Origin: a virus
Reading direction: 5' to 3' (one strand)
Virus record (IMG/VR): IMGVR_UViG_3300006735_005646
Span: 1-60,578 of that record
DNA: 60,578 bases
Under the pieces are notes generated by a model. That model did no database searches. It had not been told where the DNA came from and saw only the letters and a list, made by a program, of their open reading frames with translations. Positions within the stretch are counted from its first letter, which is position 1. Each line of letters begins with the position of its first letter. Positions 1 through 60,578 of the stretch are shown one piece after another. Both the position numbers and the translations under genes were made by a program.

Positions 1-23
1 ACGAAAACAAAAGCAGCAATCCA

Positions 24-314
24 ATGCACGCAGACGGAAAACCGGACATGAGCAAACCAGTGACAGATAGTGTAGACGAGATCGTAGCAAAGGCAGCAGC
101 GGCACTTGGTGCAGGTAAAGCATTCGGTGGTTGGACTGATGCAGTCGAGGAAGGTAACAATTCACCACTCGTCAAGACTGGTCCAGACTCATCCCGTCCA
201 ACTAAAGATCAGCAATATACCAAGACTATTCGTCCTTCTGATATTGGTAATACAATGTCAAGAGTCAGAAATATTGCAAAACGCACAATGAACAGCGTAA
301 AAAAAAACAAGTGA
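24..314 (+). CDS. hypothetical protein, probably 5'-truncated by the window edge
   Basis: 96 codons from the first ATG, but the frame stays open up to base 3 and no ribosome binding site precedes the ATG, so the true start may lie outside the window. An ATG at 48 (MSKPVTDSV) is an alternative. The product is hydrophilic, with an Ala-rich helix near the N-terminus and a basic tail (RNIAKRTMNSVKKNK). I do not recognise a family. Its stop overlaps the GTG of the next small frame, which suggests co-translation with the head-cargo-like genes that follow. Confidence 0.55.
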   Translation: MHADGKPDMSKPVTDSVDEIVAKAAAALGAGKAFGGWTDAVEEGNNSPLVKTGPDSSRPTKDQQYTKTIRPSDIGNTMSRVRNIAKRTMNSVKKNK

Positions 315-454
315 ATGAGATTGCTTTCCTTGCACCACTTGCAATGAAGGCTGCTGGTATGGTAGGAAGACACCTAGCAGGGAAAGCAGTGGGTAAAATG
401 TTCAAGAAAAGCAAAACTGCTGGTGAGGATTCAACGGTGCCAAATGAACAGTAG
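311..454 (+). CDS. 47-aa Gly/Ala-rich amphipathic peptide
   Basis: GTG start overlapping the TGA of the upstream frame, ending in TAG at 452-454. The product opens VNEIAFLAPLAMKAAG and continues as a basic helix with GRHLAGKAVGKMFKKSK. The opening resembles the LDEIAPLLLGIG stretch in the next gene, so the two may be related. This could be a small internal head peptide or simply the remnant of one. No known family recognised. The frame is short and rests on overlap with its neighbours and compositional similarity. Confidence 0.4.
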   Translation: MNEIAFLAPLAMKAAGMVGRHLAGKAVGKMFKKSKTAGEDSTVPNEQ

Positions 455-1364
455 AATGTACAACCAACATCAACTCGATGAGATCGCTCCGCTTCTTCTC
501 GGCATCGGTTCTGCGGCAGCAAGGTTAGCACCTTGGGCGGCGAAAGCAGGACGATGGGCGTTTGGTGGTTCAAAGTCTGCTAAATTTGCAAGAGGTGCGG
601 CAACTGCTGCGGGTGTTCTTGGTGCTGTAAATAAGATGAAGGGTTCCGGTTCACTTGCAGGTGGAGGTGCAGAGGGTGATGGAACCAGCGGAAGAGACTG
701 GGAAGCATATAGAGATTCATCGAACACAAGGTCTCGAAAATTATCCTCCTTAATAGATCCAAGAGAGGTTGGTTACGATGGTAAACTGGGAGATGATGAT
801 GAGTCTAAAGAACCAGGTCCCCCCGAAAGACCAGATCCACGGGGAAGATACGCAAAACCAAGTAAGGAAAAAGTAATGAAAGAATCAACAATAAATGAGT
901 CATGGGCAAAAAAAATTGCAGGTGTTGCAAGAGGTGTTGCAAAAGGTGCAGGAACAATCGGAAGAGGAGCAATGGCCGCTTCAAGAATTCCTGGCGCTAA
1001 AGCAGTTGCTGGTGGTGCAGTCCTTGGTGGTGCATTAGCAGCAAGATCGAAGTTTCTTAAAAATAGAAAAGCGGACTCTTCTGCCACTTACGGTGGTGGT
1101 GGTAGCAACAATCCATATGCAAGAAGAAGTATTATGAATAGAATGACAGAGAACGAAAATGTACAAGAGGGTATCATTGGTGGTGCGTTAAAAGGTGCGG
1201 CACTTGCTGGAGCAGGATATGCAGCATACAGAGGAGCAAAGGCACTAAGAAACCCTGAGACAAGAGCAAATATCGGTGGTATGGCGAGAAAGGTTGGCGG
1301 AGCAGTTCGTGGTGGAATTTCAGCACTCGCAAGCAAATGGAAAAAGGCAAAACCAGCAGGTTGA
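444..1364 (+). CDS. putative processed internal head protein with three amphipathic segments
   Basis: Starts considered are ATG 444 (MNSRMYNQ) and ATG 456 (MYNQHQLDE); neither has a clear ribosome binding site and translation probably couples to the upstream frame. The protein holds three Gly/Ala-rich, basic, helix-prone blocks. Each one directly follows an xxE site: QLDE then IAPLLLGIGSAAAR; TINE then SWAKKIAGVARG; NVQE then GIIGGALKGAALAGAG. In T4, gp21 cuts prohead proteins after [LI]xE, releasing small internal peptides, so I infer a polyprotein cut into cationic peptides that stay in the head. The linkers are polar and Pro/Gly-rich. The function of the peptides (DNA condensation or membrane activity) is unknown. 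Confidence 0.6.
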   Translation: MNSRMYNQHQLDEIAPLLLGIGSAAARLAPWAAKAGRWAFGGSKSAKFARGAATAAGVLGAVNKMKGSGSLAGGGAEGDGTSGRDWEAYRDSSNTRSRKLSSLIDPREVGYDGKLGDDDESKEPGPPERPDPRGRYAKPSKEKVMKESTINESWAKKIAGVARGVAKGAGTIGRGAMAASRIPGAKAVAGGAVLGGALAARSKFLKNRKADSSATYGGGGSNNPYARRSIMNRMTENENVQEGIIGGALKGAALAGAGYAAYRGAKALRNPETRANIGGMARKVGGAVRGGISALASKWKKAKPAG

Positions 1365-1422
1365 AAACACAACTACATATTATGAAGATTGTTCTTGAAA
1401 TTTAATACAATGGAGTTATACT

Positions 1423-2100
1423 ATGAATATGCAGAAGAAGTTTACACATACTAGTCCCCCCGTTGAACTCAAAGAGTTCAGAAGTTTCACAGACAATACC
1501 GGCACTCGTTTCTACGAATCGCCTGGTGGAAAGTATCCTAGTGTGACTACTGTGACTGGGTTTGAGAAGAAAGCATTCTTTGCAGAATGGCGAAGAAAGA
1601 ATCCGAAAGAGTCGAGACGAGTACTCAATCGTGGAAATAAACTTCACAAACTCATTGAGGATTACCTTAACAATGAAGACATAGATTTGCTCTCCTACGG
1701 ACCATTAGTGGCATCTTTGTTCACACAAATGAAAAGCACACTTGATAACATTGATAATATTCAAGCACTCGAAGTACCACTCTGGAGCGACACACTGGCA
1801 CTTGCTGGTAGGGTAGATTGTGTTGCAGAGTATAATGGTAAACTCAGCATCATTGACTTCAAGGGTAGTACTCGACAGAAACGAGAAGAAGACATTGACA
1901 ACTACTACCTGCAAGGTACTGCATATGCAATCATGTGGCATGAAAGAACAAACACTCCCATTCGTGAGTTCAATATCATAGTTGGATCTGAAAATGGACA
2001 ACCATGTCAAGTGTTTACTGGTAATCCTGTGAAGTATGTGCCAAAACTATACAGAACAATTCAGAATTATCACAATGCTAATCCTGCACTCCTAGTATGA
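1423..2100 (+). CDS. PD-(D/E)XK exonuclease
   Basis: 225 aa; GGAG lies 8 bases before the ATG. The sequence shows a RecB/MGME1-like nuclease core: H75 in GNKLHKLIEDYL, E117, D132 in AGRVDCVAEYNGK, then D145 and K147 in LSIIDFKGS, with a glutamine in motif QGTAYA at about 164. Proteins of this length and pattern occur widely in T4-like marine phages as predicted exonucleases. A likely role is DNA end trimming in recombination or packaging. It has no capsid-targeting start, unlike its downstream neighbours. Confidence 0.8.
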   Translation: MNMQKKFTHTSPPVELKEFRSFTDNTGTRFYESPGGKYPSVTTVTGFEKKAFFAEWRRKNPKESRRVLNRGNKLHKLIEDYLNNEDIDLLSYGPLVASLFTQMKSTLDNIDNIQALEVPLWSDTLALAGRVDCVAEYNGKLSIIDFKGSTRQKREEDIDNYYLQGTAYAIMWHERTNTPIREFNIIVGSENGQPCQVFTGNPVKYVPKLYRTIQNYHNANPALLV

Positions 2101-2106
2101 ATAATG

Positions 2107-2114
2107 TATAAATA
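2107..2114 (+). promoter_or_regulatory. T4-type late promoter
   Basis: TATAAATA, an exact T4 late -10 box, lies between the exonuclease and the 451-aa head-cargo candidate, 31 bases before its ATG. T4-like late transcription uses only this box, with the gp55/gp33/gp45 machinery. Confidence 0.75.
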
Positions 2115-2145
2115 GTTTCATAGAAAGCCATTATTGGAGAATGAT

Positions 2146-3501
2146 ATGAAAACATTTAGAACATTGCTTAACGAAATAATGTCTGTGAATAATTCTGGAT
2201 CAGCAGATGCGGGTACAGATTCCGGTGGTATTGCAAACATAATTAGTTCAGATGGTAAAGGTAGTGATGGTAAAGGAAATGTCATCCCATCGAAACCTAA
2301 TGCTTCTCCGCCTACTGGAAAAATACGAAAAGCAGGTATAGGTTGGGGACTCGACGCAGAACAGTATAGTAATCTTGTTGCACAAGCAAAGGCTTCTGGA
2401 ATCGAGTTTGATGAATCAGATCCTAGCAACATAATGAGAGCAATAAATCAGAAAAAACTTAAAGACTTAGTGCAATCCTCAAAGGAACTGGCTAAGTCAT
2501 TCTCCACATCAATTGATTTTGAAGGAAGAGATGACAGGGGACTCGAAGATTTAGACAAAGCAAAGGCCGACTTTGCTAAACATGCAGAATCGGTTACAGA
2601 CAAAATTCATAAAACCAATTCTGAATTGATGACGAATAGGTGGTCTAAACCAGGCGACTTCAACAAAGATAATGCAGAAGATTATGTTGGATGGGACATC
2701 AAAGATACTGGTGAAGCACAACAGAGAAGTAATCCTTCTGGTGGTCCCGATGAACCTGATGATCCCAATGACGAAGAGCAGGATGAAAACGAAGAGCAGG
2801 ATGAAAACGAAGAGCAGGATGACAATGATGTAGATCCTGATAATGACTTCACTCCTCAACAAAATCAACAGTATCGTCGATGGAGACAGGATCAACTAAA
2901 TCCGAATCAACGACCAGATAAATATGCTCCTAGATTCCCTAACGATCCTACAGAGGGTAATCCTGTTGAAACACATCCACTGGATCCCGGCTACACCATT
3001 CCTCAAAATGCTAAACCCGTTAAACCGAATTATTATCACCGTGACAGAGTTGATCCGAGTCAATTCGTTCCGTGGGATGATCTCAACAATGATCCAAATC
3101 ATCAGCAGCCGGGATATGAAATGCCTAAGCCTAAACCACCGGGATATCAAATAGCACCGCACTGGTGGAGTCCCCTACACGGTAAACCAAAGCCGATAGA
3201 TCCGAATGATCCCGATTTACCCTTCCCAGGCTTACCGTATGTGAACCCGAAGCCGGCGCCCCACAAACCAATCGGGCCCCCGCACAGGCCTTGGTGGGAT
3301 TACATCAGACAGTTCTTTAATCCGTACAACGGACCCGGCGAAGCAACTCCGGGGTTTAGTTCTCCATCCGGGCCCACATGGCCAAACTACAATCAACTTC
3401 CCAACAGGCCGAGGATGCCGTTTTACTTTGGAAAAAATGAAGGAACAATAGTGAAAAAGACTATGAAATCATTCATGGAGTACATTTCAGAAACATCATG
3501 A
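2146..3501 (+). CDS. putative internal head protein, acidic repeat and Pro-rich
   Basis: ATG at 2146 is chosen because TTGGAGA sits just upstream; an in-frame TTG at 2134 overlaps that site. The protein (451 aa) begins MKTFRTLLNEIMSV, close to the capsid-targeting sequence of T4 internal proteins, with the likely cut after LNE. Then comes a low-complexity region with three 6-residue acidic repeats (EEQDEN), followed by a long Pro/Asn/Trp-rich C-terminal part. The last residues, MKSFMEYISETS, are a second targeting-like sequence at the wrong end. The stop overlaps the ATG of the next gene. A virion location is inferred; no enzyme motif is visible. Confidence 0.65.
   Translation: MKTFRTLLNEIMSVNNSGSADAGTDSGGIANIISSDGKGSDGKGNVIPSKPNASPPTGKIRKAGIGWGLDAEQYSNLVAQAKASGIEFDESDPSNIMRAINQKKLKDLVQSSKELAKSFSTSIDFEGRDDRGLEDLDKAKADFAKHAESVTDKIHKTNSELMTNRWSKPGDFNKDNAEDYVGWDIKDTGEAQQRSNPSGGPDEPDDPNDEEQDENEEQDENEEQDDNDVDPDNDFTPQQNQQYRRWRQDQLNPNQRPDKYAPRFPNDPTEGNPVETHPLDPGYTIPQNAKPVKPNYYHRDRVDPSQFVPWDDLNNDPNHQQPGYEMPKPKPPGYQIAPHWWSPLHGKPKPIDPNDPDLPFPGLPYVNPKPAPHKPIGPPHRPWWDYIRQFFNPYNGPGEATPGFSSPSGPTWPNYNQLPNRPRMPFYFGKNEGTIVKKTMKSFMEYISETS
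2773..2826 (+). repeat. 18-bp tandem repeat, three units
   Basis: Units at 2773-2790, 2791-2808 and 2809-2826; the first two are identical (gaagagcaggatgaaaac) and the third differs at two bases. They encode the acidic EEQDEN repeats. The near identity at DNA level suggests recent slippage or recombination. Confidence 0.9.
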
Positions 3502-4700
3502 AAGGGTTCTTGGAGTTCATCTCGGAAGCAGCGAAGAATGTCCACATGACACATGTTGAGGACTTGGTGTTTGAGGGCAGTAAAAGAGCAGAGGAAGCAG
3601 TTTCATTTTTGGAAGAGATTGCAAAGATGCTCGATGGTAACAGCAAGTCCAGAACAAATGCAACAGTCAAGTGGGACGGTGCGCCTGCAATTGTATGTGG
3701 TATCAATCCAGAGAATGGTAAGTTCTTTGTTGGTTCAAAGAGTGTATTCAACAAGACACCGAAGATTAACTACACCATTTCTGACATACGAAAGAATCAT
3801 AAAGGTGGAGTCGCAGATAAACTGGCAGTAGCATTGAAGTACCTGAAGAAACTTCCCATCAAAGGAATACTCCAAGGTGACATGATGTTTGGACCGGGTG
3901 ATATAAAAACGAAGAACATCAATGGTGAATCACACTACACCTTCGCACCAAATACAATTACATATGCACTACCCGTTGACTCTGATGCCGGTAAAAAAGT
4001 TAACCGGGCGAAGATGGGAATTGTGTTTCACACAACATACACTGGTAGCAGCATGTCTAAACTGTCTGCATCGTTTGGTGCAAACGTAAAGAATCTAAAA
4101 AGAAATAGTTCCGTTTGGGTTGATGATGCAGATTTCAAAGACGTAAGTGGAACAGCAACACTAACAAAGACAGAATCAAGTTCACTCTCCTCCGTACTAT
4201 CTACAGCAAAGGGTCAATTAAAATCAGCAAAATCGTTTTTAGATGAAATTGCAATGAACAAGAAAGTAATTGACAATGTAAATATTTACGCCAACTCTAA
4301 AGTAAGACAAGGTTCAACAACTCTTTCTACCAAGGAATTCATAACATTCATGAATGACAAAATACAGAAAGAAATTGACGGTCTTAAATCTGAAGAGGCA
4401 AAGAAGAGAAGAGAATCAACAAGGGATCAGATGGTAACATATCTAAATACCAAAAATAAAGAACTGGATTCTGTCTTCTCTTTACATGCCTCACTTACAG
4501 AAGCAAAGATAATTCTTGTAAGGAAATTAGAGTCGGTGAAGTCAATTGGAACATTCATTCAAACCTCGGATGGTTTCAAGGTGACTGCACCAGAGGGGTT
4601 CGTTGGTATTGATAAGTATACTAGTAATGCAGTGAAACTTGTTGACCGTTTAGAATTTAGTAAAGCCAACTTCACTGTACCAAAAAACTGGTCTAAGTGA
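3498..4700 (+). CDS. KxDG-motif nucleotidyltransferase-like protein with capsid-targeting start
   Basis: 400 aa, starting in an ATGA overlap. Residues 1-10 (MKGFLEFISE) resemble a capsid-targeting sequence with a cut site after ISE. Residues 58-61 read K-W-D-G in NATVKWDGAPAI, the motif I pattern of ATP-dependent DNA/RNA ligases and capping enzymes. It is followed by FFVGSKSVFNK (motif Ia-like), ILQGDMMFG (motif III-like, with GD for GE) and GIVFHTTY (motif IV-like). The family is known to me as a conserved uncharacterised protein of T4-like marine phages. A covalent nucleotidyltransferase or ligase is inference. The helical C-terminal half (240-380) is Lys/Ser-rich. Confidence 0.65.
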   Translation: MKGFLEFISEAAKNVHMTHVEDLVFEGSKRAEEAVSFLEEIAKMLDGNSKSRTNATVKWDGAPAIVCGINPENGKFFVGSKSVFNKTPKINYTISDIRKNHKGGVADKLAVALKYLKKLPIKGILQGDMMFGPGDIKTKNINGESHYTFAPNTITYALPVDSDAGKKVNRAKMGIVFHTTYTGSSMSKLSASFGANVKNLKRNSSVWVDDADFKDVSGTATLTKTESSSLSSVLSTAKGQLKSAKSFLDEIAMNKKVIDNVNIYANSKVRQGSTTLSTKEFITFMNDKIQKEIDGLKSEEAKKRRESTRDQMVTYLNTKNKELDSVFSLHASLTEAKIILVRKLESVKSIGTFIQTSDGFKVTAPEGFVGIDKYTSNAVKLVDRLEFSKANFTVPKNWSK

Positions 4701-4725
4701 AAGTTGACTGTTGAAGGAGAAAGAT

Positions 4726-5073
4726 ATGAACAAAGACTTAGTAAACAGAAGAAACAGTAAAACATGGGTTAAAATGAACGATAACAGCAAGTCCCATGTA
4801 TGGAGAGGTAAATTTGTTGAAGAACATGGTGGAGAATTTGTAAAAAAAGGTAGGTTCTGGGAGTGGCAAACTATACATAGTAGTGAATCCCAAGAGGTGA
4901 TTGAAAAGACGCCGATGTATGAGTTTAAGGATAATGAAGGTAAAACGCATTTAGTTGATAATCTAATGAAGTTTTGCCGGGAAAACGACTTAAACAAATC
5001 AGCCATCTATAAAGTGATGGGAGGCGAAAGGAAGCACCACAAAGGATTTACTTGCAGGAAGGTTTATAAATAA
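4726..5073 (+). CDS. small DNA-binding protein with NUMOD/IENR-like repeat
   Basis: 115 aa from ATG 4726, which has AAGGAGA just upstream; an in-frame TTG at 4711 is less likely. The C-terminal half carries NLMKFCRENDLNKSAIYKV followed by a GxRKHHKGFT ending. That pattern (FCxxNxL, then a short helix, then HKGF/W) is typical of the NUMOD/IENR DNA-binding modules found beside homing endonucleases. No nuclease motif is present here, so it may be a residue of a homing element or a free-standing regulator. The C-terminal gene end contains a late promoter for the next small gene. Confidence 0.6.
   Translation: MNKDLVNRRNSKTWVKMNDNSKSHVWRGKFVEEHGGEFVKKGRFWEWQTIHSSESQEVIEKTPMYEFKDNEGKTHLVDNLMKFCRENDLNKSAIYKVMGGERKHHKGFTCRKVYK
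5065..5072 (+). promoter_or_regulatory. T4-type late promoter
   Basis: TATAAATA embedded in the last codons of the NUMOD-like gene, 18 bases before the ATG of a 40-aa membrane protein, with AGGAGA between them. Confidence 0.7.
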
Positions 5074-5090
5074 TCATTTAGGAGAAACTC

Positions 5091-5213
5091 ATGGAATTTT
5101 TACACTCAGCACTCGGAACAGTATTTTACACAATCGTTGTATTTGTCGCTGGCGCCTTGATAGGAACGCCTCTGTGGACCTGGGTAAAAACAAAATTACC
5201 GTGGAGTAAATGA
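5091..5213 (+). CDS. 40-aa single-span membrane protein
   Basis: ATG at 5091 follows TTAGGAGAAACTC, a good ribosome binding site, and its own late promoter. The product has one hydrophobic segment (VFYTIVVFVAGALIG) and a short basic, Trp-rich tail (PLWTWVKTKLPWSK). Two hairpins follow directly, the second with a T-run, so this looks like a monocistronic late transcript. Function is unknown; a role in lysis timing or membrane modification is possible. Confidence 0.65.
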   Translation: MEFLHSALGTVFYTIVVFVAGALIGTPLWTWVKTKLPWSK

Positions 5214-5220
5214 TAAAATA

Positions 5221-5296
5221 AACCCCACCGACTTTCAGTTTTTGAGAGGAGGTGGTCCAGATATAACTGAACCTACGGATGAAAGTCGGTGGGGTT
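5221..5296 (+). repeat. 16-bp perfect inverted repeat with 44-base loop
   Basis: Arm aaccccaccgactttc at 5221-5236 is the exact complement of gaaagtcggtggggtt at 5281-5296. A shorter inner pair (tcagtt at 5235-5240 with aactga at 5265-5270) overlaps the base of the arm, so two folds compete. The element lies in the 3' region of the 40-aa gene, before a conventional terminator. Confidence 0.8.
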
Positions 5297-5303
5297 AAAA
5301 TAC

Positions 5304-5346
5304 AAAACTGGGGAGTGTACTTGTATGTATACTCTCCAGTTTTTTT
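5304..5346 (+). terminator. Rho-independent terminator
   Basis: Stem aactggggagtgtac with gtatactctccagtt (two G-U pairs), a 6-base loop and a run of seven T. It ends the transcript of the 40-aa protein, and isolates the large polyprotein gene that starts 33 bases later. Confidence 0.85.
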
Positions 5347-5378
5347 ATACATATAGGGATGCATTTAGGAGTCTTTAA

Positions 5379-8300
5379 ATGAAAAAAATTGTTTTTACAT
5401 TCGGTAGATTCAACCCACCTACTACTGGTCATTACCTACTTGCCACTCGCGTGAAAGAAGAGGCGAGAAAAAGGAATGCTGAATATAGGATTTACGGTAG
5501 CAACACCAAAGATCCAAAGAGAAATCCCCTCTCACCAACAAGCAAATCAAAATTCATGAAGAAGGTTCTGAACGATAGAAACGTCGTGGTGAACAAGGAC
5601 TCTGGTAATCCATATGCAGTGCTTCAGAAATTGAGTGCAGAAGGATATAGTGATGTCACTATGGTAGTGGGTTCCGATAGAGTTCCTGAATTCAAAAGAG
5701 GAATCAAGAAGTATATTGGCAAAAAGGGATACGAGAACATCAAAAATTTTGAAGTGGTATCTGCTGGTGATAGAGATCCAGATGCAGAAGGTGTTGAAGG
5801 TATGTCTGCATCTAAGATGAGAGCAGCGGCAGCAGAGGGAAATATAGATGCGTTTCGGTTGGGAGTCCCATCTCATGTGTCAAGTAAAGATGTGATGGAT
5901 TTGTTTTATGCAGTCCGAAGAGGTATGGGTATCCGAGGAAAGATTGAAGAGTCGTGGTTCAACTATGACGAGTTTGCAGAGTTTGTCAATGAACAATCAG
6001 AGTTGAACGAATTAACACTTCAGGCAAGAAGAAAACTTTCTATGCGTATGAAGAAGACTGCAAAGAAACGTGCTAGGGTTAGAAAACTTCGAGAGAAGAG
6101 AAGAAAAACAAAAGTACAATTGGTTGCAAGAGCAAACAAGCAAGCGATTAAGAAAATTCGCTCAAGGTTTCATAAGGGTAGATCATGGTCTGAAGTTTCA
6201 TTCATGGAAAGAGAAAGAATCAGCGAAAAACTAAAAAAGAAGAAGAAAGCAATTCAAAGAATTTCAAAACGACTCATTCCTGCAATGAACAAAGCAGAGA
6301 AGGAAAGACTAGATAAGGTTAGAAAACGAATGACTAGTAAAGATCCTGTAAAAGCAATCGCACCGACTAACGAACACATCGACATCATGTTTGAAGAATA
6401 CTTGGAGGAGATAGCAGTTCCGAGAGCGAGACCTAGAGACAAAGTTTCTAGTAGAGTTGCGGCACAGGATAAGGTAAATAGAGAAAAGCAAAAAGCACAG
6501 GACAGAGGACTGGATGCTAAGAAGGTAGATGCAGCAAGAAAAAGAGGTGAACGAGCAGACGGTAAAACTGATAATCGTTCTGACAAACAGAAAAAGTTTC
6601 CCAACCTACAACCAACCGATCCTGTAGAAATACAAAGAGGAGATGAGGTTGAGATTGTTCTATTCAAAGATGCCAAAATAGATCAAATCAAATCTTCAAA
6701 ACCAGTAAAACCAGGTCAAGCAAAATCAATTTCAAATAAGCCAGGATTTGTTTGTGGTGAAACAGCACAATCATTGGGTGTCAATTGTGACAAGGTTGCA
6801 CAGGCGCAACAGACAGAAAAAGGACAACAGGGACAGCAAGCACCAGAACAGGAAGTAAATCCAGAACTACAAAAGGCGTCCGATGCACAACAAATTGCTC
6901 AGTCAAAACTTAGCACTGCTCAAGCAAATCAACAACTTGCTGACATGGAAGCACAGCAGCAACAACAAAAAGATGCAAGAGAAGCAGAGTTAGCACAAGC
7001 ATACAAAAACCCATATGCGAAACAATTCGGAATTGAAAGCAAACCCCTACCCAAAGGGAAGAAAGATAAACAAAAGGGAGACACATTCCCCTCTTCTGGA
7101 CACAAGGCGGTAGATGCAGAGTTCGCTCTAGTCGCTGCTGCACATGGTTGTCACGATTTGACTGGTAAAAAAATGAAAGCATGTTTAGATGCTGCGGACA
7201 TAAGTGCAGGAGATCAAAAAATATTAGCACAGAGTGTGACACTAACAGGTGCTGGTAGAAGAATGTGGGATACTCTGGGTAAACTTATACCAGAAAACTT
7301 TGAAGCAAAACACTATGGTAAGGGTGGACCTCCTATCACTTTGTCTGACACTTGGCAAAGAAATAAAGCAGGAGATAAAACACCAAAGACTGATTTGTAT
7401 TGGGAAGATAAAAAGACCGGAGAGTCAATAAGAGCATCAATGAAAATTGGTGATGGACAACTCATGTCTGGTGGTGCAGAAGAATCCATGGCAACACTCG
7501 AAACTGCGATGAACCGTATGCGTGGTTGCAAGGGAGTCGATAAAGACGGACAAGGAACTGATTGCAAACGAACTCCAATGTCAGGTGAAGCGAAAGCAAT
7601 AAAAGCGATTCAATCAATCAAAGAGGACATTGCTAAATCATACGACAGAGATAGTCTTGGTGCGGGTATGGGTCCAACGTCATGGTGGTTGGACGGTGGT
7701 GTCGTAAAAACACCAGGCGATAGAGAACCAGATTGGTGGAAGAAGGACGGATCACCAGGCTCCAAGGGTGTCAAGTGGAAAGATGTAGTTGGTAAACCAC
7801 CAAACAAAGCAGACTTTCCAAACTACAATGAAAAGACAATCGATAGATTGAAGAATGCAAACTCTTCTCATAAGAGGATCATGGGTAATATTGAAAATCT
7901 ATTCGAGGAGAGTGAAGAGTTCAAGAGACATGTAATTTACGAATCATTAACTGGTTGTGGTAAATTCTGTGGTTGTTGTGGTCAGGATGTGTGTAATGAT
8001 TGTCAAGAGAAAGCAATGGCGACTCACATGGTTACTGCTGAGAAAGATGGAACAAAGGCAGCACTCACAGAAATCGGTGGACCGAATAGTCCGTTCGTAA
8101 CTAAACTACTGAAGCAAGTGAACGTATCCGTGCGTCTCAAGAGCAGTCAAAAAATATCCAAAGCAACCGGGAAAGAAGGAAACTATAGTTGGTGGTCTGT
8201 TCTTGGACTCACCACAAGTGGCGGATTCATGGGTGAAGAAAATGTACAGGCATTTCTTGAGTTCAATGGTGATACAGAACATCCAAAAAACCAAGTGAAA

Positions 8301-10010
8301 AAAGCAATGGAGTCTATTGGGGATGATCCACAAAAACTCCTAGAGTTCTTCGGTGCTGAAATTGAAATGGATGTAACACACGGAAATCTAGCAGACACAT
8401 TCGCAGAGAATACATCTGGTAAGCACACTGAGATTGTAATCAACGGAAAGACAACAAGAATTCCAATCGAAAATCCAGAGGATTATAGAGATTACCAGAA
8501 GGAAGCAGAAGAAGGCGAAGACCTAGACGAATCATTCCGTGTGCTGACTGAACCAGACATTCTTGACAGACTGGTAACACAGTTGAGAGATAAAGGAATG
8601 GAAAAAAATAAAGCATACGCAGTCGCCACTTCACAGTTGCAAAAACGTGGTGTTCTTAAAAAGGGAACGAACGACTTGACTACACATGGAGAAAAGAGAG
8701 ACTCGATGGGTGCCGCAGGTAGAGCAAAGGATAGAGCAGCGAAGAAGGATGGTAAGTCTCCGAAGGATTATAACTATAATCCAAGAACAAACATTGCAAC
8801 ACAGAAAGAAGATTGTGGTTGCATAAATGAAGACAACACCGCCGCAATTGCAAAGCAAGTTAAGCAAGCAGTAAAGAAGTATGTGACTGGTACTCCCAGA
8901 GTTCAATCCAAGGGTGGTAAGGTTCGTTTCATTATGCTACGAGCAGACAAAATTGACAACAAACTTCGCAAGATGATTCTTGATGTTGAACATCCAAACG
9001 CAAAGGTTCGTGATAAGAATAATATCTCTTATGGAAACATCAGCGATAGAATTATCAGTGCGGGTGCAGATGTATGGATGGATGCACTTGGGTTGAAAGA
9101 ATCCGTTCAATTGAATGAATGTTGGGACACACATGTTCAACAAGGATATAAAATGAAAGGTGGGAAGAGAGTTCCAAACTGCGTACCAAAAGGTTCTGCA
9201 ACTAAATTTGGAGAGTCAACCACACATGGTATTGGAACATTTGCAAAAATAGACATTCAAGAGGGAGCAACCATAAGTCTATATCTCTTGGACTTGATGG
9301 AAAATACACCCACATACCAACGAACAGACTTCTGTAGATTTACAAATCACTCACACAAAAATGCCAATATAACTCTCGAACGAGTTGATGGTGGTCTTCA
9401 TGCTACAGCAACCAGAGATATTCAGGAAGGAGAGGAGTTCTTCATAGACTACTTCCATGTTCTTGACAATATCGGGACTAACATGAGCATCATTGAAGAT
9501 GTTCTAAGATGGACAGAAGGATATGAAAACCTATACATTCCAGAGGATACAATCCAGTCCTTCGCACATGAATTATCATACTTTGTAAGTATAGGTGATT
9601 GCCCTGAACTGTCCGAGGAGTTCTTGAAAATTCTTCCTGAGTACACAGTATCGGAAGATGAAGATCCGGTGAAGAGAGCAAAAAGGCAAAAAGAATATAA
9701 CGCAAGACCAGAACAAAGAGCAAGAAGAAGTTCAAGAACAAATGAGAGAAACAAGAGAATAAGAAAAGGACAGGTGAAGGTCGGTGACGGGAAGGATATA
9801 GATCACAAGGACGGTAATCCACTAAACAACTCCTCTTCCAATATAAGCATAACATCTGCGAATTACAACAGAGGACGAAATAATAACAAGGGCAGAACCA
9901 ACGAAGAACATGGTGCCGGTGATATGGGAACAAAGGAATTGCTAAAAAAATATCTAAAAAATACACCCCATATGACTATTGATGCTAAGTTCAAGAAAGA
10001 GATGGATTGA
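5379..10010 (+). CDS. giant virion polyprotein: nucleotidylyltransferase, nuclease-like, Cys cluster, SET and HNH domains
   Basis: 1543 aa; AGGAG precedes the ATG. Domains in order: 1-185, HIGH-superfamily nucleotidylyltransferase (TFGRFNPPTTGH at 7-18, SASKMR at 143-148), most like NMN adenylyltransferases; 205-335, strongly basic; 475-555, Gln-rich helix; about 665-700, PKTDLYW then SMKIGDGQLMSGG, a nuclease-like core; 860-875, six Cys in GCGKFCGCCGQDVCNDC; about 890-1010, a domain shared with other marine T4-like virion proteins; 1248-1275, Cys/Trp-rich WDTHVQQGYKMKGG; 1284-1358, SET domain (GIGTFAK, NHS at 1323-1325, GEEFFIDY); 1473-1500, HNH-type (DIDHKDGNPLNN). Sites like gp21 cuts separate these blocks: LNE211, LEE344, IYE855, INE1151, LNE1247. 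A packaged, protease-matured enzyme set is inferred. Confidence 0.8.
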   Translation: MKKIVFTFGRFNPPTTGHYLLATRVKEEARKRNAEYRIYGSNTKDPKRNPLSPTSKSKFMKKVLNDRNVVVNKDSGNPYAVLQKLSAEGYSDVTMVVGSDRVPEFKRGIKKYIGKKGYENIKNFEVVSAGDRDPDAEGVEGMSASKMRAAAAEGNIDAFRLGVPSHVSSKDVMDLFYAVRRGMGIRGKIEESWFNYDEFAEFVNEQSELNELTLQARRKLSMRMKKTAKKRARVRKLREKRRKTKVQLVARANKQAIKKIRSRFHKGRSWSEVSFMERERISEKLKKKKKAIQRISKRLIPAMNKAEKERLDKVRKRMTSKDPVKAIAPTNEHIDIMFEEYLEEIAVPRARPRDKVSSRVAAQDKVNREKQKAQDRGLDAKKVDAARKRGERADGKTDNRSDKQKKFPNLQPTDPVEIQRGDEVEIVLFKDAKIDQIKSSKPVKPGQAKSISNKPGFVCGETAQSLGVNCDKVAQAQQTEKGQQGQQAPEQEVNPELQKASDAQQIAQSKLSTAQANQQLADMEAQQQQQKDAREAELAQAYKNPYAKQFGIESKPLPKGKKDKQKGDTFPSSGHKAVDAEFALVAAAHGCHDLTGKKMKACLDAADISAGDQKILAQSVTLTGAGRRMWDTLGKLIPENFEAKHYGKGGPPITLSDTWQRNKAGDKTPKTDLYWEDKKTGESIRASMKIGDGQLMSGGAEESMATLETAMNRMRGCKGVDKDGQGTDCKRTPMSGEAKAIKAIQSIKEDIAKSYDRDSLGAGMGPTSWWLDGGVVKTPGDREPDWWKKDGSPGSKGVKWKDVVGKPPNKADFPNYNEKTIDRLKNANSSHKRIMGNIENLFEESEEFKRHVIYESLTGCGKFCGCCGQDVCNDCQEKAMATHMVTAEKDGTKAALTEIGGPNSPFVTKLLKQVNVSVRLKSSQKISKATGKEGNYSWWSVLGLTTSGGFMGEENVQAFLEFNGDTEHPKNQVKKAMESIGDDPQKLLEFFGAEIEMDVTHGNLADTFAENTSGKHTEIVINGKTTRIPIENPEDYRDYQKEAEEGEDLDESFRVLTEPDILDRLVTQLRDKGMEKNKAYAVATSQLQKRGVLKKGTNDLTTHGEKRDSMGAAGRAKDRAAKKDGKSPKDYNYNPRTNIATQKEDCGCINEDNTAAIAKQVKQAVKKYVTGTPRVQSKGGKVRFIMLRADKIDNKLRKMILDVEHPNAKVRDKNNISYGNISDRIISAGADVWMDALGLKESVQLNECWDTHVQQGYKMKGGKRVPNCVPKGSATKFGESTTHGIGTFAKIDIQEGATISLYLLDLMENTPTYQRTDFCRFTNHSHKNANITLERVDGGLHATATRDIQEGEEFFIDYFHVLDNIGTNMSIIEDVLRWTEGYENLYIPEDTIQSFAHELSYFVSIGDCPELSEEFLKILPEYTVSEDEDPVKRAKRQKEYNARPEQRARRSSRTNERNKRIRKGQVKVGDGKDIDHKDGNPLNNSSSNISITSANYNRGRNNNKGRTNEEHGAGDMGTKELLKKYLKNTPHMTIDAKFKKEMD

Positions 10011-10660
10011 TGGGAGTAGATCATTGGATCGAATTGGGAGTTGCTATAGGAGCAATCGTAGTGGGAGTGACTTTTGGCATATATAAAGTGCTGAAAGGGA
10101 AAAGTGTAATGCTATTAGACACATTGAAAACCAAGGAACAGTTGAAGTTCCCCACATCTTGCTTCTGGCAAACTCACACCAGAGTCCATGAGACTCTCAC
10201 TGAATTAAGAGTCAAGACAGATTGTGCAAGAGGTCAATTGGTTCAATTCCATAATAGTGGTCATTTCTTAGACGGTATCTCGATGAAAAAGATGTCCCTT
10301 ACTCATGAATCACTCGAAAAGGGAGTTTCATCTGAGATGGGAATCAAGAAAGACTTACTTCTTTCTATGTGCATAGATGGTTTAAACTTGCTTCTTGAGG
10401 ACGATCCACAACTATACATGGTATCGGATATGGAAGATTCTTGGTGTAAGCAGTTCATGGAGAATAGTAATGTCATATCATTCTCATTCCTTCCCATTAG
10501 AAGACAGGGATTAGTAATAGGATATATCATGTGTCAGTGGTGTAGTTGGACAAAAACTGATATAATCGATATAGAGGAAGTAGTTTCTGAAATAACAACT
10601 GCAAGAAATCTAATCGAAATACAACTGGAACAGGAACTGGCAGGAACTAAAAAACAATAA
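10010..10660 (+). CDS. membrane-anchored GAF-like sensor domain protein
   Basis: 216 aa; ATG at 10010 overlaps the stop of the polyprotein gene (TGATG). One N-terminal transmembrane helix (LGVAIGAIVVGVTFGIYKV, about 8-26) is followed by a soluble alpha/beta domain containing QLVQFHNSGHFLDGISMKK and the strand ISFSFLPIRRQGLVIGYIM. These features resemble GAF-type folds seen in similar marine phage proteins. No catalytic motif is visible. A ligand-sensing role at the inner membrane is possible but unproven; a virion role is equally open given the translational coupling. Confidence 0.5.
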   Translation: MGVDHWIELGVAIGAIVVGVTFGIYKVLKGKSVMLLDTLKTKEQLKFPTSCFWQTHTRVHETLTELRVKTDCARGQLVQFHNSGHFLDGISMKKMSLTHESLEKGVSSEMGIKKDLLLSMCIDGLNLLLEDDPQLYMVSDMEDSWCKQFMENSNVISFSFLPIRRQGLVIGYIMCQWCSWTKTDIIDIEEVVSEITTARNLIEIQLEQELAGTKKQ

Positions 10661-10663
10661 ATA
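10656..10663 (+). promoter_or_regulatory. T4-like late promoter, NATAAATA variant
   Basis: AATAAATA, 32 bases before the ATG at 10696, with TGGAG between them. Confidence 0.55.
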
Positions 10664-10695
10664 GTAGGGTAAACCACAATCTACTGGAGATAAAC

Positions 10696-11166
10696 ATGAA
10701 AAGTTATAAAGAATTACAAGAAAATCTAAAACCAATCACCGAAGGACAAGAAACTTCCGGTGGTGCTGCTAGAAGCGCCCACAGTGATTTCGGTGTTCAT
10801 AGAATCGAACACCCAGAGCAATTAGGAAGACTCAATGCATTCTTAAATGCGTTTACTCAAATGGAGTTCATGGAACCAAAGGCAGCGATTGCGACGATTC
10901 GTCACAAACTCAATCTAGCAGGACTTGATTTTGAATGGAACAACACATCAACATACACACCAGAGGAAAACTTAAAACTTCCACTCAATAGGTATGGTGG
11001 TTCTTTCGGAACAACTCCCACACATGATCTAAGACAAGGGTTCTATAAAGGTGATAATATCTCCGAGTTCAATGGTGGAGTTGGTATGGCTTTATCTATA
11101 GATGTATATCAGGAGGATAGTGGATTGTATCAAATGGATGCAAAAATTATTCCAAACGCTGAATAG
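10696..11166 (+). CDS. conserved T4-like phage protein with capsid-targeting start
   Basis: 156 aa; ACTGGAG precedes the ATG and a late promoter lies upstream. Residues 1-9 (MKSYKELQE) resemble a capsid-targeting sequence. The body contains DFGVHRIEHPEQLGRLNAF, RHKLNLAGLDFEW and FGTTPTHDLRQGFYKGD. I know this combination as a conserved but uncharacterised protein of marine T4-like phages. It is probably a virion or prohead component; no enzyme motif is visible. Confidence 0.6.
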   Translation: MKSYKELQENLKPITEGQETSGGAARSAHSDFGVHRIEHPEQLGRLNAFLNAFTQMEFMEPKAAIATIRHKLNLAGLDFEWNNTSTYTPEENLKLPLNRYGGSFGTTPTHDLRQGFYKGDNISEFNGGVGMALSIDVYQEDSGLYQMDAKIIPNAE

Positions 11167-11186
11167 TCAATCTTCTTTTTTTTATT

Positions 11187-11567
11187 ATGGATTTTAAGTC
11201 ACTCGACAAAAACAATTTTATGATGTTCGCAATGAAGATGTACACCAATCCTCAGTGTTTGGGTATGGATGAGTTTTACGAAGACTTAAATCGAATAAAG
11301 TATATAAAGAGGTTGCTGGGAAGATACGATAAGAAAGGTTTACTGAGAGAGAGACTAGTATTGAATCATATCATCATATTAAGTAACGTATTTGGTGCAG
11401 AGGCAAGTTCTAGAATACTTTTTCACAAGATAGAAGATAGGTTTCATTCATATTTAAAATCATTTCTAGAATATCTAAATCTACTACCAGTCCAGATACC
11501 AGAAGTAAAATTACAAGAAATTCCAACAGATCATAAAATCAATACAATGCTAAGAGGATTGAAATGA
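11187..11567 (+). CDS. conserved T4-like phage protein, all-helical
   Basis: 126 aa. No ribosome binding site is visible before the ATG (a T-rich stretch instead). The protein has the pattern KNNFMMFAMKMYTNPQC, EFYEDLNRIKYIKRLLGRY, LRERLVLNHIIILSNVFG and YLKSFLEYLNLLP. I associate this with a conserved helical protein common in marine T4-like phages, usually found together with the gene that follows. Function unknown; its stop overlaps the next start (ATGA), so the pair is probably translated together. Confidence 0.65.
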   Translation: MDFKSLDKNNFMMFAMKMYTNPQCLGMDEFYEDLNRIKYIKRLLGRYDKKGLLRERLVLNHIIILSNVFGAEASSRILFHKIEDRFHSYLKSFLEYLNLLPVQIPEVKLQEIPTDHKINTMLRGLK

Positions 11568-12019
11568 TACTAAAAGAAAATAATTTATATGAAGCAGGAG
11601 ACATGAGCGATGCAAGTCGAGTGATCAGTGCATTTACTGTCTTTAAATTTATTAAAATTATATCCGATCCTTTCACTAAGATGGAAGCATATAAACTAGG
11701 AATCATCGACGCAAAGGGAAAATTTCTCAAGAAAGTAGATGAGTTAGAGACTAAAAAAGAAAGAGACTCAGTGAGTCCCTTCAACAGACTCATGATTAAC
11801 TTAAAGAAGGCAATGGATCGGGTTCCTGATCCAAAATTTAGGGCACAACTCAGAACTCTACCCACTGCAATGATTCTTCTCAAGGATGAAGCGGAGAAGG
11901 TAGGTGCAGATGGTGAAATGGTATTAGGTGAAATTAGAAATTATCTATTCGAGAATGGAGTTGATGTGGATAGTCTTTCAACTAACGAAGAATTCAAGGA
12001 ACTTCTTCAAGGAGAATAG
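11564..12019 (+). CDS. conserved T4-like phage protein, putative virion component
   Basis: 151 aa, starting in an ATGA overlap with the preceding gene. It opens MILKENNLYEAGDMSD and continues with FTVFKFIKIISDPFTKMEAYKL and a helical C-terminal half. The YKL-G-IIDAKGK segment is one I recognise from marine T4-like genomes in the same order. The LYE near the N-terminus could be a prohead-protease site, which would make this a head or core protein, but that is inference. Its last codons contain the ribosome binding site for the next gene. Confidence 0.55.
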   Translation: MILKENNLYEAGDMSDASRVISAFTVFKFIKIISDPFTKMEAYKLGIIDAKGKFLKKVDELETKKERDSVSPFNRLMINLKKAMDRVPDPKFRAQLRTLPTAMILLKDEAEKVGADGEMVLGEIRNYLFENGVDVDSLSTNEEFKELLQGE

Positions 12020-12021
12020 AA

Positions 12022-12402
12022 ATGGCAAACAATAGAGAGATACCAGAAGAATTTCTAAACGGAGACTTTGATTTTGGTTTTACTGCGGCAGATGAGGATG
12101 AACTCAACGCACTTGTAGAACTAGATGATCCCACAACACCAGACGAAATCAAAGAGATGCAGGACAAGTTAGATTTGATTCTGCAAATGAACTCCACATG
12201 TGATGGTGCAAACCAAGTAAAAGAACAATACGATGAACTTCTCAAAGCAAAATTGGAAGAGATCGAAAAGGCCACTCTTCCTCTTCTGTTGAACCTCAAA
12301 AAGAACAAACAGAAAGATTATTTGTATTGGCCGGGAGGTCAAAGAGAAACACAATGTGAACTACAGATACAGAAGATACTCAATGTAACGAGGAATGTCT
12401 GA
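12022..12402 (+). CDS. conserved acidic coiled-coil phage protein
   Basis: 126 aa; AAGGAG lies within the end of the previous gene. The N-terminal part is acidic with DFDFGFTAADEDELNAL, the middle is a predicted coiled coil (about 35-90), and the C-terminus has DYLYWPGGQRETQCELQIQK. The DFGFT and YWPxR-type motifs occur together in marine T4-like phages. Function unknown. The stop overlaps the ATG of the small basic gene that follows. Confidence 0.55.
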   Translation: MANNREIPEEFLNGDFDFGFTAADEDELNALVELDDPTTPDEIKEMQDKLDLILQMNSTCDGANQVKEQYDELLKAKLEEIEKATLPLLLNLKKNKQKDYLYWPGGQRETQCELQIQKILNVTRNV

Positions 12403-12632
12403 TGGGATGTGGGTGTAACAAAAGAAGAAAGAAAAGAAGGCAGTCTTCAAGGATGCCTGTTTCACCAAATCAAAAGCAAGCAACAACTATCGGTGGTATC
12501 AAACTTCCTACCAATCCGTCTTTTGATGAAAGACGAAGTGCTGTTGCAAAAATAAACAACGGAAAGATAAACAAAGCAAGAAAACAAACCGTTGCTGATC
12601 GTGTGAAAGCAAGAAAAGAATCGGAAGGATAA
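12402..12632 (+). CDS. small basic protein with N-terminal Cys pair
   Basis: 76 aa, ATG overlapping the preceding TGA. It starts MGCGCNKRRKKRRQSSR and stays highly basic throughout, which suggests binding to nucleic acid or to acidic cargo. The two cysteines at 3 and 5 could bind metal or be modified. I recognise no family. It sits between a conserved structural-type gene and the lysozyme and is probably late. Confidence 0.45.
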   Translation: MGCGCNKRRKKRRQSSRMPVSPNQKQATTIGGIKLPTNPSFDERRSAVAKINNGKINKARKQTVADRVKARKESEG

Positions 12633-12633
12633 G

Positions 12634-13428
12634 ATGGCAAAAACTCCTGCTTATCTTAGAGGTCCAAACGCAGTTGATGTAGAGACAAACCCGAAACCAT
12701 CAACAACTCCAGATCCAGATAATTATCCTCGTATCAACACATGCTGTCCTTGCATGGAATGTTTGGATGACTGTATCAAAGAAAGAGAGAGTGGTGGGGA
12801 AGGTTCTCCTGTTACCAATCCCTCCAACCTTAAACCAGATCCAGATCATACAGGATGTGATGCACCGGCCACTGGATGTGAAACAGGTCTTGGTTGTGAT
12901 TGTGGTCCTTATCAAATAGATCATCAAGACTATGTTCACGATATATGCGGTCCTGTAGGACCATGTTCAAACGGTGATGGTGGTTATGATAATAGTTGTT
13001 GTGAAGTCTGTGCGGATGGATACGGAGAATCATTATGTCAACCATGCGGAAACGATGCGGCGTGTTGTGAAGAGAAAGAAAGAAGAAGTAAAAAATTAAT
13101 GGATTGTTGGAGGAGAAGATACACAAGAAATCCTGCCTGCAAGGGACATGGTCCGATTATACACCCAACCGATCCAGACTCTGGACCTTGTTTTACTTGT
13201 GAAGACATAGCAAGAATGCACAATGGTGGTCCGAAGGGACATTGTAATAAAAACACAGAGGGTTATTGGAATAAAATCAAAGCATGTATGGCAAGGAAGT
13301 GTGGGTTTGCTTCAACAGAATCTGGCGAAGCGTGTGCAGATGTTGAAGTAAATAAGAGCAAACGTACAGAAACAAACCAAACTCGTTATTACGAAAGGTG
13401 GAAGATCATGAATCCAAAAGATCCATGA
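12634..13428 (+). CDS. invertebrate-type (destabilase) lysozyme
   Basis: 264 aa; GGAAGG precedes the ATG. The sequence carries the signature of i-type lysozymes. The CPCMECLDDCIKERESGG stretch (38-55) has E52 in the place of the catalytic Glu. CGPYQI follows at 90-95, then a Cys-rich stretch ending CWRRRYT (158-164), and finally CEDIARMHNGGPKG (189-202) with EGYWNKIKACM (209-219). Family members hydrolyse peptidoglycan and are animal secreted enzymes or bacterial homologues. At least 20 cysteines suggest several disulphides, odd for a cytoplasmically made phage endolysin. No signal peptide is visible. Holin and spanin candidates follow within 900 bases, so an endolysin role is the simplest reading; a virion-bound lysin is the alternative. 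Confidence 0.8.
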   Translation: MAKTPAYLRGPNAVDVETNPKPSTTPDPDNYPRINTCCPCMECLDDCIKERESGGEGSPVTNPSNLKPDPDHTGCDAPATGCETGLGCDCGPYQIDHQDYVHDICGPVGPCSNGDGGYDNSCCEVCADGYGESLCQPCGNDAACCEEKERRSKKLMDCWRRRYTRNPACKGHGPIIHPTDPDSGPCFTCEDIARMHNGGPKGHCNKNTEGYWNKIKACMARKCGFASTESGEACADVEVNKSKRTETNQTRYYERWKIMNPKDP

Positions 13429-13430
13429 TG

Positions 13431-13438
13431 TATAAATA
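13431..13438 (+). promoter_or_regulatory. T4-type late promoter almost touching the start codon
   Basis: TATAAATA ends 5 bases before the ATG at 13444. A usual late start would fall on or next to the ATG, giving a leaderless transcript. No ribosome binding site lies between. Confidence 0.65.
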
Positions 13439-13443
13439 CTACT

Positions 13444-13839
13444 ATGAAGACCTTTAAACAATTATTACAGAATTTGCCAGAAGATGTTGCCAACTCAATG
13501 GGTGGTGGTGGTTTCGGTGTAGGACAGGCAGCACAGACTTCAAACCCCAACCTTGCGGGATATGATCCTGTTATGGGACTGGGTGGAAGAAAAAAGAAAA
13601 AGAAAAAAGTACAAGAGAAATTTGCAGGTTGTGCCGTGTTCAATTTAACCAGCGAAGAATACAATAAATGTATGCGTGGTAGAATGAAATACGAAAGATG
13701 GAGTAAGAAAATGAATATGGAAGATATCAACAACCAAGATATCCGAACATATTGTCATCGAAATCCAGGTCAGCCTGTTGTTATTAAAGATTCAACCACG
13801 GGAATAATGGCATACCTTATTCCACCATCAAAAAGGTAA
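13444..13839 (+). CDS. conserved phage protein with capsid-targeting-like start
   Basis: 131 aa. It opens MKTFKQLLQNLPEDVANSM, like the T4 capsid-targeting sequence, then a Gly-rich segment, a KKKKKK run (52-57) and a conserved C-terminal domain with CAVFNLTSEEYNKCMRGR and HRNPGQPVVIKDSTTGIMAYL. That domain is widespread in T4-like marine phages with no known function. The Lys run next to a flexible N-terminus is consistent with a head protein touching DNA. It interrupts the lysozyme-holin order. Confidence 0.6.
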   Translation: MKTFKQLLQNLPEDVANSMGGGGFGVGQAAQTSNPNLAGYDPVMGLGGRKKKKKKVQEKFAGCAVFNLTSEEYNKCMRGRMKYERWSKKMNMEDINNQDIRTYCHRNPGQPVVIKDSTTGIMAYLIPPSKR

Positions 13840-13842
13840 AAT

Positions 13843-14289
13843 ATGCTTACATCATTTTTAACACCAGAGTTTCTTACTCTGATTGGTAGCAGTTTAACAG
13901 GATTTCTGTTTAGATACCTAGCAGAGAAGAGAAAAGATCAGAAAGAAATGTTCGAGAGAGCAATGGCACGATCCAAGAGACAGGACGAAAGTGCTGATCT
14001 CGCTGTTAAACGAGTAAGTGTTGACGCTGGTAAAATCATCAGAAGAATTATTGTTGTTACTATATTGTTCGGTACAATACTTGCACCATTCATTCTACCA
14101 TTCTTTAGCATTCCTACGGTGGTAGAGGTTACAGAGAAGAGTGGTTCATTCCTTGGTATCTTTGGTGGTAATACTAGCATCAAATTCCAAGAGGTATATG
14201 GTTATCTGTTCACCGAAGAGAACAGACAGATTCTTTTAACCATTGTAGGATTCTACTTTGGTAATGCTGCTGGAAAGGCTTCGACATGA
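13843..14289 (+). CDS. three-helix membrane protein, holin candidate
   Basis: 148 aa with hydrophobic segments at about 7-24 (weak), 66-87 (IIVVTILFGTILAPFILPFF) and 127-142 (ILLTIVGFYFGNAAGK), and a basic, charged loop (26-50). The FYFGNAAGKA ending is one I associate with three-helix phage holins. Position between the lysozyme and a spanin-like lipoprotein supports a lysis function. An alternative is a general membrane protein. Its stop overlaps the next ATG. Confidence 0.55.
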   Translation: MLTSFLTPEFLTLIGSSLTGFLFRYLAEKRKDQKEMFERAMARSKRQDESADLAVKRVSVDAGKIIRRIIVVTILFGTILAPFILPFFSIPTVVEVTEKSGSFLGIFGGNTSIKFQEVYGYLFTEENRQILLTIVGFYFGNAAGKAST

Positions 14290-14501
14290 ATAAATTAGTT
14301 TTGCTTATGATTTTGTTTTTAACTGGGTGCAGTGATGCGATGCGAATAAAATCAACAACACCAGTGGGAAAAATTCCGCAACAAACGGCAGAACAAACAA
14401 CAGAATCCTTATCTCATAATGGTATGTGGATTACTGTGTGGTTGATTTGTGTTCTTGTTGCTACTGTTCTTGTGTTCAGGACATTCAAAAAAGAATCTTA
14501 G
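14286..14501 (+). CDS. short lipoprotein with C-terminal membrane helix, u-spanin candidate
   Basis: 71 aa, ATGA overlap with the holin candidate. A signal peptide ends in the lipobox LTGC (Cys 15); a polar segment of about 30 residues follows; residues 48-66 (WITVWLICVLVATVLVF) form a transmembrane helix. A lipid at the N-terminus and a C-terminal inner-membrane helix is the topology of unimolecular spanins such as T1 gp11. The periplasmic part is much shorter than in T1, so bridging of the envelope would need a narrow periplasm or oligomer contact. Its TAG overlaps the stop codon of the convergent gene. Confidence 0.55.
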   Translation: MNKLVLLMILFLTGCSDAMRIKSTTPVGKIPQQTAEQTTESLSHNGMWITVWLICVLVATVLVFRTFKKES

Positions 14502-15067
14502 AATGTGTATGAGTCAAGTACTTTATCATGCAGGTACTTGCAAATATAATAAGAATCAACAATATCGGAAACAGGGTTATCCACTGTTCCTTTGTCTGGA
14601 GTTATTTCTTGCTTCAGATCGATACCAGTATCAGTTTTAAAGAATTTATGCATCATAGTTTTGTCTGCATTACCTTTACCAGTTGCAAACTTCTTCACTG
14701 TTGTTGGAGGAATAACTTCGAGTGGAACGCCGCTATTGTATATCTTATACTTAAGAACACCAGTGTTCTCTGCGATATGAAAAACTTTACCCTTTGAACC
14801 ATAAGAGTATCCTTCTATTGCGATGTGTTCACATCCTAGAAGGTTATCCATCGCCCAGTCTGCAATGCTTTTATATCTCTGGTATTCACAGTTCCAATCT
14901 TGAAATCTGGAACCATATACATTGGTTAAAAAGAATTCTGCATACTTCTTTGTTTCGGTTAGAAAATAAAACTTACATCTTTCAAATGTAAACGCTTCCT
15001 TTTCTGTCCCCGCAAATACACATATACTTGGACTTCTCATACTGTAGTCTATTCCTGCAATAATCAT
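14498..15067 (-). CDS. RuvC-like Holliday junction resolvase
   Basis: 189 aa, GTAGGAG before the ATG. An RNase H fold is indicated by D7 in AGIDYSMRSP, E85 in HIAIEGYSYG, and the acidic pair D168/D171 in VSDIVDSYYI, with PPTTVKKFATGKGNADK in between as in RuvC proteins. Such enzymes cut four-way DNA junctions; in T4 this job belongs to the unrelated endonuclease VII (gp49). It probably resolves branched DNA before packaging. A late promoter variant overlaps the upstream small frame. No signal of truncation. Confidence 0.75.
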   Translation of the reverse strand: MIIAGIDYSMRSPSICVFAGTEKEAFTFERCKFYFLTETKKYAEFFLTNVYGSRFQDWNCEYQRYKSIADWAMDNLLGCEHIAIEGYSYGSKGKVFHIAENTGVLKYKIYNSGVPLEVIPPTTVKKFATGKGNADKTMMHKFFKTDTGIDLKQEITPDKGTVDNPVSDIVDSYYICKYLHDKVLDSYTF

Positions 15068-15082
15068 TAGAATCTCCTACAA

Positions 15083-15166
15083 CTATTTATCTCCAGTTTC
15101 TTCTATTCGATATGATAGAATGATTAGCGATATTAAAAGTGCTAGTTCTATCAAGTCTAAATTCAA
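15083..15166 (-). CDS. 27-aa hydrophobic peptide (tentative)
   Basis: TTG start with AAGGAAA upstream, product with one hydrophobic helix (IELALLISLIILSY) between acidic ends. It begins 3 bases after the previous small membrane gene. Supported only by position and hydrophobicity. Confidence 0.3.
   Translation of the reverse strand: MNLDLIELALLISLIILSYRIEETGDK
15084..15091 (-). promoter_or_regulatory. T4-like late promoter, NATAAATA variant
   Basis: GATAAATA on the minus strand, 17 bases before the RuvC-like start. Confidence 0.55.
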
Positions 15167-15168
15167 AA

Positions 15169-15297
15169 CTAATTTCCTTGTATAAATTTTACCAATAGTA
15201 TTCCCGCGACGAATGATGCTATCGCTACAATCGCTCCACTTGGAGTTGAAAGTTGATGCACCTTACTATCTATCCATTGTTTCCAGTAATTGTTCAT
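15169..15297 (-). CDS. 42-aa single-span membrane protein
   Basis: ATG at 15297 with GAGGAAA 6 bases upstream, inside the end of the serine protease gene. The product has a polar N-terminus (MNNYWKQWIDSKVHQL) and one hydrophobic helix (GAIVAIASFVAGILLVKF). Overlap with the protease gene suggests translational coupling. Function unknown; a small envelope partner of the protease is one possibility. Confidence 0.5.
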   Translation of the reverse strand: MNNYWKQWIDSKVHQLSTPSGAIVAIASFVAGILLVKFIQGN

Positions 15298-16024
15298 TTT
15301 TTATTTCCTCTATCCAACTTTTATAATATTCAACACTTGCACAAGCGTTCTCAAATATTAGTCCACCAGTCACACTGAAGTTTGCCATGATACCTATGAG
15401 TTTGTTTTCTCTGGTTAGGACTGCACCACCAGAGTCACCGAACCAGATAGATGCCTTTAGTGGGAGCATGACCATGAACTGCGGGTTTGAGATGAGTCTA
15501 CCGTAGTACCAAAAGGTGCCAGAGTTACTGTATCTCTTAATACCATGGCCATGCCCCACTGTAGTAAGAGGCATTCTCTTATAAACTGAGTCGTCAGGTT
15601 CGAGTAATTCTACGGGAGACTCATCTGATGGATGTTCCAAAACTATGATCGCTATATCGTGAAATCCGTAAACGCCGGGAATATGTTCTGTGTAATAAAT
15701 CACCTCCTTGATACAGATTTTATCACCGTCCGTTTCTGTCCAAACCAAATCTTCCTTCCCTTCTGTAACATGTGCAGCAGTAAGAACCAATGTTGGTTCA
15801 ATTAAAACACCAGTACCAATGAGTTTGTTGTTTTCTGAATAGTTAATTGAACCAACAAACTGATATGGATCAGGCCACAAATCTCTGAGGAGATATGTGA
15901 ACGGACCCGGTGGTTTCGGGGTTTCTTTTATTTCTATTTTTTGTGGCGGAGGAGTTATGGTAGTTGCTGTGCAACTTGTTAAACATAGTAAGGACGCTAA
16001 AACATATAAAATTGTCTTTCTCAT
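15266..16024 (-). CDS. lipoprotein trypsin-like serine protease
   Basis: 252 aa. The N-terminus is a lipoprotein signal peptide ending LTSC (Cys 18), followed by a Pro-rich linker (25-41). The chymotrypsin-fold triad is complete: H85 in LTAAHV, D123 in FHDIAIIVL and S198 in FGDSGGAV. The mature enzyme should sit on the periplasmic face of a membrane. Phage-coded exported proteases of this class are unusual; possible roles are degrading host receptor, blocking superinfection, or weakening the envelope at lysis. It is separated from the upstream polyprotein gene by a terminator, so it should have its own promoter, which I could not define. High confidence in fold, low in role. Confidence 0.85.
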   Translation of the reverse strand: MRKTILYVLASLLCLTSCTATTITPPPQKIEIKETPKPPGPFTYLLRDLWPDPYQFVGSINYSENNKLIGTGVLIEPTLVLTAAHVTEGKEDLVWTETDGDKICIKEVIYYTEHIPGVYGFHDIAIIVLEHPSDESPVELLEPDDSVYKRMPLTTVGHGHGIKRYSNSGTFWYYGRLISNPQFMVMLPLKASIWFGDSGGAVLTRENKLIGIMANFSVTGGLIFENACASVEYYKSWIEEIKNEQLLETMDR

Positions 16025-16062
16025 TCCATATATTATGTATAAGAGAAATGGCTAATAATAAG

Positions 16063-16083
16063 AAAAAACCTCTTAGAAAGAGG
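16063..16083 (-). terminator. Rho-independent terminator, possibly bidirectional
   Basis: Six-base stem cctctt (16069-16074) with aagagg (16078-16083), three-base loop, A-run on one side and T-run on the other. On the minus strand it follows the 470-aa polyprotein gene. Confidence 0.75.
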
Positions 16084-16144
16084 CTTTTTCCCGTGTGACT
16101 AATTATCTTTTTATTACGTTAACTTTCTCTATGTGTATATCACA

Positions 16145-17557
16145 CTACTTTTTCGAGGATCTAACATCTGGTTTACCAGGCATGTCTTGTCTATTAGTTA
16201 CAGTTTTTTTACCACCAGGTCCAACGGCAGTAATTTCATGTCCAATTTTAGTTGCGGGATTTAGTTTTATCTTTACTGCTTCTTTGATTGCATTCTTTTT
16301 ATTTGATTTGAAACCATTTGTTCCGAAAACATTGTTATTGATTGCAGGGATACCAACTCCTGCACCTTTCATGTTGTATTTTTGTAATTCTTTTGGGCAT
16401 TGGTAGTCTTCGCCTAATCTTTCCTTCGCTTTCATAAGACCTTTTGCTCGTCTGTTTGTGCTTGGTTTGTGCTTACCTTGATCTGTGTAAAGGTCTCTTG
16501 TTATTTGAGTTCTTGCTTTAGTTGCATAACTTCGGAGAGTTTTTTTATCTAATTCGTTAAGTGAACCTTCACCCAACTTTAGTTTTATGTTTGCTTTTTT
16601 CTGTTGTAATTGGCGAACTCTGTTTAGTTTTTGGGTTGCTTGTCTCTCAGTTTTTCCACGGCTTATAACTTTATCACCCTTGCTGACATCATACTTATCG
16701 AATCCGTGTCTGTCTTGCTTACCTGTATTTTGTGCCTTATACTTTCCATACACCATACTGCTTGCTTCACCAAGTTTCTTGACTGCCCTTTGAATTCCAC
16801 TTTGTCTCTTTTTTGTTATTCGTTCTGTTTTGCGGTAATCTCGTATTGCGGTGTTCTTTGCTCTTGCCGCGAGTTGCCTGACATTTCTTCTAGTTGGATT
16901 AGGTGCAGCGGCATTCATTGTATCATCAGCATCTTTAAATCTTTGTCCGGCGCGTCCTGATTCGTACCCCGATCTTTTAATGCTACCAGCAGCCTTATTG
17001 ATATAACTTCCGAGTGTGGACTTCTTCAACTCATCTAGATTCTCACCTTCTTCTGGCTCATGGTCTTCATGCACCTCACTTACAAGAATTTTAAGACTAT
17101 CGGTGGGAACTCCCTTTTCAACACCATGTTCAAACATGACATCGTACCAAGCAATTTGTCCATTCTCATCTGGCGTTGCATGTTTAGAATGAATGCATTG
17201 TCCTTCGCCATATTGTGTGTGTTCTACATGAGTGGCACAATCATGCTTTCCTTTTTTCTTTTTCTTCTCTTCAAGTTCAACAGATTCCTTCACAATGTCT
17301 TCAGCCTCATTCTCACCGGGTTGTTTCTTATTCTTGGTATCGCCTGAGATTTCCATGTCTCTAGCAGGTATATTCTTCGTAGTACCATCTTCAAATTTAA
17401 CCCTGTAGAACTCGTCACCTTCCGTCTCACCGTCTTGAGACACTTCTTTTCCAACTACCCCTCTCTTACCATTCACGATTACAGTTTTACCCTTCATGTG
17501 GTCTTCATTGAGGTTAATGATAGATTCTAACAGGTTTTGAAATTGCTTAGTTTCCAT
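16145..17557 (-). CDS. putative processed virion polyprotein with SH3-like and basic modules
   Basis: 470 aa; TAGGAG precedes the ATG. The start METKQFQNLLE resembles a capsid-targeting sequence. Many [LIV]xE sites follow: LLE11, LNE18, LEE97, LDE176, LGE264, LGE330, LNE335, LGE383, IKE426. Residues 23-70 and 112-157 look like two small SH3/Tudor-like barrels (YRVKFEDGTTKNIPARDMEI and a similar WYDVMFEHGVEKGVPTDSL). Two basic helical modules begin almost identically (LDELKKSTLGSY at 174 and LNELDKKTLRSY at 333), and each ends in LGE. Maturation by the prohead protease into discrete DNA-binding peptides is inferred. It is isolated on the strand opposite the other cargo genes. Confidence 0.65.
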   Translation of the reverse strand: METKQFQNLLESIINLNEDHMKGKTVIVNGKRGVVGKEVSQDGETEGDEFYRVKFEDGTTKNIPARDMEISGDTKNKKQPGENEAEDIVKESVELEEKKKKKGKHDCATHVEHTQYGEGQCIHSKHATPDENGQIAWYDVMFEHGVEKGVPTDSLKILVSEVHEDHEPEEGENLDELKKSTLGSYINKAAGSIKRSGYESGRAGQRFKDADDTMNAAAPNPTRRNVRQLAARAKNTAIRDYRKTERITKKRQSGIQRAVKKLGEASSMVYGKYKAQNTGKQDRHGFDKYDVSKGDKVISRGKTERQATQKLNRVRQLQQKKANIKLKLGEGSLNELDKKTLRSYATKARTQITRDLYTDQGKHKPSTNRRAKGLMKAKERLGEDYQCPKELQKYNMKGAGVGIPAINNNVFGTNGFKSNKKNAIKEAVKIKLNPATKIGHEITAVGPGGKKTVTNRQDMPGKPDVRSSKK

Positions 17558-17588
17558 GAGATTCTCCTATAGTGTATGCTATATGTAT

Positions 17589-17623
17589 AAAAAACAACCC
17601 CCCGTCCGAGGACAGGGGGGTTG
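17589..17623 (-). terminator. Rho-independent terminator of the porin unit
   Basis: Nine-base GC-rich stem (caacccccc with ggggggttg) extended by gtcc/ggac, followed on the minus strand by TTTTTT. A second small hairpin (cggga 17634-17638 with tcccg 17643-17647) sits between it and the porin stop. Confidence 0.9.
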
Positions 17624-17651
17624 CGTGAAGTGCCGGGATAAGTCCCGTATA

Positions 17652-18830
17652 TCAGAAACTAACGCTAAGTTGTGTTCTGAGTAGATACTGACCATTGGAG
17701 TCGCCTGCATTCCAACCGGAACGATAGAGATTCCATTCAGTACCAATAGCATCGAATGCATAACCAAGAGTAGTAGTCCAACGGACGTACTTATTGATGT
17801 CAACATTCGCACCAACCTCAAGGACGTTTAGATCAGAATCGGAAACACCAAGTTTACCGTACTGATAATTAACGAAACCTGTGAGGTTATCGGTGCATTG
17901 GTATGCAACTTCGGCGTTGAAACCGTAGTTCTTACCATATCCACCTACTGCATAATCAGCAGAAACCCATGAGACTTGTGCATTTAGAGGACCGTTGCTA
18001 TAACCAAAGTCAACGGTATAAGTGCCATAATCTTCGAGTTCTGACTGGTATGCGTATGCGGCTCCCAACTGGAAACCACCACCAAAGTCAACGTCACCAC
18101 GGACGCTGATACCATAATCATTATCTACAATGAATACATTCTCTGTACCGAATCCATCATTGTATGAAACAGAGAGGTCCAACCAGTCAAAGTCCTTGCT
18201 GAACTGGACACCCTGTGATCTTCCTTGACCAAACGTAGTAGCGAGAATGGTGTATTCACCTTCAACATTATCCAATGGTGAATCGGTGAAGTCCTTATAG
18301 AACGCAGTGACAAACTGTCCTGCTTGGAAGTCAACACCCCAACCCAAGTCCATTGTGGTATAGGCGTCAACGAGTTCCATAGTGCCATTTGTATAGTCAC
18401 TAAACTCACCACTTACATAATAACCAATCTTTCCTAGAATCTCACCCGAAACTTCGAGACGAGCATAGGGAATACTGAACTGATTATTTTCAGCGACACC
18501 ACCATCGTTGTTATAACTCCAACGAGTAATGGCAAAACCACCCACGTTAACAGTGACGGGTTGTGCATCCGCCATCATCATTGTGCGTGCATCAGCATCA
18601 GCCATGACATCTTGTACCATAGCCTTTACTTCTTCGCTTCGACGAGTTTCCAACCAACTTGGTTCTTGGTTCGCATCCAATGTTGCGATCTTTGCTTCTG
18701 CTGCATCGAGACGAGCCTGTAGATCCTCATATGAAGGACCGTCAGCAAGTGCAGGTGCAGCGAATGATGCTACAACAATTGCAGCAGCAAGACCACCGTA
18801 CATCATCCACTTTTTCTTTGAAATATTCAT
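17652..18830 (-). CDS. phage-encoded outer-membrane porin
   Basis: 392 aa with the strongest ribosome binding site in the window (AAGGAGGT, 7 bases from the ATG). A signal peptide ends near residue 29 (FAAPALA then DG). A coiled coil follows (DLQARLDAAEAKIATLD), then a WLETRRSEEVKAMVQDVMAD segment, and from about 90 on a 16-strand-type beta barrel with alternating aromatic strands (NNQFSIPYARLEVSGEI, GFVNYQYGKL). It ends in Phe (LSVSF), the usual assembly signal. The architecture fits phosphate-selective OprO/OprP-like porins. The segment after the coiled coil looks like that of planctomycete porins, from memory. It is co-transcribed with the 64-aa gene from a sigma70 promoter and closed by its own terminator. 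A role in nutrient uptake or in changing the host surface is inferred. Confidence 0.85.
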   Translation of the reverse strand: MNISKKKWMMYGGLAAAIVVASFAAPALADGPSYEDLQARLDAAEAKIATLDANQEPSWLETRRSEEVKAMVQDVMADADARTMMMADAQPVTVNVGGFAITRWSYNNDGGVAENNQFSIPYARLEVSGEILGKIGYYVSGEFSDYTNGTMELVDAYTTMDLGWGVDFQAGQFVTAFYKDFTDSPLDNVEGEYTILATTFGQGRSQGVQFSKDFDWLDLSVSYNDGFGTENVFIVDNDYGISVRGDVDFGGGFQLGAAYAYQSELEDYGTYTVDFGYSNGPLNAQVSWVSADYAVGGYGKNYGFNAEVAYQCTDNLTGFVNYQYGKLGVSDSDLNVLEVGANVDINKYVRWTTTLGYAFDAIGTEWNLYRSGWNAGDSNGQYLLRTQLSVSF

Positions 18831-18860
18831 AGGATTACCTCCTTGAATCGAATGAACGAC

Positions 18861-19055
18861 TCAGGTTCCTACTGCGTTTGTTGCAGCGTGCCAAAGAGAC
18901 TGGACTGCATCTGCAACCCAAACAACACCACCCCATGAATATGGAAGAAGTGCAAGAGTGATTAGCATACTACGGCAGATGCCAACCTTACCAAGAGTTT
19001 TTGTAACAACGTCGTTTTCGCATCCCACGACAGGACACTTACTTGTATTAGCCAT
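18861..19055 (-). CDS. 64-aa Cys-containing membrane protein
   Basis: ATG at 19055 follows TAAGGAG. The N-terminal part has three cysteines (CPVVGCEND, GICRSM), followed by a hydrophobic stretch (MLITLALLPYSWGGVVWVADAV). It is the first gene after the consensus promoter and structured leader, 30 bases before the porin, so it is very probably expressed with it. I do not recognise the family. It could help porin delivery or act in the inner membrane. Confidence 0.6.
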   Translation of the reverse strand: MANTSKCPVVGCENDVVTKTLGKVGICRSMLITLALLPYSWGGVVWVADAVQSLWHAATNAVGT

Positions 19056-19080
19056 ATTATTTCTCCTTATAAGAAAATGA

Positions 19081-19156
19081 AACCCCGGCTAAAGGGTTGG
19101 TGCTGAATGCACCATGAGTCAACTCCGACTCAGTAATGTGTCACTTATATAGTGAC
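19081..19156 (-). ncRNA. structured 5' leader: four tandem hairpins
   Basis: Four perfect adjacent stems lie in the untranslated leader of the 64-aa/porin transcript: gtcact/agtgac (19140-19156), tgagtc/gactca (19115-19132), ggtgc/gcacc (19099-19113) and aaccc/gggtt (19081-19098). The promoter lies upstream at 19198-19225 and the ribosome binding site follows at about 19062. No T-run follows any stem, so termination is unlikely. mRNA stabilisation or ligand sensing are possible readings. No known riboswitch was recognised. Confidence 0.6.
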
Positions 19157-19197
19157 TTAGTATTCTCAACAAACCTTGAAGAGATAATTAACCTCCC

Positions 19198-19225
19198 ATT
19201 ATAGTTCTATAACGGGACATGTCAA
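19198..19225 (-). promoter_or_regulatory. consensus sigma70 promoter for the 64-aa/porin unit
   Basis: Minus-strand TTGACA (19225-19220), 16-base spacer, TATAAT (19203-19198): both boxes are perfect consensus. It lies just after the nrdJ stop, so the envelope unit has its own host-type (early) promoter. Confidence 0.85.
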
Positions 19226-19242
19226 ACTAAAATTAATATTTT

Positions 19243-21171
19243 TTATTTCGTTAAATCGACGATTTCACATGAACCACCGCTACAAGCGAGGGTTTGAGAA
19301 CCAGATGTGTTATCTTCTTTCTCATAATCTGATAATTTTTCCCAATCCACACCTGTTGGCATCTTTTTAAGAAGTTCCTCATAGTCCTTCTTTGTGCAGT
19401 CTTGGTATGGTGCTTGTCTATAATTATGATCCGAATGTGGTAGGAATGAAACGCCACTCACTTCATCGAAGTGCTTGTAAACCCATGCACCTACTTCCAT
19501 CCACTCATGTTCCTTCACAGTTACAGTAACACTTGGTTTATGTTCACACCAATGTCTTTGGTATAGAAGCCAATGTTCAAGTTGTTCGATTGCTGTCATT
19601 TCTGTTCTCACAACACAACCATCTGGTGCCTTTACTGGGAAAGAAAATACCATAGTATGTTCTGGTTTCATTACATCTGGTTCCGCAGGGAATCCCTTAT
19701 CGATCATAAATTTACACAATGGATCTTTAACATCTGCACGAACTGTACGAATGTAATATTCAGAGTGTCGAGCATGAATACCTGAAGAAGCATCAACCAA
19801 TTGTGAGACAGTACCACTCGGTTTTACACAGGTGATCGCGGCCGATTGGTTGATATTAAACTTCTTCGCAAGTTGCTTGTTCGTTTCCACCGCAGTTTCA
19901 CGAAGAGTCTTCAGTGTCTTCTCAAGAACTTCTGTTCCTTTTCTACCATTCATGAGATCATTGTCCATAATACCAGTAAGCGAAACACCAAGAAGTCTTT
20001 CTTCTTCGCAGTTGTTCTTCCACTCACTTGAAAGATAACGGAAGTTTGTAAGAGTAGATTGCCATGTTCCAAGAATAGTGGCAAGTCGAACCTTCTCCTT
20101 CAGAGTTTCAACCGTGTCTTCTTTACGAACCACCACTTCGGTAAGATTACAGAACTCTCTATCACGAAGAAGAATCTCGGAACAAGGATTGCAACCAAAA
20201 TCATAATTAGGATCACGGCGATCTGAAAGTTTCTCTACGGTCTTCTTAGCAGCATCACGATTGAAAATACCACGTTCACCACTCTTGGACTTATAGAGTG
20301 AAACCCACTCGTCCATAAACGTACCAATCTCTGGTTTTTCTTTGTATGCTACTGAGTTGTTCGACAATGCTCGCTGTGGGTTTTCATGCCACCACTGACC
20401 AGTTTTCGCTTCCCGCATTCGTTCATCCGTAAGAGACGATAACGAAATAAGGGCACTTCTTCGTACTCCCCCGACAACGACAACTTCCGCAATCTTACAG
20501 ATGATATCATGGCATTCGATAGAGGTGAGTTTTCGTCCAGAAGCCTTCTTATAGGTATCCACCGTGAATTTGAACAGATCATCCAGTGGTTCTGGTCCCG
20601 AACTTCTACCACCGAAAGTTTTAAGTCGTTCCCCCGCAGGACGGACTTTCGATACATCCCATTGAGGAATTTGACCACTAATGAGTAACGATGTAAGTTC
20701 CTTGTAGGCTTTCGCCCAACCCAACTTGCTATCCTGTACCACAATTGTTGTATCACTGTCTTCAAACTCCTCTGCAATCGTAGCCAACTTTCCTAAGAAA
20801 TCTCTTTCGACACTGAAACCAACACCAGTACCACACATGAGAATGTAAAGAATTTCATCAAAGGAACGGACTCTTCCTGCACTCACATACGCACAGTTGT
20901 ATCCTGCAACATGATCACGCTTCAGTGCTTCTCCTGCGGTCATCAATGCTCTCATCGAAGGCATGACATTTAAATCAATGATTGCACTTTGCAATTCTTC
21001 TCTTTCTTTCTTAGATACTTTGTAGTTCTGACTCTCTTCTAGGTGTTCTACAAAAAAATCGAAGTAGCGAGAAACAGTTTCTTCCCATGTTTCTCTTCTA
21101 CCCTTCTCGTCTATCCAACGAGAATATCGGCTCAAATGTATAAAATCTTGAAAGGGTGTTGGTAATGACAT
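19243..21171 (-). CDS. nrdJ: class II (B12-dependent) ribonucleotide reductase, monomeric type
   Basis: 642 aa; GGAG lies 10 bases before the ATG. It reduces ribonucleotides to deoxyribonucleotides using adenosylcobalamin. Visible residues: C93 (YNCAYV) and C341 (FCNLTEVV) as the redox pair; N328, C330 and E332 in FGCNPCSEILL as the radical site; and a C-terminal CSGGSC (C630, C635) with the same spacing as the swinging cysteines of Lactobacillus RTPR. It is about 100 residues shorter than RTPR (739), with roughly 50 lost between the redox Cys and the radical site. The phage needs cobalamin from its host. It ends the nucleotide-replication operon, and an additional late promoter precedes it. 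Confidence 0.9.
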   Translation of the reverse strand: MSLPTPFQDFIHLSRYSRWIDEKGRRETWEETVSRYFDFFVEHLEESQNYKVSKKEREELQSAIIDLNVMPSMRALMTAGEALKRDHVAGYNCAYVSAGRVRSFDEILYILMCGTGVGFSVERDFLGKLATIAEEFEDSDTTIVVQDSKLGWAKAYKELTSLLISGQIPQWDVSKVRPAGERLKTFGGRSSGPEPLDDLFKFTVDTYKKASGRKLTSIECHDIICKIAEVVVVGGVRRSALISLSSLTDERMREAKTGQWWHENPQRALSNNSVAYKEKPEIGTFMDEWVSLYKSKSGERGIFNRDAAKKTVEKLSDRRDPNYDFGCNPCSEILLRDREFCNLTEVVVRKEDTVETLKEKVRLATILGTWQSTLTNFRYLSSEWKNNCEEERLLGVSLTGIMDNDLMNGRKGTEVLEKTLKTLRETAVETNKQLAKKFNINQSAAITCVKPSGTVSQLVDASSGIHARHSEYYIRTVRADVKDPLCKFMIDKGFPAEPDVMKPEHTMVFSFPVKAPDGCVVRTEMTAIEQLEHWLLYQRHWCEHKPSVTVTVKEHEWMEVGAWVYKHFDEVSGVSFLPHSDHNYRQAPYQDCTKKDYEELLKKMPTGVDWEKLSDYEKEDNTSGSQTLACSGGSCEIVDLTK

Positions 21172-21203
21172 AATTCACTTCTCCATGATACGGTGTATGA
21201 ATT

Positions 21204-21211
21204 TATTTATA
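21204..21211 (-). promoter_or_regulatory. T4-type late promoter before nrdJ
   Basis: TATAAATA on the minus strand right after the thyX stop, 32 bases before the nrdJ ATG. It would let nrdJ be expressed late, apart from the early operon. Confidence 0.65.
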
Positions 21212-21973
21212 TTAGTTTGTAAGTTCGGACCAGGAAACTGGGAATAAAGGTTTTATAATTTTTCCAACTGCTTCTGCATACTGTTGAATTTCCCATTGAG
21301 CGTGTTCGTCAATTCGTTGCTTATAGAATCTTGCGTATGCGGCAAGAGAACCAGTCCAGTACCATTCAGTGTACATTGCTTGAGGTAAAGCAAATCGTGC
21401 TTGCTCTGGTGCAACATTCGATGAAAGCAACTCTTCATATGTACGCAATGCACTTTGCATTGTTGCTTTGTATGATTCATATAAGGGATGGGTAGCAAAT
21501 CCTCCAGATGTTTCACCACCACCATCTCTACATTCTAATAGTCCACCACTACCCTGTTTCATAGATTTGTCTGGTCTTGAACGCCACTGTGGAAAATAGA
21601 ACTCGGGTGCTTCATCAACATATCTGCGACTGACTTCGTTTTCTACGAATCCTTGCTTGTGCTTAAAGAACTGAGTCCGAATTGAAATCGGTGCTTTGAT
21701 TCTGAGAGTAATCTGTGGGTGAGCGAATGGTGTCCAGTGATTGTGTTTCGCAAGATATCGAATGAGTTTCACATCACGATCTGGTAGTTTACGAACATCA
21801 GAAGGACGAAACCTAGAGTTGCTTTTCTTCAGTCTAGTTTCTACTTCCTTGTCAACTTCCCATTCACTTTCATTGTTAAATGAAACACGGGCAGAGTTAC
21901 ACACAGTCAAATCACTTCCCATGCTGTCAACAAGATGCACATGACCATTATCTAATACATTCTCTTTGTTCAT
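21212..21973 (-). CDS. thyX: flavin-dependent thymidylate synthase ThyX
   Basis: ATG at 21973 (MNKENVL, 253 aa) is preferred because GAGGAG precedes it at good spacing; an ATG at 21997 lies before that site. ThyX makes dTMP from dUMP with FAD and methylene-tetrahydrofolate. The motif RHRxxSxNExSxRY appears in altered form as KHKQGFVENEVSRRY (104-118), with Lys for Arg and one extra residue. An inserted Gly-rich loop (GSGGLLECRDGGGETSGG) follows at about 138-155. Downstream of primase and upstream of nrdJ in the same direction, it joins dUTPase in dTTP supply. Confidence 0.88.
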   Translation of the reverse strand: MNKENVLDNGHVHLVDSMGSDLTVCNSARVSFNNESEWEVDKEVETRLKKSNSRFRPSDVRKLPDRDVKLIRYLAKHNHWTPFAHPQITLRIKAPISIRTQFFKHKQGFVENEVSRRYVDEAPEFYFPQWRSRPDKSMKQGSGGLLECRDGGGETSGGFATHPLYESYKATMQSALRTYEELLSSNVAPEQARFALPQAMYTEWYWTGSLAAYARFYKQRIDEHAQWEIQQYAEAVGKIIKPLFPVSWSELTN

Positions 21974-22025
21974 TTCTTTTTTCTCCTCTTCCACCATAGC
22001 AACAATCTACCAAAGAAATCAATCC

Positions 22026-23081
22026 TCATACTTTTCTCCATTCTCTAAACCGTAGTCTCGCTTCAAGTCCTCTGTATGTGTTATCATCAATCAATTTTTG
22101 AATTTTACGAGTTGACATTCTATACACCATATCATTGATATCTTTCTCTGAAATATTATCTGGCCAAATACAAACGTCTCTGTCTAACTCAATCAATTTT
22201 TCAATGTATGCACAAATCTGTCGGTTGCGTGGCTCGTTATCGAGAATGTAAGTCATCTCCGAATTTTCAAATCGTAGTGGAACTTCTTTTAACGCACCTG
22301 CACCAACCATTGCTGTTGAATTTTCCAAGAATAAACTATCAATCGGACCTTCTACCACATACACACGTTTCTTTGGATCTACTCTCCAAAGTCCATACCA
22401 CAATCGGTCAATACTTTTATCACCTTTAATTGTAATATACTTAACTGTCTCTCTTGCCCTAACCTCATCTGCCATATTCAACGCTCTACCCTGACAAGCA
22501 ACAACATTTCCATGACTATTAAAGAAAGGAATTACCAACCTTTCCTCTTTGCCATAAAGTGTGTTATCTTCATCTAGGTTACCTGCAAATGTAGTGAAAT
22601 CATCTGTATAATACAACAACTTGAAATGTTGTTTTGGAATCATTCTCATGTTTGCAAACTTAACTGCTACATGTTCTTCAGGTAATTCAGTAAGACAAAC
22701 CAAGTCATCAAGTAGTTTATCTTTCTTTTTAAATTTTGGTTTTGAGTTTTTGAATCTGAACAAATCTTCTTCCTTGGGTTTCTTATAATTTGACTTTCCG
22801 TTCTCTCCGTTTCGATATCTCTCTAGAGAATATTCTTTACACAACGAAGGTGCAACATCCTTTAAGAAATTATATAGGTTGTGTCCCACACTACAGTTGT
22901 GACATTTATAGAAAAAATCATTTCCTTTTTGATAAAAGAATCCTCTTGCTTTGTTCTTGTTCTTTGATGAGTCTCCACAAATAGGACATCTACAGTTTGC
23001 TAGGTTTTCCTTCTTCCACTTAAAGTTTTGAAGTTGTGCAGAAACCATGTTTATGAATTTTTTATCAATATAAGTACTCAT
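22026..23081 (-). CDS. 61: DNA primase (T4 gp61-like)
   Basis: ATG at 23081 (MSTYIDKKF, 351 aa) overlaps the helicase stop; an upstream in-frame start at 23093 is less likely. A zinc ribbon (C32, C35 in CPICGD and C60, C63 in CHNC) is followed by a basic linker and a TOPRIM domain (VVEGPIDSLF, E244 and D248; later YILDNEP). In T4 it pairs with gp41 to make pentaribonucleotide primers, and the adjacent helicase gene fits this. Confidence 0.93.
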   Translation of the reverse strand: MSTYIDKKFINMVSAQLQNFKWKKENLANCRCPICGDSSKNKNKARGFFYQKGNDFFYKCHNCSVGHNLYNFLKDVAPSLCKEYSLERYRNGENGKSNYKKPKEEDLFRFKNSKPKFKKKDKLLDDLVCLTELPEEHVAVKFANMRMIPKQHFKLLYYTDDFTTFAGNLDEDNTLYGKEERLVIPFFNSHGNVVACQGRALNMADEVRARETVKYITIKGDKSIDRLWYGLWRVDPKKRVYVVEGPIDSLFLENSTAMVGAGALKEVPLRFENSEMTYILDNEPRNRQICAYIEKLIELDRDVCIWPDNISEKDINDMVYRMSTRKIQKLIDDNTYRGLEARLRFREWRKV

Positions 23082-24496
23082 CAAATATTCCAACTGGTGA
23101 ACTTCTCTTTTGTCACCTTAAACTTATCCTCGAAATTATCACCGTCGAAACCAGAACCCAATGTACTAGTTTCGGTTTGATTCGATTCAACCAACCCAAC
23201 CTGTTCGTCTCTCTTTACATCAGACAATTTCATCTTTGCACGATTGATTCCCAGAATGAATTTGCGGTTTGCTACTGTGTCATTATAACGGTTCTTGAGT
23301 TGCTTTACAAGAACTTGATTCTGCTCATCCAATTCTTCTGTAGAAATCAACGCAACCATAAAGTCAGCGGTTGCAGGAAGTCCAAAGGACTCTGATGTAT
23401 CTTCTAGTCCGACATCAGTGCTGGAGTAACCTGTTCTGTTTGTCTGTGTCGCAGACCAGATAGGAACATTATACTGTACCGCCAAACCACGGAGTTCTTC
23501 TGCAATAGACTTGATATATGAATAGGAATTGACATTGCTTCCTTGCTTAATTCGTGAGGACGCACAGATGTTTAAGTAATCAATAAAGATAATATCAGGC
23601 TTAAACTTCTTCTTGATGTTCAATTCGTCGAGAAGAATACGAAAGTGATTTGAATTTGCAGTAGCAGTTGGATACTCTTTGATAATAAGTTTACCAGTAA
23701 TACCTGCTGTAGTTGTATTCAGTTTACTATCATACATTTGTTTTGGCAAATCCTTCAGGTTATCCATAGTAATATCCATAAGGTTTGCGTCAATACGTTC
23801 TGCAATTCGTTCTTCTGCCATCTCACATGTGATATAAAGAACATTGAGATTTTGAGAAAGACAGTTTGCTGCATGGTGACACATAAACAATGACTTACCA
23901 ACACCAGTTCCCGCCATCACAATATTCAATGTCTTCTGTGGTGTTCCACCGTTCGTGATTGTGTTAAAGAAGTCCAGATCAAATGGGACTCTCTTCTCTA
24001 CCTTGTGGTAGAAATCATATCGTTCATCTGAGTCTTCGATGTAGTCGTGTCCAATGTTGGTATCAAAGGAAACTGCGAGAGCATCCGAGAGTATTTCTGG
24101 AATTGCATTCTCTGTCTTTGTTGATGACTTCCCATCAATGATGTGAATCGATTCCATGATGGCATTATAAACTGCCTTGTCTTTGCAGAATTCTTCTGTT
24201 TCTGTTATTAACCAATCGAAGTCTGGTAAATTATCTTTCTTCTCCAGACTTTCCATCAGTTCTACGATTCCTTTATATTCGTCCTCGCTGATAGATTTAT
24301 TTTTATCCACATCGATGACAACTGCCTCCTTTGTGGGGAGGTTGTTGTACTTGAGTATAAAGTTACTTATCGTCTCGTAGAGAATCTTCTCTGTTCTATC
24401 GTGAAAATATTCATCTTTTAGAAAGGGAACCACTCTCCGAGAGTATTCATCATTATACAATAAGTTTTCCAAAATTACATGTTCAACTGTCTTCAT
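23081..24496 (-). CDS. 41: replicative DNA helicase (T4 gp41-like)
   Basis: Start at 24496 ([16 protein letters not shown]) aligns with the T4 gp41 N-terminus; an upstream ATG at 24541 would add 15 residues inside the previous gene. DnaB-family hexameric helicase of 471 aa: Walker A AGTGVGKS at 195-202, EMAEERIAERIDANLMD, Walker B IIFIDYLNI with D306, and ATADFMVALISTEEL near the C-terminus. It unwinds the fork ahead of gp43 and recruits the primase encoded directly downstream. Confidence 0.93.
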   Translation of the reverse strand: MKTVEHVILENLLYNDEYSRRVVPFLKDEYFHDRTEKILYETISNFILKYNNLPTKEAVVIDVDKNKSISEDEYKGIVELMESLEKKDNLPDFDWLITETEEFCKDKAVYNAIMESIHIIDGKSSTKTENAIPEILSDALAVSFDTNIGHDYIEDSDERYDFYHKVEKRVPFDLDFFNTITNGGTPQKTLNIVMAGTGVGKSLFMCHHAANCLSQNLNVLYITCEMAEERIAERIDANLMDITMDNLKDLPKQMYDSKLNTTTAGITGKLIIKEYPTATANSNHFRILLDELNIKKKFKPDIIFIDYLNICASSRIKQGSNVNSYSYIKSIAEELRGLAVQYNVPIWSATQTNRTGYSSTDVGLEDTSESFGLPATADFMVALISTEELDEQNQVLVKQLKNRYNDTVANRKFILGINRAKMKLSDVKRDEQVGLVESNQTETSTLGSGFDGDNFEDKFKVTKEKFTSWNI

Positions 24497-24797
24497 AGTT
24501 TGGAGTGATCCCGGATCTGAGAAAATCTTCGTCAAGTTCATCTATCTCTTCTGCAAGAATATCAATTAGAATTTCTCCCAAATGATTTACGAAAATTTTA
24601 TCTTCAATCAAACCATCTGGTTTTTCTAGAACATTATATTCAAACTTACAATTAATAGAATCATCCAATTCGTTGAAAGATACTGAACCATATGTGAATA
24701 CAGTTCCTTTGTATGCTCCCTCTGTAATCTTAACTGGAATATTCTGATCTATACCAACAGAATAATTGTCATCATATTCATATATCTTGCTCATCAT
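24483..24797 (-). CDS. conserved small protein between uvsX and the helicase gene
   Basis: 104 aa; GAGGAG inside the end of uvsX serves MM at 24797/24794. It has beta-rich segments ([29 protein letters not shown]) and an acidic tail ([11 protein letters not shown]). T4 has gene 40 in this position but I see no clear likeness. The overlaps at both ends (20 and 14 bases) point to tight co-translation with recombination and helicase genes, so a role in replication is likely. Family not recognised. Confidence 0.6.
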
Positions 24798-25836
24798 TTT
24801 TCTCCTCTACGGTTTCTTCTGCTTCAATTGTACCATACTTGAATTCCTTTGCAACCGCCTCTTCAAGTCTTTCCATAACTTCAGGAGTGAAATACTTTTC
24901 GGGATCGTTGTTGATTGACTTTTCAAAGGCAGTCTTACCATCAGGCAGTTCAATGCGAGTTGAAACCTTCTTGAAGATATCATACTTCACTGCAATCGGA
25001 ACAAGACCATAATATGGATTCAGTCCGGTGTCATAGTTCAACTGAACTTCAACAATCTTGTTCTCTTTCGTCAACCTACCCTTGAACAACTTACACTTGA
25101 TAATATTACCGATGATATCTGTTCCATCCTTATCCTTCTTCTTTGAAAGATAGACAATTGTAGATGCGGCGTACTTCAAACCAGAACCACCACCCATCTC
25201 CTTCATTGGAACATAAGCACCGACAACATCGTAGGTGTGGTTTGTCATGATAAGAGGAATACCTGCTTTACCCAACTTGAGAGTAAGTACACGGAATGTC
25301 GCCTTGATCACTTGGGCGCGTGTCATGTCACGGGTTGACTTACCTTCTGCGGTATCGTTCATTTCTTTCTCTGTGGAAAGCATACCAAGTGAATCAAGAA
25401 CAACAAAGACAGGTTTGGTGTCTTTTGTCTCGATGTACTTGTCAACGATACTGATTGCTTGGTGTCGGAAAGTCTCGACTGTAGCAACAGGGAAGATTGC
25501 AACTCTTGTTGGATCCATACCTCTCTCACGAATCATATCCGAAGTAATCGCTTGTTCGGTGTCAAAATACAGAACCACTCCTTCTGGGTTATCATCGAGG
25601 AACTTCTTACACATACCCAATGCAAAGTATGTCTTACCAGTCGCAGATTCACCCGCAAGTGCCATGATCTTATTGTTTGGAATACCACCATACAATGAAC
25701 CTGACAACAATGCGTTGAACACATGACTTCCTGTGTTTATGAATCCAGTAACATCGCTACCTTCAATACCATCCGAGGCAATACCTGCAAACTCGTTTCC
25801 AGATTCTTTGATTAAACTCTTTAGTAGATCACTCAT
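24778..25836 (-). CDS. uvsX: UvsX RecA-like recombinase
   Basis: 352 aa, start in an ATGA overlap with the small upstream gene. Walker A GESATGKT at 62-69, [19 protein letters not shown] (Walker B) and the L2-type [14 protein letters not shown] stretch identify a RecA/UvsX strand-exchange protein. In T4 it drives recombination-dependent replication and repair. The acidic C-terminal tail ([15 protein letters not shown]) matches the regulated tails of the family. Confidence 0.94.
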
Positions 25837-26027
25837 ATTTGTTTCTCCATTTCTCTTATAGCATACTCTAATTTTTCACAAAAGTCTAGTTGATTTTCAT
25901 AAGTTTCCCTTGAACAATGAACATCTCGTTGACACTTTGTTAACCTCTGCCTAGATTTATCCAATTGTGTTTCTAATACACCCTTAATAAACAATACTGT
26001 TTTATATTCTATATGTCCAATATTCAT
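25833..26027 (-). CDS. small coiled-coil protein between polymerase and uvsX
   Basis: 64 aa; AGGAG precedes the ATG and the stop overlaps the uvsX start. Mostly helical and charged, with a predicted coiled coil ([16 protein letters not shown] and [19 protein letters not shown]). No family recognised. T4 also has several tiny genes between 43 and uvsX. The tight overlap supports a true gene. Confidence 0.55.
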
Positions 26028-26038
26028 TTTAAATACTC

Positions 26039-28594
26039 CTACCCAAAGAAACTTTCTAGAGTAGAAACATGTTCATGATTCCACCCTATCTTCTCTAGTA
26101 TATTTTTTATAGGTTCAAGAAATGACTTTCCAAACTGAGTATCATAATCTATAAACTCAATCAATCCAAACTCCTTTGGAAGGCTGTTTGGAAAAGCAAC
26201 AACTTGATCTGTTCCTGCAATACCACCTAACGGATTTGGTGACTTTAGGTGCAGGAATTTAATCTTATCTCCATCGATAATTTTACGATACTTCTTCCCA
26301 AGGTTCAATTCATTGAGATAGTAATTATAAATCAAAGAACCTTTCACCGCAATCGGTGTTGACTTTGTATATATCATCGAAGTGTCTTGGTATTTCTCCA
26401 TACCATTTACACCTCTCGGAAAGGCGATATCTTCTGGATCAAATTTATTAAAAGTGTTTCTAAAATCATCAATGAATTCGATCACGGTGTCTTCGTCTGT
26501 AGTAAGAATCAAGTCGATTGCTTTCTTCAGGGCGTCACGAACAACCTGTGGTGTGGAACTACGGGTCGTTTCAATACCCATGATCTTCAACTTAGGTTCA
26601 TCATAACGAATTCCCTCCGAGTCAAACACCTGCATCATGTAACGCTTCTTAGCGGTCCATACTCCCTTGTCTGCGATACACTCACGATCCATTACCATCT
26701 TGTTTTCGTATGCATTCATTATCGATGCAAGTTCATCATACTTCTTTTTGATGAATGGAAGAATTATTTCTTCCGACGCTTTGTCGAGGAATTCAACCAC
26801 CTTCGATTTGGAGGTGTCCCCACATACTTTGTCCACCAATAACCCAAGGCGAAGATACACAGAATCTGTATCACTTGCTGTAACATAATCGTAGTCCTCC
26901 GTACCGACTGTCTTATTTAGAAATTCGTTCAGTTTGTCGGCGATCCAACGAATGCTCAACTGTCCCGACAGAGTGATTGCTTCTGCCATGTCAACATTGA
27001 AGTAACGAAACCATTCATTACCAATCGCACCATAAGCGGAGTTCAATTGAATCTTACGAACCAACTGGAAGTTGTTGTACTTTGCAATCTCTTTGTCGAG
27101 TCTCTTACATGCAGCACCCTTACCCATCGCTACAGTGTTGGACTTCATAATCTTCTGTCGTTCCTTCTGACACTCGATCATCTTCTTCTTGTACATCTTA
27201 CGTTCTTTGTACAACTTCTCCATGAGTGCAGGAAGAAAACCTTGATGCTCTTTTGTGTATCGGGTTCCGTTTGCGGCGACAGAGTAACCATCGTGCATGA
27301 TAGTTTTACCCTCAAGAACTGAGTCGGGAGATATAGAAGAATCTTTGCTGTTCGGAACCATCGTTTCGGGACTGATGTTGTACTGCATAATCAAGTGAGG
27401 ATACAGACTGTTCAAGTCGAATGAAACAATCCAATCATGCATACCCACAATAGGATCTTTCACATAAGCACCAGCGTACTGAGCATCTTTCTTACTTGTT
27501 CTCTTTGGGGGAATCACAATATTATGTTCCATGAGATAGTGATAGATGATACAATCCCATGTTCGCACCTGTCCGAACACATCCATATAATTTACTTTAG
27601 CGGAATATGCAAGTGACACCGCGAGTTCAAGCAACTTCATCTTGTCTTCAAGATTCTTGACAAGTTCAACATCCTTGACATTGTATTCTATAAACTTTTG
27701 AAAGTCATTTTTATAGAATGTTGCCATACTGTCATACTCATCATACGACAACTTCTTCTCACCAAGTTCCACGAATGCAATATGATCAAGTCGATAGGAC
27801 TCTTGATTGACGTAAGTGAATGTTTGATACAGTTCATAGTAATCGAGTGTAGCAATACCCGCTATTTCAAAAGTTTGGTTTTCGCGGTTCATCTTACGAA
27901 CAGTTCGTTCTTTCAAGAACTTCCAAGGAGACAACCTCTTTGCATCCGATTCGCCTAGGACATTTGCAATACGATTTATAAGATAGGGAATGTCAAAGAA
28001 ACGAACATTCCAACCCGTTACTACATCAGGTGATTCTAATTCCCAAGTAGATAGGAAAGACTCAAGCAATTCCTCTTCACTATCGAATTTGAATTGTCTC
28101 AGTTTACCTTCATATGGGGACTCTGCAAGATTGAAGTCACCTAAACCATATACATAAATCCAACCATTGAAGTCAACAGTGATTGCATTGATTCTCTCGT
28201 TTGCATTCTCTGGTTTTGGAAACCCATGTTCCGACTCACATTCAATATCGATATAAGCAACTTTGATTTTTGAAAAGTCGTAATCAACTTCGCCGCTATA
28301 ATTATCCCCAATGAACTGATATACAAAGTCATTGTTTCCATAAATATCAAATCCCTTGATATCCTGATACTTGTTTATGAATTCACGGGTGTCTGGAATA
28401 TTACCAGGCTGAACTGGTTCAACGTACAACCCATCGAGTGTTCTGTATTTAGTCTTCTTATTAGAAGGCACATACATCGTGGGATAGAATTCCTCTCTTC
28501 TTTGAAATCGAGTTCCATCCTCAGAGACGCCTCGATAAAGAATAAACTTTCCTCGTTGCGTTATGTTTGTATAGTATTCATTCACTTTATTCAC
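26039..28594 (-). CDS. 43: family B DNA polymerase (T4 gp43-like)
   Basis: 851 aa, close to T4 gp43 (898). Exonuclease motifs: D116 and E118 in AYIDIECE, then VTGWNVRFFDIPYL (about 192-205). Polymerase motifs: A with D393 in SFDLNSLYPHLIMQYN, B in KIQLNSAYGAIGN (514-526), C in TASDTDSVYL (D575, D577). The C-terminus LESFFG is like the clamp-binding tail of gp43. It copies the phage genome with the clamp loader encoded at the right end of the window. In T4, regA lies directly upstream of 43; here about 28 kb separates them. Confidence 0.96.
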   Translation of the reverse strand: MNKVNEYYTNITQRGKFILYRGVSEDGTRFQRREEFYPTMYVPSNKKTKYRTLDGLYVEPVQPGNIPDTREFINKYQDIKGFDIYGNNDFVYQFIGDNYSGEVDYDFSKIKVAYIDIECESEHGFPKPENANERINAITVDFNGWIYVYGLGDFNLAESPYEGKLRQFKFDSEEELLESFLSTWELESPDVVTGWNVRFFDIPYLINRIANVLGESDAKRLSPWKFLKERTVRKMNRENQTFEIAGIATLDYYELYQTFTYVNQESYRLDHIAFVELGEKKLSYDEYDSMATFYKNDFQKFIEYNVKDVELVKNLEDKMKLLELAVSLAYSAKVNYMDVFGQVRTWDCIIYHYLMEHNIVIPPKRTSKKDAQYAGAYVKDPIVGMHDWIVSFDLNSLYPHLIMQYNISPETMVPNSKDSSISPDSVLEGKTIMHDGYSVAANGTRYTKEHQGFLPALMEKLYKERKMYKKKMIECQKERQKIMKSNTVAMGKGAACKRLDKEIAKYNNFQLVRKIQLNSAYGAIGNEWFRYFNVDMAEAITLSGQLSIRWIADKLNEFLNKTVGTEDYDYVTASDTDSVYLRLGLLVDKVCGDTSKSKVVEFLDKASEEIILPFIKKKYDELASIMNAYENKMVMDRECIADKGVWTAKKRYMMQVFDSEGIRYDEPKLKIMGIETTRSSTPQVVRDALKKAIDLILTTDEDTVIEFIDDFRNTFNKFDPEDIAFPRGVNGMEKYQDTSMIYTKSTPIAVKGSLIYNYYLNELNLGKKYRKIIDGDKIKFLHLKSPNPLGGIAGTDQVVAFPNSLPKEFGLIEFIDYDTQFGKSFLEPIKNILEKIGWNHEHVSTLESFFG

Positions 28595-28624
28595 CTAATA
28601 CAGTATACCACATAATTGATATTT

Positions 28625-29548
28625 TCAAAGTTCAATCTTAGTAAATGGATTTATTATCTTAGCCATTTCTTTGTTTCTAAATTTTGGCTTATACCCTGTT
28701 GTAAACATTACTTCTGTTAGAATTTCTTTTAATTCCTCTTCAGTTATCCTGTCTTCTGACATGAAATGATCTATCATATCATCGAGTTCTAAGGATAATT
28801 CCATATGACCGATAAAGTAGTTTCTTATTCTTGACTTTATGCTTAGTGGATATGGAGGTCCTTCTGGTCTTGGAAACCTATGAAGCCATCTTAAGAAAGG
28901 CAAACACAAAGTCCTTGCTCCGTGCTGTCTGAATTTCTCATGAATATATCCTTCTTCTCCACCAAACTCTCTGAAGTGTTCATTGAATCCTAACCAGGCA
29001 TCTTTCCTGCAAGAAAAAAGACCAAGGCCCATCGATGGTATATCGAAAGGATTGTCGTCTGGATTACTTCCGTTTTCATCATGGGTTTGCCATGTTCCCC
29101 ACATAGATTCCCTCCAAGTTAAATCGAAGTGTGTGCTTATGTGCTTAGACATTCTATCCCAAACCAAAGGGCCCTGCAACAAATCTTTTGTGTTTGGATT
29201 TCTTTCATAGTAATCTATCAATCTTTTCAGACTTCCCGACTCTAACAGGACATGACAATCTAAACACAAAACAGCAGGAGCGTTTGCAAATTCAAAAAGT
29301 TTTGATCTAACTCCACACCCACTATACTCTTCAAATGGAATGTATGTTGAATTAGGTACGCTCTTCTTAAGAAACCTTTTCAATTCTTTAGAATCATTAC
29401 CATTCGGATTGTTATCAATTACAATAAATTCAATATCGTCAACCACCTCTGGGTGATAAAAACGAATTGATTGTATTGTAAAATATGTACCATGAAAGTC
29501 ATCGTAGGTACACATTCCTATTGTCAATTTTGGTTTATTCTTTTCCAT
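28625..29548 (-). CDS. family 2 glycosyltransferase
   Basis: ATG at 29548 (MEKNKPKLTIGMCTYDD) is preferred; an earlier start at 29560 would lengthen it by 4 residues. GT-A fold: TIGMCTYDDFHGTYFTIQS, FIVIDNNPNG, and AVLCLDCHVLLE with the metal-binding region. The later GLGLFSCRKDAWLGFNEHF and GGEEGYIHEKFRQHG match GalNAc- and polypeptide-type transferases. It sits alone between nucleotide genes and the polymerase, away from the main glycan island. It overlaps the DUF1599 gene by 14 bases. The substrate is unknown. Confidence 0.8.
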   Translation of the reverse strand: MEKNKPKLTIGMCTYDDFHGTYFTIQSIRFYHPEVVDDIEFIVIDNNPNGNDSKELKRFLKKSVPNSTYIPFEEYSGCGVRSKLFEFANAPAVLCLDCHVLLESGSLKRLIDYYERNPNTKDLLQGPLVWDRMSKHISTHFDLTWRESMWGTWQTHDENGSNPDDNPFDIPSMGLGLFSCRKDAWLGFNEHFREFGGEEGYIHEKFRQHGARTLCLPFLRWLHRFPRPEGPPYPLSIKSRIRNYFIGHMELSLELDDMIDHFMSEDRITEEELKEILTEVMFTTGYKPKFRNKEMAKIINPFTKIEL

Positions 29549-29852
29549 GCAAGAAACCACTCAATAGAATCATGTAATTGATAATATCAAGAATAGCATC
29601 TTCGTATGATTCGTTATCTACTTTCAATTCGCCTGCTTCTACAAATGTAGAGAGACGAGAAACCTTATCTACAACTCGGACGAGAAAACCTTGTTCTGTG
29701 GAACAAATTCCCATTGCTTCACATCTCTCGAAATTTGCAAAAGGAGTTTCACCACCCTTACCTGCATAGTCATGGTTCTTCTTCTTCATGATTTCTTTTG
29801 CAGTGCTGCAAAGATAGTCATGGTGCTTCAATAGTTCTTCACGATTCATCAT
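29535..29852 (-). CDS. DUF1599-family protein, nucleotide-modification associated
   Basis: 105 aa; ATG at 29852 or 29849 after AGGAG within the end of dut. Motifs KKKNHDYAGKGGETPFANFE, EQGFLVRVVDKVSRL and NESYEDAILDIINYMIL fit the DUF1599 (Nmad1) family, related to all-alpha NTP pyrophosphatases. The likely role is hydrolysis or handling of non-standard nucleotides. Location directly after dUTPase fits nucleotide-pool control. Confidence 0.75.
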   Translation of the reverse strand: MMNREELLKHHDYLCSTAKEIMKKKNHDYAGKGGETPFANFERCEAMGICSTEQGFLVRVVDKVSRLSTFVEAGELKVDNESYEDAILDIINYMILLSGFLHGKE

Positions 29853-30391
29853 TTAACTCCTGTTGAGCCAAAACCACCAACCCTGTCAGTCTTTTGTTCT
29901 GGGACATCCTTTGTTTCTTCAATACTATATGAGTAGGTTTTTACCAACTCACCCTGTGCAATTCTCTCACCGTTCTCAATCAATACTTCATCTGCACTTG
30001 CATTGTAAAGCATCACGAAGGTTTGGTGATAGTAATCAGAATCTATTATACCTTCTCCGTTGGGCATAATCAATCCCTTTTTCAAAGAAATACTCGACCT
30101 TGTGTGAAGTCTTACTGAATGTCCTTCAGGAATATCAAGAATTAAGCCTGTGGGAACGAGAACTCTGTCGCCTGGACGAATTCTAATTCTTACATCTTCT
30201 TTTCTTTCTTTTTCTTTGTAACCTTCTGTTTTGATTGTACTCTTGGTGTTGTCCATTTCATAGACAGTAACAGAATCGCCCTTCTTCAGATGTGCATGAA
30301 TATCAAAACACGCTGCACCCTCTGTTGCTAGATGTGGTTCCTGAACACCACCGTTCATCTTATAATATTTAAGTTTCATATTCACCGGCAT
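29849..30391 (-). CDS. dut: dUTPase
   Basis: ATG at 30391 (MPVNMKLKYY, 180 aa), with GGAG 6 bases upstream; in-frame codons further up lie in the leader hairpin. The trimeric dUTPase motifs are all present: I AACFDIHA (27-34), II TRSS (98-101), III GIIDSDY (114-120), IV GERIAQGEL (141-149), V RVGGFGSTG (170-178). It hydrolyses dUTP to dUMP, feeding ThyX and keeping uracil out of DNA. A charged insert (50-70, EGYKEKERKEDVRI) is longer than usual. First gene of the leftward replication operon. Confidence 0.93.
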   Translation of the reverse strand: MPVNMKLKYYKMNGGVQEPHLATEGAACFDIHAHLKKGDSVTVYEMDNTKSTIKTEGYKEKERKEDVRIRIRPGDRVLVPTGLILDIPEGHSVRLHTRSSISLKKGLIMPNGEGIIDSDYYHQTFVMLYNASADEVLIENGERIAQGELVKTYSYSIEETKDVPEQKTDRVGGFGSTGVK

Positions 30392-30406
30392 AATATACTC
30401 CATAAT

Positions 30407-30467
30407 AAAAAAAGGAGAGACGGGGGCGGGACGCACGATGCAATACCCTATCAACCCCCATCCATCC
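30407..30467 (-). terminator. strong terminator in the dut leader, possible attenuator
   Basis: Minus-strand arms 30467-30455 (ggatggatggggg) and 30426-30414 (cccccgtctctcc) pair over 12 of 13 positions, followed by TTTTTTT (30413-30407). The predicted transcription start (about 30471) lies 3 bases before it, so it is the very first structure in the transcript, just ahead of the dut ribosome binding site. It could also end transcripts from the fibre genes. Confidence 0.8.
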
Positions 30468-30477
30468 TTCGTATTTT

Positions 30478-30505
30478 ATTGTATCAGATTGAAATTGAAA
30501 GTCAA
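30478..30505 (-). promoter_or_regulatory. sigma70 promoter for the dut-43 operon
   Basis: Minus-strand TTGACT (30505-30500), 16-base spacer, TACAAT (30483-30478). It lies between the last fibre gene and dut. Confidence 0.75.
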
Positions 30506-30536
30506 TTATCTATATGATAACTTTCTAAAAGTTCAA

Positions 30537-31673
30537 TCAACTCACACTCACTTTTTCTAACAGTCCAGTATGACCAACTGCACCAATGTCTCGTTTGTTT
30601 GTGAACGATAGTCCGGGGAATGTTGTTGGATGTGCAGCAGAACGACATGCGGCTCCACCACCGGCGGTTCCATTTAATCTAAAATCACCATTGTCTCCAT
30701 CTACAAATGGATCGGCAGTTAAATCAATGGTTCCATATACATCATTAGTAGCACCAAAACCAGTCATATGATTTGAATCCCCACCCCAATTACCCATTGC
30801 ATTGTTTATGAAAACTGGACCAACCGTGGTGGTAGAGTCGGTGTTCTTAATACCACTACCTCCACCATCACCCCAAAAGATATTATTTGAAACTAGCACA
30901 GCACTATCTTCATCAAATATAGGCAATTCACGAAAATCTATTCCCGCATTATTTGCATGATATACTGTGTTATGTGATATAGTACAGGTTTTAACTTCGC
31001 TGGCGCTGTTCTGTAAGTCTATCTCTATTCCTTTTGTCATGTTTCGATTTGGTGCATCGTAGAAAATACAATTAGTAATTGATATACCCCTACCACCCGG
31101 AATTGCTCCAATTCCTTTAGATCCGCGAATCGAACAACCATCTATTATTAATTGATCACCACCAGTAATTCTCACTGCTCCACTGGCAGGTGTTGTTATG
31201 TTTCCATCGGAAATGATTTCACAGTTTGTTATAATTGCTGTTTGATTTACATACACTGCTGGATAATTTCCTGTCTGGGTATTATATAATCGACAGTTGT
31301 GAATATGAACATTGTCTGCATTTGAATCTACCTGAAGAACACCATCTGCTCCGGCGGAGAATTCTATATCAAAATTTCTAAAAACAATACTCCTAGCATC
31401 AACATCAAATCTTTCTGCATATTCAAACTTAATATTATCGCCGGGTGTTGATCCATATCCTTCAATGATTGTCATTGTTGTTGCACTACCATTAATACCA
31501 GTAGCAAAATCAAGAACACCATCGTCGTGTCGAGACGAAGTTTTCTTGACGTAGAGAAGATCACCACCTGAGATGGAGGCTATTGCAGTTGATAAATCTT
31601 GATATGCATTCGCTTCCGAAGTTCCATCATTATCTCCACTAGCCAAATCTGGATTACAATACTTAGTTGCCAT
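30537..31673 (-). CDS. right-handed beta-helix tail fibre or tailspike protein
   Basis: 378 aa. Repeated short beta stretches with stacked Asn and Ile (VHIHNCRLYNTQTGNY, AIITNCEIISDGN, LIIDGCSIRG, ISITNCIFYDA, CTISHNTVYHANNAG, VLVSNNIFWGDGGG) form a parallel beta helix of the pectate-lyase type. The start overlaps the stop of the fibre gene before it. No N-terminal virion-attachment domain is visible, so it may bind the repeat fibre. A role in glycan binding or depolymerisation is inferred; catalytic residues cannot be assigned by eye. Confidence 0.75.
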   Translation of the reverse strand: MATKYCNPDLASGDNDGTSEANAYQDLSTAIASISGGDLLYVKKTSSRHDDGVLDFATGINGSATTMTIIEGYGSTPGDNIKFEYAERFDVDARSIVFRNFDIEFSAGADGVLQVDSNADNVHIHNCRLYNTQTGNYPAVYVNQTAIITNCEIISDGNITTPASGAVRITGGDQLIIDGCSIRGSKGIGAIPGGRGISITNCIFYDAPNRNMTKGIEIDLQNSASEVKTCTISHNTVYHANNAGIDFRELPIFDEDSAVLVSNNIFWGDGGGSGIKNTDSTTTVGPVFINNAMGNWGGDSNHMTGFGATNDVYGTIDLTADPFVDGDNGDFRLNGTAGGGAACRSAAHPTTFPGLSFTNKRDIGAVGHTGLLEKVSVS

Positions 31674-33268
31674 TAACTTCTAACTCCTAGTGTGACTATT
31701 AAACAAAAATTACTGTGACTTCCTGCATTTCCCGTGACATCCACCACCAAATATGTAATACTATTATCTTCACCAATATTTGGATTTGTTATGGAACTGG
31801 TTCCGTGGTGATATTGTCCCCCCAAAGGAATTGCAATTGTTTCTATTGTTTCTTCAATCGTAGGTGATGCTGCTTCAAGGTTTGTTGCTCTTCGGATTCC
31901 TTTCAATGCAACCTGCAATGAGTCTCCAGAACCAGAAGGAGAAACATCATCTGATCTCAGATCCAATCTTGTCACTACCATATTACTATAAGGAACTCTA
32001 TAAATCGCTTTATATCTAATACCAGTAGCAAGAGGAATGTCTGAGTCAACAACAAAACTGGTTGAGTCTGTGTGTGGTTCAAATTTAAGATCACCATCAC
32101 TACCAACCAGCAACATGTTTCCTTCACTGGGCGCACTTGTTGGAAAATTGTAGTTATCATTTACGGATAGATTGGCAAATGTTACACCACCTGCAACATA
32201 AATACCACTATCGGCAGTAATTCCACCACCACTAACATGTAATCTATCTGTGGGTGCTTTCGTTCCAATTCCGACTTCGCCCGTATTGAGTAGAGTCATC
32301 TTCATATCATTCTGCACAGCAAACTGTAAATCATTGAATGAACTTGATGTGTTTAAGAAACCAGAATTGCTTAATGAATTAGTAAATATTTGACCTGCAT
32401 CACCAACTATACCAAGAGTGAAATTACCTTCACTGCCGTCTTGTCCCATTTTTATAATTGGATTATCATTTTCTCCAGAGTTGTCTGTGTCTGCGATTAG
32501 GTTGAGTGTTACATCACCCGTACTAGTTGCTGTTACTGTTCCATTTGCTGTTAGTGTTCCATCGAATATTGTCTCACCTGAAACCTGAAGAACATCTGCT
32601 GTCAAACCTCCAGTAACATCAACTCCCATTCCTCCAAATGTTGCTCCACCCGCCGCATAAATACCACCATCCGCAGTGATACCAACCCCAAAATGTACTT
32701 GGGTTGGAACAATATCAATAGCATCCACACCACCCGCCGCTAGTGTTATCTGATCAGTTTGAAACTCTAGGTGAGTATTACTATCTCCAAAGTGTTGAAC
32801 ATATCTGTCAATCGTAACTTCATTTGCTCTCATTTGCAATTCTGCACCACCACCGTTGAATGCGATGTGTTCAGTATCACCACCAATTTTGATGGTTTCG
32901 TCCTCTGTCATGATGATATCACCACCAACTGTAAGATCACCACCTACGTTAACATTACTACCTAATGTCACACCACCCGCCGCATAAATACCACCACCCG
33001 CAGTGATACCACCACGAACATCTAGCATCTCAGTTGGACCAGATGTTCCTATTCCTACTTTATCTCCATCATAGAAGAATGCAGTAGCACCCGCGATGGT
33101 ACTTCCCTTACCGGAGTAAAATGCAACTTCTCCAGTATTACCTTCAGTGTTGCCAGTCTCGTCGGTAGCGGCACTCTTTTCCCATGCAACACCGTTATAC
33201 TTCCATGTTGTTGATAGGTAAGTATAAGTATCGTTTGTATTTGCACTTTTGGGAAAATTAATTGACAT
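31673..33268 (-). CDS. repeat-type tail fibre protein
   Basis: 531 aa. The N-terminal region TNDTYTYLSTTWKYNGVAWEK is a fibre module common in cyanophage-like tail proteins. Residues about 60-370 contain beta-repeats with the recurring phrase GIYAAGGVTF and GDLTVGGDI, and the C-terminal domain (about 385-531) is beta-rich and ends LVVDVTGNAGSHSNFCLIV. A trimeric fibre shaft with a C-terminal head is inferred. A late promoter variant lies upstream, inside the end of the collagen-like gene. Confidence 0.75.
   Translation of the reverse strand: MSINFPKSANTNDTYTYLSTTWKYNGVAWEKSAATDETGNTEGNTGEVAFYSGKGSTIAGATAFFYDGDKVGIGTSGPTEMLDVRGGITAGGGIYAAGGVTLGSNVNVGGDLTVGGDIIMTEDETIKIGGDTEHIAFNGGGAELQMRANEVTIDRYVQHFGDSNTHLEFQTDQITLAAGGVDAIDIVPTQVHFGVGITADGGIYAAGGATFGGMGVDVTGGLTADVLQVSGETIFDGTLTANGTVTATSTGDVTLNLIADTDNSGENDNPIIKMGQDGSEGNFTLGIVGDAGQIFTNSLSNSGFLNTSSSFNDLQFAVQNDMKMTLLNTGEVGIGTKAPTDRLHVSGGGITADSGIYVAGGVTFANLSVNDNYNFPTSAPSEGNMLLVGSDGDLKFEPHTDSTSFVVDSDIPLATGIRYKAIYRVPYSNMVVTRLDLRSDDVSPSGSGDSLQVALKGIRRATNLEAASPTIEETIETIAIPLGGQYHHGTSSITNPNIGEDNSITYLVVDVTGNAGSHSNFCLIVTLGVRS
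32173..33020 (-). repeat. dispersed repeats inside the fibre gene
   Basis: Three related stretches near 32180, 32649 and 32972 share most of a 40-base sequence encoding (I)TADGGIYAAGGVTF. They mark internal duplication of the shaft module, a usual substrate for fibre recombination. Confidence 0.7.
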
Positions 33269-33286
33269 ACATTTATTCCTTTACAC

Positions 33287-33294
33287 TATTTATC
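33287..33294 (-). promoter_or_regulatory. T4-like late promoter, NATAAATA variant
   Basis: GATAAATA on the minus strand, 19 bases before the repeat-fibre ATG and overlapping the end of the collagen-like gene. AAAGGAA lies between them. Confidence 0.65.
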
Positions 33295-34351
33295 AGAATT
33301 CTATCCATGCTTCCTGAGAAGATGAAAATGTAAATAGTTTTCCTGAGTCTGTTTCGTGCCATCTATCTCCATTTGATGGGTTTGATGGAGCAGAAGCAGA
33401 TTCTGTATATGTTCCTCCACCTGTGAAAGTTAATTCAACATCCTTTCCTCTTCGTTCGAGAGAAACACCAGTTCCTTTAAAAATTAAATCCGACACCGAC
33501 TTCGATAAGTAAATATCATTCGATGCAGTTCTATCTCGAACACCAACAGCACCACCACCGGCGAGTGCTACCCAATCTATATTTTGTGCTTGTGCGGGGG
33601 TGACAAGTTTCTGCAAAACCTTCGTGTCCACACTAATTCTTTTTGTTTCTTTATTGTACTTGAGTGGAAATTGAGCGACTGCAATTCCACTATCTCCATC
33701 TTCACCTTTATCTCCGGGATCACCTTTGTCCCCTTTGTCCCCTTTGTCGCCTTTCGATCCTTTTATTCCTGCTGGTCCAGCAATTCCTCTTTCACCCCTT
33801 ACACCTTTAGCACCCGCTTTTCCTTGTTTTCCTTCTTTTCCATTTTCTCCTTTGTCACCTTTCGTTCCAGCGACTCCCTGCTCACCTCTCTCGCCTTTCT
33901 CTCCCTGAGATCCAACTTCACCTTGAATTCCCTGAGGTCCAACTTCACCTTGAATTCCTTGAGGTCCAACTTCACCTTGAATTCCTTGAGGTCCAACTTC
34001 TCCGGGTTCTCCTTGGGGTCCAACTTCTCCGGGTTCTCCTTGGGGTCCAACTTCACCCTGAATTCCTTGAGGTCCAACTTCTCCGGGTTCTCCGGGTTCT
34101 CCTTGATCACCTTTTTTACCATCTTGACCTGGGATGCCTGGAACTCCTGAGTCACCTCTATCTCCCTTTGGACCAGGAAGTCCTTGATATGTACGGATTG
34201 GTTTTTCTATTTCTTCTACCACTTCAACTGGTTTAATCTGTTTAATCAAATCTTCCCCTCTAGGAAGATTGTGTATAGAAAAAGAATCAGAAATTTCTTC
34301 TGGTGTTTCTTCTACTTTATGATATTGATTAAAACCTTTTAGGTCTGACAT
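33293..34351 (-). CDS. collagen-like fibre protein
   Basis: ATG at 34351 (352 aa) with GAGG upstream; the in-frame TTG at 34357 is less likely. About residues 56-220 are uninterrupted Gly-X-Y repeats (GEVGPQGIQ, GDKGDKGDP), which form a trimeric collagen helix. The N-terminus (HKVEETPEEISDSFSI) probably attaches to the baseplate or another fibre, and the C-terminus (LSKSVSDLIFKGTGVSLERR, then a SNPSNGDRWHETDSGKLF module) probably trimerises. Highly repetitive DNA underlies it. Confidence 0.85.
   Translation of the reverse strand: MSDLKGFNQYHKVEETPEEISDSFSIHNLPRGEDLIKQIKPVEVVEEIEKPIRTYQGLPGPKGDRGDSGVPGIPGQDGKKGDQGEPGEPGEVGPQGIQGEVGPQGEPGEVGPQGEPGEVGPQGIQGEVGPQGIQGEVGPQGIQGEVGSQGEKGERGEQGVAGTKGDKGENGKEGKQGKAGAKGVRGERGIAGPAGIKGSKGDKGDKGDKGDPGDKGEDGDSGIAVAQFPLKYNKETKRISVDTKVLQKLVTPAQAQNIDWVALAGGGAVGVRDRTASNDIYLSKSVSDLIFKGTGVSLERRGKDVELTFTGGGTYTESASAPSNPSNGDRWHETDSGKLFTFSSSQEAWIEF
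33903..34113 (-). repeat. tandem repeats encoding Gly-X-Y units
   Basis: Units of 27 bases (gaattccttgaggtccaact and its continuation) and 9/18-base variants recur about eight times with near identity. Copy number is likely to vary between isolates and could be collapsed in assembly. Confidence 0.85.
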
Positions 34352-34360
34352 AAACAAACC

Positions 34361-34501
34361 TCATAAAAACAATGTCTGAGTTACATCCTTCTTCTTCAAT
34401 GTAACTGATGGCACTTTGTATGTGTTAGCATTTGAATGTCTGACAGAAACCATCTTTGTTGATTTCTTTTCGGTTGTGTGTTCGGTAACTTTAATTTTCA
34501 T
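34361..34501 (-). CDS. 46-aa basic protein
   Basis: ATG at 34501 overlaps the stop of the upstream structural gene (ATGA). The product, MKIKVTEHTTEKKSTKMVSV and a Lys-rich remainder (VTLKKKDVTQTLFL), is strongly basic. The tight overlap and the presence of the next gene's ribosome binding site at its end support a true gene. Function unknown. Confidence 0.5.
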   Translation of the reverse strand: MKIKVTEHTTEKKSTKMVSVRHSNANTYKVPSVTLKKKDVTQTLFL

Positions 34502-34956
34502 CGAGTTACCTCACCCGGACATTCAAATCTTCCGTCTAAGAGTCGTGTGGTGGAACCTGTGGGGATATATTTGAGTTCTAAATCATAAATATGTCTTCCA
34601 TCGGGAATCAGAGATGTTGCTGTTGCACCTGCAATGATAAGGATTCCTCCAGTTTGATCTCCACTATTTCCTGCGTTTCTGTTCAAGAATATTCCACCGG
34701 TCACTCCAAATGTCATACCCTTCAAACCAAGAGAAGAAGCAGTTGAACCTGCGGTAATACCGATAGTAAAACTATCTCCCCCAGAACCAGTAAGATGGAG
34801 AACAGTGCTAGTATCGTCACCCAAAAAAGACCTTTTTACTTTCATCTCAGCAGTATATTGATTCAAGTCGATAGCAGAGTCATCTGTGTTGGTATACAAC
34901 AGATGAAGATTCAGAGTTTCACCCTGATTCGATACTATATCATGTCTTGCTGGCAT
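34498..34956 (-). CDS. small virion structural protein, tail or fibre associated
   Basis: 152 aa; TTGGAG precedes the ATG. All-beta composition: GETLNLHLLYTNTDDSAIDL, YTAEMKVKRSFLGDD, then GTATSLIPDGRHIYDLELKY. Such small immunoglobulin- or beta-sandwich-like proteins with a YDLEL ending stand beside tail-fibre genes in marine T4-like phages. Probably a baseplate or fibre connector. No enzymatic motif. Confidence 0.55.
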   Translation of the reverse strand: MPARHDIVSNQGETLNLHLLYTNTDDSAIDLNQYTAEMKVKRSFLGDDTSTVLHLTGSGGDSFTIGITAGSTASSLGLKGMTFGVTGGIFLNRNAGNSGDQTGGILIIAGATATSLIPDGRHIYDLELKYIPTGSTTRLLDGRFECPGEVTR

Positions 34957-35000
34957 ATGTTTACTCCAATTTCCCTACCACTATATATGCATTAAAGAAT

Positions 35001-36305
35001 CTATCTTTTGGCTTTAGGACGACTTTTTCCTCTCTTGTTCTGATTGGATTTTGTTCCTTTTTTGGGAGTATTTCTTTTTGCAATCTTTTCTTGCTTCTTT
35101 GCTTCCTCTTCTTGGATTTTCCTTTGTGCTTCTTGTTGTGCCTGTTCTGTTTGAATTTGCATAACTATTCTTTCGTATTGATTGAAATTTTCTACAATTC
35201 TAGCACGATGATCAGGAGGAATGAGATTTTCATCAAGGAGTCGCTTACATGCATGATAACCAACGTGAGGTTTACCTGCATAGAAAGCAGTTGCACCAAT
35301 TTCATCTAGTATTTGCCACTTATAGACATCATCACTAATGAATAGAATATCATTTTCTGGATATGGTATCTCTAGAGCCATTCTTGCAAAGATATATCCC
35401 AACTTTGGTTTATCGTGAACTTGTCTATAGAGTCTTGCAATCTGAAACAAAGGTTCTGCACGGTGTGGTCTATACTCATAGCAATCCAAGAACGACTGCT
35501 GAATAACAGGCCAAGGTTCATCTATAAGAGCATTGAGAATTGCAACTCTAAAATAGGAATAGTATACTTCTTCTTCCCAACCACCCATAGTGGTTCTTTT
35601 CTGGTACGCTTCTCTTGACTTTTCAAACTGCTGTGAGTCAAAATATGATTGAGCAAGATAGAATTGATAGCGAGCGTTTTCAGGTTCTTCTTTCAATGCT
35701 TCTTCTAGATTTTCTGCATCTCTTTCATATTTTTCTTTGGTTGTGATTCCAACATTTCTAGCACCAAGAGTTCTGGCAGCAATATTATATTTGGGGTTTA
35801 GAATTCTCTCTGTGCTTGCTGCCGGATTTGACTTACATTCTGCAAATTCGTGGAGAACACCAACATAACTCCAGTCAATTCCAGTCTTGAATATTTGATT
35901 TCTCCACCAACTGAAATCTTCTCTTCCGATACGAAGACTATAAGAATCTGCTGTCATGTTTTCTGGAAATTGAAAATCACCTTCAACAAAATCATCTGCA
36001 TCAATTACCCAGGCATAATCTGCCTTTCCATCACAATTTCTGAGTGATTCTGTTCTACTTCCAATCTTACCTGCATGATCACCAAATCCCTTCCAGTCAG
36101 AACGATAAACTTCTCCAGGCACACCATTCTCTTCCATGAACTGTTCAATCAATTCTGGTGTTCCATCATCAGAACCTGTGTCTGTTATGTCATAGCGATC
36201 AATATATGGCAGCATAGACTCAAGACATTCTTTAATGATATGAGTTTCATTCTTCACAATCATGCACAATGTGATGGTTTTATCTTTTGGTGTTTTCTTT
36301 TTCAT
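35001..36305 (-). CDS. glycosyltransferase family 2 with TPR-like repeats
   Basis: 434 aa. Residues 10-150 form a GT-A domain (TLCMIVKNETHIIKECLESM, ITDTGSDDGT, WVIDADDFVEG with the metal motif). Residues about 195-360 are helical pairs like tetratricopeptide repeats (ENARYQFYLAQSYFDSQQFE, EPLFQIARLYRQV). The C-terminus is a Lys-rich, low-complexity tail. The TPR part may bind the acceptor protein, as in O-GlcNAc-type transferases. It opens the leftmost end of the glycan island. Confidence 0.8.
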   Translation of the reverse strand: MKKKTPKDKTITLCMIVKNETHIIKECLESMLPYIDRYDITDTGSDDGTPELIEQFMEENGVPGEVYRSDWKGFGDHAGKIGSRTESLRNCDGKADYAWVIDADDFVEGDFQFPENMTADSYSLRIGREDFSWWRNQIFKTGIDWSYVGVLHEFAECKSNPAASTERILNPKYNIAARTLGARNVGITTKEKYERDAENLEEALKEEPENARYQFYLAQSYFDSQQFEKSREAYQKRTTMGGWEEEVYYSYFRVAILNALIDEPWPVIQQSFLDCYEYRPHRAEPLFQIARLYRQVHDKPKLGYIFARMALEIPYPENDILFISDDVYKWQILDEIGATAFYAGKPHVGYHACKRLLDENLIPPDHRARIVENFNQYERIVMQIQTEQAQQEAQRKIQEEEAKKQEKIAKRNTPKKGTKSNQNKRGKSRPKAKR

Positions 36306-37195
36306 AGTCTTCTTTCACTTTCAAGTATTCTTAATATATTATCACAAGTTCCTTCAAGTGTAAAATACTTAGTATAAACTTCTTTCACTTTAGTTTTCAT
36401 ACTGTTATATTCTTCGTCTATTATTGCCTGAAGTCTTTCATATAAACTATTTATCTCGCCTGGAGCATCAGAAACTAGAACACAAAATTCTTCCCAGTTC
36501 ACATCATGGTTCCACGGAAGCCACAAATCATCACTAACATAAACCGGAACTGCATCCAACTGCATTGCTTCGTATAATCTGAAACTTGCAGGACCATATC
36601 CCCTCGGACAAAGAACAAATTTACTTTCCAAAGATGTCTGAATGAAATCATCGAGTCTATCATCCGAAACATTCATGTTCCAACCATCCGAACTTATCTT
36701 TACTTCTGGTTTACCTTGTAAGGAGTTTATCATCTTTTGTCGAATAGGATGTGTGCTTGAACCAACAAAAGATGCAAGATACTTCTTTGTTTTCTTTTTG
36801 TGTTCTGGTAGTTCTCCACAGATGAGAGGAGTGGGAACAGTCATTCTCGTCTTTACTCTTCCTCCCGCAGAAAACACAACAGTATTTTCGGGGATAGAAT
36901 GCATCGGTGCATCATCGTGTTGACATACTGTGAAGTAAGAGTCGCTAGAATCGAGAGTATTTAACTGTGCTTGCATCTGAAGCATATTCACTTTGTCACC
37001 CCACTCTGGAAGTGCGCCGTTGTTGTAACAATTCGTCCAATAAACAGGAATGTATTTCCTGTCTAATTTATGGAACCTGTCTTTATTTCTTTCATAGTAA
37101 TCAAAGAAATATTCTTCCAAATACTTACCTGTATGATAAGGAGGATATGCAGGACAAGTTGATTCTGGTCTTAACTCTTCAAACAACAAACCCAT
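36302..37195 (-). CDS. exostosin-like glycosyltransferase
   Basis: 297 aa, overlapping the next gene. The segment KFVLCPRGYGPASFRLYEAM, followed by PVYVSDDLWLPW, is the hallmark of the exostosin (GT47) fold. The N-terminal half contains PPYHTGKYLEEYFFDYYERN and IPVYWTNCYNN. A Golgi enzyme family in eukaryotes, with bacterial and viral relatives. The sugar is unknown. Confidence 0.75.
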   Translation of the reverse strand: MGLLFEELRPESTCPAYPPYHTGKYLEEYFFDYYERNKDRFHKLDRKYIPVYWTNCYNNGALPEWGDKVNMLQMQAQLNTLDSSDSYFTVCQHDDAPMHSIPENTVVFSAGGRVKTRMTVPTPLICGELPEHKKKTKKYLASFVGSSTHPIRQKMINSLQGKPEVKISSDGWNMNVSDDRLDDFIQTSLESKFVLCPRGYGPASFRLYEAMQLDAVPVYVSDDLWLPWNHDVNWEEFCVLVSDAPGEINSLYERLQAIIDEEYNSMKTKVKEVYTKYFTLEGTCDNILRILESERRL

Positions 37196-37198
37196 TAT

Positions 37199-38131
37199 CT
37201 ATACCATCGATTCTTTGTATGATGTAACCCAGTCTTCGAGAACTACCTTTGGATTCCATTTTAAAATTTCATGTGCCTTTGAACAGTCAGAAAGTGTTTC
37301 TCTTGACTCTCCAGGTCTTTCGGGAATATGAACAAACTTTGCATCTTCTCCTCCGACAAGGTTAACAATGTCGTGAATGTTGTGGTTTGAACCAGAACCA
37401 ATATTAAATATTTCACCAATAGCATCTTCGTTGTCTGTGAATGCTGCTAGAATATTTGCTTCAACAACATCTGAAACGTGAGTGAAATCTCTCCTCTGCA
37501 TACCATCACCCACAACTGTCATTGGTTCTCCCTTTGCATACTGTCTTTGAAACAAACCAATTACTGGTGCATATTGTCCTTTCACTGGTTGTCTTTCGCC
37601 ATAGACATTAAAGTATCTAAAGGTTACTGTTTCCAACCCAAACAATTTGGTATACATCTGACAAAGTTCTTCTCCAGATGTCTTTGAAACTGAGTATGGA
37701 TTCAGACAATCCTTTACCATATCTTCCTTGTTTGGAATTGGATTTGCCAAACCATACGCAGAAGATGTTGAAGAGTATATAACTCTCTTCACACCATTTT
37801 TTCTTGCGGCTTGTAGTATGTTACAAGTTCCAAGAACATTTGTCTTTACCGCAAGAACTGGATCTTCGATTGCAGGTTGGATTCTTGATTCTGCTGCCAA
37901 GTGGAATATATAGTCCACTCCATCAAACAACTTTTCTAGTAAATCATATCCCGAACCAACTCCACCAACATCCCATCTATAATATTGTGCTTTGCTGTTG
38001 TAATAAAAACTCTCATGTGCGTCGGAAGATTCATTATCCACAACAAGGACTTCATGTCCGTCTTTTACCAATCTATCTACTAGATTTGAACCAATGAATC
38101 CCGAACCACCTGTTACTATCACTTTACTCAT
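37199..38131 (-). CDS. NAD-dependent sugar epimerase (GalE-like)
   Basis: ATG at 38131 (MSKVIVTGGSGFIGSN, 310 aa) with GGAG upstream; an ATG at 38137 lies on top of that site. Extended SDR: GGSGFIGS at 8-15, FHLAAES, catalytic YSVSK (about 147-151), FRYFNVYGERQ. It converts a nucleotide sugar such as UDP-glucose. A T4-type late promoter precedes it. Confidence 0.85.
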   Translation of the reverse strand: MSKVIVTGGSGFIGSNLVDRLVKDGHEVLVVDNESSDAHESFYYNSKAQYYRWDVGGVGSGYDLLEKLFDGVDYIFHLAAESRIQPAIEDPVLAVKTNVLGTCNILQAARKNGVKRVIYSSTSSAYGLANPIPNKEDMVKDCLNPYSVSKTSGEELCQMYTKLFGLETVTFRYFNVYGERQPVKGQYAPVIGLFQRQYAKGEPMTVVGDGMQRRDFTHVSDVVEANILAAFTDNEDAIGEIFNIGSGSNHNIHDIVNLVGGEDAKFVHIPERPGESRETLSDCSKAHEILKWNPKVVLEDWVTSYKESMV

Positions 38132-38865
38132 AACCATCTCCTATAGAATAACTCTGAACTATTTATAAGTTCTTTTGGAATTGATAATCTATTAATTAAA
38201 TCATTACGAACATAGATCAGATTTCCAGTATGACATATCAACGAATACTCCATTTCTTCTGCAACAGAAAGACTATAAGAGAAAGAAGATGTTCCGCCAT
38301 CATTCTTCTCTGTAGATTCTGGTGGAATAGAACTGTTTATTTCAATTACTACAATCTTTGGTTTATATTTTTTATGATGTTTCCATATAGGATGATCACA
38401 AACATCTGTGTCTATGTTCAATACATCATAGTCTTCTGGGATTTCAGTCTTGTCTAAAATTTCATCAAGTTCCATTCCTTCTAATTTTTCTTTTCTTGGT
38501 TTTCCCCACCGGGTATCATTTTCTTCTATTACTCTGAGTGTTTGTTCTTTTTCCTCATCTGTATATGATGGAGGAATCACAGCATAATTGAAAACAATAA
38601 CATTTGGAAATTCTTTTGGTAAATCTACGAGATGTTCAAATTTTGGTTCTCCTCCACCACCCACAATAGATGGTTCAATCATTACTGCATTTGCACCTTG
38701 ATTTATAAACTGACGAACATTACTATATGCAATTCCATCATATGCACCCACATCAACACACCAAGAACTTGATGGTTTAATGTCTAATTCACTCATAAGT
38801 CTAAGAAGAACTCCGTCTTCTCCGTTCTGACTTAATATATTCATTTTGAATTTATCGTAATACAT
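38128..38865 (-). CDS. FkbM-type methyltransferase
   Basis: 245 aa. MNILSQNGEDGVLLRLM and SWCVDVGAYDGIAYSNVRQF followed by AVMIEP form the SAM-binding core of FkbM-like O-methyltransferases; YDVLNIDTDVCDH and IVVIEINSSI match the later motifs. It probably methylates a sugar in the glycan made by neighbours. Its end contains a late promoter for the next gene. Confidence 0.75.
   Translation of the reverse strand: MYYDKFKMNILSQNGEDGVLLRLMSELDIKPSSSWCVDVGAYDGIAYSNVRQFINQGANAVMIEPSIVGGGGEPKFEHLVDLPKEFPNVIVFNYAVIPPSYTDEEKEQTLRVIEENDTRWGKPRKEKLEGMELDEILDKTEIPEDYDVLNIDTDVCDHPIWKHHKKYKPKIVVIEINSSIPPESTEKNDGGTSSFSYSLSVAEEMEYSLICHTGNLIYVRNDLINRLSIPKELINSSELFYRRWL
38160..38167 (-). promoter_or_regulatory. 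T4-type late promoter before the epimerase
   Basis: TATAAATA on the minus strand, 29 bases before ATG 38131, inside the end of the methyltransferase gene. Confidence 0.65.
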
Positions 38866-38868
38866 TAA

Positions 38869-39879
38869 CTAAAACCCTCTTTCCATAACAAGTTCTAACA
38901 TCTCAATAGCAGTTTCTTTCATTAATTCCTTAATGTTAGTATTTGGTTTCCATTGTAATTTTGTCTGTATTTTCTTTATTGAACCCAATGAACTTTTGTT
39001 TGTTTCTTTTGCCACAACTTCTTTAAGTAAAGGATATTCCCCCTCAAATAATTTTGGATATGAATCCCACAATTTATGGGATTCTCTATAAACTGGTTCG
39101 ATTTCTGATTGAAGTGCATTCTTCACAGTTTCTGATATTTCCTTCACCGAAACTGCCGTTCCTGTGCAAACATTAAATATATCATTTGGTTTTCTCTCCA
39201 TACACAGTTCCACCATTCTAATAACATCATCAACATGAATATAATCTCTAGATTGATTTCCATCCGAATGTAGGATTGGTTTTCTGTTGTTTGAAAATTC
39301 ACGAACAAGATAATTCAACAGTGGTGGACTCGTTCTATGAATGTCCTGCCGCGGACCGAACACATTGAAAAATCGAAGTGTAGTAATGTTCATTTTATAA
39401 TTTTCTCTATACGAATTACAAAGGCCTTCTGCCATTTGTTTGGTGATAGAATACATTAAAGTGGGACTCGTAACCAAAGACTCTTCCAACAGCGGAGAAT
39501 TATTGTTCTCATAAATTGCACTGGTGCTTGCAAATATAAAACTAGAAATGCCCCTGTCCTTTGCAAAATTCAAAAGGTTAAGAGTCCCATTAACATTAAT
39601 AGAAAGGGCTTCTTCTGGATTGCTCTCACAATCTGGTAGAGCGGTGACTGCTGCCAAATGAATCACATGGTCAAATTTAATATCTTTCCACAAGTTACTT
39701 AAATCTTCTTCGATGGAGAGGTTTACCCAATCACCAAGTAACTCGTCATTTTCATACAGATTTTCCTTATAACCATTTCTGAGGTTATCAATTAAATATA
39801 AATTATGATTATTATTCTTTAGTTTTCTTGCAAGAGTTGAACCTATTCCTCCCGCGGCACCTGTGATTAAAATATTCAT
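38869..39879 (-). CDS. NAD-dependent sugar epimerase/dehydratase
   Basis: 336 aa, start in an ATGA overlap. Extended SDR: ITGAAGGIGSTLARKL, HVIHLAAVTALPD, YSITK as the catalytic YxxxK, LRFFNVFGPRQD, and a C-terminal substrate part. It differs clearly from the other epimerase, so the island has at least two. A weak late motif (AATAAATA, 39919-39926) precedes it. Confidence 0.82.
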   Translation of the reverse strand: MNILITGAAGGIGSTLARKLKNNNHNLYLIDNLRNGYKENLYENDELLGDWVNLSIEEDLSNLWKDIKFDHVIHLAAVTALPDCESNPEEALSINVNGTLNLLNFAKDRGISSFIFASTSAIYENNNSPLLEESLVTSPTLMYSITKQMAEGLCNSYRENYKMNITTLRFFNVFGPRQDIHRTSPPLLNYLVREFSNNRKPILHSDGNQSRDYIHVDDVIRMVELCMERKPNDIFNVCTGTAVSVKEISETVKNALQSEIEPVYRESHKLWDSYPKLFEGEYPLLKEVVAKETNKSSLGSIKKIQTKLQWKPNTNIKELMKETAIEMLELVMERGF

Positions 39880-40937
39880 TTAGTCAAAAACTCCTCAAGA
39901 TTATCACTGTTTCTAGAAATATTTATTGCCTTTGCTGACGGGTAGAGGTTGGTTGGAGCAAAATCATTTATCAGAATTCTTTCGCAATGGGGTAAACCCA
40001 TTACCATGTTATGATAATTAATTCCATTTCTCTTCAATTCTTCTTCCGTTTCCTTTCTGGAAGATTCTGGTCTACTTGTTGTAATTATAACATAAACAAA
40101 ACCAGAGTCAAACATTTTATTAATAGTATCGGCATTTCTCTTTAAGAGTTTACCTGACCCCCGATATGGTGGTAAATATTCTCCTGTGTTTTCTATCAAT
40201 GTGCCATCCAAATCCACAAAAACTGTTTTGAACTTAGATTTAAACTCATTCCAATGATCACTTGTTCCATAATCTTCAAAAGTTAAACATTCGAGACCAT
40301 AAAAATCTTTGCCTTGAAGAAGCATCTCATAAATTATGTGACTGATGTAGCATTCTCCTTCCATCATTTTAAGTGAATCGTATATATTACAAAATTCTGT
40401 TGCAGAAGAAAAACAATATCCTCCAACAGAGAATGTTGAACTTATCACCTTTTTCTCAACAATGTTGGTGATTACACCCCCTTGATCCATTTCAATGTAA
40501 CTCTTAGAACCTGCATCCAATTTGCCAACGGAATTTAAGTCACAGTAACATACTTGGTTTTTTTCATTGTTTATGATAGTTTCAAACTTTCCGTCTGAGT
40601 CCTTCACACATATAAAACCTTCAATTTTTTCTTCTTTGATTGCTTGATATATTGTTTCGGATTGCGAGTCGGTTTTTTCTTTTAAATAAAGAATTTTAGA
40701 TTTATCCAAAATACCAATGCCATCTAATTGTCGTTTTAATCCATTTGTAAAGTTAAACTTTTTTTCGTGGTCTTCCAGTGTAACAAAAATGATTCTATCA
40801 AAGAAGTCTAAATTAATACCAGAAATTGATTCCACCACCATAAAAAAATTACTACTTGGGTGTGTCAACATCCATTTTGGTTTTTGATTTGGAAATCTAC
40901 TAGACTTTCCTGCCATTGGTATCATTAAAGTTTTCAT
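39876..40937 (-). CDS. sugar-nucleotidyltransferase fused to HAD phosphatase
   Basis: 353 aa. Residues 1-225: MIPMAGKSSRFPNQKPKWML, the GxGxR-type motif of nucleotide-sugar pyrophosphorylases, and FICVKDSDGKFE. Residues 235-353: FVDLDGTLIEN (HAD motif I), VIITTSRPESS (motif II) and RILINDFAPTN (motif IV). The fusion could activate a sugar phosphate and remove a competing phosphate, or first make then use a hexose phosphate. Similar two-part enzymes occur in capsule loci. Confidence 0.78.
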   Translation of the reverse strand: MKTLMIPMAGKSSRFPNQKPKWMLTHPSSNFFMVVESISGINLDFFDRIIFVTLEDHEKKFNFTNGLKRQLDGIGILDKSKILYLKEKTDSQSETIYQAIKEEKIEGFICVKDSDGKFETIINNEKNQVCYCDLNSVGKLDAGSKSYIEMDQGGVITNIVEKKVISSTFSVGGYCFSSATEFCNIYDSLKMMEGECYISHIIYEMLLQGKDFYGLECLTFEDYGTSDHWNEFKSKFKTVFVDLDGTLIENTGEYLPPYRGSGKLLKRNADTINKMFDSGFVYVIITTSRPESSRKETEEELKRNGINYHNMVMGLPHCERILINDFAPTNLYPSAKAINISRNSDNLEEFLTK

Positions 40938-41745
40938 AATAAGTTGTTCCTTTTAATATGTCCTCAAAAACATTTCTCTGGCGTTCATTTTTAAGATATG
41001 GTTCTATACGAAGAATGTTTAGTATGTCAAAAAAGATAAACCACTCGCTGTCGATTATATCTTTATTTTGCTCATATATTCTTTTCCAAATATATCTCTT
41101 ACTTTGAGTCGTCCTAATGTTATCAGTACTATCTACTTTCCCCGACCAATTATAGTATAAGTCTTGTTTGAGTTTTGTTAAATCCAAAAGATATGAATTT
41201 ATGAAAGTATCTAAAAAGTCAATAAAATATAATCTATTCTTATGGAAGAGTATGTTTGAAAATGTTAAATCACCATGACAAAAACTATAAGGTATTTCTT
41301 CTGCATTCATCGTCTCTAATTTTTTAAGAAGATAGTCGTTGATATCTTTATGTTTTGTTTGATTTCTAAGAGATTTTATCTTATCCTTTATAAGTTTTGA
41401 TGTTCCTGAATTGTAGAACTTGGACCTATCTTTTAAAAACAAGATATAATCACACAATGAATCTGCTATAAAATTTACATCTTTTCTTGTTGCGTTGTTA
41501 AGAAATTCATCGAAAGATTTTGCCTTAATATATTCCATCTTGATAAAATTTTTACCGACTTCTATTACCTTTGGCGTTGAAATGTTTTTCAAAATAAAAT
41601 TTGAAAATAATGATTGCTTGTTTCCTTGTGCATTGATTCTTTTTTCGTAAGAATTTACATTGGTAGTTTTTGTTACAATTCCGTCTTCGCCCAAAACAAC
41701 ATCGCAACCAGAAATACCACCAGTTAGTTTTATATCAGGACACAT
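40900..41745 (-). CDS. APH-like small-molecule kinase
   Basis: ATG at 41745 (MCPDIKLTGG, 281 aa) preferred; a TTG at 41751 also fits. The catalytic loop FCHGDLTFSNILF and metal site LYFIDFLDTF identify the aminoglycoside phosphotransferase/choline kinase fold. In this setting it probably phosphorylates a sugar or choline-like group for transfer to a glycan, rather than an antibiotic. Its C-terminal 38 bases overlap the next gene. Confidence 0.75.
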   Translation of the reverse strand: MCPDIKLTGGISGCDVVLGEDGIVTKTTNVNSYEKRINAQGNKQSLFSNFILKNISTPKVIEVGKNFIKMEYIKAKSFDEFLNNATRKDVNFIADSLCDYILFLKDRSKFYNSGTSKLIKDKIKSLRNQTKHKDINDYLLKKLETMNAEEIPYSFCHGDLTFSNILFHKNRLYFIDFLDTFINSYLLDLTKLKQDLYYNWSGKVDSTDNIRTTQSKRYIWKRIYEQNKDIIDSEWFIFFDILNILRIEPYLKNERQRNVFEDILKGTTYYENFNDTNGRKV

Positions 41746-41747
41746 TA

Positions 41748-42734
41748 TCAATGTTTAACTTCATAATAATCTAACCAATAATCTACCATCTCATGCATCA
41801 TACTCTCAAATGTATATTCTGGCTTCCATCCTAACACTTTCTTTGTCTTGCTACAATCACCTTTTAGATATTTTAGTTCTTCTGCTCGCATGTACTTTGG
41901 ATTCTGCACAACATAATCTTTATAATCCATATCGAGGTAACTAAACACTACTTCACATAAATCTCGAACAGAATGAGTTTCACCAGTGGAAACAACAAAA
42001 TCGTCTGGGGTGTCGTGGTTAATAATTTGAAGCATTGCTCTTGTATAATCTTTAGAATGTCCCCAGTCTCTATAAGAATCCATATTACCAAGTTCAAGTT
42101 TATCCACTAGACCAAGTTTAATTTGTACGGCTGTCTTAACAACCTTACTTGTTACGAAGTTGGAACCTCGTCTTGGTGATTCGTGATTGAATAGAATTCC
42201 GTTACATGCATGTAGTTTGTATGCATTACGATAGTGTCTTATCAAACTATAGGCAAGTAACTTTGAACATCCATAAGGACTCACTGGGTTCATTGGAGTT
42301 GTTTCTCTTTGAAATTCATCTTCATCAAAACTGTTTCCAAACATCTCTGAGGAACTTGCTTGATAGAATTTTGCTTCTGGTGCAAACTCTCTATAAACCT
42401 CAAGTAAGTTTAAAACACCAAGACCATTTGTTTGAATTGTATAAGAGGGAACATCGAAACTAATTCGTACATGACTCATGGCACCCAAGTTAAAAATGTG
42501 TGTGGGTTTAATGGATGTGACTAAGCGAGTCAAAGATGGAACATCTGTTAAATCTGCGTAATAAGTATGTACAGAGTCTTCAATATGTTCTAATCTCGAT
42601 TCTTGATTCTCAGAAGTTGATTGTCTTCGTACCATTCCATGAACATCATATCCCTGTTCTAGTAGATGCTCAGACAAATAACTGCCATCCTGTCCCGATA
42701 TACCTGTAATCAATGCAACTTTTCTATCACTCAT
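41748..42734 (-). CDS. gmd: GDP-mannose 4,6-dehydratase
   Basis: 328 aa, start in an ATGA overlap. GITGISGQDGSYLSEHL-type motif (ITGISGQDGSYL at 9-20), VHGMVRRQST, IFNLGAMSHV, SSSEMFG, the YGCSK pair, LFNHESPRRGSNFVT and WGHSKDYTRAM are Gmd signatures. It turns GDP-mannose into GDP-4-keto-6-deoxymannose, the first step to GDP-L-fucose. The next enzyme is encoded by the adjacent overlapping gene. Confidence 0.95.
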   Translation of the reverse strand: MSDRKVALITGISGQDGSYLSEHLLEQGYDVHGMVRRQSTSENQESRLEHIEDSVHTYYADLTDVPSLTRLVTSIKPTHIFNLGAMSHVRISFDVPSYTIQTNGLGVLNLLEVYREFAPEAKFYQASSSEMFGNSFDEDEFQRETTPMNPVSPYGCSKLLAYSLIRHYRNAYKLHACNGILFNHESPRRGSNFVTSKVVKTAVQIKLGLVDKLELGNMDSYRDWGHSKDYTRAMLQIINHDTPDDFVVSTGETHSVRDLCEVVFSYLDMDYKDYVVQNPKYMRAEELKYLKGDCSKTKKVLGWKPEYTFESMMHEMVDYWLDYYEVKH

Positions 42735-43630
42735 TTTCTAGCATCCTCATAATTTTCATTAAACCATTCTATAGTTTTTTGTAATCCAATTTCAATTGGA
42801 ATAAATTTGTAATCAGGAATCAATCTTTTCAATAAACTATTATCAGAGGGTTTCCTGAGTTGTCCCTCTCTCTCACCATTATATATGATGTTTCCTTCAA
42901 ACCCCATTCTCCATGAAATCTCTTGTGCAATTACCGAAATAGATGATTCTTCATCAGGAGAGATGACAAAGGGTTCTGGTTCGTTATAATTTTCTAAAAT
43001 CCATTCTGCAATGTGTGTGACATCTTTAGAGTAAATAAATTCACGGTAGGCCTTACCATTCCCCCAAATTTCAAAATCTGTATTGTTCTTTTTTGCTAAA
43101 TAACATTTATGGATAAGGGAGGGAATCACATGGCCGTCTTCCAAACTAAAATTGTCATTTGGACCGTAAATGTTGCAGGGAATTACGGTAACGAAATTAC
43201 ACCCGTACTGCTCTCTGTATGCTCTACTCTGAACTTCTAACATTCTCTTTGCATACGCATAGGCATAGTTTGTTGTGTGCGGTTCTCCCTTATGCATCTG
43301 TTCTGGATGAAGAGGATAAGATACATCATCTGGAAATACACAAGTTGACATAAAAGAAACGACTTTGTTTACATTTGTAATTCTTGCGGCTTCTAGAACA
43401 TTTGAATTTAAAATGATATTGTCATAAAAGAACTCGCCGGGTTTTGTGGTGTTTGCTTTGATTCCACCAACCTTTCCTGCACAATGGATGATTGAATCAA
43501 TGTTGTGCGTTGTAATATACTTTATGATTTCATTTAGGTTCATAAGGTCTAAACTTTTTCGAGTTGGTTTAAATTTTGATTCCATAGCAGAACCAACTAG
43601 TCCTGCTCCACCTGTAATTAATGTTCTCAT
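42731..43630 (-). CDS. fcl: GDP-L-fucose synthase
   Basis: 299 aa, ATGA overlap with gmd. ITGGAGLVGSAME, IIHCAGKVGGIKAN, STCVFPD, YAYAKRMLEVQ (catalytic YxxxK), IPCNIYGPNDNF and WGNGKAYREFIYS are the pattern of bifunctional epimerase-reductases that complete GDP-L-fucose. Together with gmd it gives the phage a full route from GDP-mannose. Confidence 0.93.
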   Translation of the reverse strand: MRTLITGGAGLVGSAMESKFKPTRKSLDLMNLNEIIKYITTHNIDSIIHCAGKVGGIKANTTKPGEFFYDNIILNSNVLEAARITNVNKVVSFMSTCVFPDDVSYPLHPEQMHKGEPHTTNYAYAYAKRMLEVQSRAYREQYGCNFVTVIPCNIYGPNDNFSLEDGHVIPSLIHKCYLAKKNNTDFEIWGNGKAYREFIYSKDVTHIAEWILENYNEPEPFVISPDEESSISVIAQEISWRMGFEGNIIYNGEREGQLRKPSDNSLLKRLIPDYKFIPIEIGLQKTIEWFNENYEDARK

Positions 43631-44214
43631 TTAAATACCTCCATATTTCTCAAGTCGGGCCAATCTTCCAGTACCCATTGTCGAGGAGTTGTGTGAATTG
43701 CATTTGGTAATTTTTCTAATCCCAACTTTGCTGTTTCAGGAGTCATATAATAATGATATCCTAAAGTTTTTATGTTTTGTTCTCTCCACGGAACATCCGA
43801 TTTTCTTCCATCATAGGACATCATTTTAAGTTCCTCGTAAGCAATTTCATTATCTGTTAATATCATTCCACCCTTACCAAGACTAAGATGTTTTTGAAAT
43901 TGAAAACTCAAACACATAAAACTATTGGAAATATAACTATTCTCTCTCCACAATACAGCGGCGTCATATATGTTTGTGTTTCCAATTGAGTAATAGTCAC
44001 TCCACTCTTCTTCTTTCCATTTCCAATTTAAATTTAACTTCATAGCAAGAAAGGGAATGGAGATATAAGTTCTTGTGGGAATCGTAATATTGTCTGCATT
44101 AGTATAACGCAAACAAAGTTCAATTGCATGTGTACAACAATCTACAGCAACTGCGTATGGTGAACCAAAAAACTTTGCTATCTCTTTTTCAAATTGCTCT
44201 ACCGTAGGATTCAT
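43627..44214 (-). CDS. shortened DegT-type aminotransferase
   Basis: 195 aa; the usual length of DegT/DnrJ/EryC1 enzymes is about 370. AVDCCTHAIELCLRYTN and SFQFQKHLSLGKGGMILT (with the PLP lysine K of QKHLSLGKGG) are present, and MMSYDGRKSDV follows. The middle of the PLP domain and most of the C-terminal small domain are much reduced. It is either a compact active form or a relic. No frameshift is visible. Nearby dehydratase products are typical substrates for such enzymes. Confidence 0.72.
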   Translation of the reverse strand: MNPTVEQFEKEIAKFFGSPYAVAVDCCTHAIELCLRYTNADNITIPTRTYISIPFLAMKLNLNWKWKEEEWSDYYSIGNTNIYDAAVLWRENSYISNSFMCLSFQFQKHLSLGKGGMILTDNEIAYEELKMMSYDGRKSDVPWREQNIKTLGYHYYMTPETAKLGLEKLPNAIHTTPRQWVLEDWPDLRNMEVFK

Positions 44215-44747
44215 TTTGTTGCTTCAACATTCAAACTTATCAATGTTCCATTTTCCTTATCCATATGTGGAATATATGCCTGAGAATGATCATCAAATTC
44301 TGAATGTTCCGTTTCTCTCCAATCATATTGAGTTACATTATTAAATCCGCATGTCAGTAATGTTTCTTTTAGATCAGGAAAATCATACACAGTTTTGTGA
44401 TATATTGTGTCATCGCCCATTACCATCTTACCATACAATGGTCCTAAAATTTCCAAAAGTTCAACTGAACCGTCAACGTATAACTCACACATTGCTTTAA
44501 AATTTGGAACTGCAATTCTTAGTTTACCTTTAGGTTTCAGAACTCTCCCCCATTCCAGCAGAGCATCAAGCACAGATTCTCTATCAAAATATTCAATAAC
44601 ATGAGAAGCATATATTAAATCTGCACTGTTATTTTCATACGGTAAAGAAACAATGTCATGATTCTCTGTATGTGAATAATTACCGGCATCAATATGAATC
44701 CAATCGGAACCAAAATTTCTCCAACCACAACCTATATGTAATTTCAT
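44211..44747 (-). CDS. class I SAM methyltransferase
   Basis: 178 aa, ATGA overlap at both ends. MKLHIGCGWRNFGSDWIHID (SAM loop), ADLIYASHVIEYF, and ALLEWGRVLKPKGKLRIAVP are clear type-11 methyltransferase motifs. Target probably a sugar in the locus. Confidence 0.8.
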   Translation of the reverse strand: MKLHIGCGWRNFGSDWIHIDAGNYSHTENHDIVSLPYENNSADLIYASHVIEYFDRESVLDALLEWGRVLKPKGKLRIAVPNFKAMCELYVDGSVELLEILGPLYGKMVMGDDTIYHKTVYDFPDLKETLLTCGFNNVTQYDWRETEHSEFDDHSQAYIPHMDKENGTLISLNVEATK

Positions 44748-45148
44748 AACAATTCCTTATCCTTTGATTTCCCTAAATATGGACCATTTTTAAATTCATA
44801 TACTAATGCATCATCTAAACATTCGTAATTGTGTCCACCACCAAAAGTAACTGTGCAGTCACCCTCTTCTAAAATAGTTGTCGCTATCAATTCAGAATTT
44901 GTGTCATAGTAATATACCTTGACTCTGCCCTTTATTACCACCCAAGATTCCTGAGTAATTGTAGTTTCCCGAATATTTTCTATGTGCTGGTGAGCATCAA
45001 ATTTTTTCCCCCCTTTCAAATTCAAACAAGAAATTTGCATGAATTCCTCTGATGGACATATATCAATTCTGTTGTCTGTAAAAGAAGAAGAGTTAAAATA
45101 AATATGAAGTAATTTACCGTCTTTTGAAAATATTTTTTCTATTGACAT
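44744..45148 (-). CDS. cupin-fold protein
   Basis: 134 aa. The metal-site pattern KFDAHQHIENIRETTITQES and WVVIKGRVKVYYYD, then TFGGGHNYECLDD, is a double-stranded beta-helix cupin. Likely a sugar isomerase (WbuC or dTDP-sugar type) or metal-binding regulator. Overlaps the next gene. Confidence 0.6.
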   Translation of the reverse strand: MSIEKIFSKDGKLLHIYFNSSSFTDNRIDICPSEEFMQISCLNLKGGKKFDAHQHIENIRETTITQESWVVIKGRVKVYYYDTNSELIATTILEEGDCTVTFGGGHNYECLDDALVYEFKNGPYLGKSKDKELL

Positions 45149-45149
45149 A

Positions 45150-46028
45150 TTATAAATTTTCCTTTAATATTGTTTCTATTTCTGACCAAAGATTGTACTT
45201 GTCCATTATTAACTCTCTTGCCTTTTTAATTGCATCAATATTTTCTTCCGTTGGGGGGTTTTTAATTATCTCCAAAACTTTTTTGACAGATTCAAAATCA
45301 TCTATATCCTCTATGTGGTGATAACTTCCCTCTGGAAGATAATCTGAAACATTAGGACATCCCCAATAAATAGGCATAGTCCATGAAAGTAGAGCATCAA
45401 ATGCCTTTTCACTAACACAATTGTAGTTACTAGAATTTTCAAAAGCAATTGTGTAGTGATATGGATATAAACCTTCAAATTTACAATAACTATTATATTC
45501 CAATTTCCCTTTAAAGCACGAATTAATATTTCCAAATTTTTCTATACCGTATGCACCAAAAATATCAATGTCTTTGGTGTGTTCCACCAAAGTTGATAAA
45601 AAGATTATTCTCTTTTTGTGTCCATATGTATCTACCTTACCACTAGTAATAGAACTAACCATGTGCATCTTGTCTTGCCGATTGTAATTTAAATTTTTTA
45701 AGAAATCATATGATTTTAGAACTCTCCAAACAGAAACCAAATGATGCTTTCTATCTGTGTATGTTCCTTGAAAAAATAAATTATCCGGCCAGTCCAGTTT
45801 GGGAGGTTTTACCTCTGGTTCTTCTCTCTGTAAATATATAACCCTGTCAAACGAAACATTATCTGGTATACCCCCATCCATTACTATATGATAATCCGCG
45901 TCATTTATGTTTGTAGTACATTCAATATCATTCCACACTCCACTCTCATTTGGAGTCTGGAGTTTATATGTGTTTAGCAAATCTTCACTAGAACATCCCC
46001 AATCACAATGAAACATTATTTTTATCAT
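45150..46028 (-). CDS. GT10-like fucosyltransferase
   Basis: ATG at 46028 (MIKIMFHCDWGC, 292 aa) follows GGAG; the in-frame codons upstream lie inside the preceding gene. The C-terminal donor site YTIAFENSSNYNCVSEKAFD, with PIYWGCPNVSDYLPEGSYHH, matches the alpha-1,3-fucosyltransferase signature. Donor GDP-fucose would come from gmd and fcl in the same gene set. Acceptor unknown. First of three such proteins. Confidence 0.8.
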   Translation of the reverse strand: MIKIMFHCDWGCSSEDLLNTYKLQTPNESGVWNDIECTTNINDADYHIVMDGGIPDNVSFDRVIYLQREEPEVKPPKLDWPDNLFFQGTYTDRKHHLVSVWRVLKSYDFLKNLNYNRQDKMHMVSSITSGKVDTYGHKKRIIFLSTLVEHTKDIDIFGAYGIEKFGNINSCFKGKLEYNSYCKFEGLYPYHYTIAFENSSNYNCVSEKAFDALLSWTMPIYWGCPNVSDYLPEGSYHHIEDIDDFESVKKVLEIIKNPPTEENIDAIKKARELIMDKYNLWSEIETILKENL

Positions 46029-46032
46029 AAAA

Positions 46033-46638
46033 TCATATCTCCGTAATAACACAACAGGCTTCTTGGCCCTCTGTGTGTGCTACCCAATCATATTTTATTC
46101 CAGTTTCAGAAACAAATTCATTCCATGCTTTATATTCGTGTAAATGAAAATTATTATAATTGTGAAACTCATCAAACATTATAATTGTCCCCACTATTAA
46201 TTTAGATTTGATGTTATCGAAAATAGTTTTAGTGGAAGAATATAAGTCGCAATCCACATGAACAAATGCTATTTCATATTCATCCTCACAAAATAAAGGT
46301 AAAGTTTCTTCAAACAATCCGTTGATAATCTTTAAGCCATCTATAGATGGTTCTATTCCAAACTTTTTTTGGCCGAATATAGTTCCTTCAGAATGAACAA
46401 CATTTTCCGAAACCACCCAATCTTCTGGAAGACCTTTGAACCAATCAAAACCATAAAGAACATCATTTTTGTTTGGGAGATGTTTTATTATCTCCTTTGA
46501 TGTTTCTCCACTAGCAACACCAAACTCCATCCACAATCCGTCAACACTTACGGAATCCATACAATATTTACCGTAAGTGTTCCACCTTTGATGAAATTTA
46601 AGTGCAGGGTATTTTTTTGATAGTCCAAAATCAATCAT
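46033..46638 (-). CDS. TylF-like methyltransferase
   Basis: 201 aa, ATGA overlap with the flavoenzyme gene. LWMEFGVASGETSKEIIKHL, LYGFDWFKGLPEDW, AFVHVDCDLYSSTKTIF and IIMFDEFHNYNN match macrocin-O-methyltransferase (TylF) enzymes, with the acidic metal cluster. Probably methylates a sugar hydroxyl. Confidence 0.78.
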   Translation of the reverse strand: MIDFGLSKKYPALKFHQRWNTYGKYCMDSVSVDGLWMEFGVASGETSKEIIKHLPNKNDVLYGFDWFKGLPEDWVVSENVVHSEGTIFGQKKFGIEPSIDGLKIINGLFEETLPLFCEDEYEIAFVHVDCDLYSSTKTIFDNIKSKLIVGTIIMFDEFHNYNNFHLHEYKAWNEFVSETGIKYDWVAHTEGQEACCVITEI

Positions 46639-47894
46639 ATTTTACTCAATCTATTATAAACTTCTTTTGCCTCGATTACATTATCTTCAATAGAACAATA
46701 CTTCCATCCACCATATCGTCCTATTGAATAAATTCCTAAATTAGTAAGCATATCATTCTTATTCTTAAAATCTGTCAAAGAGTCTTTTGTTATATGAACA
46801 TATGCCGGATTCATGACAACTTCATGACTACTAATCAATTTTTGATTTCTTATTATACCGCACTTTTTTAAATCCGTCAACACTATTTTCTTAATGTTAT
46901 CTAAATCTATCTCTTCTTCTGTCTTTAATCCAATCTCAACATAAAGGCTCATTCTGTCTCCCTGAATAATATTATTATAGAATCCAACCCTATAAAAACA
47001 TATATCCTTATCTGCAAAATAAATCCAATGAGATTTGATTGGAGTATCACTATCAAATCCTAAATTAAAAACTAAAACTTTGTTGCTTGTATAGATTGTA
47101 GAGTCATATTCGATTTCGCATATATCCATAAGCCTAGGAAAAGGAATGCTTGAAATTAAAAATTCATAACTTACAACTAGGCCGTTCTCAAAAGTAGCCG
47201 TTTTATTTTTGGTGTCAATACTTTTAACTTTATGTTCTACAAAAATTCTATCAGTATTCAGGTCTGTAAGTAAACTTAGTATGAATTCAAAAGTTCCTTC
47301 TTTGGGATATATGAAAGTAGAATTATAACTACTATTATCCTGACACTTGAAATTTTTCACTATTTCATCGACACTGGCGTGCGGAAAAAATCTGCCCATT
47401 GCATCCATATCTAAAGAATTTAAATCACAAGAATATAATTTTTCATTATACGGTTTTAAAAATTTATCTGTGATGGATTTGCCAAATTTGCTGTATAACA
47501 TCTGCAAAAAATTCTGTGGTAGGATTTCTTCTCTTTGAAATAAATCGAATAAACAATCAATAAACTCAGATTTTTCAAGTTGATGTATGTTCTTTTGGAA
47601 AGGAAAATCTATAAATTTTTCTTGATGATAAATTTTTGTGTTCTTCTTGACTGTAATTATATCCGAATCCTTCATTTTATCCAAGAACAGATTCTTTACA
47701 AATTCCTTACTGAAATGAAAAAAGTGGCCGCTGTAGTCCCAAACGAAACCATCTTGTTTTATGGTTTTACAAAACCCACCCACTTTAGCACTAGAATCAA
47801 ATACTAAATAATCATCGTCTTTTACAAAATTAGCAAAAGCCAGGCCGGTGACTCCTCCACCTATTATTAAATATTTACAATGTTTATTCGCCAT
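46635..47894 (-). CDS. FAD-dependent UDP-galactopyranose mutase-like flavoenzyme
   Basis: 419 aa. FAD-binding GGGVTGLAFANFV (12-24), YLVFDSSAKVGGFCKTI, then LKPYNEKLYSCDLNSLDMDA (the PYNEK motif of UDP-galactopyranose mutases) and SIGRYGGWKYCSIEDNV at the C-terminus. UGM rearranges pyranose to furanose sugar nucleotides. The assignment as a mutase rather than another amine-oxidase-type protein is by motif likeness. Confidence 0.68.
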   Translation of the reverse strand: MANKHCKYLIIGGGVTGLAFANFVKDDDYLVFDSSAKVGGFCKTIKQDGFVWDYSGHFFHFSKEFVKNLFLDKMKDSDIITVKKNTKIYHQEKFIDFPFQKNIHQLEKSEFIDCLFDLFQREEILPQNFLQMLYSKFGKSITDKFLKPYNEKLYSCDLNSLDMDAMGRFFPHASVDEIVKNFKCQDNSSYNSTFIYPKEGTFEFILSLLTDLNTDRIFVEHKVKSIDTKNKTATFENGLVVSYEFLISSIPFPRLMDICEIEYDSTIYTSNKVLVFNLGFDSDTPIKSHWIYFADKDICFYRVGFYNNIIQGDRMSLYVEIGLKTEEEIDLDNIKKIVLTDLKKCGIIRNQKLISSHEVVMNPAYVHITKDSLTDFKNKNDMLTNLGIYSIGRYGGWKYCSIEDNVIEAKEVYNRLSKI

Positions 47895-48678
47895 AAATTT
47901 CTTCTATCCAATTTCTGTCGTCCCATTCTTCTTTATAATTTCCTATTTCTTCCGGTCTATCACCATACAGTTCTCGGACGACTCTCTTATCTTCTTCTCT
48001 CATACCCAAAACATTTAATTTATTTGGATATTGTTTATCGCTAATGAGTTCTATTTTTTTCACACACCATTTATCTGCTGAACCCAATATCTTGTAACCA
48101 TCGTCTTCTGCCAATTTACCTCCAATTATTTCCCAATCGTGTGGCGACCAATCTCTTTGTAGATTTTTAAGAAAATACTTTCTGTTCCATATGGAAAATT
48201 GTCCTGTTATTCTATAGATAAATGAAGTAACAGATTTTTGTCTAAGTTCTAATATTTTAAAATCATGAAACTCTTTATAAACACTAACATCCTCTGGATT
48301 TCTGCCATGTTGAATTGATGGTTGCAAGTCTATTCTCCCAACCTTCTCGTCAACAGTTTCCTTCAAGAGAGTTTCATATAATTCTCTATCAAAAGGCCTT
48401 GCCATGTAAAAATCATCAATGCCAAAAATAAAATGCTCATCATCAATCGACTCGAAAAAATCTATAAGATAGTTAGACCAACCCTTTGCTCCACCAATTT
48501 GCTGATTCCCCAATGATATAAATTCAAAATTAGACGGTAGATTGAAATCTGGTTTTGAAAATCCTAAAACCTTAACATTAAAATCATCACCCCAATATTT
48601 GTTAAAAAAATATGCGAAACCTTCTATGGCAAACAAATGAGAATCGCAAGTTGGTATATAAACATTTAAATTATTCAT
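47884..48678 (-). CDS. glycosyltransferase-like protein
   Basis: 264 aa. NLNVYIPTCDSHLFAIEGF and HFIFGIDDFYMARPFD (a DxD-type metal site) suggest a GT-A fold. FSIWNRKYFLKNL and SPHDWEIIGGKLAEDDG occur later. Family unclear. It abuts the next gene without a gap. Confidence 0.55.
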   Translation of the reverse strand: MNNLNVYIPTCDSHLFAIEGFAYFFNKYWGDDFNVKVLGFSKPDFNLPSNFEFISLGNQQIGGAKGWSNYLIDFFESIDDEHFIFGIDDFYMARPFDRELYETLLKETVDEKVGRIDLQPSIQHGRNPEDVSVYKEFHDFKILELRQKSVTSFIYRITGQFSIWNRKYFLKNLQRDWSPHDWEIIGGKLAEDDGYKILGSADKWCVKKIELISDKQYPNKLNVLGMREEDKRVVRELYGDRPEEIGNYKEEWDDRNWIEEIYGE

Positions 48679-49445
48679 TATTCTACCTCAACAACAGGAA
48701 CATCAGTTGCGAAAGAAATGTCCGTATAATGTGGATTCTTCCTAATTCCTTGTTTTCTAATCAAAGACCAAGTCTCATATTCTAAACCAACATATTCTGT
48801 TTGTTTTTGTGTTTGATGAACATGCCACCTCAATAAAGAATGACTTGATAATTTGTGCTTATTTTCTGGTTTCTCTCCCGGACTTACTTCATTTAAAGAT
48901 AAAACATATTTTTCATAATCACTACCATCCTCCAAATATGAGTCTAAATTTTTATAAATCGTTGACATCTTTACCATGTTTTCTTGGTTGCAAACAAACC
49001 AAGGATCATTATATCCATAGTTACAATAATTTTGCCACCAATTTGTTATAAAGAAATTATCGTTATTCAAATTTTCAAACTTTAAAAACTTGTTGTAAAA
49101 TACCATGTCGAACCTACAAGACAAAACGAAATCATATTTCTTTCTTGATTCGACAAGTGCATCAATGCTTTTGGAAAAAGAATACCATCTACTATAAACT
49201 GAATGCTTTTTGCTTTTGTCTCCTCCATCAAATTCTATCTGATTATCAATCATATAATTGGTAGGATTATACTCATTTATAAGACTATCAGTAGAACTCC
49301 CGGACCATGTATGAAAGAAAAAATCAACATCATAATGTGCAGACACATGTTCCTTTAAACTTGATATACCATCATCAAATGATACCATATCTCCTTTATC
49401 GTTAGACCCAGACGACAGACCATGTAAACAAATTGCTACTTTCAT
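48678..49445 (-). CDS. glycosyltransferase-like protein
   Basis: 255 aa. MKVAICLHGLSSG, DVDFFFHTWSGSSTDSL and YDFVLSCRFDMVFYNKF (a polar metal-site-like segment) recall viral and bacterial GT-A enzymes of an unnamed group. No strong family match by eye. Neighbours on both sides are transferases. Confidence 0.5.
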   Translation of the reverse strand: MKVAICLHGLSSGSNDKGDMVSFDDGISSLKEHVSAHYDVDFFFHTWSGSSTDSLINEYNPTNYMIDNQIEFDGGDKSKKHSVYSRWYSFSKSIDALVESRKKYDFVLSCRFDMVFYNKFLKFENLNNDNFFITNWWQNYCNYGYNDPWFVCNQENMVKMSTIYKNLDSYLEDGSDYEKYVLSLNEVSPGEKPENKHKLSSHSLLRWHVHQTQKQTEYVGLEYETWSLIRKQGIRKNPHYTDISFATDVPVVEVE

Positions 49446-50695
49446 AAAACACTTCCTATTAATTCAACATCCCTCACATCTTTTGGTTCATTTCTCTTTT
49501 GTTTTAATTCTTTTATTACTCCAAGAGATGCAATCTTTACTCCATCATACCAGAAATGGTTATTGGGGTTGTATATGATATCATCTCTTGTTTTTGTGTA
49601 ATTATGAATTTCTTGATTATGACTATGAATATCTTCGTGGCCGTCGATGGTATCTCCATCATGCAGGTAATCTAAATCTTGTCCTTCTCTCAGACCATAT
49701 GTTGACAAAACAGAACTGGCAGTAATACAATACTTATCTGGGTTCAGATTATTATCTGTGATGTATTTTTTGTAATACTCAAACTGCTCTTGAAACTTTG
49801 GATAGTAAATATAGTTTGAATTGTTCAAGTGATGAACACTATTATCATTGAAGAACACTCTAACAATTCTCATTGTTTCTTCGTGTGTGTCATTAATATG
49901 ACATGAATGTTTACCACAACCAAAAATAGCACGGATGTCTTCTTTTAATTCTACTGGACTTTTAGAATCTGATATTTTAACAAGGAAAGCAACAACTGGT
50001 GCATCATTTGTAAAACACAATTCTGCCTTTCTAGCAAATCCAGCGAAATTTTCATTCCATCCAAGGCCCCAATCTTCTCCCAAATACAATTGTCGAATAA
50101 TATTCAATGGACCAATATTGTTATGAGGGAACTGTTTGATATGAATAATTTCACAGTGTTTCTCCAATATATTGAGAACTTCTCCCATCTTATTCTGGAT
50201 GGTTGCAGAAGGAAATATAGTTATCACCTTAGTATCTTCATCCATTGATGCATACTCTACTGCAATAGAATCCAGATAAAAATGAGATAGTCCCCTACTC
50301 CTAAAGTAATGACTGGAACAATCCAGTTGACCTTCTCCTAAAGATTTTGCAATATGACATTCTACTTCTTTATCATAAAGTATAGAGGCTGTCAACCTAT
50401 GTCCACCATTCAACAGAGACATATGTTCTGTTATTGGTAAAGTTCCCAAAGAAGAATCAAACCCAGTTTCTTTAATTGAGTCTAAAATTCTATCAAATTC
50501 ATATTCAAAGTCTTCATAGCAATTTTTATTTGGATTGTCTATTTCGTTAAAATTGTTCCAAACACCTAAATGATTTTTATAGACATCCTTTCCAAATGAA
50601 GTATCATAATTATTTTCTCGATGTCTTGCATATAAGTGTTTTGCTGCGACATCGAATCTATTATGATTTAACAGTTGTAGTGCTTTTATTTTCAT
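49442..50695 (-). CDS. two-domain protein: ParB-like N-terminus and nucleotidyltransferase-like C-terminus
   Basis: 417 aa, ATGA overlap. The N-terminal part contains EHMSLLNGGHRLTASILYDK, the ParB/sulfiredoxin-type GGHR core. The C-terminal part has TASSVLSTYGLREGQDLDYL, with a DxD, then HSHNQEIHNY and PNNHFWYDGVKIASLGVIKE, typical of nucleotidyltransferase-like proteins in glycan loci. The combination may couple phosphoryl or nucleotidyl transfer to a glycan step. Not a chromosome partition protein in this context. Confidence 0.5.
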   Translation of the reverse strand: MKIKALQLLNHNRFDVAAKHLYARHRENNYDTSFGKDVYKNHLGVWNNFNEIDNPNKNCYEDFEYEFDRILDSIKETGFDSSLGTLPITEHMSLLNGGHRLTASILYDKEVECHIAKSLGEGQLDCSSHYFRSRGLSHFYLDSIAVEYASMDEDTKVITIFPSATIQNKMGEVLNILEKHCEIIHIKQFPHNNIGPLNIIRQLYLGEDWGLGWNENFAGFARKAELCFTNDAPVVAFLVKISDSKSPVELKEDIRAIFGCGKHSCHINDTHEETMRIVRVFFNDNSVHHLNNSNYIYYPKFQEQFEYYKKYITDNNLNPDKYCITASSVLSTYGLREGQDLDYLHDGDTIDGHEDIHSHNQEIHNYTKTRDDIIYNPNNHFWYDGVKIASLGVIKELKQKRNEPKDVRDVELIGSVL

Positions 50696-51422
50696 AATGT
50701 TCTAACCTTTCATATGGTTTTCTTTCTTTCAACATCGCTTCTATTCTTAACTGTTCGTGTGGAACCTTTCTCCAATCGGAATTTTCATTCCCTTCATTAT
50801 AGACATAAAGTGGTTCTGGTATGAATTGAAATCTTTCTCCAGACATTTCTAACATAGGCCACATGAAAGTTAAATCTCCGGCTGCTTTGAACCATTCACC
50901 GTCAATATCAACGAAATCATCTGGATTTATATTTAAAACTAATTCTCTTCTAAAAGTTCGCAAATGTGTTGCTCTCCAGTCTACCTTTCTAAAACTGTTT
51001 TCCCGTATAACATCATCTGGATATCTACCAAATCCATTAGTTTGATTGTCTGATGTTTTTACATACGAACCATATGTCATCCATACATCATCGTTGTAGT
51101 AATTTTCCAATGTAGAAAGAACATTTTTGTGGGGGAACCAATCATCAAAATCTAAAGTTACTATGATTGAACCTTTTTTTGCCATCATTGAACCTTCATA
51201 AACATTTTGAGTTTGATATTTTCTTTTTTCATTTCTTACTACCGTTAAATTATCATGCAACTTTTCTTGTTCTAGAAGATACTCATATGTTCCATCATCT
51301 GTCATTGCATCAATTGCAATGACATCAAAGTTTTGATAGTCTTGATGTAAAGCAGAATTCAAACAATCGGATATCCATTGTGAAGAATTGTGTCCCATCA
51401 TTAAAATAGTATAATGATTCAT
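50661..51422 (-). CDS. family 2 glycosyltransferase
   Basis: 253 aa. YTILMMGHNSSQWISDCLNS, FDVIAIDAMTDDGTYEYL, IIVTLDFDDWFPH (DxD) and LRTFRRELVLN define GT2. The 35-base overlap with the next gene is unusual. Donor and acceptor unknown. Confidence 0.82.
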   Translation of the reverse strand: MNHYTILMMGHNSSQWISDCLNSALHQDYQNFDVIAIDAMTDDGTYEYLLEQEKLHDNLTVVRNEKRKYQTQNVYEGSMMAKKGSIIVTLDFDDWFPHKNVLSTLENYYNDDVWMTYGSYVKTSDNQTNGFGRYPDDVIRENSFRKVDWRATHLRTFRRELVLNINPDDFVDIDGEWFKAAGDLTFMWPMLEMSGERFQFIPEPLYVYNEGNENSDWRKVPHEQLRIEAMLKERKPYERLEHYENKSTTTVKS

Positions 51423-52246
51423 GTCTGTTCTACCACCAAATTTAACAGTCTATTAATGATTTCATGATACTCTCCATATGGTCTTACAGAGTGTGCATCA
51501 ATGTAAAATCCATCTTTTACTTTATCTTCATGATATATCCAAGAGCCTCTATTAATTCTTCTATGATTTTCAAATGGAGGACAATGAACGTATTCTCCCG
51601 AAGAAATTAATCTGGTTAATTCCCTTGTCATCAAAACCTCATCAACATTCCAATTTAAAAGGCCTTCACCTTCCCAGTTTTCTGGGGTGTGTGTTCTATC
51701 AAGCCAAGTTCCACTTTGTTCTTTAGTTTCTTTTATACACCGTTTCACAAAATGAATAAAAGAGTCTTCTATTTTCAAAACATCCTTAAAGGATTTTCCT
51801 AATGCAATATTATAACATATTGGAAAATAATTATTTCCTTTATAATCTTCATCTACCCAAGAATATTCAGAAGATACGGATGCATTTAAATTTGTCCAGA
51901 CTGGTTTATTCTCTACCCATTCATTTATTACATTTAACCAATATTTTAACGACAACGGAAACATGTCAATATCATTTGTTATCCACAAGACATCTGGTTC
52001 ATTAATTGGATACCACATTCTTGCTAATTGTGCTTGTGTGTGAATATCAACAGATTTGTCTGGTTTTATGCTATGCACTTCTCCGAACTCATCACTTACC
52101 TCTTTTTCCCCAACATGAACTAAAACTGGAGTTATATTGAAAACCTCTTTCCATAATTTAGACATTGGTTTCCAAAAGTCAAGATAGTACGGATTATCAT
52201 CACATGAATGAATTACCTTTACATTTGGTATTGATTGTTTATTCAC
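51419..52246 (-). CDS. GT-A glycosyltransferase-like protein
   Basis: 275 aa. VLWITNDIDMFPLSLKYW contains a DxD metal motif after NVKVIHSCDDNPYYLDF; the C-terminal part has GLLNWNVDEVLMTREL and CPPFENHRRIN. Similar to GT8/GT77-type nucleotide-sugar transferases by eye. A weak late motif (TATAAATA, 52353-52360) lies inside the gene upstream. Confidence 0.55.
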   Translation of the reverse strand: MNKQSIPNVKVIHSCDDNPYYLDFWKPMSKLWKEVFNITPVLVHVGEKEVSDEFGEVHSIKPDKSVDIHTQAQLARMWYPINEPDVLWITNDIDMFPLSLKYWLNVINEWVENKPVWTNLNASVSSEYSWVDEDYKGNNYFPICYNIALGKSFKDVLKIEDSFIHFVKRCIKETKEQSGTWLDRTHTPENWEGEGLLNWNVDEVLMTRELTRLISSGEYVHCPPFENHRRINRGSWIYHEDKVKDGFYIDAHSVRPYGEYHEIINRLLNLVVEQT

Positions 52247-53075
52247 TACTAAAATTCTCTAACAAAAATTTGACTCTCTTATCATATGTGTGTCTCTTAG
52301 ACAACTCATAACCACGATTAGAGATTTCACTTACATCATCATTCTTCACTCTATTTATAAGACTTATCAAATCTTCCTGATTCCTATACATCAAACAATT
52401 TACATCATGTTCAAATCCAAGTTCTTCGTATTGGTGATTATAATTTGTCAGAAGAAGTGTTCTGCACCCAATCGTTTCAAACGATCTATAATTTATATCG
52501 TTATCAATATTCAGATTAAAGTGGCATTTGTATGAATTGATTGCCTTTACCATATCGTCACCTATTACAAAAATATCTAAGTGTAATCCGTGGGTGGATT
52601 CTAGATACTCTAATATAGTTCTTCTATTCACATAGTTTCCACAAAAACCAATGTCTATAGTTTTCTCAATCTCCGTAGGATAAATTAAAGAATCATCAAA
52701 CGCATTCGGAAACCAAGTATGGTGTTCTTCCTTGACAAAATCTTGTGTGGAGTGTAACAGATGATCGTATTCACCATCCCTAAAAACTTTTTCTACAGAT
52801 TCAATTCCTTGAACGTGTGCATCGATGCTCCAGAAAAATTTCTTGGGATTTTTAACATGTCTTAAGGAAGGAACCCAACCACTATCATACTGTTCTAAAT
52901 TTATTATCCAATCATATGATTCCCAATCTGGGGTATTGTCAAAATTTTCATGTAAATTTCCCCACACTTCACACAAATGACCTAACCTAGAAAACGATCT
53001 CTGTAAACTGAAACACTCTCTGAATTTTCTATTCTTGTCGTGATGACCATTTTCTTGTATTAGAAGTATCTTCAT
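52239..53075 (-). CDS. GT-B glycosyltransferase (CgeB-like)
   Basis: 278 aa. ILLIQENGHHDKNRKFREC, then a GxxRRTILEYLEST region, and the donor-site CHFNLNIDNDINYRSFETI with CRTLLLTNY match spore-coat CgeB-type group 1 transferases. Overlaps the next gene by 8 bases. Confidence 0.7.
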   Translation of the reverse strand: MKILLIQENGHHDKNRKFRECFSLQRSFSRLGHLCEVWGNLHENFDNTPDWESYDWIINLEQYDSGWVPSLRHVKNPKKFFWSIDAHVQGIESVEKVFRDGEYDHLLHSTQDFVKEEHHTWFPNAFDDSLIYPTEIEKTIDIGFCGNYVNRRTILEYLESTHGLHLDIFVIGDDMVKAINSYKCHFNLNIDNDINYRSFETIGCRTLLLTNYNHQYEELGFEHDVNCLMYRNQEDLISLINRVKNDDVSEISNRGYELSKRHTYDKRVKFLLENFSSE

Positions 53076-53896
53076 TTCAAATCTTTCATTATATGGGAAT
53101 ACTTTTCCCTTTCCTCTTTATTCGGAGTCCTCACTTTTCCAATATAATCATTGTCGTGATATTCTCCACAAGCAGGACATTTAAAGAAACAATGCCCAGA
53201 TCCATCTCCAAACCAATGTCCATAATTATTTTCATCGTCCTCTATTCCACTGTGCCACTCTGGAAAAGGTCCCTTATCCCAACCCTCTCCACGAAGTCTG
53301 GGAATAGGGAATGGATGTTTTTCTTCGTGTGTAAATCCATTAGGAAACCAATCATCATGAATATATGCTTCTTTCCAGAAAGAAGGATAAATGTCCTTGG
53401 ATAACCATATCTGATCAATTCCATGCTTGTTGTTTATCATCTTATAGTCGAAATCATCAATGAAGTTTTTAATTTCACAAAGTGCATGATCCTTTGCTCC
53501 CCACGCACCACCGCAAATTTCCCAACCGTGCTGACAATTATCTCGCATTATATGAATACCTTTATCAGTACCAATCCATTCTTCTACAGCAGACTTGTCT
53601 CGAACACCAATTCTAGAATCTGTGTCTCTGAAGATTGCAACACTGACATCAGGATCACTAGAGGCATAGAATCTCCAAAACATACCGTTCCATGATTCGT
53701 CTTGTTGCATTCTTACAACTTCAACATTATCCCTTGACTCTAGTTCTTCCACAGCAGATTCAGGAACATTTGGTGAAACATAAAACCTACAAATCCACCC
53801 AGGCCATTCCTTCTCTGCAATGTCTGCATTTAGTATTGCACCAAGAACATATACTACATCATTACCCCATAAACTAAATGATATTACTTTTTTCAT
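53072..53896 (-). CDS. GT-A glycosyltransferase with terminal zinc-ribbon-like tail
   Basis: 274 aa. ISFSLWGNDVVYVLGAILNA, WNGMFWRFYASSDPD, AIFRDTDSRIG (DxD) and HIMRDNCQHGWEICGG. The C-terminus has CFFKCPACGEYHDNDYIGK, a Cys/His cluster not present in its paralogue next door. Probably diverged after duplication. Confidence 0.68.
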   Translation of the reverse strand: MKKVISFSLWGNDVVYVLGAILNADIAEKEWPGWICRFYVSPNVPESAVEELESRDNVEVVRMQQDESWNGMFWRFYASSDPDVSVAIFRDTDSRIGVRDKSAVEEWIGTDKGIHIMRDNCQHGWEICGGAWGAKDHALCEIKNFIDDFDYKMINNKHGIDQIWLSKDIYPSFWKEAYIHDDWFPNGFTHEEKHPFPIPRLRGEGWDKGPFPEWHSGIEDDENNYGHWFGDGSGHCFFKCPACGEYHDNDYIGKVRTPNKEEREKYSHIMKDLK

Positions 53897-53900
53897 CTTT

Positions 53901-54761
53901 TCAACTCCAATCTGTGTAGATTAACTCGTCTCTCTTTTTTATTAAACGAGCATATTCTTCGTGTGGTTTGTCGTGTTCATCATAAACCTGACCTATGAAG
54001 TTATTCCAATCCTTTCCTCTCATTGAAGGAAATCCTGTATTAAATTCTTTATCGTGTCCTCCACGATAATAATCAAATCTTCCAGACCACGCATTGTACA
54101 TCGGATATGCATCTTGAATATGTGCTTCCTTTAGTGCAAGTGGGTATATAATTGCTCGAAGAAATCTTTGATCAATTCCCTTTGTGTGATAATTTTCAAC
54201 AGTCATTGCATTTTGTTCATGTCTTTCGGTTCTTCTCCATTCAACCAACATCCAGTTTTCTACGACTTTCTGCAAGTTTGTTGTGGGTTCTAGATTGTGT
54301 TTTTCGTAAACATCTTTGTTGATAATATCAATGAGTTCTTTTGGTTTACATCCCCACATACCACCCATGATTGGTTCGGTGTGATACGGATGATCTCTCA
54401 TGATGTGAAGACATTTTCCTGAGTTCATCCACTCTCTGGTTGCTTCATATTCTCTTGATGTTATTCTTGAATCTGTGTCTCGGAAAACAATATATTCAAT
54501 GTCTTCTTCTGTGTTTACACCATAGAATCTCCAGAACATTCCCTGCCAATCATTGGGTGTTCCTGTCATATCGACAATTTCTACATTCGAGAAAGACTTC
54601 AATCTATCCAGAGTTTCCCTTGGGACATCACTACCAATATAGAACCTAGCAGTCCAATCAGAAGGATAAACATCTGACATGAGTTCTGCATTTCTGATTG
54701 CACCAACATTATACATGGGGATATCTCCCCACAAACTAAAACTAACTATCTTCTTGGACAT
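53901..54761 (-). CDS. GT-A glycosyltransferase, paralogue of the preceding protein
   Basis: ATG at 54761 (MSKKIVSFSLWGD, 286 aa) with AGGAAAG upstream; the in-frame codons above lie inside the next gene. KIVSFSLWGDIPMYNVGAI, FRDTDSR, LHIMRDHPYHTEPIMGG parallel the neighbour closely, while the C-terminal half (NLEPTTNLQKVVENWML) is distinct. Tandem duplication is clear. Confidence 0.7.
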   Translation of the reverse strand: MSKKIVSFSLWGDIPMYNVGAIRNAELMSDVYPSDWTARFYIGSDVPRETLDRLKSFSNVEIVDMTGTPNDWQGMFWRFYGVNTEEDIEYIVFRDTDSRITSREYEATREWMNSGKCLHIMRDHPYHTEPIMGGMWGCKPKELIDIINKDVYEKHNLEPTTNLQKVVENWMLVEWRRTERHEQNAMTVENYHTKGIDQRFLRAIIYPLALKEAHIQDAYPMYNAWSGRFDYYRGGHDKEFNTGFPSMRGKDWNNFIGQVYDEHDKPHEEYARLIKKRDELIYTDWS

Positions 54762-56277
54762 GATATTCTTTCCTATGAGTTCTAGACTCTTCTTCACTGA
54801 AGTAATAATGGTATAAAACTGGTGTTGTTTGACCTGTTTGGATTATAGACTCTCTTCTGATCAACCCAGATGCTAAAAGCCTATCAGAGTAATCGGAATC
54901 TTCTCCATGATTCTTGTCTACAAATCCAATTTGACGAGCAATCGAAGTTCTCACAGGATTCAAATGGTTACAAGGTCGGTACTGTATATTGTTCTGGTCT
55001 CTGAAGTTTCCACCATATGTGTTTGCATGTTTAAATATCATAGATGGAATCCCATTTATGTAATATTTACCTGTAAATCCTACAGAGTCTAATCTTCTTT
55101 CTCTCTCTATACAATTCACAATCCATTGCACATACTTGTCGCAAATTAAATCATCATCATCTACGAAACATATAAATCTACCATTCGCAGAAAATAGAAT
55201 CTCATTTCTTTTTTGACCTACACTCTTTTCTCCACTGTCTGCATTGATCATTATCTCAACCTTGTCCATGTATTCTTGTGGAGTTTTTTCCTGAATATTC
55301 TTTAACAAGGCTTCTAACTTTTCTTTTCTTTCATTTAAGTGGCAGATACCAATCGTGAGAAGTTTTGGTTTTTTTTCGTCTTCTAGCATTCCAATCTCAC
55401 GAATGATTGCTTCTTTCACTCTATCCGAAAAAGGTCTAGAATACTCTCTTGCTCTTCTGTAGTTCTCATCAATGAATGGTTTCATTTTTTCATATGTTTC
55501 AGAAGTTATGTTGTTACAAACCTCAACAATATCCGTTTCGCTATCAACGATTATCATTCCTCTTGCATCGAAGAAGTCACCGATGTTTGGACATCCCCAA
55601 TAGATTGGAACTGTCTTTGTAATCAGTGCATCAATCAATTTCTCTGAGAAATAGTTTGTTACTGAACTACTTTCAACTGTAATGTGAAACTGAGAATCGA
55701 AAAGATACTTCTTGTCATCTTCTGGTAGAACATTCGGTGAGATTGGATGACGGGTACTGCTATAGAAAAGAGTGGGATTTTCAAATTCGCTTCTCTTTGA
55801 CCATATCTCTTTTCTCTTATCATACCCCTCTAGACTTCGTGCATGATTCGAGCATAGAAAACTAATTTCAAATCTCTTATTCTCATGCAGTTCGTCGAGA
55901 GATTCGTCGTACTCTCCAAAACTATCGGGATGATCTATTTTTCCTTTGTTTAACCATGTGGAACCATAGGGAAACATCATTGCGTTTGGACATTGTTCTA
56001 GAATTTCAACATCAGTGGTAAGAATCAAATCATACTGATTGGCATTCTTTATTACAGTTTCAATTGGTTCTCTATTTGGTGATGTGCTTGGTTCTGTTGT
56101 GTTTAAGTAAACCTTGAATACATCAGGGTTATCAAAAGGAACCTTATAGTCAACTGTTGGAAGAGTAACAAATTGGTTGTTGTGAAAACGAGAAACATGA
56201 ATCTCGACAGGGAAGTCGAAATTCATTGAGTCCTCTTCAAACATATAATGTGCATTATATACAGTCGCTTTGTTCAT
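54742..56277 (-). CDS. fused GT10-like and family 2 glycosyltransferase
   Basis: 511 aa. Residues 190-250 carry FHITVESSSVTNYFSEKLID and PIYWGCPNIGDFFDARG, the GT10 fucosyltransferase site. Residues about 300-511 form a GT2 domain (LLTIGICHLNERKEKLEALL, FICFVDDDDLICDKY). One chain could add two sugars, including fucose. A late promoter variant lies upstream. Confidence 0.78.
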   Translation of the reverse strand: MNKATVYNAHYMFEEDSMNFDFPVEIHVSRFHNNQFVTLPTVDYKVPFDNPDVFKVYLNTTEPSTSPNREPIETVIKNANQYDLILTTDVEILEQCPNAMMFPYGSTWLNKGKIDHPDSFGEYDESLDELHENKRFEISFLCSNHARSLEGYDKRKEIWSKRSEFENPTLFYSSTRHPISPNVLPEDDKKYLFDSQFHITVESSSVTNYFSEKLIDALITKTVPIYWGCPNIGDFFDARGMIIVDSETDIVEVCNNITSETYEKMKPFIDENYRRAREYSRPFSDRVKEAIIREIGMLEDEKKPKLLTIGICHLNERKEKLEALLKNIQEKTPQEYMDKVEIMINADSGEKSVGQKRNEILFSANGRFICFVDDDDLICDKYVQWIVNCIERERRLDSVGFTGKYYINGIPSMIFKHANTYGGNFRDQNNIQYRPCNHLNPVRTSIARQIGFVDKNHGEDSDYSDRLLASGLIRRESIIQTGQTTPVLYHYYFSEEESRTHRKEYHVQEDS

Positions 56278-56278
56278 A

Positions 56279-57037
56279 TTAAACCTCTACTTTTTCAGGA
56301 AGATACCAAATACCTGCTTTCTTCATACTATTTATCTTGTCGTGTGTACCCAGTCTAAAATTGCAATGAACCACACATTCATTTCCCGTGGTTGTTTCTT
56401 GACTGAAGTAGTGATGTCCGTTCGTCACAAAACTACATGGATATAAAGCAAAGTTGAAGTTAGGAATTAAATTATTTCCGAGTACATTTCTCATAATGAT
56501 TTGATCACAAGTATCCGGGTTTGAATCATTTATTGCTATTCTTGCTAACTCATAAATTTTAGTGAAGAATTCTTTTGTACCTTCAATGTTTTTTATGTTC
56601 ATAAATCCTGCACACAACTCATTTGGTCCCCCATGAGATTCAAAAACCAAAGAATCATTTGAAAAAATTACATTGATATTATACTCTTTAGAAGTAATAT
56701 CATCTGCTATCTTTAATACTTCCTCTGGATTATGTTTAAAGACAACATCACAATCTGTATATACAAAATTATATCTAGATTTAAGTTCTTCTAAGATTAT
56801 CTTTACCTTTGTTGTCATTAAAGATTTAAATTCTTTAGAACCGTATGAGTGGTATTCTTCAGAAATATAAGAATCAAAAGATTTCAATTCGCATTTAAAA
56901 TCAGACAATCCATCATTTGAGAATTCATCAAGTGTATACACAGTTATATCTTCTTCGATACCAACATTTCTGGCACTCAACAACATGTTTTTGCAGATAT
57001 CCAAGGAACCTTTGTTTGTAAATGTAATATACTTCAT
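56279..57037 (-). CDS. nucleotide-sugar transferase (GT77-like)
   Basis: 252 aa. YITFTNKGSLDICKNMLLSA, YNFVYTDCDVVFKHNPEEVL (DxD) and ELCAGFMNIK resemble GT77-type proteins. Start overlaps the end of the gene upstream. Confidence 0.65.
   Translation of the reverse strand: MKYITFTNKGSLDICKNMLLSARNVGIEEDITVYTLDEFSNDGLSDFKCELKSFDSYISEEYHSYGSKEFKSLMTTKVKIILEELKSRYNFVYTDCDVVFKHNPEEVLKIADDITSKEYNINVIFSNDSLVFESHGGPNELCAGFMNIKNIEGTKEFFTKIYELARIAINDSNPDTCDQIIMRNVLGNNLIPNFNFALYPCSFVTNGHHYFSQETTTGNECVVHCNFRLGTHDKINSMKKAGIWYLPEKVEV
56328..56335 (-). promoter_or_regulatory. T4-like late promoter, NATAAATA variant
   Basis: GATAAATA on the minus strand, 51 bases before the fused transferase ATG, inside the C-terminal part of the GT77-like gene. 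Confidence 0.5.
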
Positions 57038-58023
57038 TGTAATTCCTTTATTTTCTTTACTAGCATTTCATCTGCCATTTGTAGTTTCTTTACTCTTTCA
57101 AAATTATCTTTGATTGCATTCATTCTATCATAATACATCGAAGGAGTCAATGAATTTACGACATCATTGGCCTTTTCTATATCCTTTGGAATCTGAATAA
57201 TACCATCAGGATTGAAATATTTTCCAATATTTTTTGTTCCCCAGTAAATTGGAATTGTACCAGTTGCGAAGCAGTCAGTTATCTTTTCTGTGAAATAATC
57301 GTCACACTGAGCGTTCTCAAGGACTACAGAGAACATGTAATCATTTAGTGCTTGACTCTTATCATGCCAATCTGGTGCATTAAAAGGAAGATGACAGCCT
57401 GGATTGTGTCCAAAAGGTTTTCCTAAAATGCTTCCGTAAACATCTATAGAGGTTTCATCTGCTTTTCTCCATACTTTTCCTTTGTACTCAATATCTACGA
57501 TACCTTCTTGTTTTTTCTTAAATCTCTCATGTAAGGCATGACGAAATCTGTGTCCTTCACACATCAATTTTGAAGAGCAAATGAAAGAAACTATCTTTGA
57601 CTTTTCGTAAATTTTGTAATTCTCTTTCTTTGTCCACGGAAGATTGCTTCCTGTATAGCAGAAATGTATCTTTTCATGTCTATCCACCAGTTCTTTCTCT
57701 GGTGTGAAGATTCCATCATATACATCTATGAGTTTCTGAAACTGAACTTCATCGTCGAACATTGCTCTGATTTCAGGAATAATGGCATTTGACTCACACA
57801 ACCAGGCCCATCTTTTTTCATATTCTGGTTTTTCTATATCAATTCCTCTTGCAATGTCCATGTCCAAAAACACAACATTGTTGGTCGCTATTTGTGTCCA
57901 TTGAAAAGTTTCTGGCTTATGGTTTGAACAAGAAGACTGATGAAGACTGAATGGCGCACCAATGATACTTACCATGTCATCACCGACTTTTGGAAAGGAT
58001 TCTCTGTATTTCAACTCCATCAT
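57034..58023 (-). CDS. GT10-like fucosyltransferase, third copy
   Basis: ATG at 58023 (MMELKYRESFPKV, 329 aa) sits in an ATGA overlap with GGGAG upstream. The C-terminal half has FSVVLENAQCDDYFTEKITD and GTIPIYWGTKNIGKYFNPD, the GT10 donor-site pattern. The N-terminal region is unrelated to the other two. Probably a different acceptor. Confidence 0.72.
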   Translation of the reverse strand: MMELKYRESFPKVGDDMVSIIGAPFSLHQSSCSNHKPETFQWTQIATNNVVFLDMDIARGIDIEKPEYEKRWAWLCESNAIIPEIRAMFDDEVQFQKLIDVYDGIFTPEKELVDRHEKIHFCYTGSNLPWTKKENYKIYEKSKIVSFICSSKLMCEGHRFRHALHERFKKKQEGIVDIEYKGKVWRKADETSIDVYGSILGKPFGHNPGCHLPFNAPDWHDKSQALNDYMFSVVLENAQCDDYFTEKITDCFATGTIPIYWGTKNIGKYFNPDGIIQIPKDIEKANDVVNSLTPSMYYDRMNAIKDNFERVKKLQMADEMLVKKIKELQ

Positions 58024-58658
58024 TTTACATCTCCCGGTGATTGCCACTCAATTAAATCTTCTGCCATACCCAATTTTCGTAATGACTCTTTCTTTGACTC
58101 TGCATCTGCAAGTCCCATCGTCACACAAGTATTTTCATTCGTGTGTCCCGGCCAGATACAATACTCTGGTCCAACAAACTTCATGTTCATTTTCTTTGAA
58201 TATTCTGCAACAATACCAAACAAGGGTTCGTGATCAAAGACACCCTTGTCATTTTCAAGAATGTCCTTTGTGGTTGAAATCCACACATTCAACAGTTCTC
58301 TCGCCATTTCAGTATTACCAAAATACAAAGGAGATGCTTTAATACCAGAGAGAAGTCCATTTGCTGTAGCAACCACCATGTCAACAGATTCATCAAACTG
58401 ATCGAAAATATCAAGTGGTTTATGAACTTTGCTGTCGATATCCATCCACAGAAGTGGTCGATTTAATTCATTCAATCTGTCTAGGATGTATTGCGGTTTA
58501 CTGAGACAATTCAATTGGTATGTACCAAGAGTCTCTTTTTCTTGTATGTCATGCGGAATACCTAAAGACTTACATTCACCAATAAGTCGTTTGGCATTAT
58601 CGCTGTAATATGTTCGTTCTTCTATATCGCTATAGAAACTTATCAAAAGTGTGTTCAT
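58020..58658 (-). CDS. GT-A nucleotide-sugar transferase-like protein
   Basis: 212 aa. NELNRPLLWMDIDSKVHKPL (metal-site DID) and IKASPLYFGNTEMARELLNV with WPGHTNENTC. GT77 or GT8-like by eye. First gene after regA at the right end of the glycan island. Confidence 0.6.
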   Translation of the reverse strand: MNTLLISFYSDIEERTYYSDNAKRLIGECKSLGIPHDIQEKETLGTYQLNCLSKPQYILDRLNELNRPLLWMDIDSKVHKPLDIFDQFDESVDMVVATANGLLSGIKASPLYFGNTEMARELLNVWISTTKDILENDKGVFDHEPLFGIVAEYSKKMNMKFVGPEYCIWPGHTNENTCVTMGLADAESKKESLRKLGMAEDLIEWQSPGDVK

Positions 58659-58673
58659 AATATAAATCCATAA

Positions 58674-59078
58674 TCAACTGTTTCCTATATGATATTTAGG
58701 TATCAATTCCCAATCATCTTTATCTTTATAAGACAAAATCTTTATTTGTCCTATATTCGCCATTGGTTCTTCTTCAAACCCCTCGTCAATCACTTGCAAT
58801 AATTCCCATTCTTCTAGAAGGTCTACTATCGTGTTTCTTCTAGCAATATCATTATCTGATGTGTTGCTTTCGAGTCCATCCATTTCAAACAATTCTTTGA
58901 AGTGCATAATTGTATATCTCCCCCGTTTATGGAGGATATGACAAGATTGGTATAATTTTTTTTCTTTTCGGGATGATATTCCAATTCTCGTAAGTGTCTC
59001 TTTGATTTTCAAAAAGTCTTCTTCCGAGTTTAATTTGATTTCAACACCTAGTCCCTTAAAGATATCTTCATTTTCCAT
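58674..59078 (-). CDS. regA: RegA translational repressor
   Basis: 134 aa (T4: 122). ATG preceded by AGGAAG. The core follows T4 RegA closely: EEDFLKIKETLTRIGISS, LYQSCHILHKRGRYTIMHFK, ELFEMDGLE, RRNTIVDLLEEWELLQV and DDWELIPKYHIGNS at the C-terminus. RegA binds near start codons of early mRNAs and blocks ribosomes. In T4 the next gene is 43; here the glycan island follows. Confidence 0.94.
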   Translation of the reverse strand: MENEDIFKGLGVEIKLNSEEDFLKIKETLTRIGISSRKEKKLYQSCHILHKRGRYTIMHFKELFEMDGLESNTSDNDIARRNTIVDLLEEWELLQVIDEGFEEEPMANIGQIKILSYKDKDDWELIPKYHIGNS

Positions 59079-59123
59079 AATTTTCTTCCTATTATCACGT
59101 TTGCTGACGTAATATGTATGTAA

Positions 59124-59513
59124 TTATGGATTTATACCCCCTCCAGATAGATATAAACGCATTTCTTCTATATCTTCGGAGGTTAGAAGTGACATTATCT
59201 CTTTCGTCTTGGAGTTTGAATAGCCATAATATTCTTTCACTATGTCAAATTCATCTCCCATCTCATTCTTTACCCATTTACTGAATCTTTTTCTCTTACG
59301 AATGGCACTTTGTAGATAGTCGAATTGCATCTTCTTATCTGTTTGTGCGAATTGATTCATCTGATTAGCATGTAGGATGGTGTCTATGAAATATGAAAGA
59401 CATCGATTCACAACATACGGAGTATATCGTTTCTCTACTTGCTCATCTTCTGTATGCATGAGAGATTCTTTGGAGTAATTTATGGCGTTAAGATAATCAG
59501 TCAGTTTCATCAT
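59124..59513 (-). CDS. 62: clamp-loader subunit gp62
   Basis: 129 aa, smaller than T4 gp62 (187). TDYLNAINYSKESLM, YTPYVVNRCLSYFIDTILHA, QMNQFAQTDKKMQFDYL, RKRFSKWVKNEM and VKEYYGYSNSKTKEIMSLL match the short gp62 of cyanophage-like genomes. It is the fifth subunit of the gp44/62 loader that places the sliding clamp. Its first 17 bases overlap the co-chaperonin gene. Confidence 0.85.
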   Translation of the reverse strand: MMKLTDYLNAINYSKESLMHTEDEQVEKRYTPYVVNRCLSYFIDTILHANQMNQFAQTDKKMQFDYLQSAIRKRKRFSKWVKNEMGDEFDIVKEYYGYSNSKTKEIMSLLTSEDIEEMRLYLSGGGINP

Positions 59514-59802
59514 AAACCACTGCTACTACATGTTCTCTTTTAATAATATCAAAGTCCGCATGGAGTCCAATTCTGGATCTAGCATCGTATAGAACGGAAT
59601 CTCCCACCTCATATTTTATTGGAGCGATCTGACCAAGTGCATCTGGGACACCAGGTCCCATTGAAAGAATCTTTGCTTCTGCAAAAGAACTATCGAGGAC
59701 TTGACTTGCCTTGATAATGATACCACTATCTGTTGTTTGTTCTTTATCATAATCAGTTTTTTCGACGATAAGATAATCGCCTTGTGCTAAAATTTTACTC
59801 AT
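59497..59802 (-). CDS. GroES-like co-chaperonin (gp31-type)
   Basis: 101 aa. GDYLIVEKTDYDKEQTTDSG, EAKILSMGPG and YEVGDSVLYDAR then FDIIKREHVVAVV follow the Cpn10 fold. T4 gp31 pairs with host GroEL to fold the major capsid protein. Its place between 44 and 62 is unusual. The start overlaps the gene 44 stop. Confidence 0.85.
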   Translation of the reverse strand: MSKILAQGDYLIVEKTDYDKEQTTDSGIIIKASQVLDSSFAEAKILSMGPGVPDALGQIAPIKYEVGDSVLYDARSRIGLHADFDIIKREHVVAVVYDETD

Positions 59803-60578
59803 TTGAATTCACATCCCATCATAAGTTCGACGATACACGCCACTAGGTTAATTTCTTGATCTGCTACGAATGCAGACTTGTATTGATATTCTGCAAGAAT
59901 CAGAACTGCTTGGGGAATAGAGGATGGTGTTAAATGTTCATATAGTCCATCATAAACTTTTCGGAACAACTCAGACGGGGAATTGTCTAGGTTTTCAACT
60001 GCCCACTTTCTTGCACTGGTGAAGTCCTTACTCTTCATGTACTCCACCAAATCTTTAATATGTATCTCACCAATCTGAGTAAGAATACCAACATCAATAG
60101 AACCAGAAATTGAGTATCTCTGTAGTTCATTCAGAACTCTACGGAAATCAGGAAAGTGCTTCATAATCAATTCAGCAACAACCTTCTCTTCGTAAGGAAT
60201 ACCCTCATTGTCTAGAACATATTTTACTCTGTCCATAAACTGAGAAGCCATCTTTGGTTTCTCTTTCTTTGGAACAGAGAAGTTTATTGATGTACATCGA
60301 GAATGAAGAGGTTCGATGATACGATTTTTGAAGTTGCATGTCAAAATAAATCGACAATTGTTGCTAAACTCTTCAATAAAGCCGCGGAGTGCGGGTTGGG
60401 TAGATTGTGCGTTTGAATAATCAAACTCATCGAGAATCACAATCTTCTTTGCACCAGACAATGAAACTGTACTAGCGAAATTACGAATTTTCGTTCTGAG
60501 GGTATCGATGTTACCGTCTTCAGAACAGTTAATAATAATGTTGTCGGTGTCCAACTCATTACAAAGGGCTTTTGCAAT
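59799..60578 (-). CDS. 44: clamp-loader ATPase gp44, N-terminus cut by the window edge
   Basis: The frame is open to the last base (IAKALCNELD then TDNIIINCSED). Walker B KIVILDEFDYS, sensor RFILTCNFKNRII, the SRC arginine-finger segment PLHSRCTSINF and FPDFRRVLNELQRYS match T4 gp44. Walker A should lie outside the window. With gp62 and RegA downstream it follows the T4 order. Confidence 0.9.
   Translation of the reverse strand: MAKALCNELDTDNIIINCSEDGNIDTLRTKIRNFASTVSLSGAKKIVILDEFDYSNAQSTQPALRGFIEEFSNNCRFILTCNFKNRIIEPLHSRCTSINFSVPKKEKPKMASQFMDRVKYVLDNEGIPYEEKVVAELIMKHFPDFRRVLNELQRYSISGSIDVGILTQIGEIHIKDLVEYMKSKDFTSARKWAVENLDNSPSELFRKVYDGLYEHLTPSSIPQAVLILAEYQYKSAFVADQEINLVACIVELMMGCEFK

What the first reader, a model, noticed from the sequence alone, without database searches (positions are those of the whole stretch)
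2146..17557. A shared N-terminal capsid-targeting code marks at least six cargo proteins
Seen: MKTFRTLLNE (2146), MKGFLEFISE (3498), MKSYKELQE (10696), MKTFKQLLQ (13444), METKQFQNLLE (16145, opposite strand), and MYNQHQLDE (456). Known: T4 internal proteins carry a similar 10-residue start that directs them into the prohead and is cut by gp21. Inference: these genes form one packaging set with varied cargo, including a ligase-like enzyme.
Basis: partly seen in the sequence, partly recalled or inferred. Interest (0 to 1): 0.82.

Follow-up and report, generated by a model that had tools for sequence, protein, structure and literature searches.

The report
Capsid-loading tags on marine phage proteins
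Unrelated proteins of this T4-like virus of bacteria share a short front-end tag like the one T4 uses to load proteins into its head, and in related viruses tagged enzymes turn up in the particles, so the tag probably marks proteins that are packed into the virus and injected into the host.

Summary
Two more (10696, 13444) have its targeting end with an [LIMV]-x-E site nearby. Two (16145, 456) fail. The tag itself is real. Over 2,826 ORFs from 160 related viral loci plus the window, it follows 214 of 4,220 start-proximal ATGs against 23 of 14,041 internal ATGs, on about 23 unrelated families.

Independent test: in cyanophage S-CREM2 all three of 219 proteins with the tag (SAM hydrolase, kinase, NMNAT) are among 52 published virion proteins. 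Over three phages it is 5 of 7 tagged against 85 of 502 untagged; three of the five are one family, and in S-SZBM1 two of three were not detected. DUF6267 homologues without the tag were not in virion lists (2 of 2).

The 3498 product (DUF6267) is ligase-like. The 13444 product follows its site with a copy of the mature capsid-protein arm. Best reading: a T4-type CTS loading varied enzymes into proheads. Packing of the window's own proteins is untested.

The parts
2146..2175 (+). Leader MKTFRTLLNE of ORF 2146-3501 (451-aa Pro/Asn/Asp-rich orphan)
   Evidence: Strict pattern match; body has no match in 50,697 phage records nor in the fetched loci
3463..3498 (+). Second leader-like copy MKSFMEYISETS at the very C-terminus of ORF 2146-3501; imperfect out-of-frame tandem copy of the next gene's leader
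   Evidence: DNA read; strict core FMEYISE at residue 447 of the ORF as called. C-terminal copies are not enriched in general
3498..3527 (+). Leader MKGFLEFISE of the DUF6267 protein (3498-4700)
   Evidence: Strict match; 92 of 122 family members carry a strict leader; first 20 residues pLDDT 56-57 against about 92 in residues 21-40
3498..4700 (+). DUF6267 protein, ligase-like nucleotidyltransferase
   Evidence: PF19782 E 1.6e-119; invariant K58-W-D-G and E366-G367 in 26 of 26; all 50 listed VIA-align rows are ligase-type enzymes, best Z 9.1
5379..10010 (+). 1543-aa multidomain protein: NMNAT/cytidylyltransferase domain, internal leader-like motifs at residues 199-205 and 338-344, SET domain, weak HNH match; no N-terminal leader
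   Evidence: its NMNAT domain matches virion proteins of three phages
5973..5993 (+). Internal leader-like motif FAEFVNE just after the NMNAT domain
   Evidence: Residue 199; 6 of 34 NMNAT proteins have a strict motif in this 20-residue bin
6390..6410 (+). Internal leader-like motif FEEYLEE
   Evidence: Residues 338-344; same place (338-350) in 6 of 8 close orthologues, window included
10696..10743 (+). Variant leader MKSYKELQENLKPITE: targeting residues Y4/L7, L/I-x-E site displaced to 14-16
   Evidence: [IL]xE at 14-16 in 8 of 8 close orthologues, window included; canonical MKSFAKYISE in distant members
13444..13482 (+). Variant leader MKTFKQLLQNLPE: F4/L7/L8, candidate cleavage at LPE (residues 11-13)
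   Evidence: M1, K2, F4 invariant in 9 of 9; 6 of 10 orthologues strict; LPE aligns with the LTE of S-CREM2 gp23
13483..13575 (+). Segment resembling the N-terminal arm of mature major capsid protein gp23
   Evidence: Best local alignment to S-CREM2 gp23 reached by 1 of 300 shuffles, to S-SZBM1 gp23 by 0 of 300; phrog_696 'major head protein' E 1.3e-5
16145..17557 (-).
   Evidence: 0 of 84 family members strict; S-CREM2 gp129, a virion protein, is a weak homologue (E 0.0017)
456..1364 (+). MYNQHQLDE...
   Evidence: 0 of 2 family members strict; modular segments after V-x-E

Best explanation
The leader is a T4-type capsid-targeting sequence. An N-terminal decapeptide, typically M-K-x-F-x-x-[FYL]-[LI]-x-E, docks cargo on the prohead core; the gp21-type prohead protease then cuts after the E, the propeptide leaves, and the mature cargo stays in the head and is presumably injected with the DNA. 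Cargo bodies are unrelated and interchangeable: here the orphan 2146, the ligase-like DUF6267 protein (3498) and, with a displaced cleavage site, 10696 and 13444. Shown here: the shared leader, its geometry, its spread over unrelated families, its association with published virion detection in related phages, and the protease gene in relatives. Inferred: docking, cleavage, packaging and injection of the window's own proteins.
For: Enrichment at gene starts, about 31-fold, and recovery of the 4/7/10 geometry in an unforced scan. 25 protein clusters with at least one leader, two of them spurious, while 52 of 59 clusters with 8 or more members have none in 1,191 members. Pattern fixed, then tested on S-CREM2: 3 of 3 leader proteins are virion proteins (gp6 MKDFDSFLEE, gp14 MKRFDAFLTE, gp154 MKNFSSFLTE) against 49 of 216 others, P 0.013. 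A relaxed form, chosen after seeing the data, gives 5 of 7. Pooled with S-SZBM1 and a 50-kb stretch of S-SCSM1: 5 of 7 against 85 of 502, P 0.0024. Leaderless DUF6267 proteins of S-SZBM1 (gp141) and S-CREM2 (gp87) are not in the virion lists, while leader-bearing NMNATs are, 3 of 3. The S-CRM01 kinase, reported in virions (passage in PMC10665884), starts MISFDQFLSE. Peptidase_S77 (gp21) in 12 of 30 relatives' contigs, and in 11 of the 12 contigs of 79 kb or more. T4 rule: positions 4 and 7 target, 8 and 10 serve processing; cut after L/I-x-E (passages of PMC9026906).
Against: In S-SZBM1 two of three leader proteins (gp191, gp192) were not detected and the single-phage test is not significant (P 0.36); that list has 30 proteins. 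Three of the five leader-and-virion cases are one orthologous family (NMNAT), so they are not independent. The window's own NMNAT protein has no N-terminal leader. UvsX of HTVC008M matches the strict pattern, presumably by accident, so the pattern is not fully specific. Most virion proteins lack a leader, as expected for tail and shell proteins. HTVC008M has a strict match in only 2 of 196 CDS examined. The authors of PMC10665884 note that such enzymes could be co-purified contaminants (passage).
Confidence: 0.82

Rival explanations
1. The leaders are an ordinary N-terminal bias (Lys-rich amphipathic first helix) without packaging function.
For: Three generic or mixed charge/hydrophobic patterns rank above the 4/7/10 pattern in the unforced scan; UvsX matches by accident.
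Against: 52 of 59 clusters with 8 or more members have no match in 1,191 members; the start M-K-x-[FY] and an [LIMV]xE are retained where bodies are 23-29% identical; leader proteins are over-represented in virions.
Confidence: 0.07
2. The leader is a docking tag for another phage assembly (replication or membrane complex) and virion detection reflects abundant co-purified enzymes.
For: The cassette lies beside replication genes in the window; authors of PMC10665884 and PMC9602691 leave co-purification open (passages).
Against: Geometry equals the T4 leader including the prohead-protease L/I-x-E; leaderless DUF6267 in the same genomes as leader-bearing NMNAT is not in the virion lists; the 13444-type protein follows its site with a gp23-arm copy.
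Confidence: 0.09
3. Leaders are short duplications spread by recombination at gene starts, kept without function in many genes.
For: Tandem 35-bp imperfect leader pair at 3463-3532, one copy out of frame.
Against: Leader geometry is kept in distant homologues; the link to virion detection stays unexplained. Spread by recombination and function are compatible.
Confidence: 0.05

Closest known systems
T4 capsid-targeting sequence of internal proteins IPI, IPII, IPIII (removed by gp21)
   Same: About 10 N-terminal residues, K2, aromatic 4, aromatic/large 7, aliphatic 8, E10; shared by unrelated bodies; gp21-type protease in relatives
   Different: Cargo is enzymes or orphan proteins rather than small internal proteins; several have the L/I-x-E site displaced to 11-16, or leader-like motifs inside a large multidomain protein; host and phage group differ
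Virion-associated enzymes of cyanophages S-CREM2, S-SCSM1, S-SZBM1, S-CRM01 (NMNAT, SAM hydrolase, APH-like kinase, Cas9-like protein)
   Same: NMNAT domain of 5379-10010 is homologous to three of them; several of these enzymes carry the same leader
   Different: In the window the NMNAT is part of a 1543-aa protein without an N-terminal leader; DUF6267 here has a leader, in S-CREM2, S-SZBM1 and S-CRM01 it does not
Polyvalent proteins of phages and plasmids (PMC5512222, passages seen)
   Same: Large multidomain protein proposed to be packaged and cut
   Different: Described from other phage groups; no shared domain was tested here
RNA/DNA ligase superfamily (T4 Rnl2, Naegleria RNA ligase)
   Same: K-x-D-G and EG motifs, ligase-like predicted fold
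   Different: No sequence-profile match to solved ligases; activity untested

Membership tests
T4-type capsid-targeting sequence | Aromatic at 4 and aromatic/large hydrophobic at 7 (targeting) | tested here: met
   2146 (F4,L7), 3498 (F4,F7), 10696 (Y4,L7), 13444 (F4,L7); not met by 16145 or 456
T4-type capsid-targeting sequence | Aliphatic 8 and E10 (processing) | tested here: inconclusive
   Met for 2146 and 3498; displaced to 14-16 or 11-13 in 10696 and 13444; not met in register by 16145 and 456
T4-type capsid-targeting sequence | Same phage encodes a gp21-type prohead protease | tested here: inconclusive
   Window is a 60.6-kb fragment, no head genes seen; Peptidase_S77 in 12 of 30 relatives' contigs, 11 of 12 of 79 kb or more
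T4-type capsid-targeting sequence | Leader-bearing proteins are in the virion | tested here: met
   Related phages, published lists: 5 of 7 against 85 of 502; S-SZBM1 alone 1 of 3; the window's own proteins could not be tested
T4-type capsid-targeting sequence | Cut after the E, leader absent from mature protein | not testable with these tools
   Needs N-terminal peptides
T4-type capsid-targeting sequence | First ten residues suffice to package a foreign protein | not testable with these tools
   Needs a fusion experiment
Covalent nucleotidyltransferase (ligase) superfamily, for DUF6267 | Motif I K-x-D-G (motif recalled, from no call) | tested here: met
   K58 W59 D60 G61 invariant in 26 of 26
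Covalent nucleotidyltransferase (ligase) superfamily, for DUF6267 | Ligase fold | tested here: inconclusive
   50 of 50 listed VIA-align rows ligase-type, best Z 9.1, rmsd 3.9 over 189; Foldseek best E 0.58

The most novel reading that the evidence does not exclude
Marine T4-like phages run a general protein-delivery system: one short leader loads interchangeable enzymes (ligase-like DUF6267, NMNAT, SAM hydrolase, kinase, Cas9-like nuclease, orphans) into the head as a ready-made counter-defence and repair kit; large members such as the 1543-aa NMNAT-SET protein are polyproteins with internal leader-like sites cut by the prohead protease; and one cargo class (13444 type) is anchored by a copy of the mature capsid protein's N-terminal arm.
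Probability: 0.3. Interest if true: 0.85.

Novelty: new variant of a known kind. Interest (0 to 1): 0.64.

Why it matters
Proteomic papers list enzymes in cyanophage particles and leave open whether they are real cargo or contaminants. A common T4-like leader on several of those enzymes gives a sequence rule that predicts cargo from genomes, and turns 'which enzymes do ocean phages inject?' into a testable question. It also extends the T4 targeting sequence, known mainly from small internal proteins, to varied enzymes across marine phages.

Tried and rejected
C-terminal leaders as a general feature: the C-terminal copy in ORF 2146-3501 looked striking, but in 1,976 distinct C-termini the docking pattern is no commoner than in control windows (37 against 38.7; with E 17 against 11.7). 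Rejected as a rule.

16145 and 456 as CTS cargo: rejected on family conservation (0 of 84, 0 of 2).

DUF6267 by sequence profile against solved structures gave only chance-level hits (best E 0.44); Foldseek alone gave no match at E 0.001; only motifs and VIA-align point to ligases.

My profile searches for homologues of 2146, 10696, 13444 and several others in three annotated cyanophage protein sets (all CDS of S-CREM2 and S-SZBM1, 13 proteins of S-SCSM1) found none; the 13444 link came from pairwise alignment of its arm segment, where orthologues L004 and L007 do not align significantly to any of the three gp23 and L006 only weakly.

A pattern search in the window's own record with a guessed leader DNA sequence found nothing. 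The 10696-family model is modest (pLDDT 72) and was not searched for folds. Papers: in five searches no listed paper was seen to describe this leader in cyanophages; PMC3037559 has no mention of internal proteins or prohead in its held main text. That is not proof of absence.

Full report
What was given. The window is a 60,578-base IMG/VR virus record, a fragment. Its right part has T4-type replication genes, by eye and by homology of two of them to the primase and RegA of S-SCSM1; no head genes were seen. The cassette of interest runs from about 24 to 17557. The best-ranked named relative for DUF6267 is Pelagibacter phage HTVC008M, followed by cyanophages.

Observation. The six N-termini exist. 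The T4 record gives MKTYQEFIAEA for IPII and IPIII and MKTFKEFTSTT for IPI. PMC9026906 (passages read) says that positions 4 and 7 of the leader carry targeting, 8 and 10 carry processing, and that gp21 cuts after L/I-x-E. By this rule 2146 (MKTFRTLLNE) and 3498 (MKGFLEFISE) are full matches, 10696 and 13444 have the targeting half, and 16145 and 456 have neither in register.

More than chance. The fetched set is 160 loci of IMG/VR: the best 80 of 277 for DUF6267 and the best 80 of 109 for the 16145 protein, which yield 2,826 non-overlapping ORFs with the window. A strict leader follows 214 of 4,220 ATGs in the first 30 codons and 23 of 14,041 later ATGs. The loci are partly redundant, so this ratio is descriptive. 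With the two bait families removed and one ORF per family, the triple aromatic-4, aromatic-7, acidic-10 ranks fourth of 1,031 patterns (11 of 469 against 2 of 2,267); the patterns above it are charge/hydrophobic biases, one of them with an aromatic at 4. Leaders sit on 25 ORF clusters, two of them spurious; 52 of 59 clusters with 8 or more members have none among 1,191 members. Bodies include DUF6267 (92 of 122 strict), NMNAT-type proteins (a chained cluster, 55 of 189), a HAD-like protein (my reading of its motif; 23 of 56), a RimK-type ATP-grasp protein, and an NMNAT fused to a zeta-toxin-like P-loop domain.

Conservation in the window's own families. In the 10696 family, M-K-x-[FY] and an [LIMV]xE within 20 residues are present in 16 of 16 distinct N-termini, with start codons chosen by a preference for that start; the eight close orthologues have [IL]xE at exactly 14-16 with a varying middle residue, and distant members (23% identical) start MKSFAKYISE. 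In the 13444 family M1, K2 and F4 are invariant in 9 of 9 and 6 of 10 members are strict. Among 1,634 distinct ATG N-termini only 94 start M-K-x-[FY]. The [LIMV]xE test alone is weak, because other families have it too.

Independent test with published virions. The pattern was fixed, before any virion list was read. S-CREM2 (PMC10665884, section with Table 3 read; genome OR473000): 3 of 219 CDS match, and all three are among the 52 detected proteins: SAM hydrolase, APH-like kinase, NMNAT (P 0.013). A relaxed pattern, chosen after seeing the data, adds gp13 and gp136 (detected) and two undetected ones. The Cas9-like virion protein gp12 has FASFMAE at residues 19-25; in the same-position genes of S-B68, S-N03, MA01 and S-CRM01 an [FL]xxF[LI]xEA also lies near residue 20. 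S-SZBM1 (PMC9146016, Table 1 read; OL473597): 3 of 218 match; NMNAT is detected, gp191 and gp192 are not (P 0.36). Its prose names a few more detected proteins than its table; I used the 30 of the table. S-SCSM1 (PMC9602691, passages; record notes): 1 of 72 CDS in a 50-kb stretch matches, the NMNAT, marked virion protein; that stretch was chosen to include the NMNAT gene. Pooled: 5 of 7 against 85 of 502 (P 0.0024), with three of the five being one family. The S-CRM01 kinase, cited as a virion protein in PMC10665884, starts MISFDQFLSE; in S-N03 and MA01 the kinase start is degenerate. DUF6267 homologues without leader (S-SZBM1 gp141, S-CREM2 gp87) are not in the lists. This natural contrast is small but points the same way.

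Protease. Peptidase_S77 (gp21) is found in 12 of 30 relatives' contigs searched, including 11 of the 12 of 79 kb or more; the other 18 of the 30 have none, and fragments prove no absence.

The cargo. The DUF6267 model (pLDDT 83.9) has a poorly predicted first 20 residues before a well-predicted domain. K58-W-D-G and E366-G367 are invariant in 26 of 26. All 50 listed VIA-align rows are RNA/DNA ligase-type enzymes, best Z 9.1 with rmsd 3.9 over 189 residues; Foldseek alone is not significant, nor is a profile search of solved chains. So 'ligase-like' is supported, activity unknown. The 1543-aa product of 5379-10010 has an NMNAT domain homologous to three virion NMNATs, a SET domain (E 2e-6) and a sub-threshold HNH match. 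It has no N-terminal leader. It has two internal leader-like motifs (8 in eight orthologues against 1.9 by shuffling), the second at the same place in 6 of 8; across 36 NMNAT proteins such motifs cluster in two 20-residue bins (6 of 34 and 5 of 30). In the P-loop fusions the segment before the P-loop domain reads [LIM]xE then G/N-V. I take this as a hint of polyprotein processing, no more.

A capsid-arm copy. The 13444 product after LPE resembles S-CREM2 gp23 after LTE, its presumed maturation site (1 of 300 shuffles as good); orthologues L002, L082, L008 and L010 also align to gp23 of S-CREM2 and S-SZBM1, L025 to S-SZBM1 and HTVC008M gp23, L006 only weakly (7-9 of 300 shuffles as good), and L004 and L007 do not. 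S-CREM2 gp160 and S-SCSM1 gp97, both virion proteins, carry a near-copy of the same arm. Upstream of it S-SCSM1 gp97 has in-frame ...LIRE behind an alternative start. This supports LPE as a real cleavage site and suggests binding to the shell; both are inference.

Verdict. A T4-type capsid-targeting leader with varied cargo is the best explanation (0.82). The count of six is reduced to two clear and two variant cases. It is a new variant of a known kind: T4's CTS, carried into marine phages and onto enzymes.

Noticed in passing
3463-3532: Two leader copies stand in tandem, 35 bases apart and out of frame: one ends the 2146 ORF, one starts DUF6267. Close relatives L001 and L002 lack the 2146 ORF between the exonuclease and DUF6267 genes, so it may have been inserted at the leader.
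   Followed up: partly
456-1364: Gly/Ala-rich protein with segments that begin after V-x-E (VQE|GIIGGALKGAALAG); in L002 the same segment stands at the N-terminus, as if modules were shuffled.
   Followed up: partly
5379-10010: One 1543-aa gene joins NMNAT, SET and weak HNH matches; relatives range from 1067 to 1849 aa as called.
   Followed up: partly
15266-16024 (-): Trypsin-like serine protease (PF13365 E 4.3e-14) with a lipoprotein-like signal start, next to the cassette.
   Followed up: no
17652-18830 (-): Protein with a signal-peptide-like start that looks like an outer-membrane porin by eye; HTVC008M also has an annotated porin. No PHROG match better than E 0.09.
   Followed up: no
35001-58047 (-): About 23 kb of genes that by eye look like sugar-nucleotide and glycosyltransferase genes; not searched.
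   Followed up: no
12634-13428: Cys-rich 264-aa protein without PHROG match, in the middle of the cassette.
   Followed up: no
L177:7704-10313 and L186-L189: Cas9-like virion protein of S-CREM2 and same-position genes begin with a conserved SRW-rich stretch before an internal leader near residue 20.
   Followed up: partly
L164:883-1902 (HTVC008M): UvsX start matches the strict leader, presumably by accident: a warning on specificity.
   Followed up: partly

Follow-up and report, generated by a model that had tools for sequence, protein, structure and literature searches.

The window analysed here is the whole of IMGVR_UViG_3300006735_005646, a 60.6-kb virus fragment (60,578 nucleotides). At 5379-10010 on its plus strand lies a single ATG-initiated open reading frame of 1543 residues without an internal stop, as found by an ORF check of the window. 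All of the motifs quoted in the initial annotation are present in it, and in the order given there: TFGRFNPPTTGH, SMKIGDGQLMSGG, six clustered Cys (C860-C875), NHS...GEEFFIDY and DIDHKDGNPLNN. The main features are listed below, where CTS denotes a capsid-targeting sequence and a slash marks a potential cut.

2134-3501, plus strand: Pro-rich protein with a CTS-like N-terminus, MKTFRTLLNE/I
3498-4700, plus strand: DUF6267 protein, the conserved partner gene, with a perfect T4-type N-terminal CTS, MKGFLEFISE/A (Pfam DUF6267, 1.6e-119)
5379-10010, plus strand: predicted head-cargo polyprotein frame, 1543 residues, 172.8 kDa, pI 9.3; fused frame kept in L006-L010
5379-5951, plus strand: HxGH-type nucleotidylyltransferase (NT), residues 1-191, 21.3 kDa, ending in IEE/S; assigned from Pfam, PHROGs and motifs
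5952-6011, plus strand: acidic spacer SWFNYDEFAEFVNEQSELNE, residues 192-211, with an x-E site on each side; resembles an internal CTS
6012-6410, plus strand: basic module, residues 212-344, 16.0 kDa, pI 11.4, ending in FEEYLEE/I
6411-8531, plus strand: Q/K-rich linker and nuclease-like domain, residues 345-1051, the domain at about 570-1040
7956-8003, plus strand: six-Cys cluster C860-C875, an optional insert within the nuclease-like domain
8532-8831, plus strand: small basic module (RAKDRAAKKDGKSP...), residues 1052-1151, 11.1 kDa, bounded by LDE/S and INE/D
8832-9119, plus strand: module of residues 1152-1247, 10.7 kDa, ending in the stereotyped linker LKE/SVQLNE/
9120-9191, plus strand: CW module (CWDTHVQQGYKMKGGKRVPNCVPK), residues 1248-1271
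9195-9656, plus strand: SET domain and C-terminal extension, residues 1273-1426; assigned from Pfam, Foldseek and motifs
9657-10007, plus strand: probable HNH domain, residues 1427-1543, 13.5 kDa, pI 10.1
16145-17557, minus strand: second multi-module protein with a CTS-like N-terminus, METKQFQNLLESIINLNE/D, and the linker VKE/SVELEE/K

When viral contigs were scanned using the C-terminal portion of the frame as query, the same fused arrangement appeared on five other contigs (L006-L010). Measured stop to stop, these frames are 1851 (L006), 1672 (L009), 1638 (L010), 1437 (L007) and 1317 (L008) residues long, with about 26-71% identity depending on the segment. The window and L006-L010 also have a common order of neighbours, i.e., exonuclease, DUF6267, a NUMOD-like small gene, the giant frame and a GAF-like gene (the L006 locus ends inside DUF6267), and the conserved neighbours that follow the GAF-like gene lie at 10696, 11187, 11564, 12022 and 13444. 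The recurrence of the fused frame and its neighbours on five other viral contigs indicates that the fusion is neither a chance event nor a chimera. In a collection of 50,697 phage records, the part of the frame covered at any single locus of an isolate phage does not exceed 23%. The closest matches to the window's DNA polymerase are from Synechococcus T4-like phages (53% identity); judged by sequence, the source of the frame is a T4-like (Kyanoviridae-related) marine phage.

A single PHROG profile, phrog_455, spans DUF6267 and NT, which indicates that the two are fused in other phages. KWDG, LQGD and the KLVDRLEF end of the DUF6267 protein (3498-4700) recall nucleic-acid or RNA ligase motifs, and this protein may be a packaged ligase-like enzyme. 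The Pro-rich protein upstream carries at its C-terminus a second CTS-like sequence, MKSFMEYISE/TS (MKSFMEYISETS), which overlaps the start of the DUF6267 gene. In L002, a P-loop kinase-like gene (8277-8939, HTVC008M gp129, with GGPGSGKT) lies between DUF6267 and the nucleotidylyltransferase, possibly a kinase in the cassette.

The nucleotidylyltransferase proposed for the N-terminus held up well. The isolated domain scores 23.7 bits (5.8e-5) against Pfam CTP_transf_like, above the cut-off of 21 bits, and it matches phrog_3041/395. The signatures of the HxGH type are present (TxGH and SASKMR, both conserved), and among the homologues GRFNPPTTGH (GRxNPPTxGH) and GMSASKMR are strongly conserved. 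Relatives occur in 542 phage records, cyanophages for the most part, and the stand-alone homologue of S-SZBM1 matched NadD/NadR (NMN/NaMN adenylyltransferase) models below cut-off. By motif and profile, NT is an HxGH family nucleotidylyltransferase of the NMNAT/PPAT type, its enzyme function being predicted. The acidic spacer that follows has [IV]xE followed by S or N at one edge and [LI]xE at the other in six of six relatives, with diverged flanks. Modules similar to residues 212-344 were also found in L087 and L098.

The domain at about residues 570-1040 occurs as a separate gene with a CTS in pelagiphage HTVC008M and methylophage Melnitz, and it has a structural match to proteins of S-IOM18 and S-RIM50. 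In HTVC008M, Melnitz and S-IOM18 this gene adjoins DUF6267, and the nucleotidylyltransferase gene either comes directly after or is a few genes further along. Its invariant set consists of E, T-x-K-x-D, S-x-K-x-G, L-x-S and E-x3-G-x2-K; in the alignment E12 is near-invariant and D103 invariant, S118xK120 follows, and strands lie around these residues. This motif order is PD-(D/E)XK-like, but Ser replaces the acidic residue of ExK. No PDB match was obtained in sequence or structure searches, Pfam gave no convincing match, and the segment alone retrieved nothing when used as a query against viral contigs. The nuclease-like reading of the initial annotation thus survives at the level of motifs and not at that of a PDB fold, and residues 570-1040 form a domain conserved among phages, with motifs in a PD-(D/E)XK-like order, for which we keep the term nuclease-like rather than nuclease. 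The six clustered Cys, previously listed as a component in their own right, are indeed there, but as an optional insert in this domain, present in the window, L006, L007, L009 and L010 and absent from L008 and from the standalone homologues of HTVC008M and Melnitz.

The small basic module of residues 1052-1151 was found at 15 loci, at several of which it belongs to another ORF. L010 carries the 1152-1247 module in another ORF as well, flanked by the linkers KESVELDE and KESVQLDE. The SET domain was confirmed. Pfam SET is matched at 4.5e-8, as it is by seven of seven homologues, the model of the segment (of moderate confidence, mean pLDDT 77) matches MLL, EZH2, SET8 and chlorella virus vSET (3kma) with a Foldseek probability of 1.00, and NHS and the catalytic DY are invariant among the homologues. 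Residues 1273-1426 therefore have a SET fold by profile and predicted structure, and lysine methylation is the predicted activity. At the sensitivity used, SET relatives were found neither in isolate phages (50,697-record collection) nor in bacterial genome contigs. E1279 (FGE/S) was considered as a cut site and set aside, since it is kept in a standalone SET protein and probably belongs to the first SET strand; for the same reason CW and SET probably stay joined as one product. In the C-terminal segment, the H and N residues of the HNH motif are invariant across homologues and phrog_4590 is matched at 1.7e-7, but Pfam HNH_3 (9.2e-4) falls below cut-off and the PDB profile match to the HNH homing endonuclease 1u3e is weak (E 0.03). 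Overall, profile and structure searches by segment, which the initial annotation had put forward as a check, recovered the SET and NT folds, gave weaker support for an HNH domain at residues 1427-1543, below the Pfam threshold, and returned no fold match for the nuclease-like domain.

The polypeptide had been proposed to be cut after L/I-x-E at five positions, and these tripeptides all exist (LNE211, LEE344, IYE855, INE1151 and LNE1247). The frame contains 23 L/I-x-E tripeptides in all, and because many of them lie inside folded domains the motif alone is weak evidence for cutting. Counting the conserved L/I-x-E columns over the whole protein likewise yields weak evidence: the enrichment is modest (6 versus 1.7 by chance), with three of the six inside the SET region. 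At the module junctions, x-E at E191, E211 and E344 is kept in all or most of the six fused proteins while the flanks differ, site 211 reading LNE, LSE, LNE, INE, LDE and LNE, and site 344 reading LEE, IEE, IEE, INE, LNE and LNE. x-E at E1051, E1151 and E1247 is conserved in these proteins wherever the module is present, and x-E followed by D or N precedes HNH. E855 was rejected, as it is the E of YE[SA]MTG, which is invariant in the nuclease-like domain including single-domain homologues; E191, E1051, E1241 and E1426 appear to be better additional candidates.

The same modules are shuffled among many proteins. CW occurs in 57 distinct contexts with 26 unrelated upstream clusters, and E or EA directly precedes it in 17 of these 26 (a manual count), and most of these have a hydrophobic residue three positions upstream; kinship among phages inflates such junction counts. 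The linker ESVELDE was found 29 times in unique ORFs versus 0.4 in shuffled ORFs, joining 19 upstream to 19 downstream unrelated module clusters, and linkers of this form together with the preceding residues often make two potential cut sites. We also considered whether the type of CW junction tracks the presence of the gp21-family (S77) prohead protease. None of 14 records with a non-E junction has S77, but only four of the 14 exceed 90 kb (97-120 kb) and the pattern follows phage lineage. Melnitz, which bears S77, has EEDP before CW, and DP or FEK precedes CW in the isolates Sf-CH8, S-8S53, Bellamy and S-TIM5. The association is thus suggestive, but confounded by lineage and partly contradicted by Melnitz and the isolates with DP.

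The frame starts with MKKIVFTFGRF and lacks an N-terminal CTS. Its best internal candidates are SWFNYDEFAEFVNE (residues 192-211) and FEEYLEE/I, ending at E344. The T4 CTS reads YQEFIAE/A, and FEEYLEE/I is like it in the aromatic, acidic and hydrophobic positions. Separate versions of the modules do carry T4-type CTSs at the N-terminus, i.e., a standalone SET protein in L011 (MKSFRRFITE/N), CW proteins (MAKTFKDFAE/A, MKTYTQLREELCE/ and, in isolate S-RS29, MKTFNQFQAE/), nuclease-like proteins of Melnitz (MQGFKTFLSE/A) and HTVC008M (MLSFTGYSNLSE/A), and standalone NT proteins of S-CAM8 (MKKFSAFLIE/A) and S-SZBM1 (MRFRQFIIE/A). Among DUF6267 homologues, 13 of 32 have a CTS, compared to 0 of 64 control neighbour proteins. 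The S77 protease was found in all eight relative records over 70 kb; it is not in the window, a 60.6-kb fragment without head genes. gp23 of HTVC008M and Melnitz has the same type of site at residue 52 (AFLGE/I and AFLSE/A, respectively). In T4, the cleavage site of gp21 lies behind L/I-X-E, and the first ten residues of IPIII are enough for targeting proteins to the head (PMC9026906).

LC-MS of purified virions of cyanophage S-SZBM1 detected the nucleotidylyltransferase S-SZBM1_140 (2 peptides) and S-SZBM1_139 (4 peptides) (PMC9146016). The latter is a CW-bearing neighbour of S-SZBM1_140, whose NT domain is 38.9% identical to that of the frame and lies beside DUF6267. NMNAT-like proteins have also been reported from S-SCSM1, S-CBWM1 and S-CREM2 virions, with the caution by the authors that NMNAT is possibly a co-purified contaminant of CsCl-purified particles (PMC9602691, PMC10665884). 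Packaging in the head, as claimed at the outset, thus finds support in the published proteomics of NT and CW homologues and in the T4-type CTSs on separate versions of the parts. As for processing, E211, E344, E1151 and E1247 are supported by junction conservation, module shuffling and S77 in near-complete relatives, whereas E855 is not.

Our assessment, drawn from sequence comparisons, is that the 1543-residue frame probably encodes a head-cargo polyprotein that is cut by a gp21-family protease at module junctions and whose products are injected with the DNA. Its cleavage, injection and every enzymatic function are what we infer, the functions of the segments coming from fold and motif. CTS-like peptides would take the polyprotein into the prohead scaffold, where the S77 protease would cut after L/I-x-E at E191, E211, E344, E1051, E1151, E1241/E1247 and E1426. 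This would release NT (1-191, 21.3 kDa), the spacer (192-211), a basic protein (212-344, 16.0 kDa), the nuclease-like protein (345-1051, 77.4 kDa), two small basic modules (1052-1151, 11.1 kDa; 1152-1247, 10.7 kDa), CW-SET (1248-1426, 20.4 kDa) and HNH (1427-1543, 13.5 kDa). The products would remain with the DNA and go into the host at infection, where nucleotide or cofactor metabolism may be adjusted, protein lysines methylated and DNA acted on.

It is also conceivable, though we think it rather improbable, that the protein is packaged and left uncut, i.e., that it enters the host as a single chain with cooperating domains, in the manner of a classic polyvalent protein, x-E being part of incidental linkers. 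Many phages encode polyvalent proteins, which combine 2-15 disparate domains (PMC5512222), and the many L/I-x-E tripeptides inside folded regions would fit, but such a protein would leave unexplained why x-E is kept precisely at module junctions, why the double-site linker ESVELDE is stereotyped, and why separate versions of the same modules have a CTS ending in x-E and near-complete relatives have S77. That the frame encodes a multi-domain enzyme made in the cytoplasm during infection and never packaged, with a coincidental CTS likeness, is in our view unlikely. It would agree with the missing N-terminal CTS and with the neighbouring minus-strand genes for replication enzymes (DNA polymerase, helicase, primase, RNR), but not with NT and CW homologues in S-SZBM1 virions or with the CTSs on DUF6267 homologues (13/32 against 0/64 controls) and on SET and nuclease-like proteins that have genes of their own. 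T4 gp22 and gp67 are processed to several fragments, most of which leave the head (PMC9026906), and by analogy the frame could be a prohead core component with decayed enzyme-like folds, whose pieces are degraded and lost. The retention of catalytic residues (SET NHS and DY, NT GRxNPP..GH and SASKMR, and the invariant H and N of HNH) makes this highly improbable.

The predicted head-cargo polyprotein is similar to the polyvalent proteins of Iyer et al. 2017 (PMC5512222), in which several unrelated enzymes share one phage polypeptide, are predicted to be packaged and injected, and also occur as single domains; here, two or more domains of disparate activity (NT, SET and HNH, by Pfam, PHROGs and Foldseek) lie in one polypeptide. 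The text of that study mentions no SET domain, NMNAT or cyanophage. It proposes processing via zincin-like peptidases, whereas here the head S77 protease would cut at L/I-x-E and, unlike for those proteins, delivery would be of the T4 CTS type. T4 IPI-III and Alt have a CTS of the same form, are cut after L/I-x-E and are packaged with DNA (PMC9026906), as predicted here, but each T4 internal protein is one unit whose propeptide is terminal, whereas about seven modules are strung together here with internal sites. Likewise, the cyanophage virion proteins S-SZBM1_140, S-SCSM1 ORF91 and S-CREM2 ORF154 are cytidylyltransferase/NMNAT-like (the latter two likened by description), but the S-SZBM1 NT is a stand-alone gene with its own CTS and no fused nuclease-like, SET or HNH domain. 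The SET fold with NHS and DY is shared with vSET of Paramecium bursaria Chlorella virus 1 and cellular SET methyltransferases; unlike these, it sits in a tailed bacteriophage, fused within a cargo chain. In outline, the polyprotein reading is well supported; in concept, the frame would encode a polyvalent protein delivered by the CTS/gp21 route of T4 internal proteins. We found no description of the processing scheme or of the SET component in the literature searched. The initial remark that no described phage protein has this set of domains stands for the 50,697-record collection, which has no SET relative, but the concept of a packaged multi-enzyme polyvalent protein has been published.

A broader reading, to which we give somewhat less than even odds, is that a class of T4-like marine phages makes true head polyproteins, in which standardised cleavable linkers (ESVELDE and similar double L/I-x-E forms) allow bead-like swapping of cargo. 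Many enzymes, among them a SET lysine methyltransferase directed at proteins of the bacterium, would then be packaged in a single chain, separated in the prohead and co-injected. A head-cargo polyprotein, if confirmed, would show that T4-type internal-protein packaging serves modular polyproteins as well as single proteins, would explain the delivery of mixed enzyme cargo in fixed proportion by large marine phages, and would add a SET-fold protein methyltransferase to the enzymes that a bacteriophage injects. The linker rule would also be a practical means to find and delimit unknown head-cargo modules in metagenomes.

The minus-strand protein at 16145-17557 is likely another cargo polyprotein. 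In L007, large ORFs lie near the giant frame at 13273-14940 and 10836-13310, the former with four ESVELDE linkers. On the minus strand of the window, 17652-18830 encodes a porin of the phosphate-selective type with a signal-peptide-like start (Pfam Porin_O_P 4e-8, above cut-off), for which the isolate phage collection gave no match, and 15266-16024 encodes a lipoprotein-like protease of the trypsin family (Trypsin_2, 4e-14). The region 28625-60554, also on the minus strand, has a tail fibre-like gene with glycosyltransferase and nucleotide-sugar genes, which is unusual beside a replication cluster.

Follow-up and report, generated by a model that had tools for sequence, protein, structure and literature searches.

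A phage-borne outer-membrane porin with its own promoter, structured leader RNA and small partner gene in a T4-like subclade

The window analysed here is a stretch of 60,578 nt from a virus (IMG/VR record IMGVR_UViG_3300006735_005646, positions 1 to 60,578), and the product of its minus-strand gene at 17652-18830 is an outer-membrane porin: the gene is intact, conserved and far from chance. The phage group thus seemingly makes its own porin, as a near-constant part of the genome with its own control region (Table 1). We propose that this region is an early phage operon which would equip the host outer membrane with a general diffusion porin and so maintain the flow of solutes in the infected cell, a reading whose chance we put barely above even.

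Table 1. Positions of the porin gene and of the elements around it in the window.
Feature	Position	Strand	Basis or occurrence
392-aa outer-membrane porin ORF	17652..18830	-	Pfam Porin_O_P, AlphaFold2 model m813b67a9ec5a, top folds OprP/OprO
Sec signal peptide, porin residues 1-29	18744..18830	-	sequence; relatives' N-termini mostly similar
N-terminal coiled-coil helices, residues 34-84	18579..18731	-	absent or shortened in some relatives
Loop L3 (residues 175-203), predicted to constrict the pore; conserved GQGRSQG at its end	18222..18308	-	
Porin ribosome-binding site, AAGGAGGT	18837..18844	-	sequence
Intrinsic terminator closing the operon, strong	17598..17619	-	
64-aa partner protein: N-terminal Cys motif and one hydrophobic helix	18861..19055	-	
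Structured 5' leader: four hairpins in succession ahead of the small gene's Shine-Dalgarno	19054..19157	-	
Hairpin H1, loop TAnATAA	19140..19156	-	'ATA' in 45/45
Hairpin H2, GGAG loop	19115..19132	-	
Hairpin H3	19099..19113	-	100% of cells paired
Hairpin H4, GCC loop	19082..19097	-	
Sigma-70 consensus promoter TTGACA-N16-TATAAT, 12/12	19198..19225	-	

The porin and its predicted channel

The porin begins with a signal peptide that reads as an n-region (MNISKKK), a hydrophobic core and an AxA cleavage motif (A27-L28-A29, followed by D30), and it ends in the strand LLRTQLSVSF. The last residue, F392, is the terminal Phe picked out in the earlier note and is invariant across all 57 aligned relatives. 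An AlphaFold2 model built from 57 relatives (mean pLDDT 81) has 16 predicted beta strands (residues 92-391) and a long L3, and the alternation of side-chain polarity along the strands was reached by none of 1,000 shuffles. Pfam Porin_O_P (PF07396) matched at E 4e-8 (33.3 bits; cut-off 20.9) over just 71 residues. The porin of relative L002 likewise exceeded the cut-off, while relatives L011, L168 and L086 had no Porin_O_P match at E 0.01. Searches with the porin gave nothing significant in PHROGs or NCBIfam and no match among PDB sequences, even using a profile. Purifying selection on the gene is strong (dN 0.012 and dS 0.17 between L002 and L003).

Among solved structures the best folds for the model were, by VIA-align, OprP (2o4v; Z 27.2, 300 residues aligned, 3.5 Å) and OprO (Z 27.2, 308 residues aligned, 5.8 Å); OmpT and many general porins came next, at Z 23-25. 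The earlier note's identification of a phage-borne outer-membrane porin from signal peptide and barrel strands was thus borne out by family match and fold, and the comparison with OprO/OprP that it had called for put both at the top. On the other hand, phosphate specificity, which it had raised as phosphate import, is not supported: i) the Pfam family, called “phosphate-selective porin O and P”, spans many porins with other selectivity, and the match covers only ~70 residues; and ii) acidic residues far outnumber basic ones in the mature protein (19 K+R, 52 D+E). In OprP-type channels an arginine ladder and lysine clusters give phosphate selectivity; by overall composition the window porin has few basic residues.

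A broader form of this idea, that the gene is a specific nutrient channel (for phosphate, another anion or a vitamin) gained as an auxiliary metabolic gene, draws on the family name and the two best folds, but the acidic mature protein speaks against it and OmpT, Omp32 and others score within ~3 Z of OprP; we consider it improbable. Conservation is higher in L3 (0.71) and L4 (0.80) than in L5-L7 (0.56-0.60), and the basic barrel-wall residues R103, R124, R204, R244, R350 and R385 are retained alongside the acidic L3 residues D187 and E192. Together these suggest that the channel itself is preserved, and in the model the basic wall and acidic L3 look like those of a general diffusion porin.

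Porins figure in phage biology mostly as receptors, and in the lambdoid phage PA-2 the Lc porin replaces a host porin used as receptor. By this precedent an early phage porin could serve superinfection exclusion, replacing or crowding out the host porin through which competing or sibling phages enter. The strong early-type promoter and a large glycan-synthesis cluster in the window, which fits surface change, are compatible with such a role, but its benefit would be smaller for a lytic T4-like phage than for a prophage, and a constriction loop conserved above most surface loops would be unneeded for exclusion alone. We regard exclusion as the main rival but unlikely, at perhaps one chance in a few, and the conserved L3 and L4, basic wall and acidic L3 residues lead us to favour a solute channel over receptor replacement, and the latter over a specific phosphate channel.

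Promoter, leader RNA and partner gene

The promoter is the sole 12/12 sigma-70 match in the window. The consensus promoter of the earlier note thus stands, but it precedes the 64-aa gene and not the porin directly: it starts 170 nt before the 64-aa gene, which ends 30 nt before the porin. Neither this small gene nor the RNA leader had appeared in that note. Among 55 distinct upstream regions of relatives, 24 carry a 12/12 promoter and 41 score at least 11/12 (shuffle mean 8.7). The porin's ribosome-binding site is where it had been placed, and AGGAG-type sites precede the porin in most relatives; the dedicated terminator recurs behind the porin at 57 of 68 loci, compared with 3 of 340 shuffled sequences. 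Comparison with relatives thus upholds the strong early-type expression signals, in promoter and terminator alike. In T4-type phages host sigma-70 promoters act early and TATAAATA-type promoters late, and by analogy with this general biology the operon promoter would act early. A late promoter within the leader was considered and rejected, as its CTAnATAAG loop occurs twice in the window, which is chance expectation and marks no general phage promoter; the TATAAATA sites of the window are located elsewhere.

Leaders between promoter and small gene are about 60-145 nt long and rich in hairpins. When 21 of them were aligned ignoring structure, the four hairpins gave 92.6% paired cells, and double-change cells numbered 42 versus 12.4 when shuffled. 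The covariance model R1 had a single match in the window (100 bits), matched only just upstream of the small gene in the loci searched, and was single-copy in the long contigs where it was detected. Across 45 R1 matches, in an alignment which, unlike that of the 21 leaders, was fitted to the model, 18 of 20 pairs changed on both sides and 113 double-change cells were counted versus 31 shuffled (0 of 500 shuffles as high). These alignments point to a structured RNA with compensatory changes in conserved helices. In more distant loci the leaders differ, and some look attenuator-like by eye.

The nearest known RNA is the cis-regulatory candidate freshwater-2 (Rfam RF02980), which scored 28.6 bits against the leader, below its cut-off of 49.9 (E 0.012 in a 311-nt search), and had no gathering-level match among 38 related loci searched. 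All 84 model positions align, and both RNAs have three successive hairpins followed by AAGGAGAAA and AUG, but the phage leader carries an extra upstream hairpin. CsrA-regulated leaders carry GGA motifs in hairpin loops near the Shine-Dalgarno; 24 of the 45 leaders, which are related sequences, have GGA in a hairpin loop versus 3.5 when shuffled, and CsrA is encoded in 12 of 12 planctomycete-type genomes and in 0 of 8 phage records. Reading the leader as a CsrA target is a lead, not a demonstration. More speculatively, the leader may be a new phage regulatory RNA class, a sister of the orphan freshwater-2 motif that host CsrA or a metabolite might read. It would control an envelope-remodelling operon which the whole T4-like subclade uses in infecting Planctomycetota, and the 64-aa protein would be a dedicated partner of the porin; we hold this composite picture tentatively and find it doubtful as a whole. 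The operon also supplies a gene context for an orphan kind of RNA leader.

The 64-aa protein carries two cysteines close to its N-terminus that are invariant and a single hydrophobic stretch, also conserved (R-S-x-L-I-T-L-A-L-x-P...W-x-G-V-x-W), and it matched no family in Pfam, PHROGs or NCBIfam. Viral records yielded 69 porin loci including the window, of which 66 were testable in having at least 250 nt upstream; the small gene lies upstream of the porin in all 66 (weakly in L024). The order is reversed in 10 further contigs, with the porin directly before the small gene, and the flipped order falls at two separate places in the porin tree (L127; L124/L131/L168). The pair follows its usual neighbour, a class II RNR, in most contigs and a gp32-like gene, a label read from sequence with no profile hit behind it, in six (L035, L036, L037, L043, L044 and L047). 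The RNR neighbour would suit a nutrient channel, but the position behind the gp32-like gene implies that the RNR link is not essential. Since the adjacency of porin and partner outlasts changes of both order and neighbourhood, it argues for a functional link.

The small gene is also found without a porin, in L128/L129 and in L132-L135, the leader being present too in L132-L135; no porin occurs anywhere in the 118.5-kb contig of L135. Many loci first checked had been taken for further such cases, but 10 of them carry the porin before the small gene instead. Given the porin-less loci, the partner protein may have a job of its own. It could even be the main effector, for example an envelope or lysis-timing factor, with the porin as helper or passenger: leader and small gene persist without porin in L132-L135, and in L164 the porin's position after the small gene is taken by a different secreted protein, of 253 aa and likewise ending in Phe. 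However, wherever the flank is present the porin always comes with the small gene (66/66 and the 10 flipped contigs), and the porin is under strong purifying selection; we rate this alternative as very improbable. The stretch after the small gene in L164 (2819-5945) encodes, besides this 253-aa protein, a second secreted protein of 534 aa and a phage-borne one whose C-terminal domain is of TonB type, and the phage contig L128, which has the small gene and no porin, carries a permuted tmRNA and three tRNA genes (7658-8056).

Phage group, origin and host

The phage has T4-type replication genes by PHROGs (DNA polymerase, DnaB-like helicase, primase and UvsX), and its DNA polymerase is ~53% identical to cyanophage polymerases. 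Scanning IMG/VR with 11 relatives gave 103 related stretches, of which 80 were kept. Starting from the primase, small gene and porin were present in 9/9 loci that combined a primase identity of 57% or more with an RNR and sufficient room, versus 0/7 comparable loci of the sister group (primase identity 53% or less); L222, at 62% primase identity, had neither RNR nor cassette in the stretch examined. Therefore the cassette marks one T4-like subclade. Each long porin-bearing contig has exactly one porin, and searches of 50,697 named phage records and of named plasmid records turned up no porin relative.

A scan across 84,980 species, made without regard to taxonomy, returned 13 cellular relatives, 11 from Planctomycetota (mostly Phycisphaerae) and two from unlabelled bacteria. 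Among Planctomycetota genomes, a phage-only profile matched 33 of 99 (best 211 bits), and a wider profile, which includes three planctomycete sequences, matched 104 of 198 genomes from the class to which the best match belongs. The multi-copy porins of Phycisphaerae are the closest cellular relatives found, with full-length matches and conserved residues such as R103, D155, R204, R244 and D274 in common; they differ in being only ~25% identical and in that the small partner gene was not found in the fetched Phycisphaerae loci. A search for cellular copies of the small protein or the leader RNA in 294 Planctomycetota/150 Phycisphaerae genomes, a weak one with no positive control, found none. 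The viral porins branch together, with full support, in the porin tree and stand apart from the planctomycete porins.

These relationships suggest that the porin was acquired from Phycisphaerae-type hosts, which the phages probably infect. We think a Phycisphaerae-type host link somewhat better than an even bet; the unequal sampling of other phyla, the ~25% identity and the GC gap (35-49% in phage, 53-73% in matched planctomycete loci) weigh against it. The cassette thereby gives a pointer to the host phylum of a T4-like phage group that is uncultivated.

The window also holds, over ~24 kb at 35001-58658(-), many sugar-nucleotide and glycosyltransferase genes, a large glycan pathway for a T4-like phage (GDP-mannose dehydratase, three further epimerases, GT2, GT47, GT10-type fucosyltransferases and a nucleotide-sugar transferase). 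At 15266-16024(-) it encodes a trypsin-like protease with a lipoprotein-type signal (LTSC), whose cluster is found again close to the porin in 32 loci; the theme of envelope change may therefore reach past the operon. A 264-aa cysteine-rich ORF with many CxxC-type motifs lies at 12634-13428(+), and two 136-kb phage contigs carry a glutamine synthetase gene near the cassette (L002:1223-2299, with a Pfam match, and L003:1803-2900).

Proposed function and relation to known systems

In the operon reading that we favour, unmodified host RNA polymerase would transcribe the operon soon after infection, and the leader would tune translation of the small gene and, via coupling, that of the porin. Sec/BAM would export the porin to the outer membrane of the host, where it would form a 16-stranded and probably trimeric general diffusion pore and let small solutes continue to enter during the shut-down of host envelope synthesis; the small membrane-associated protein would work with the porin, e.g. 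in assembly, insertion or gating. Support for this reading comes from the joint conservation of promoter, leader, partner gene and terminator, from fold and export signals, from strong purifying selection and from the presence of the cassette in 9/9 subclade loci. That the phage remodels the host surface, as the earlier note had it, is plausible. The compact, switch-like unit suggests that these marine T4-like viruses routinely re-plumb the surface of infected bacteria, and makes it possible to test if lytic phages preserve outer-membrane permeability in the cells they infect. In Prochlorococcus, phage infection in the dark raised host porin transcripts, which was read as nutrient limitation (PMC5082946).

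The porin shares the 16-stranded fold of Pseudomonas OprP/OprO but is only 17-18% identical to them, overall acidic and encoded by a phage, next to a leader RNA and a partner gene. Porins of uncultured phages in BFVD (A0A8S5S2G8, A0A6J5L4P1 and A0A6J5LP82) have a similar predicted fold (E down to 2.5e-18), at 10-18% identity to the window porin. A literature search that covered few subscription journals found no clade-wide single-copy porin operon with promoter, covarying leader and constant neighbour, and no text on “phage-encoded porin” or freshwater-2. Porin genes on phages are familiar from Lc of phage PA-2 and NmpC of E. coli, which, unlike the window porin, are prophage-borne, enterobacterial and OmpC-type; for neither do we know of a comparable leader RNA or partner gene. 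Marine virus contigs encode the porin OmpL beside glnK-amtB, with a promoter before the cassette and a terminator within it (PMC8115048), but that is a nitrogen cassette on few contigs, with genes traced to Bacteroidetes. Phage-borne porins are thus known, while the regulated, partnered and clade-wide form described here appears to be new.
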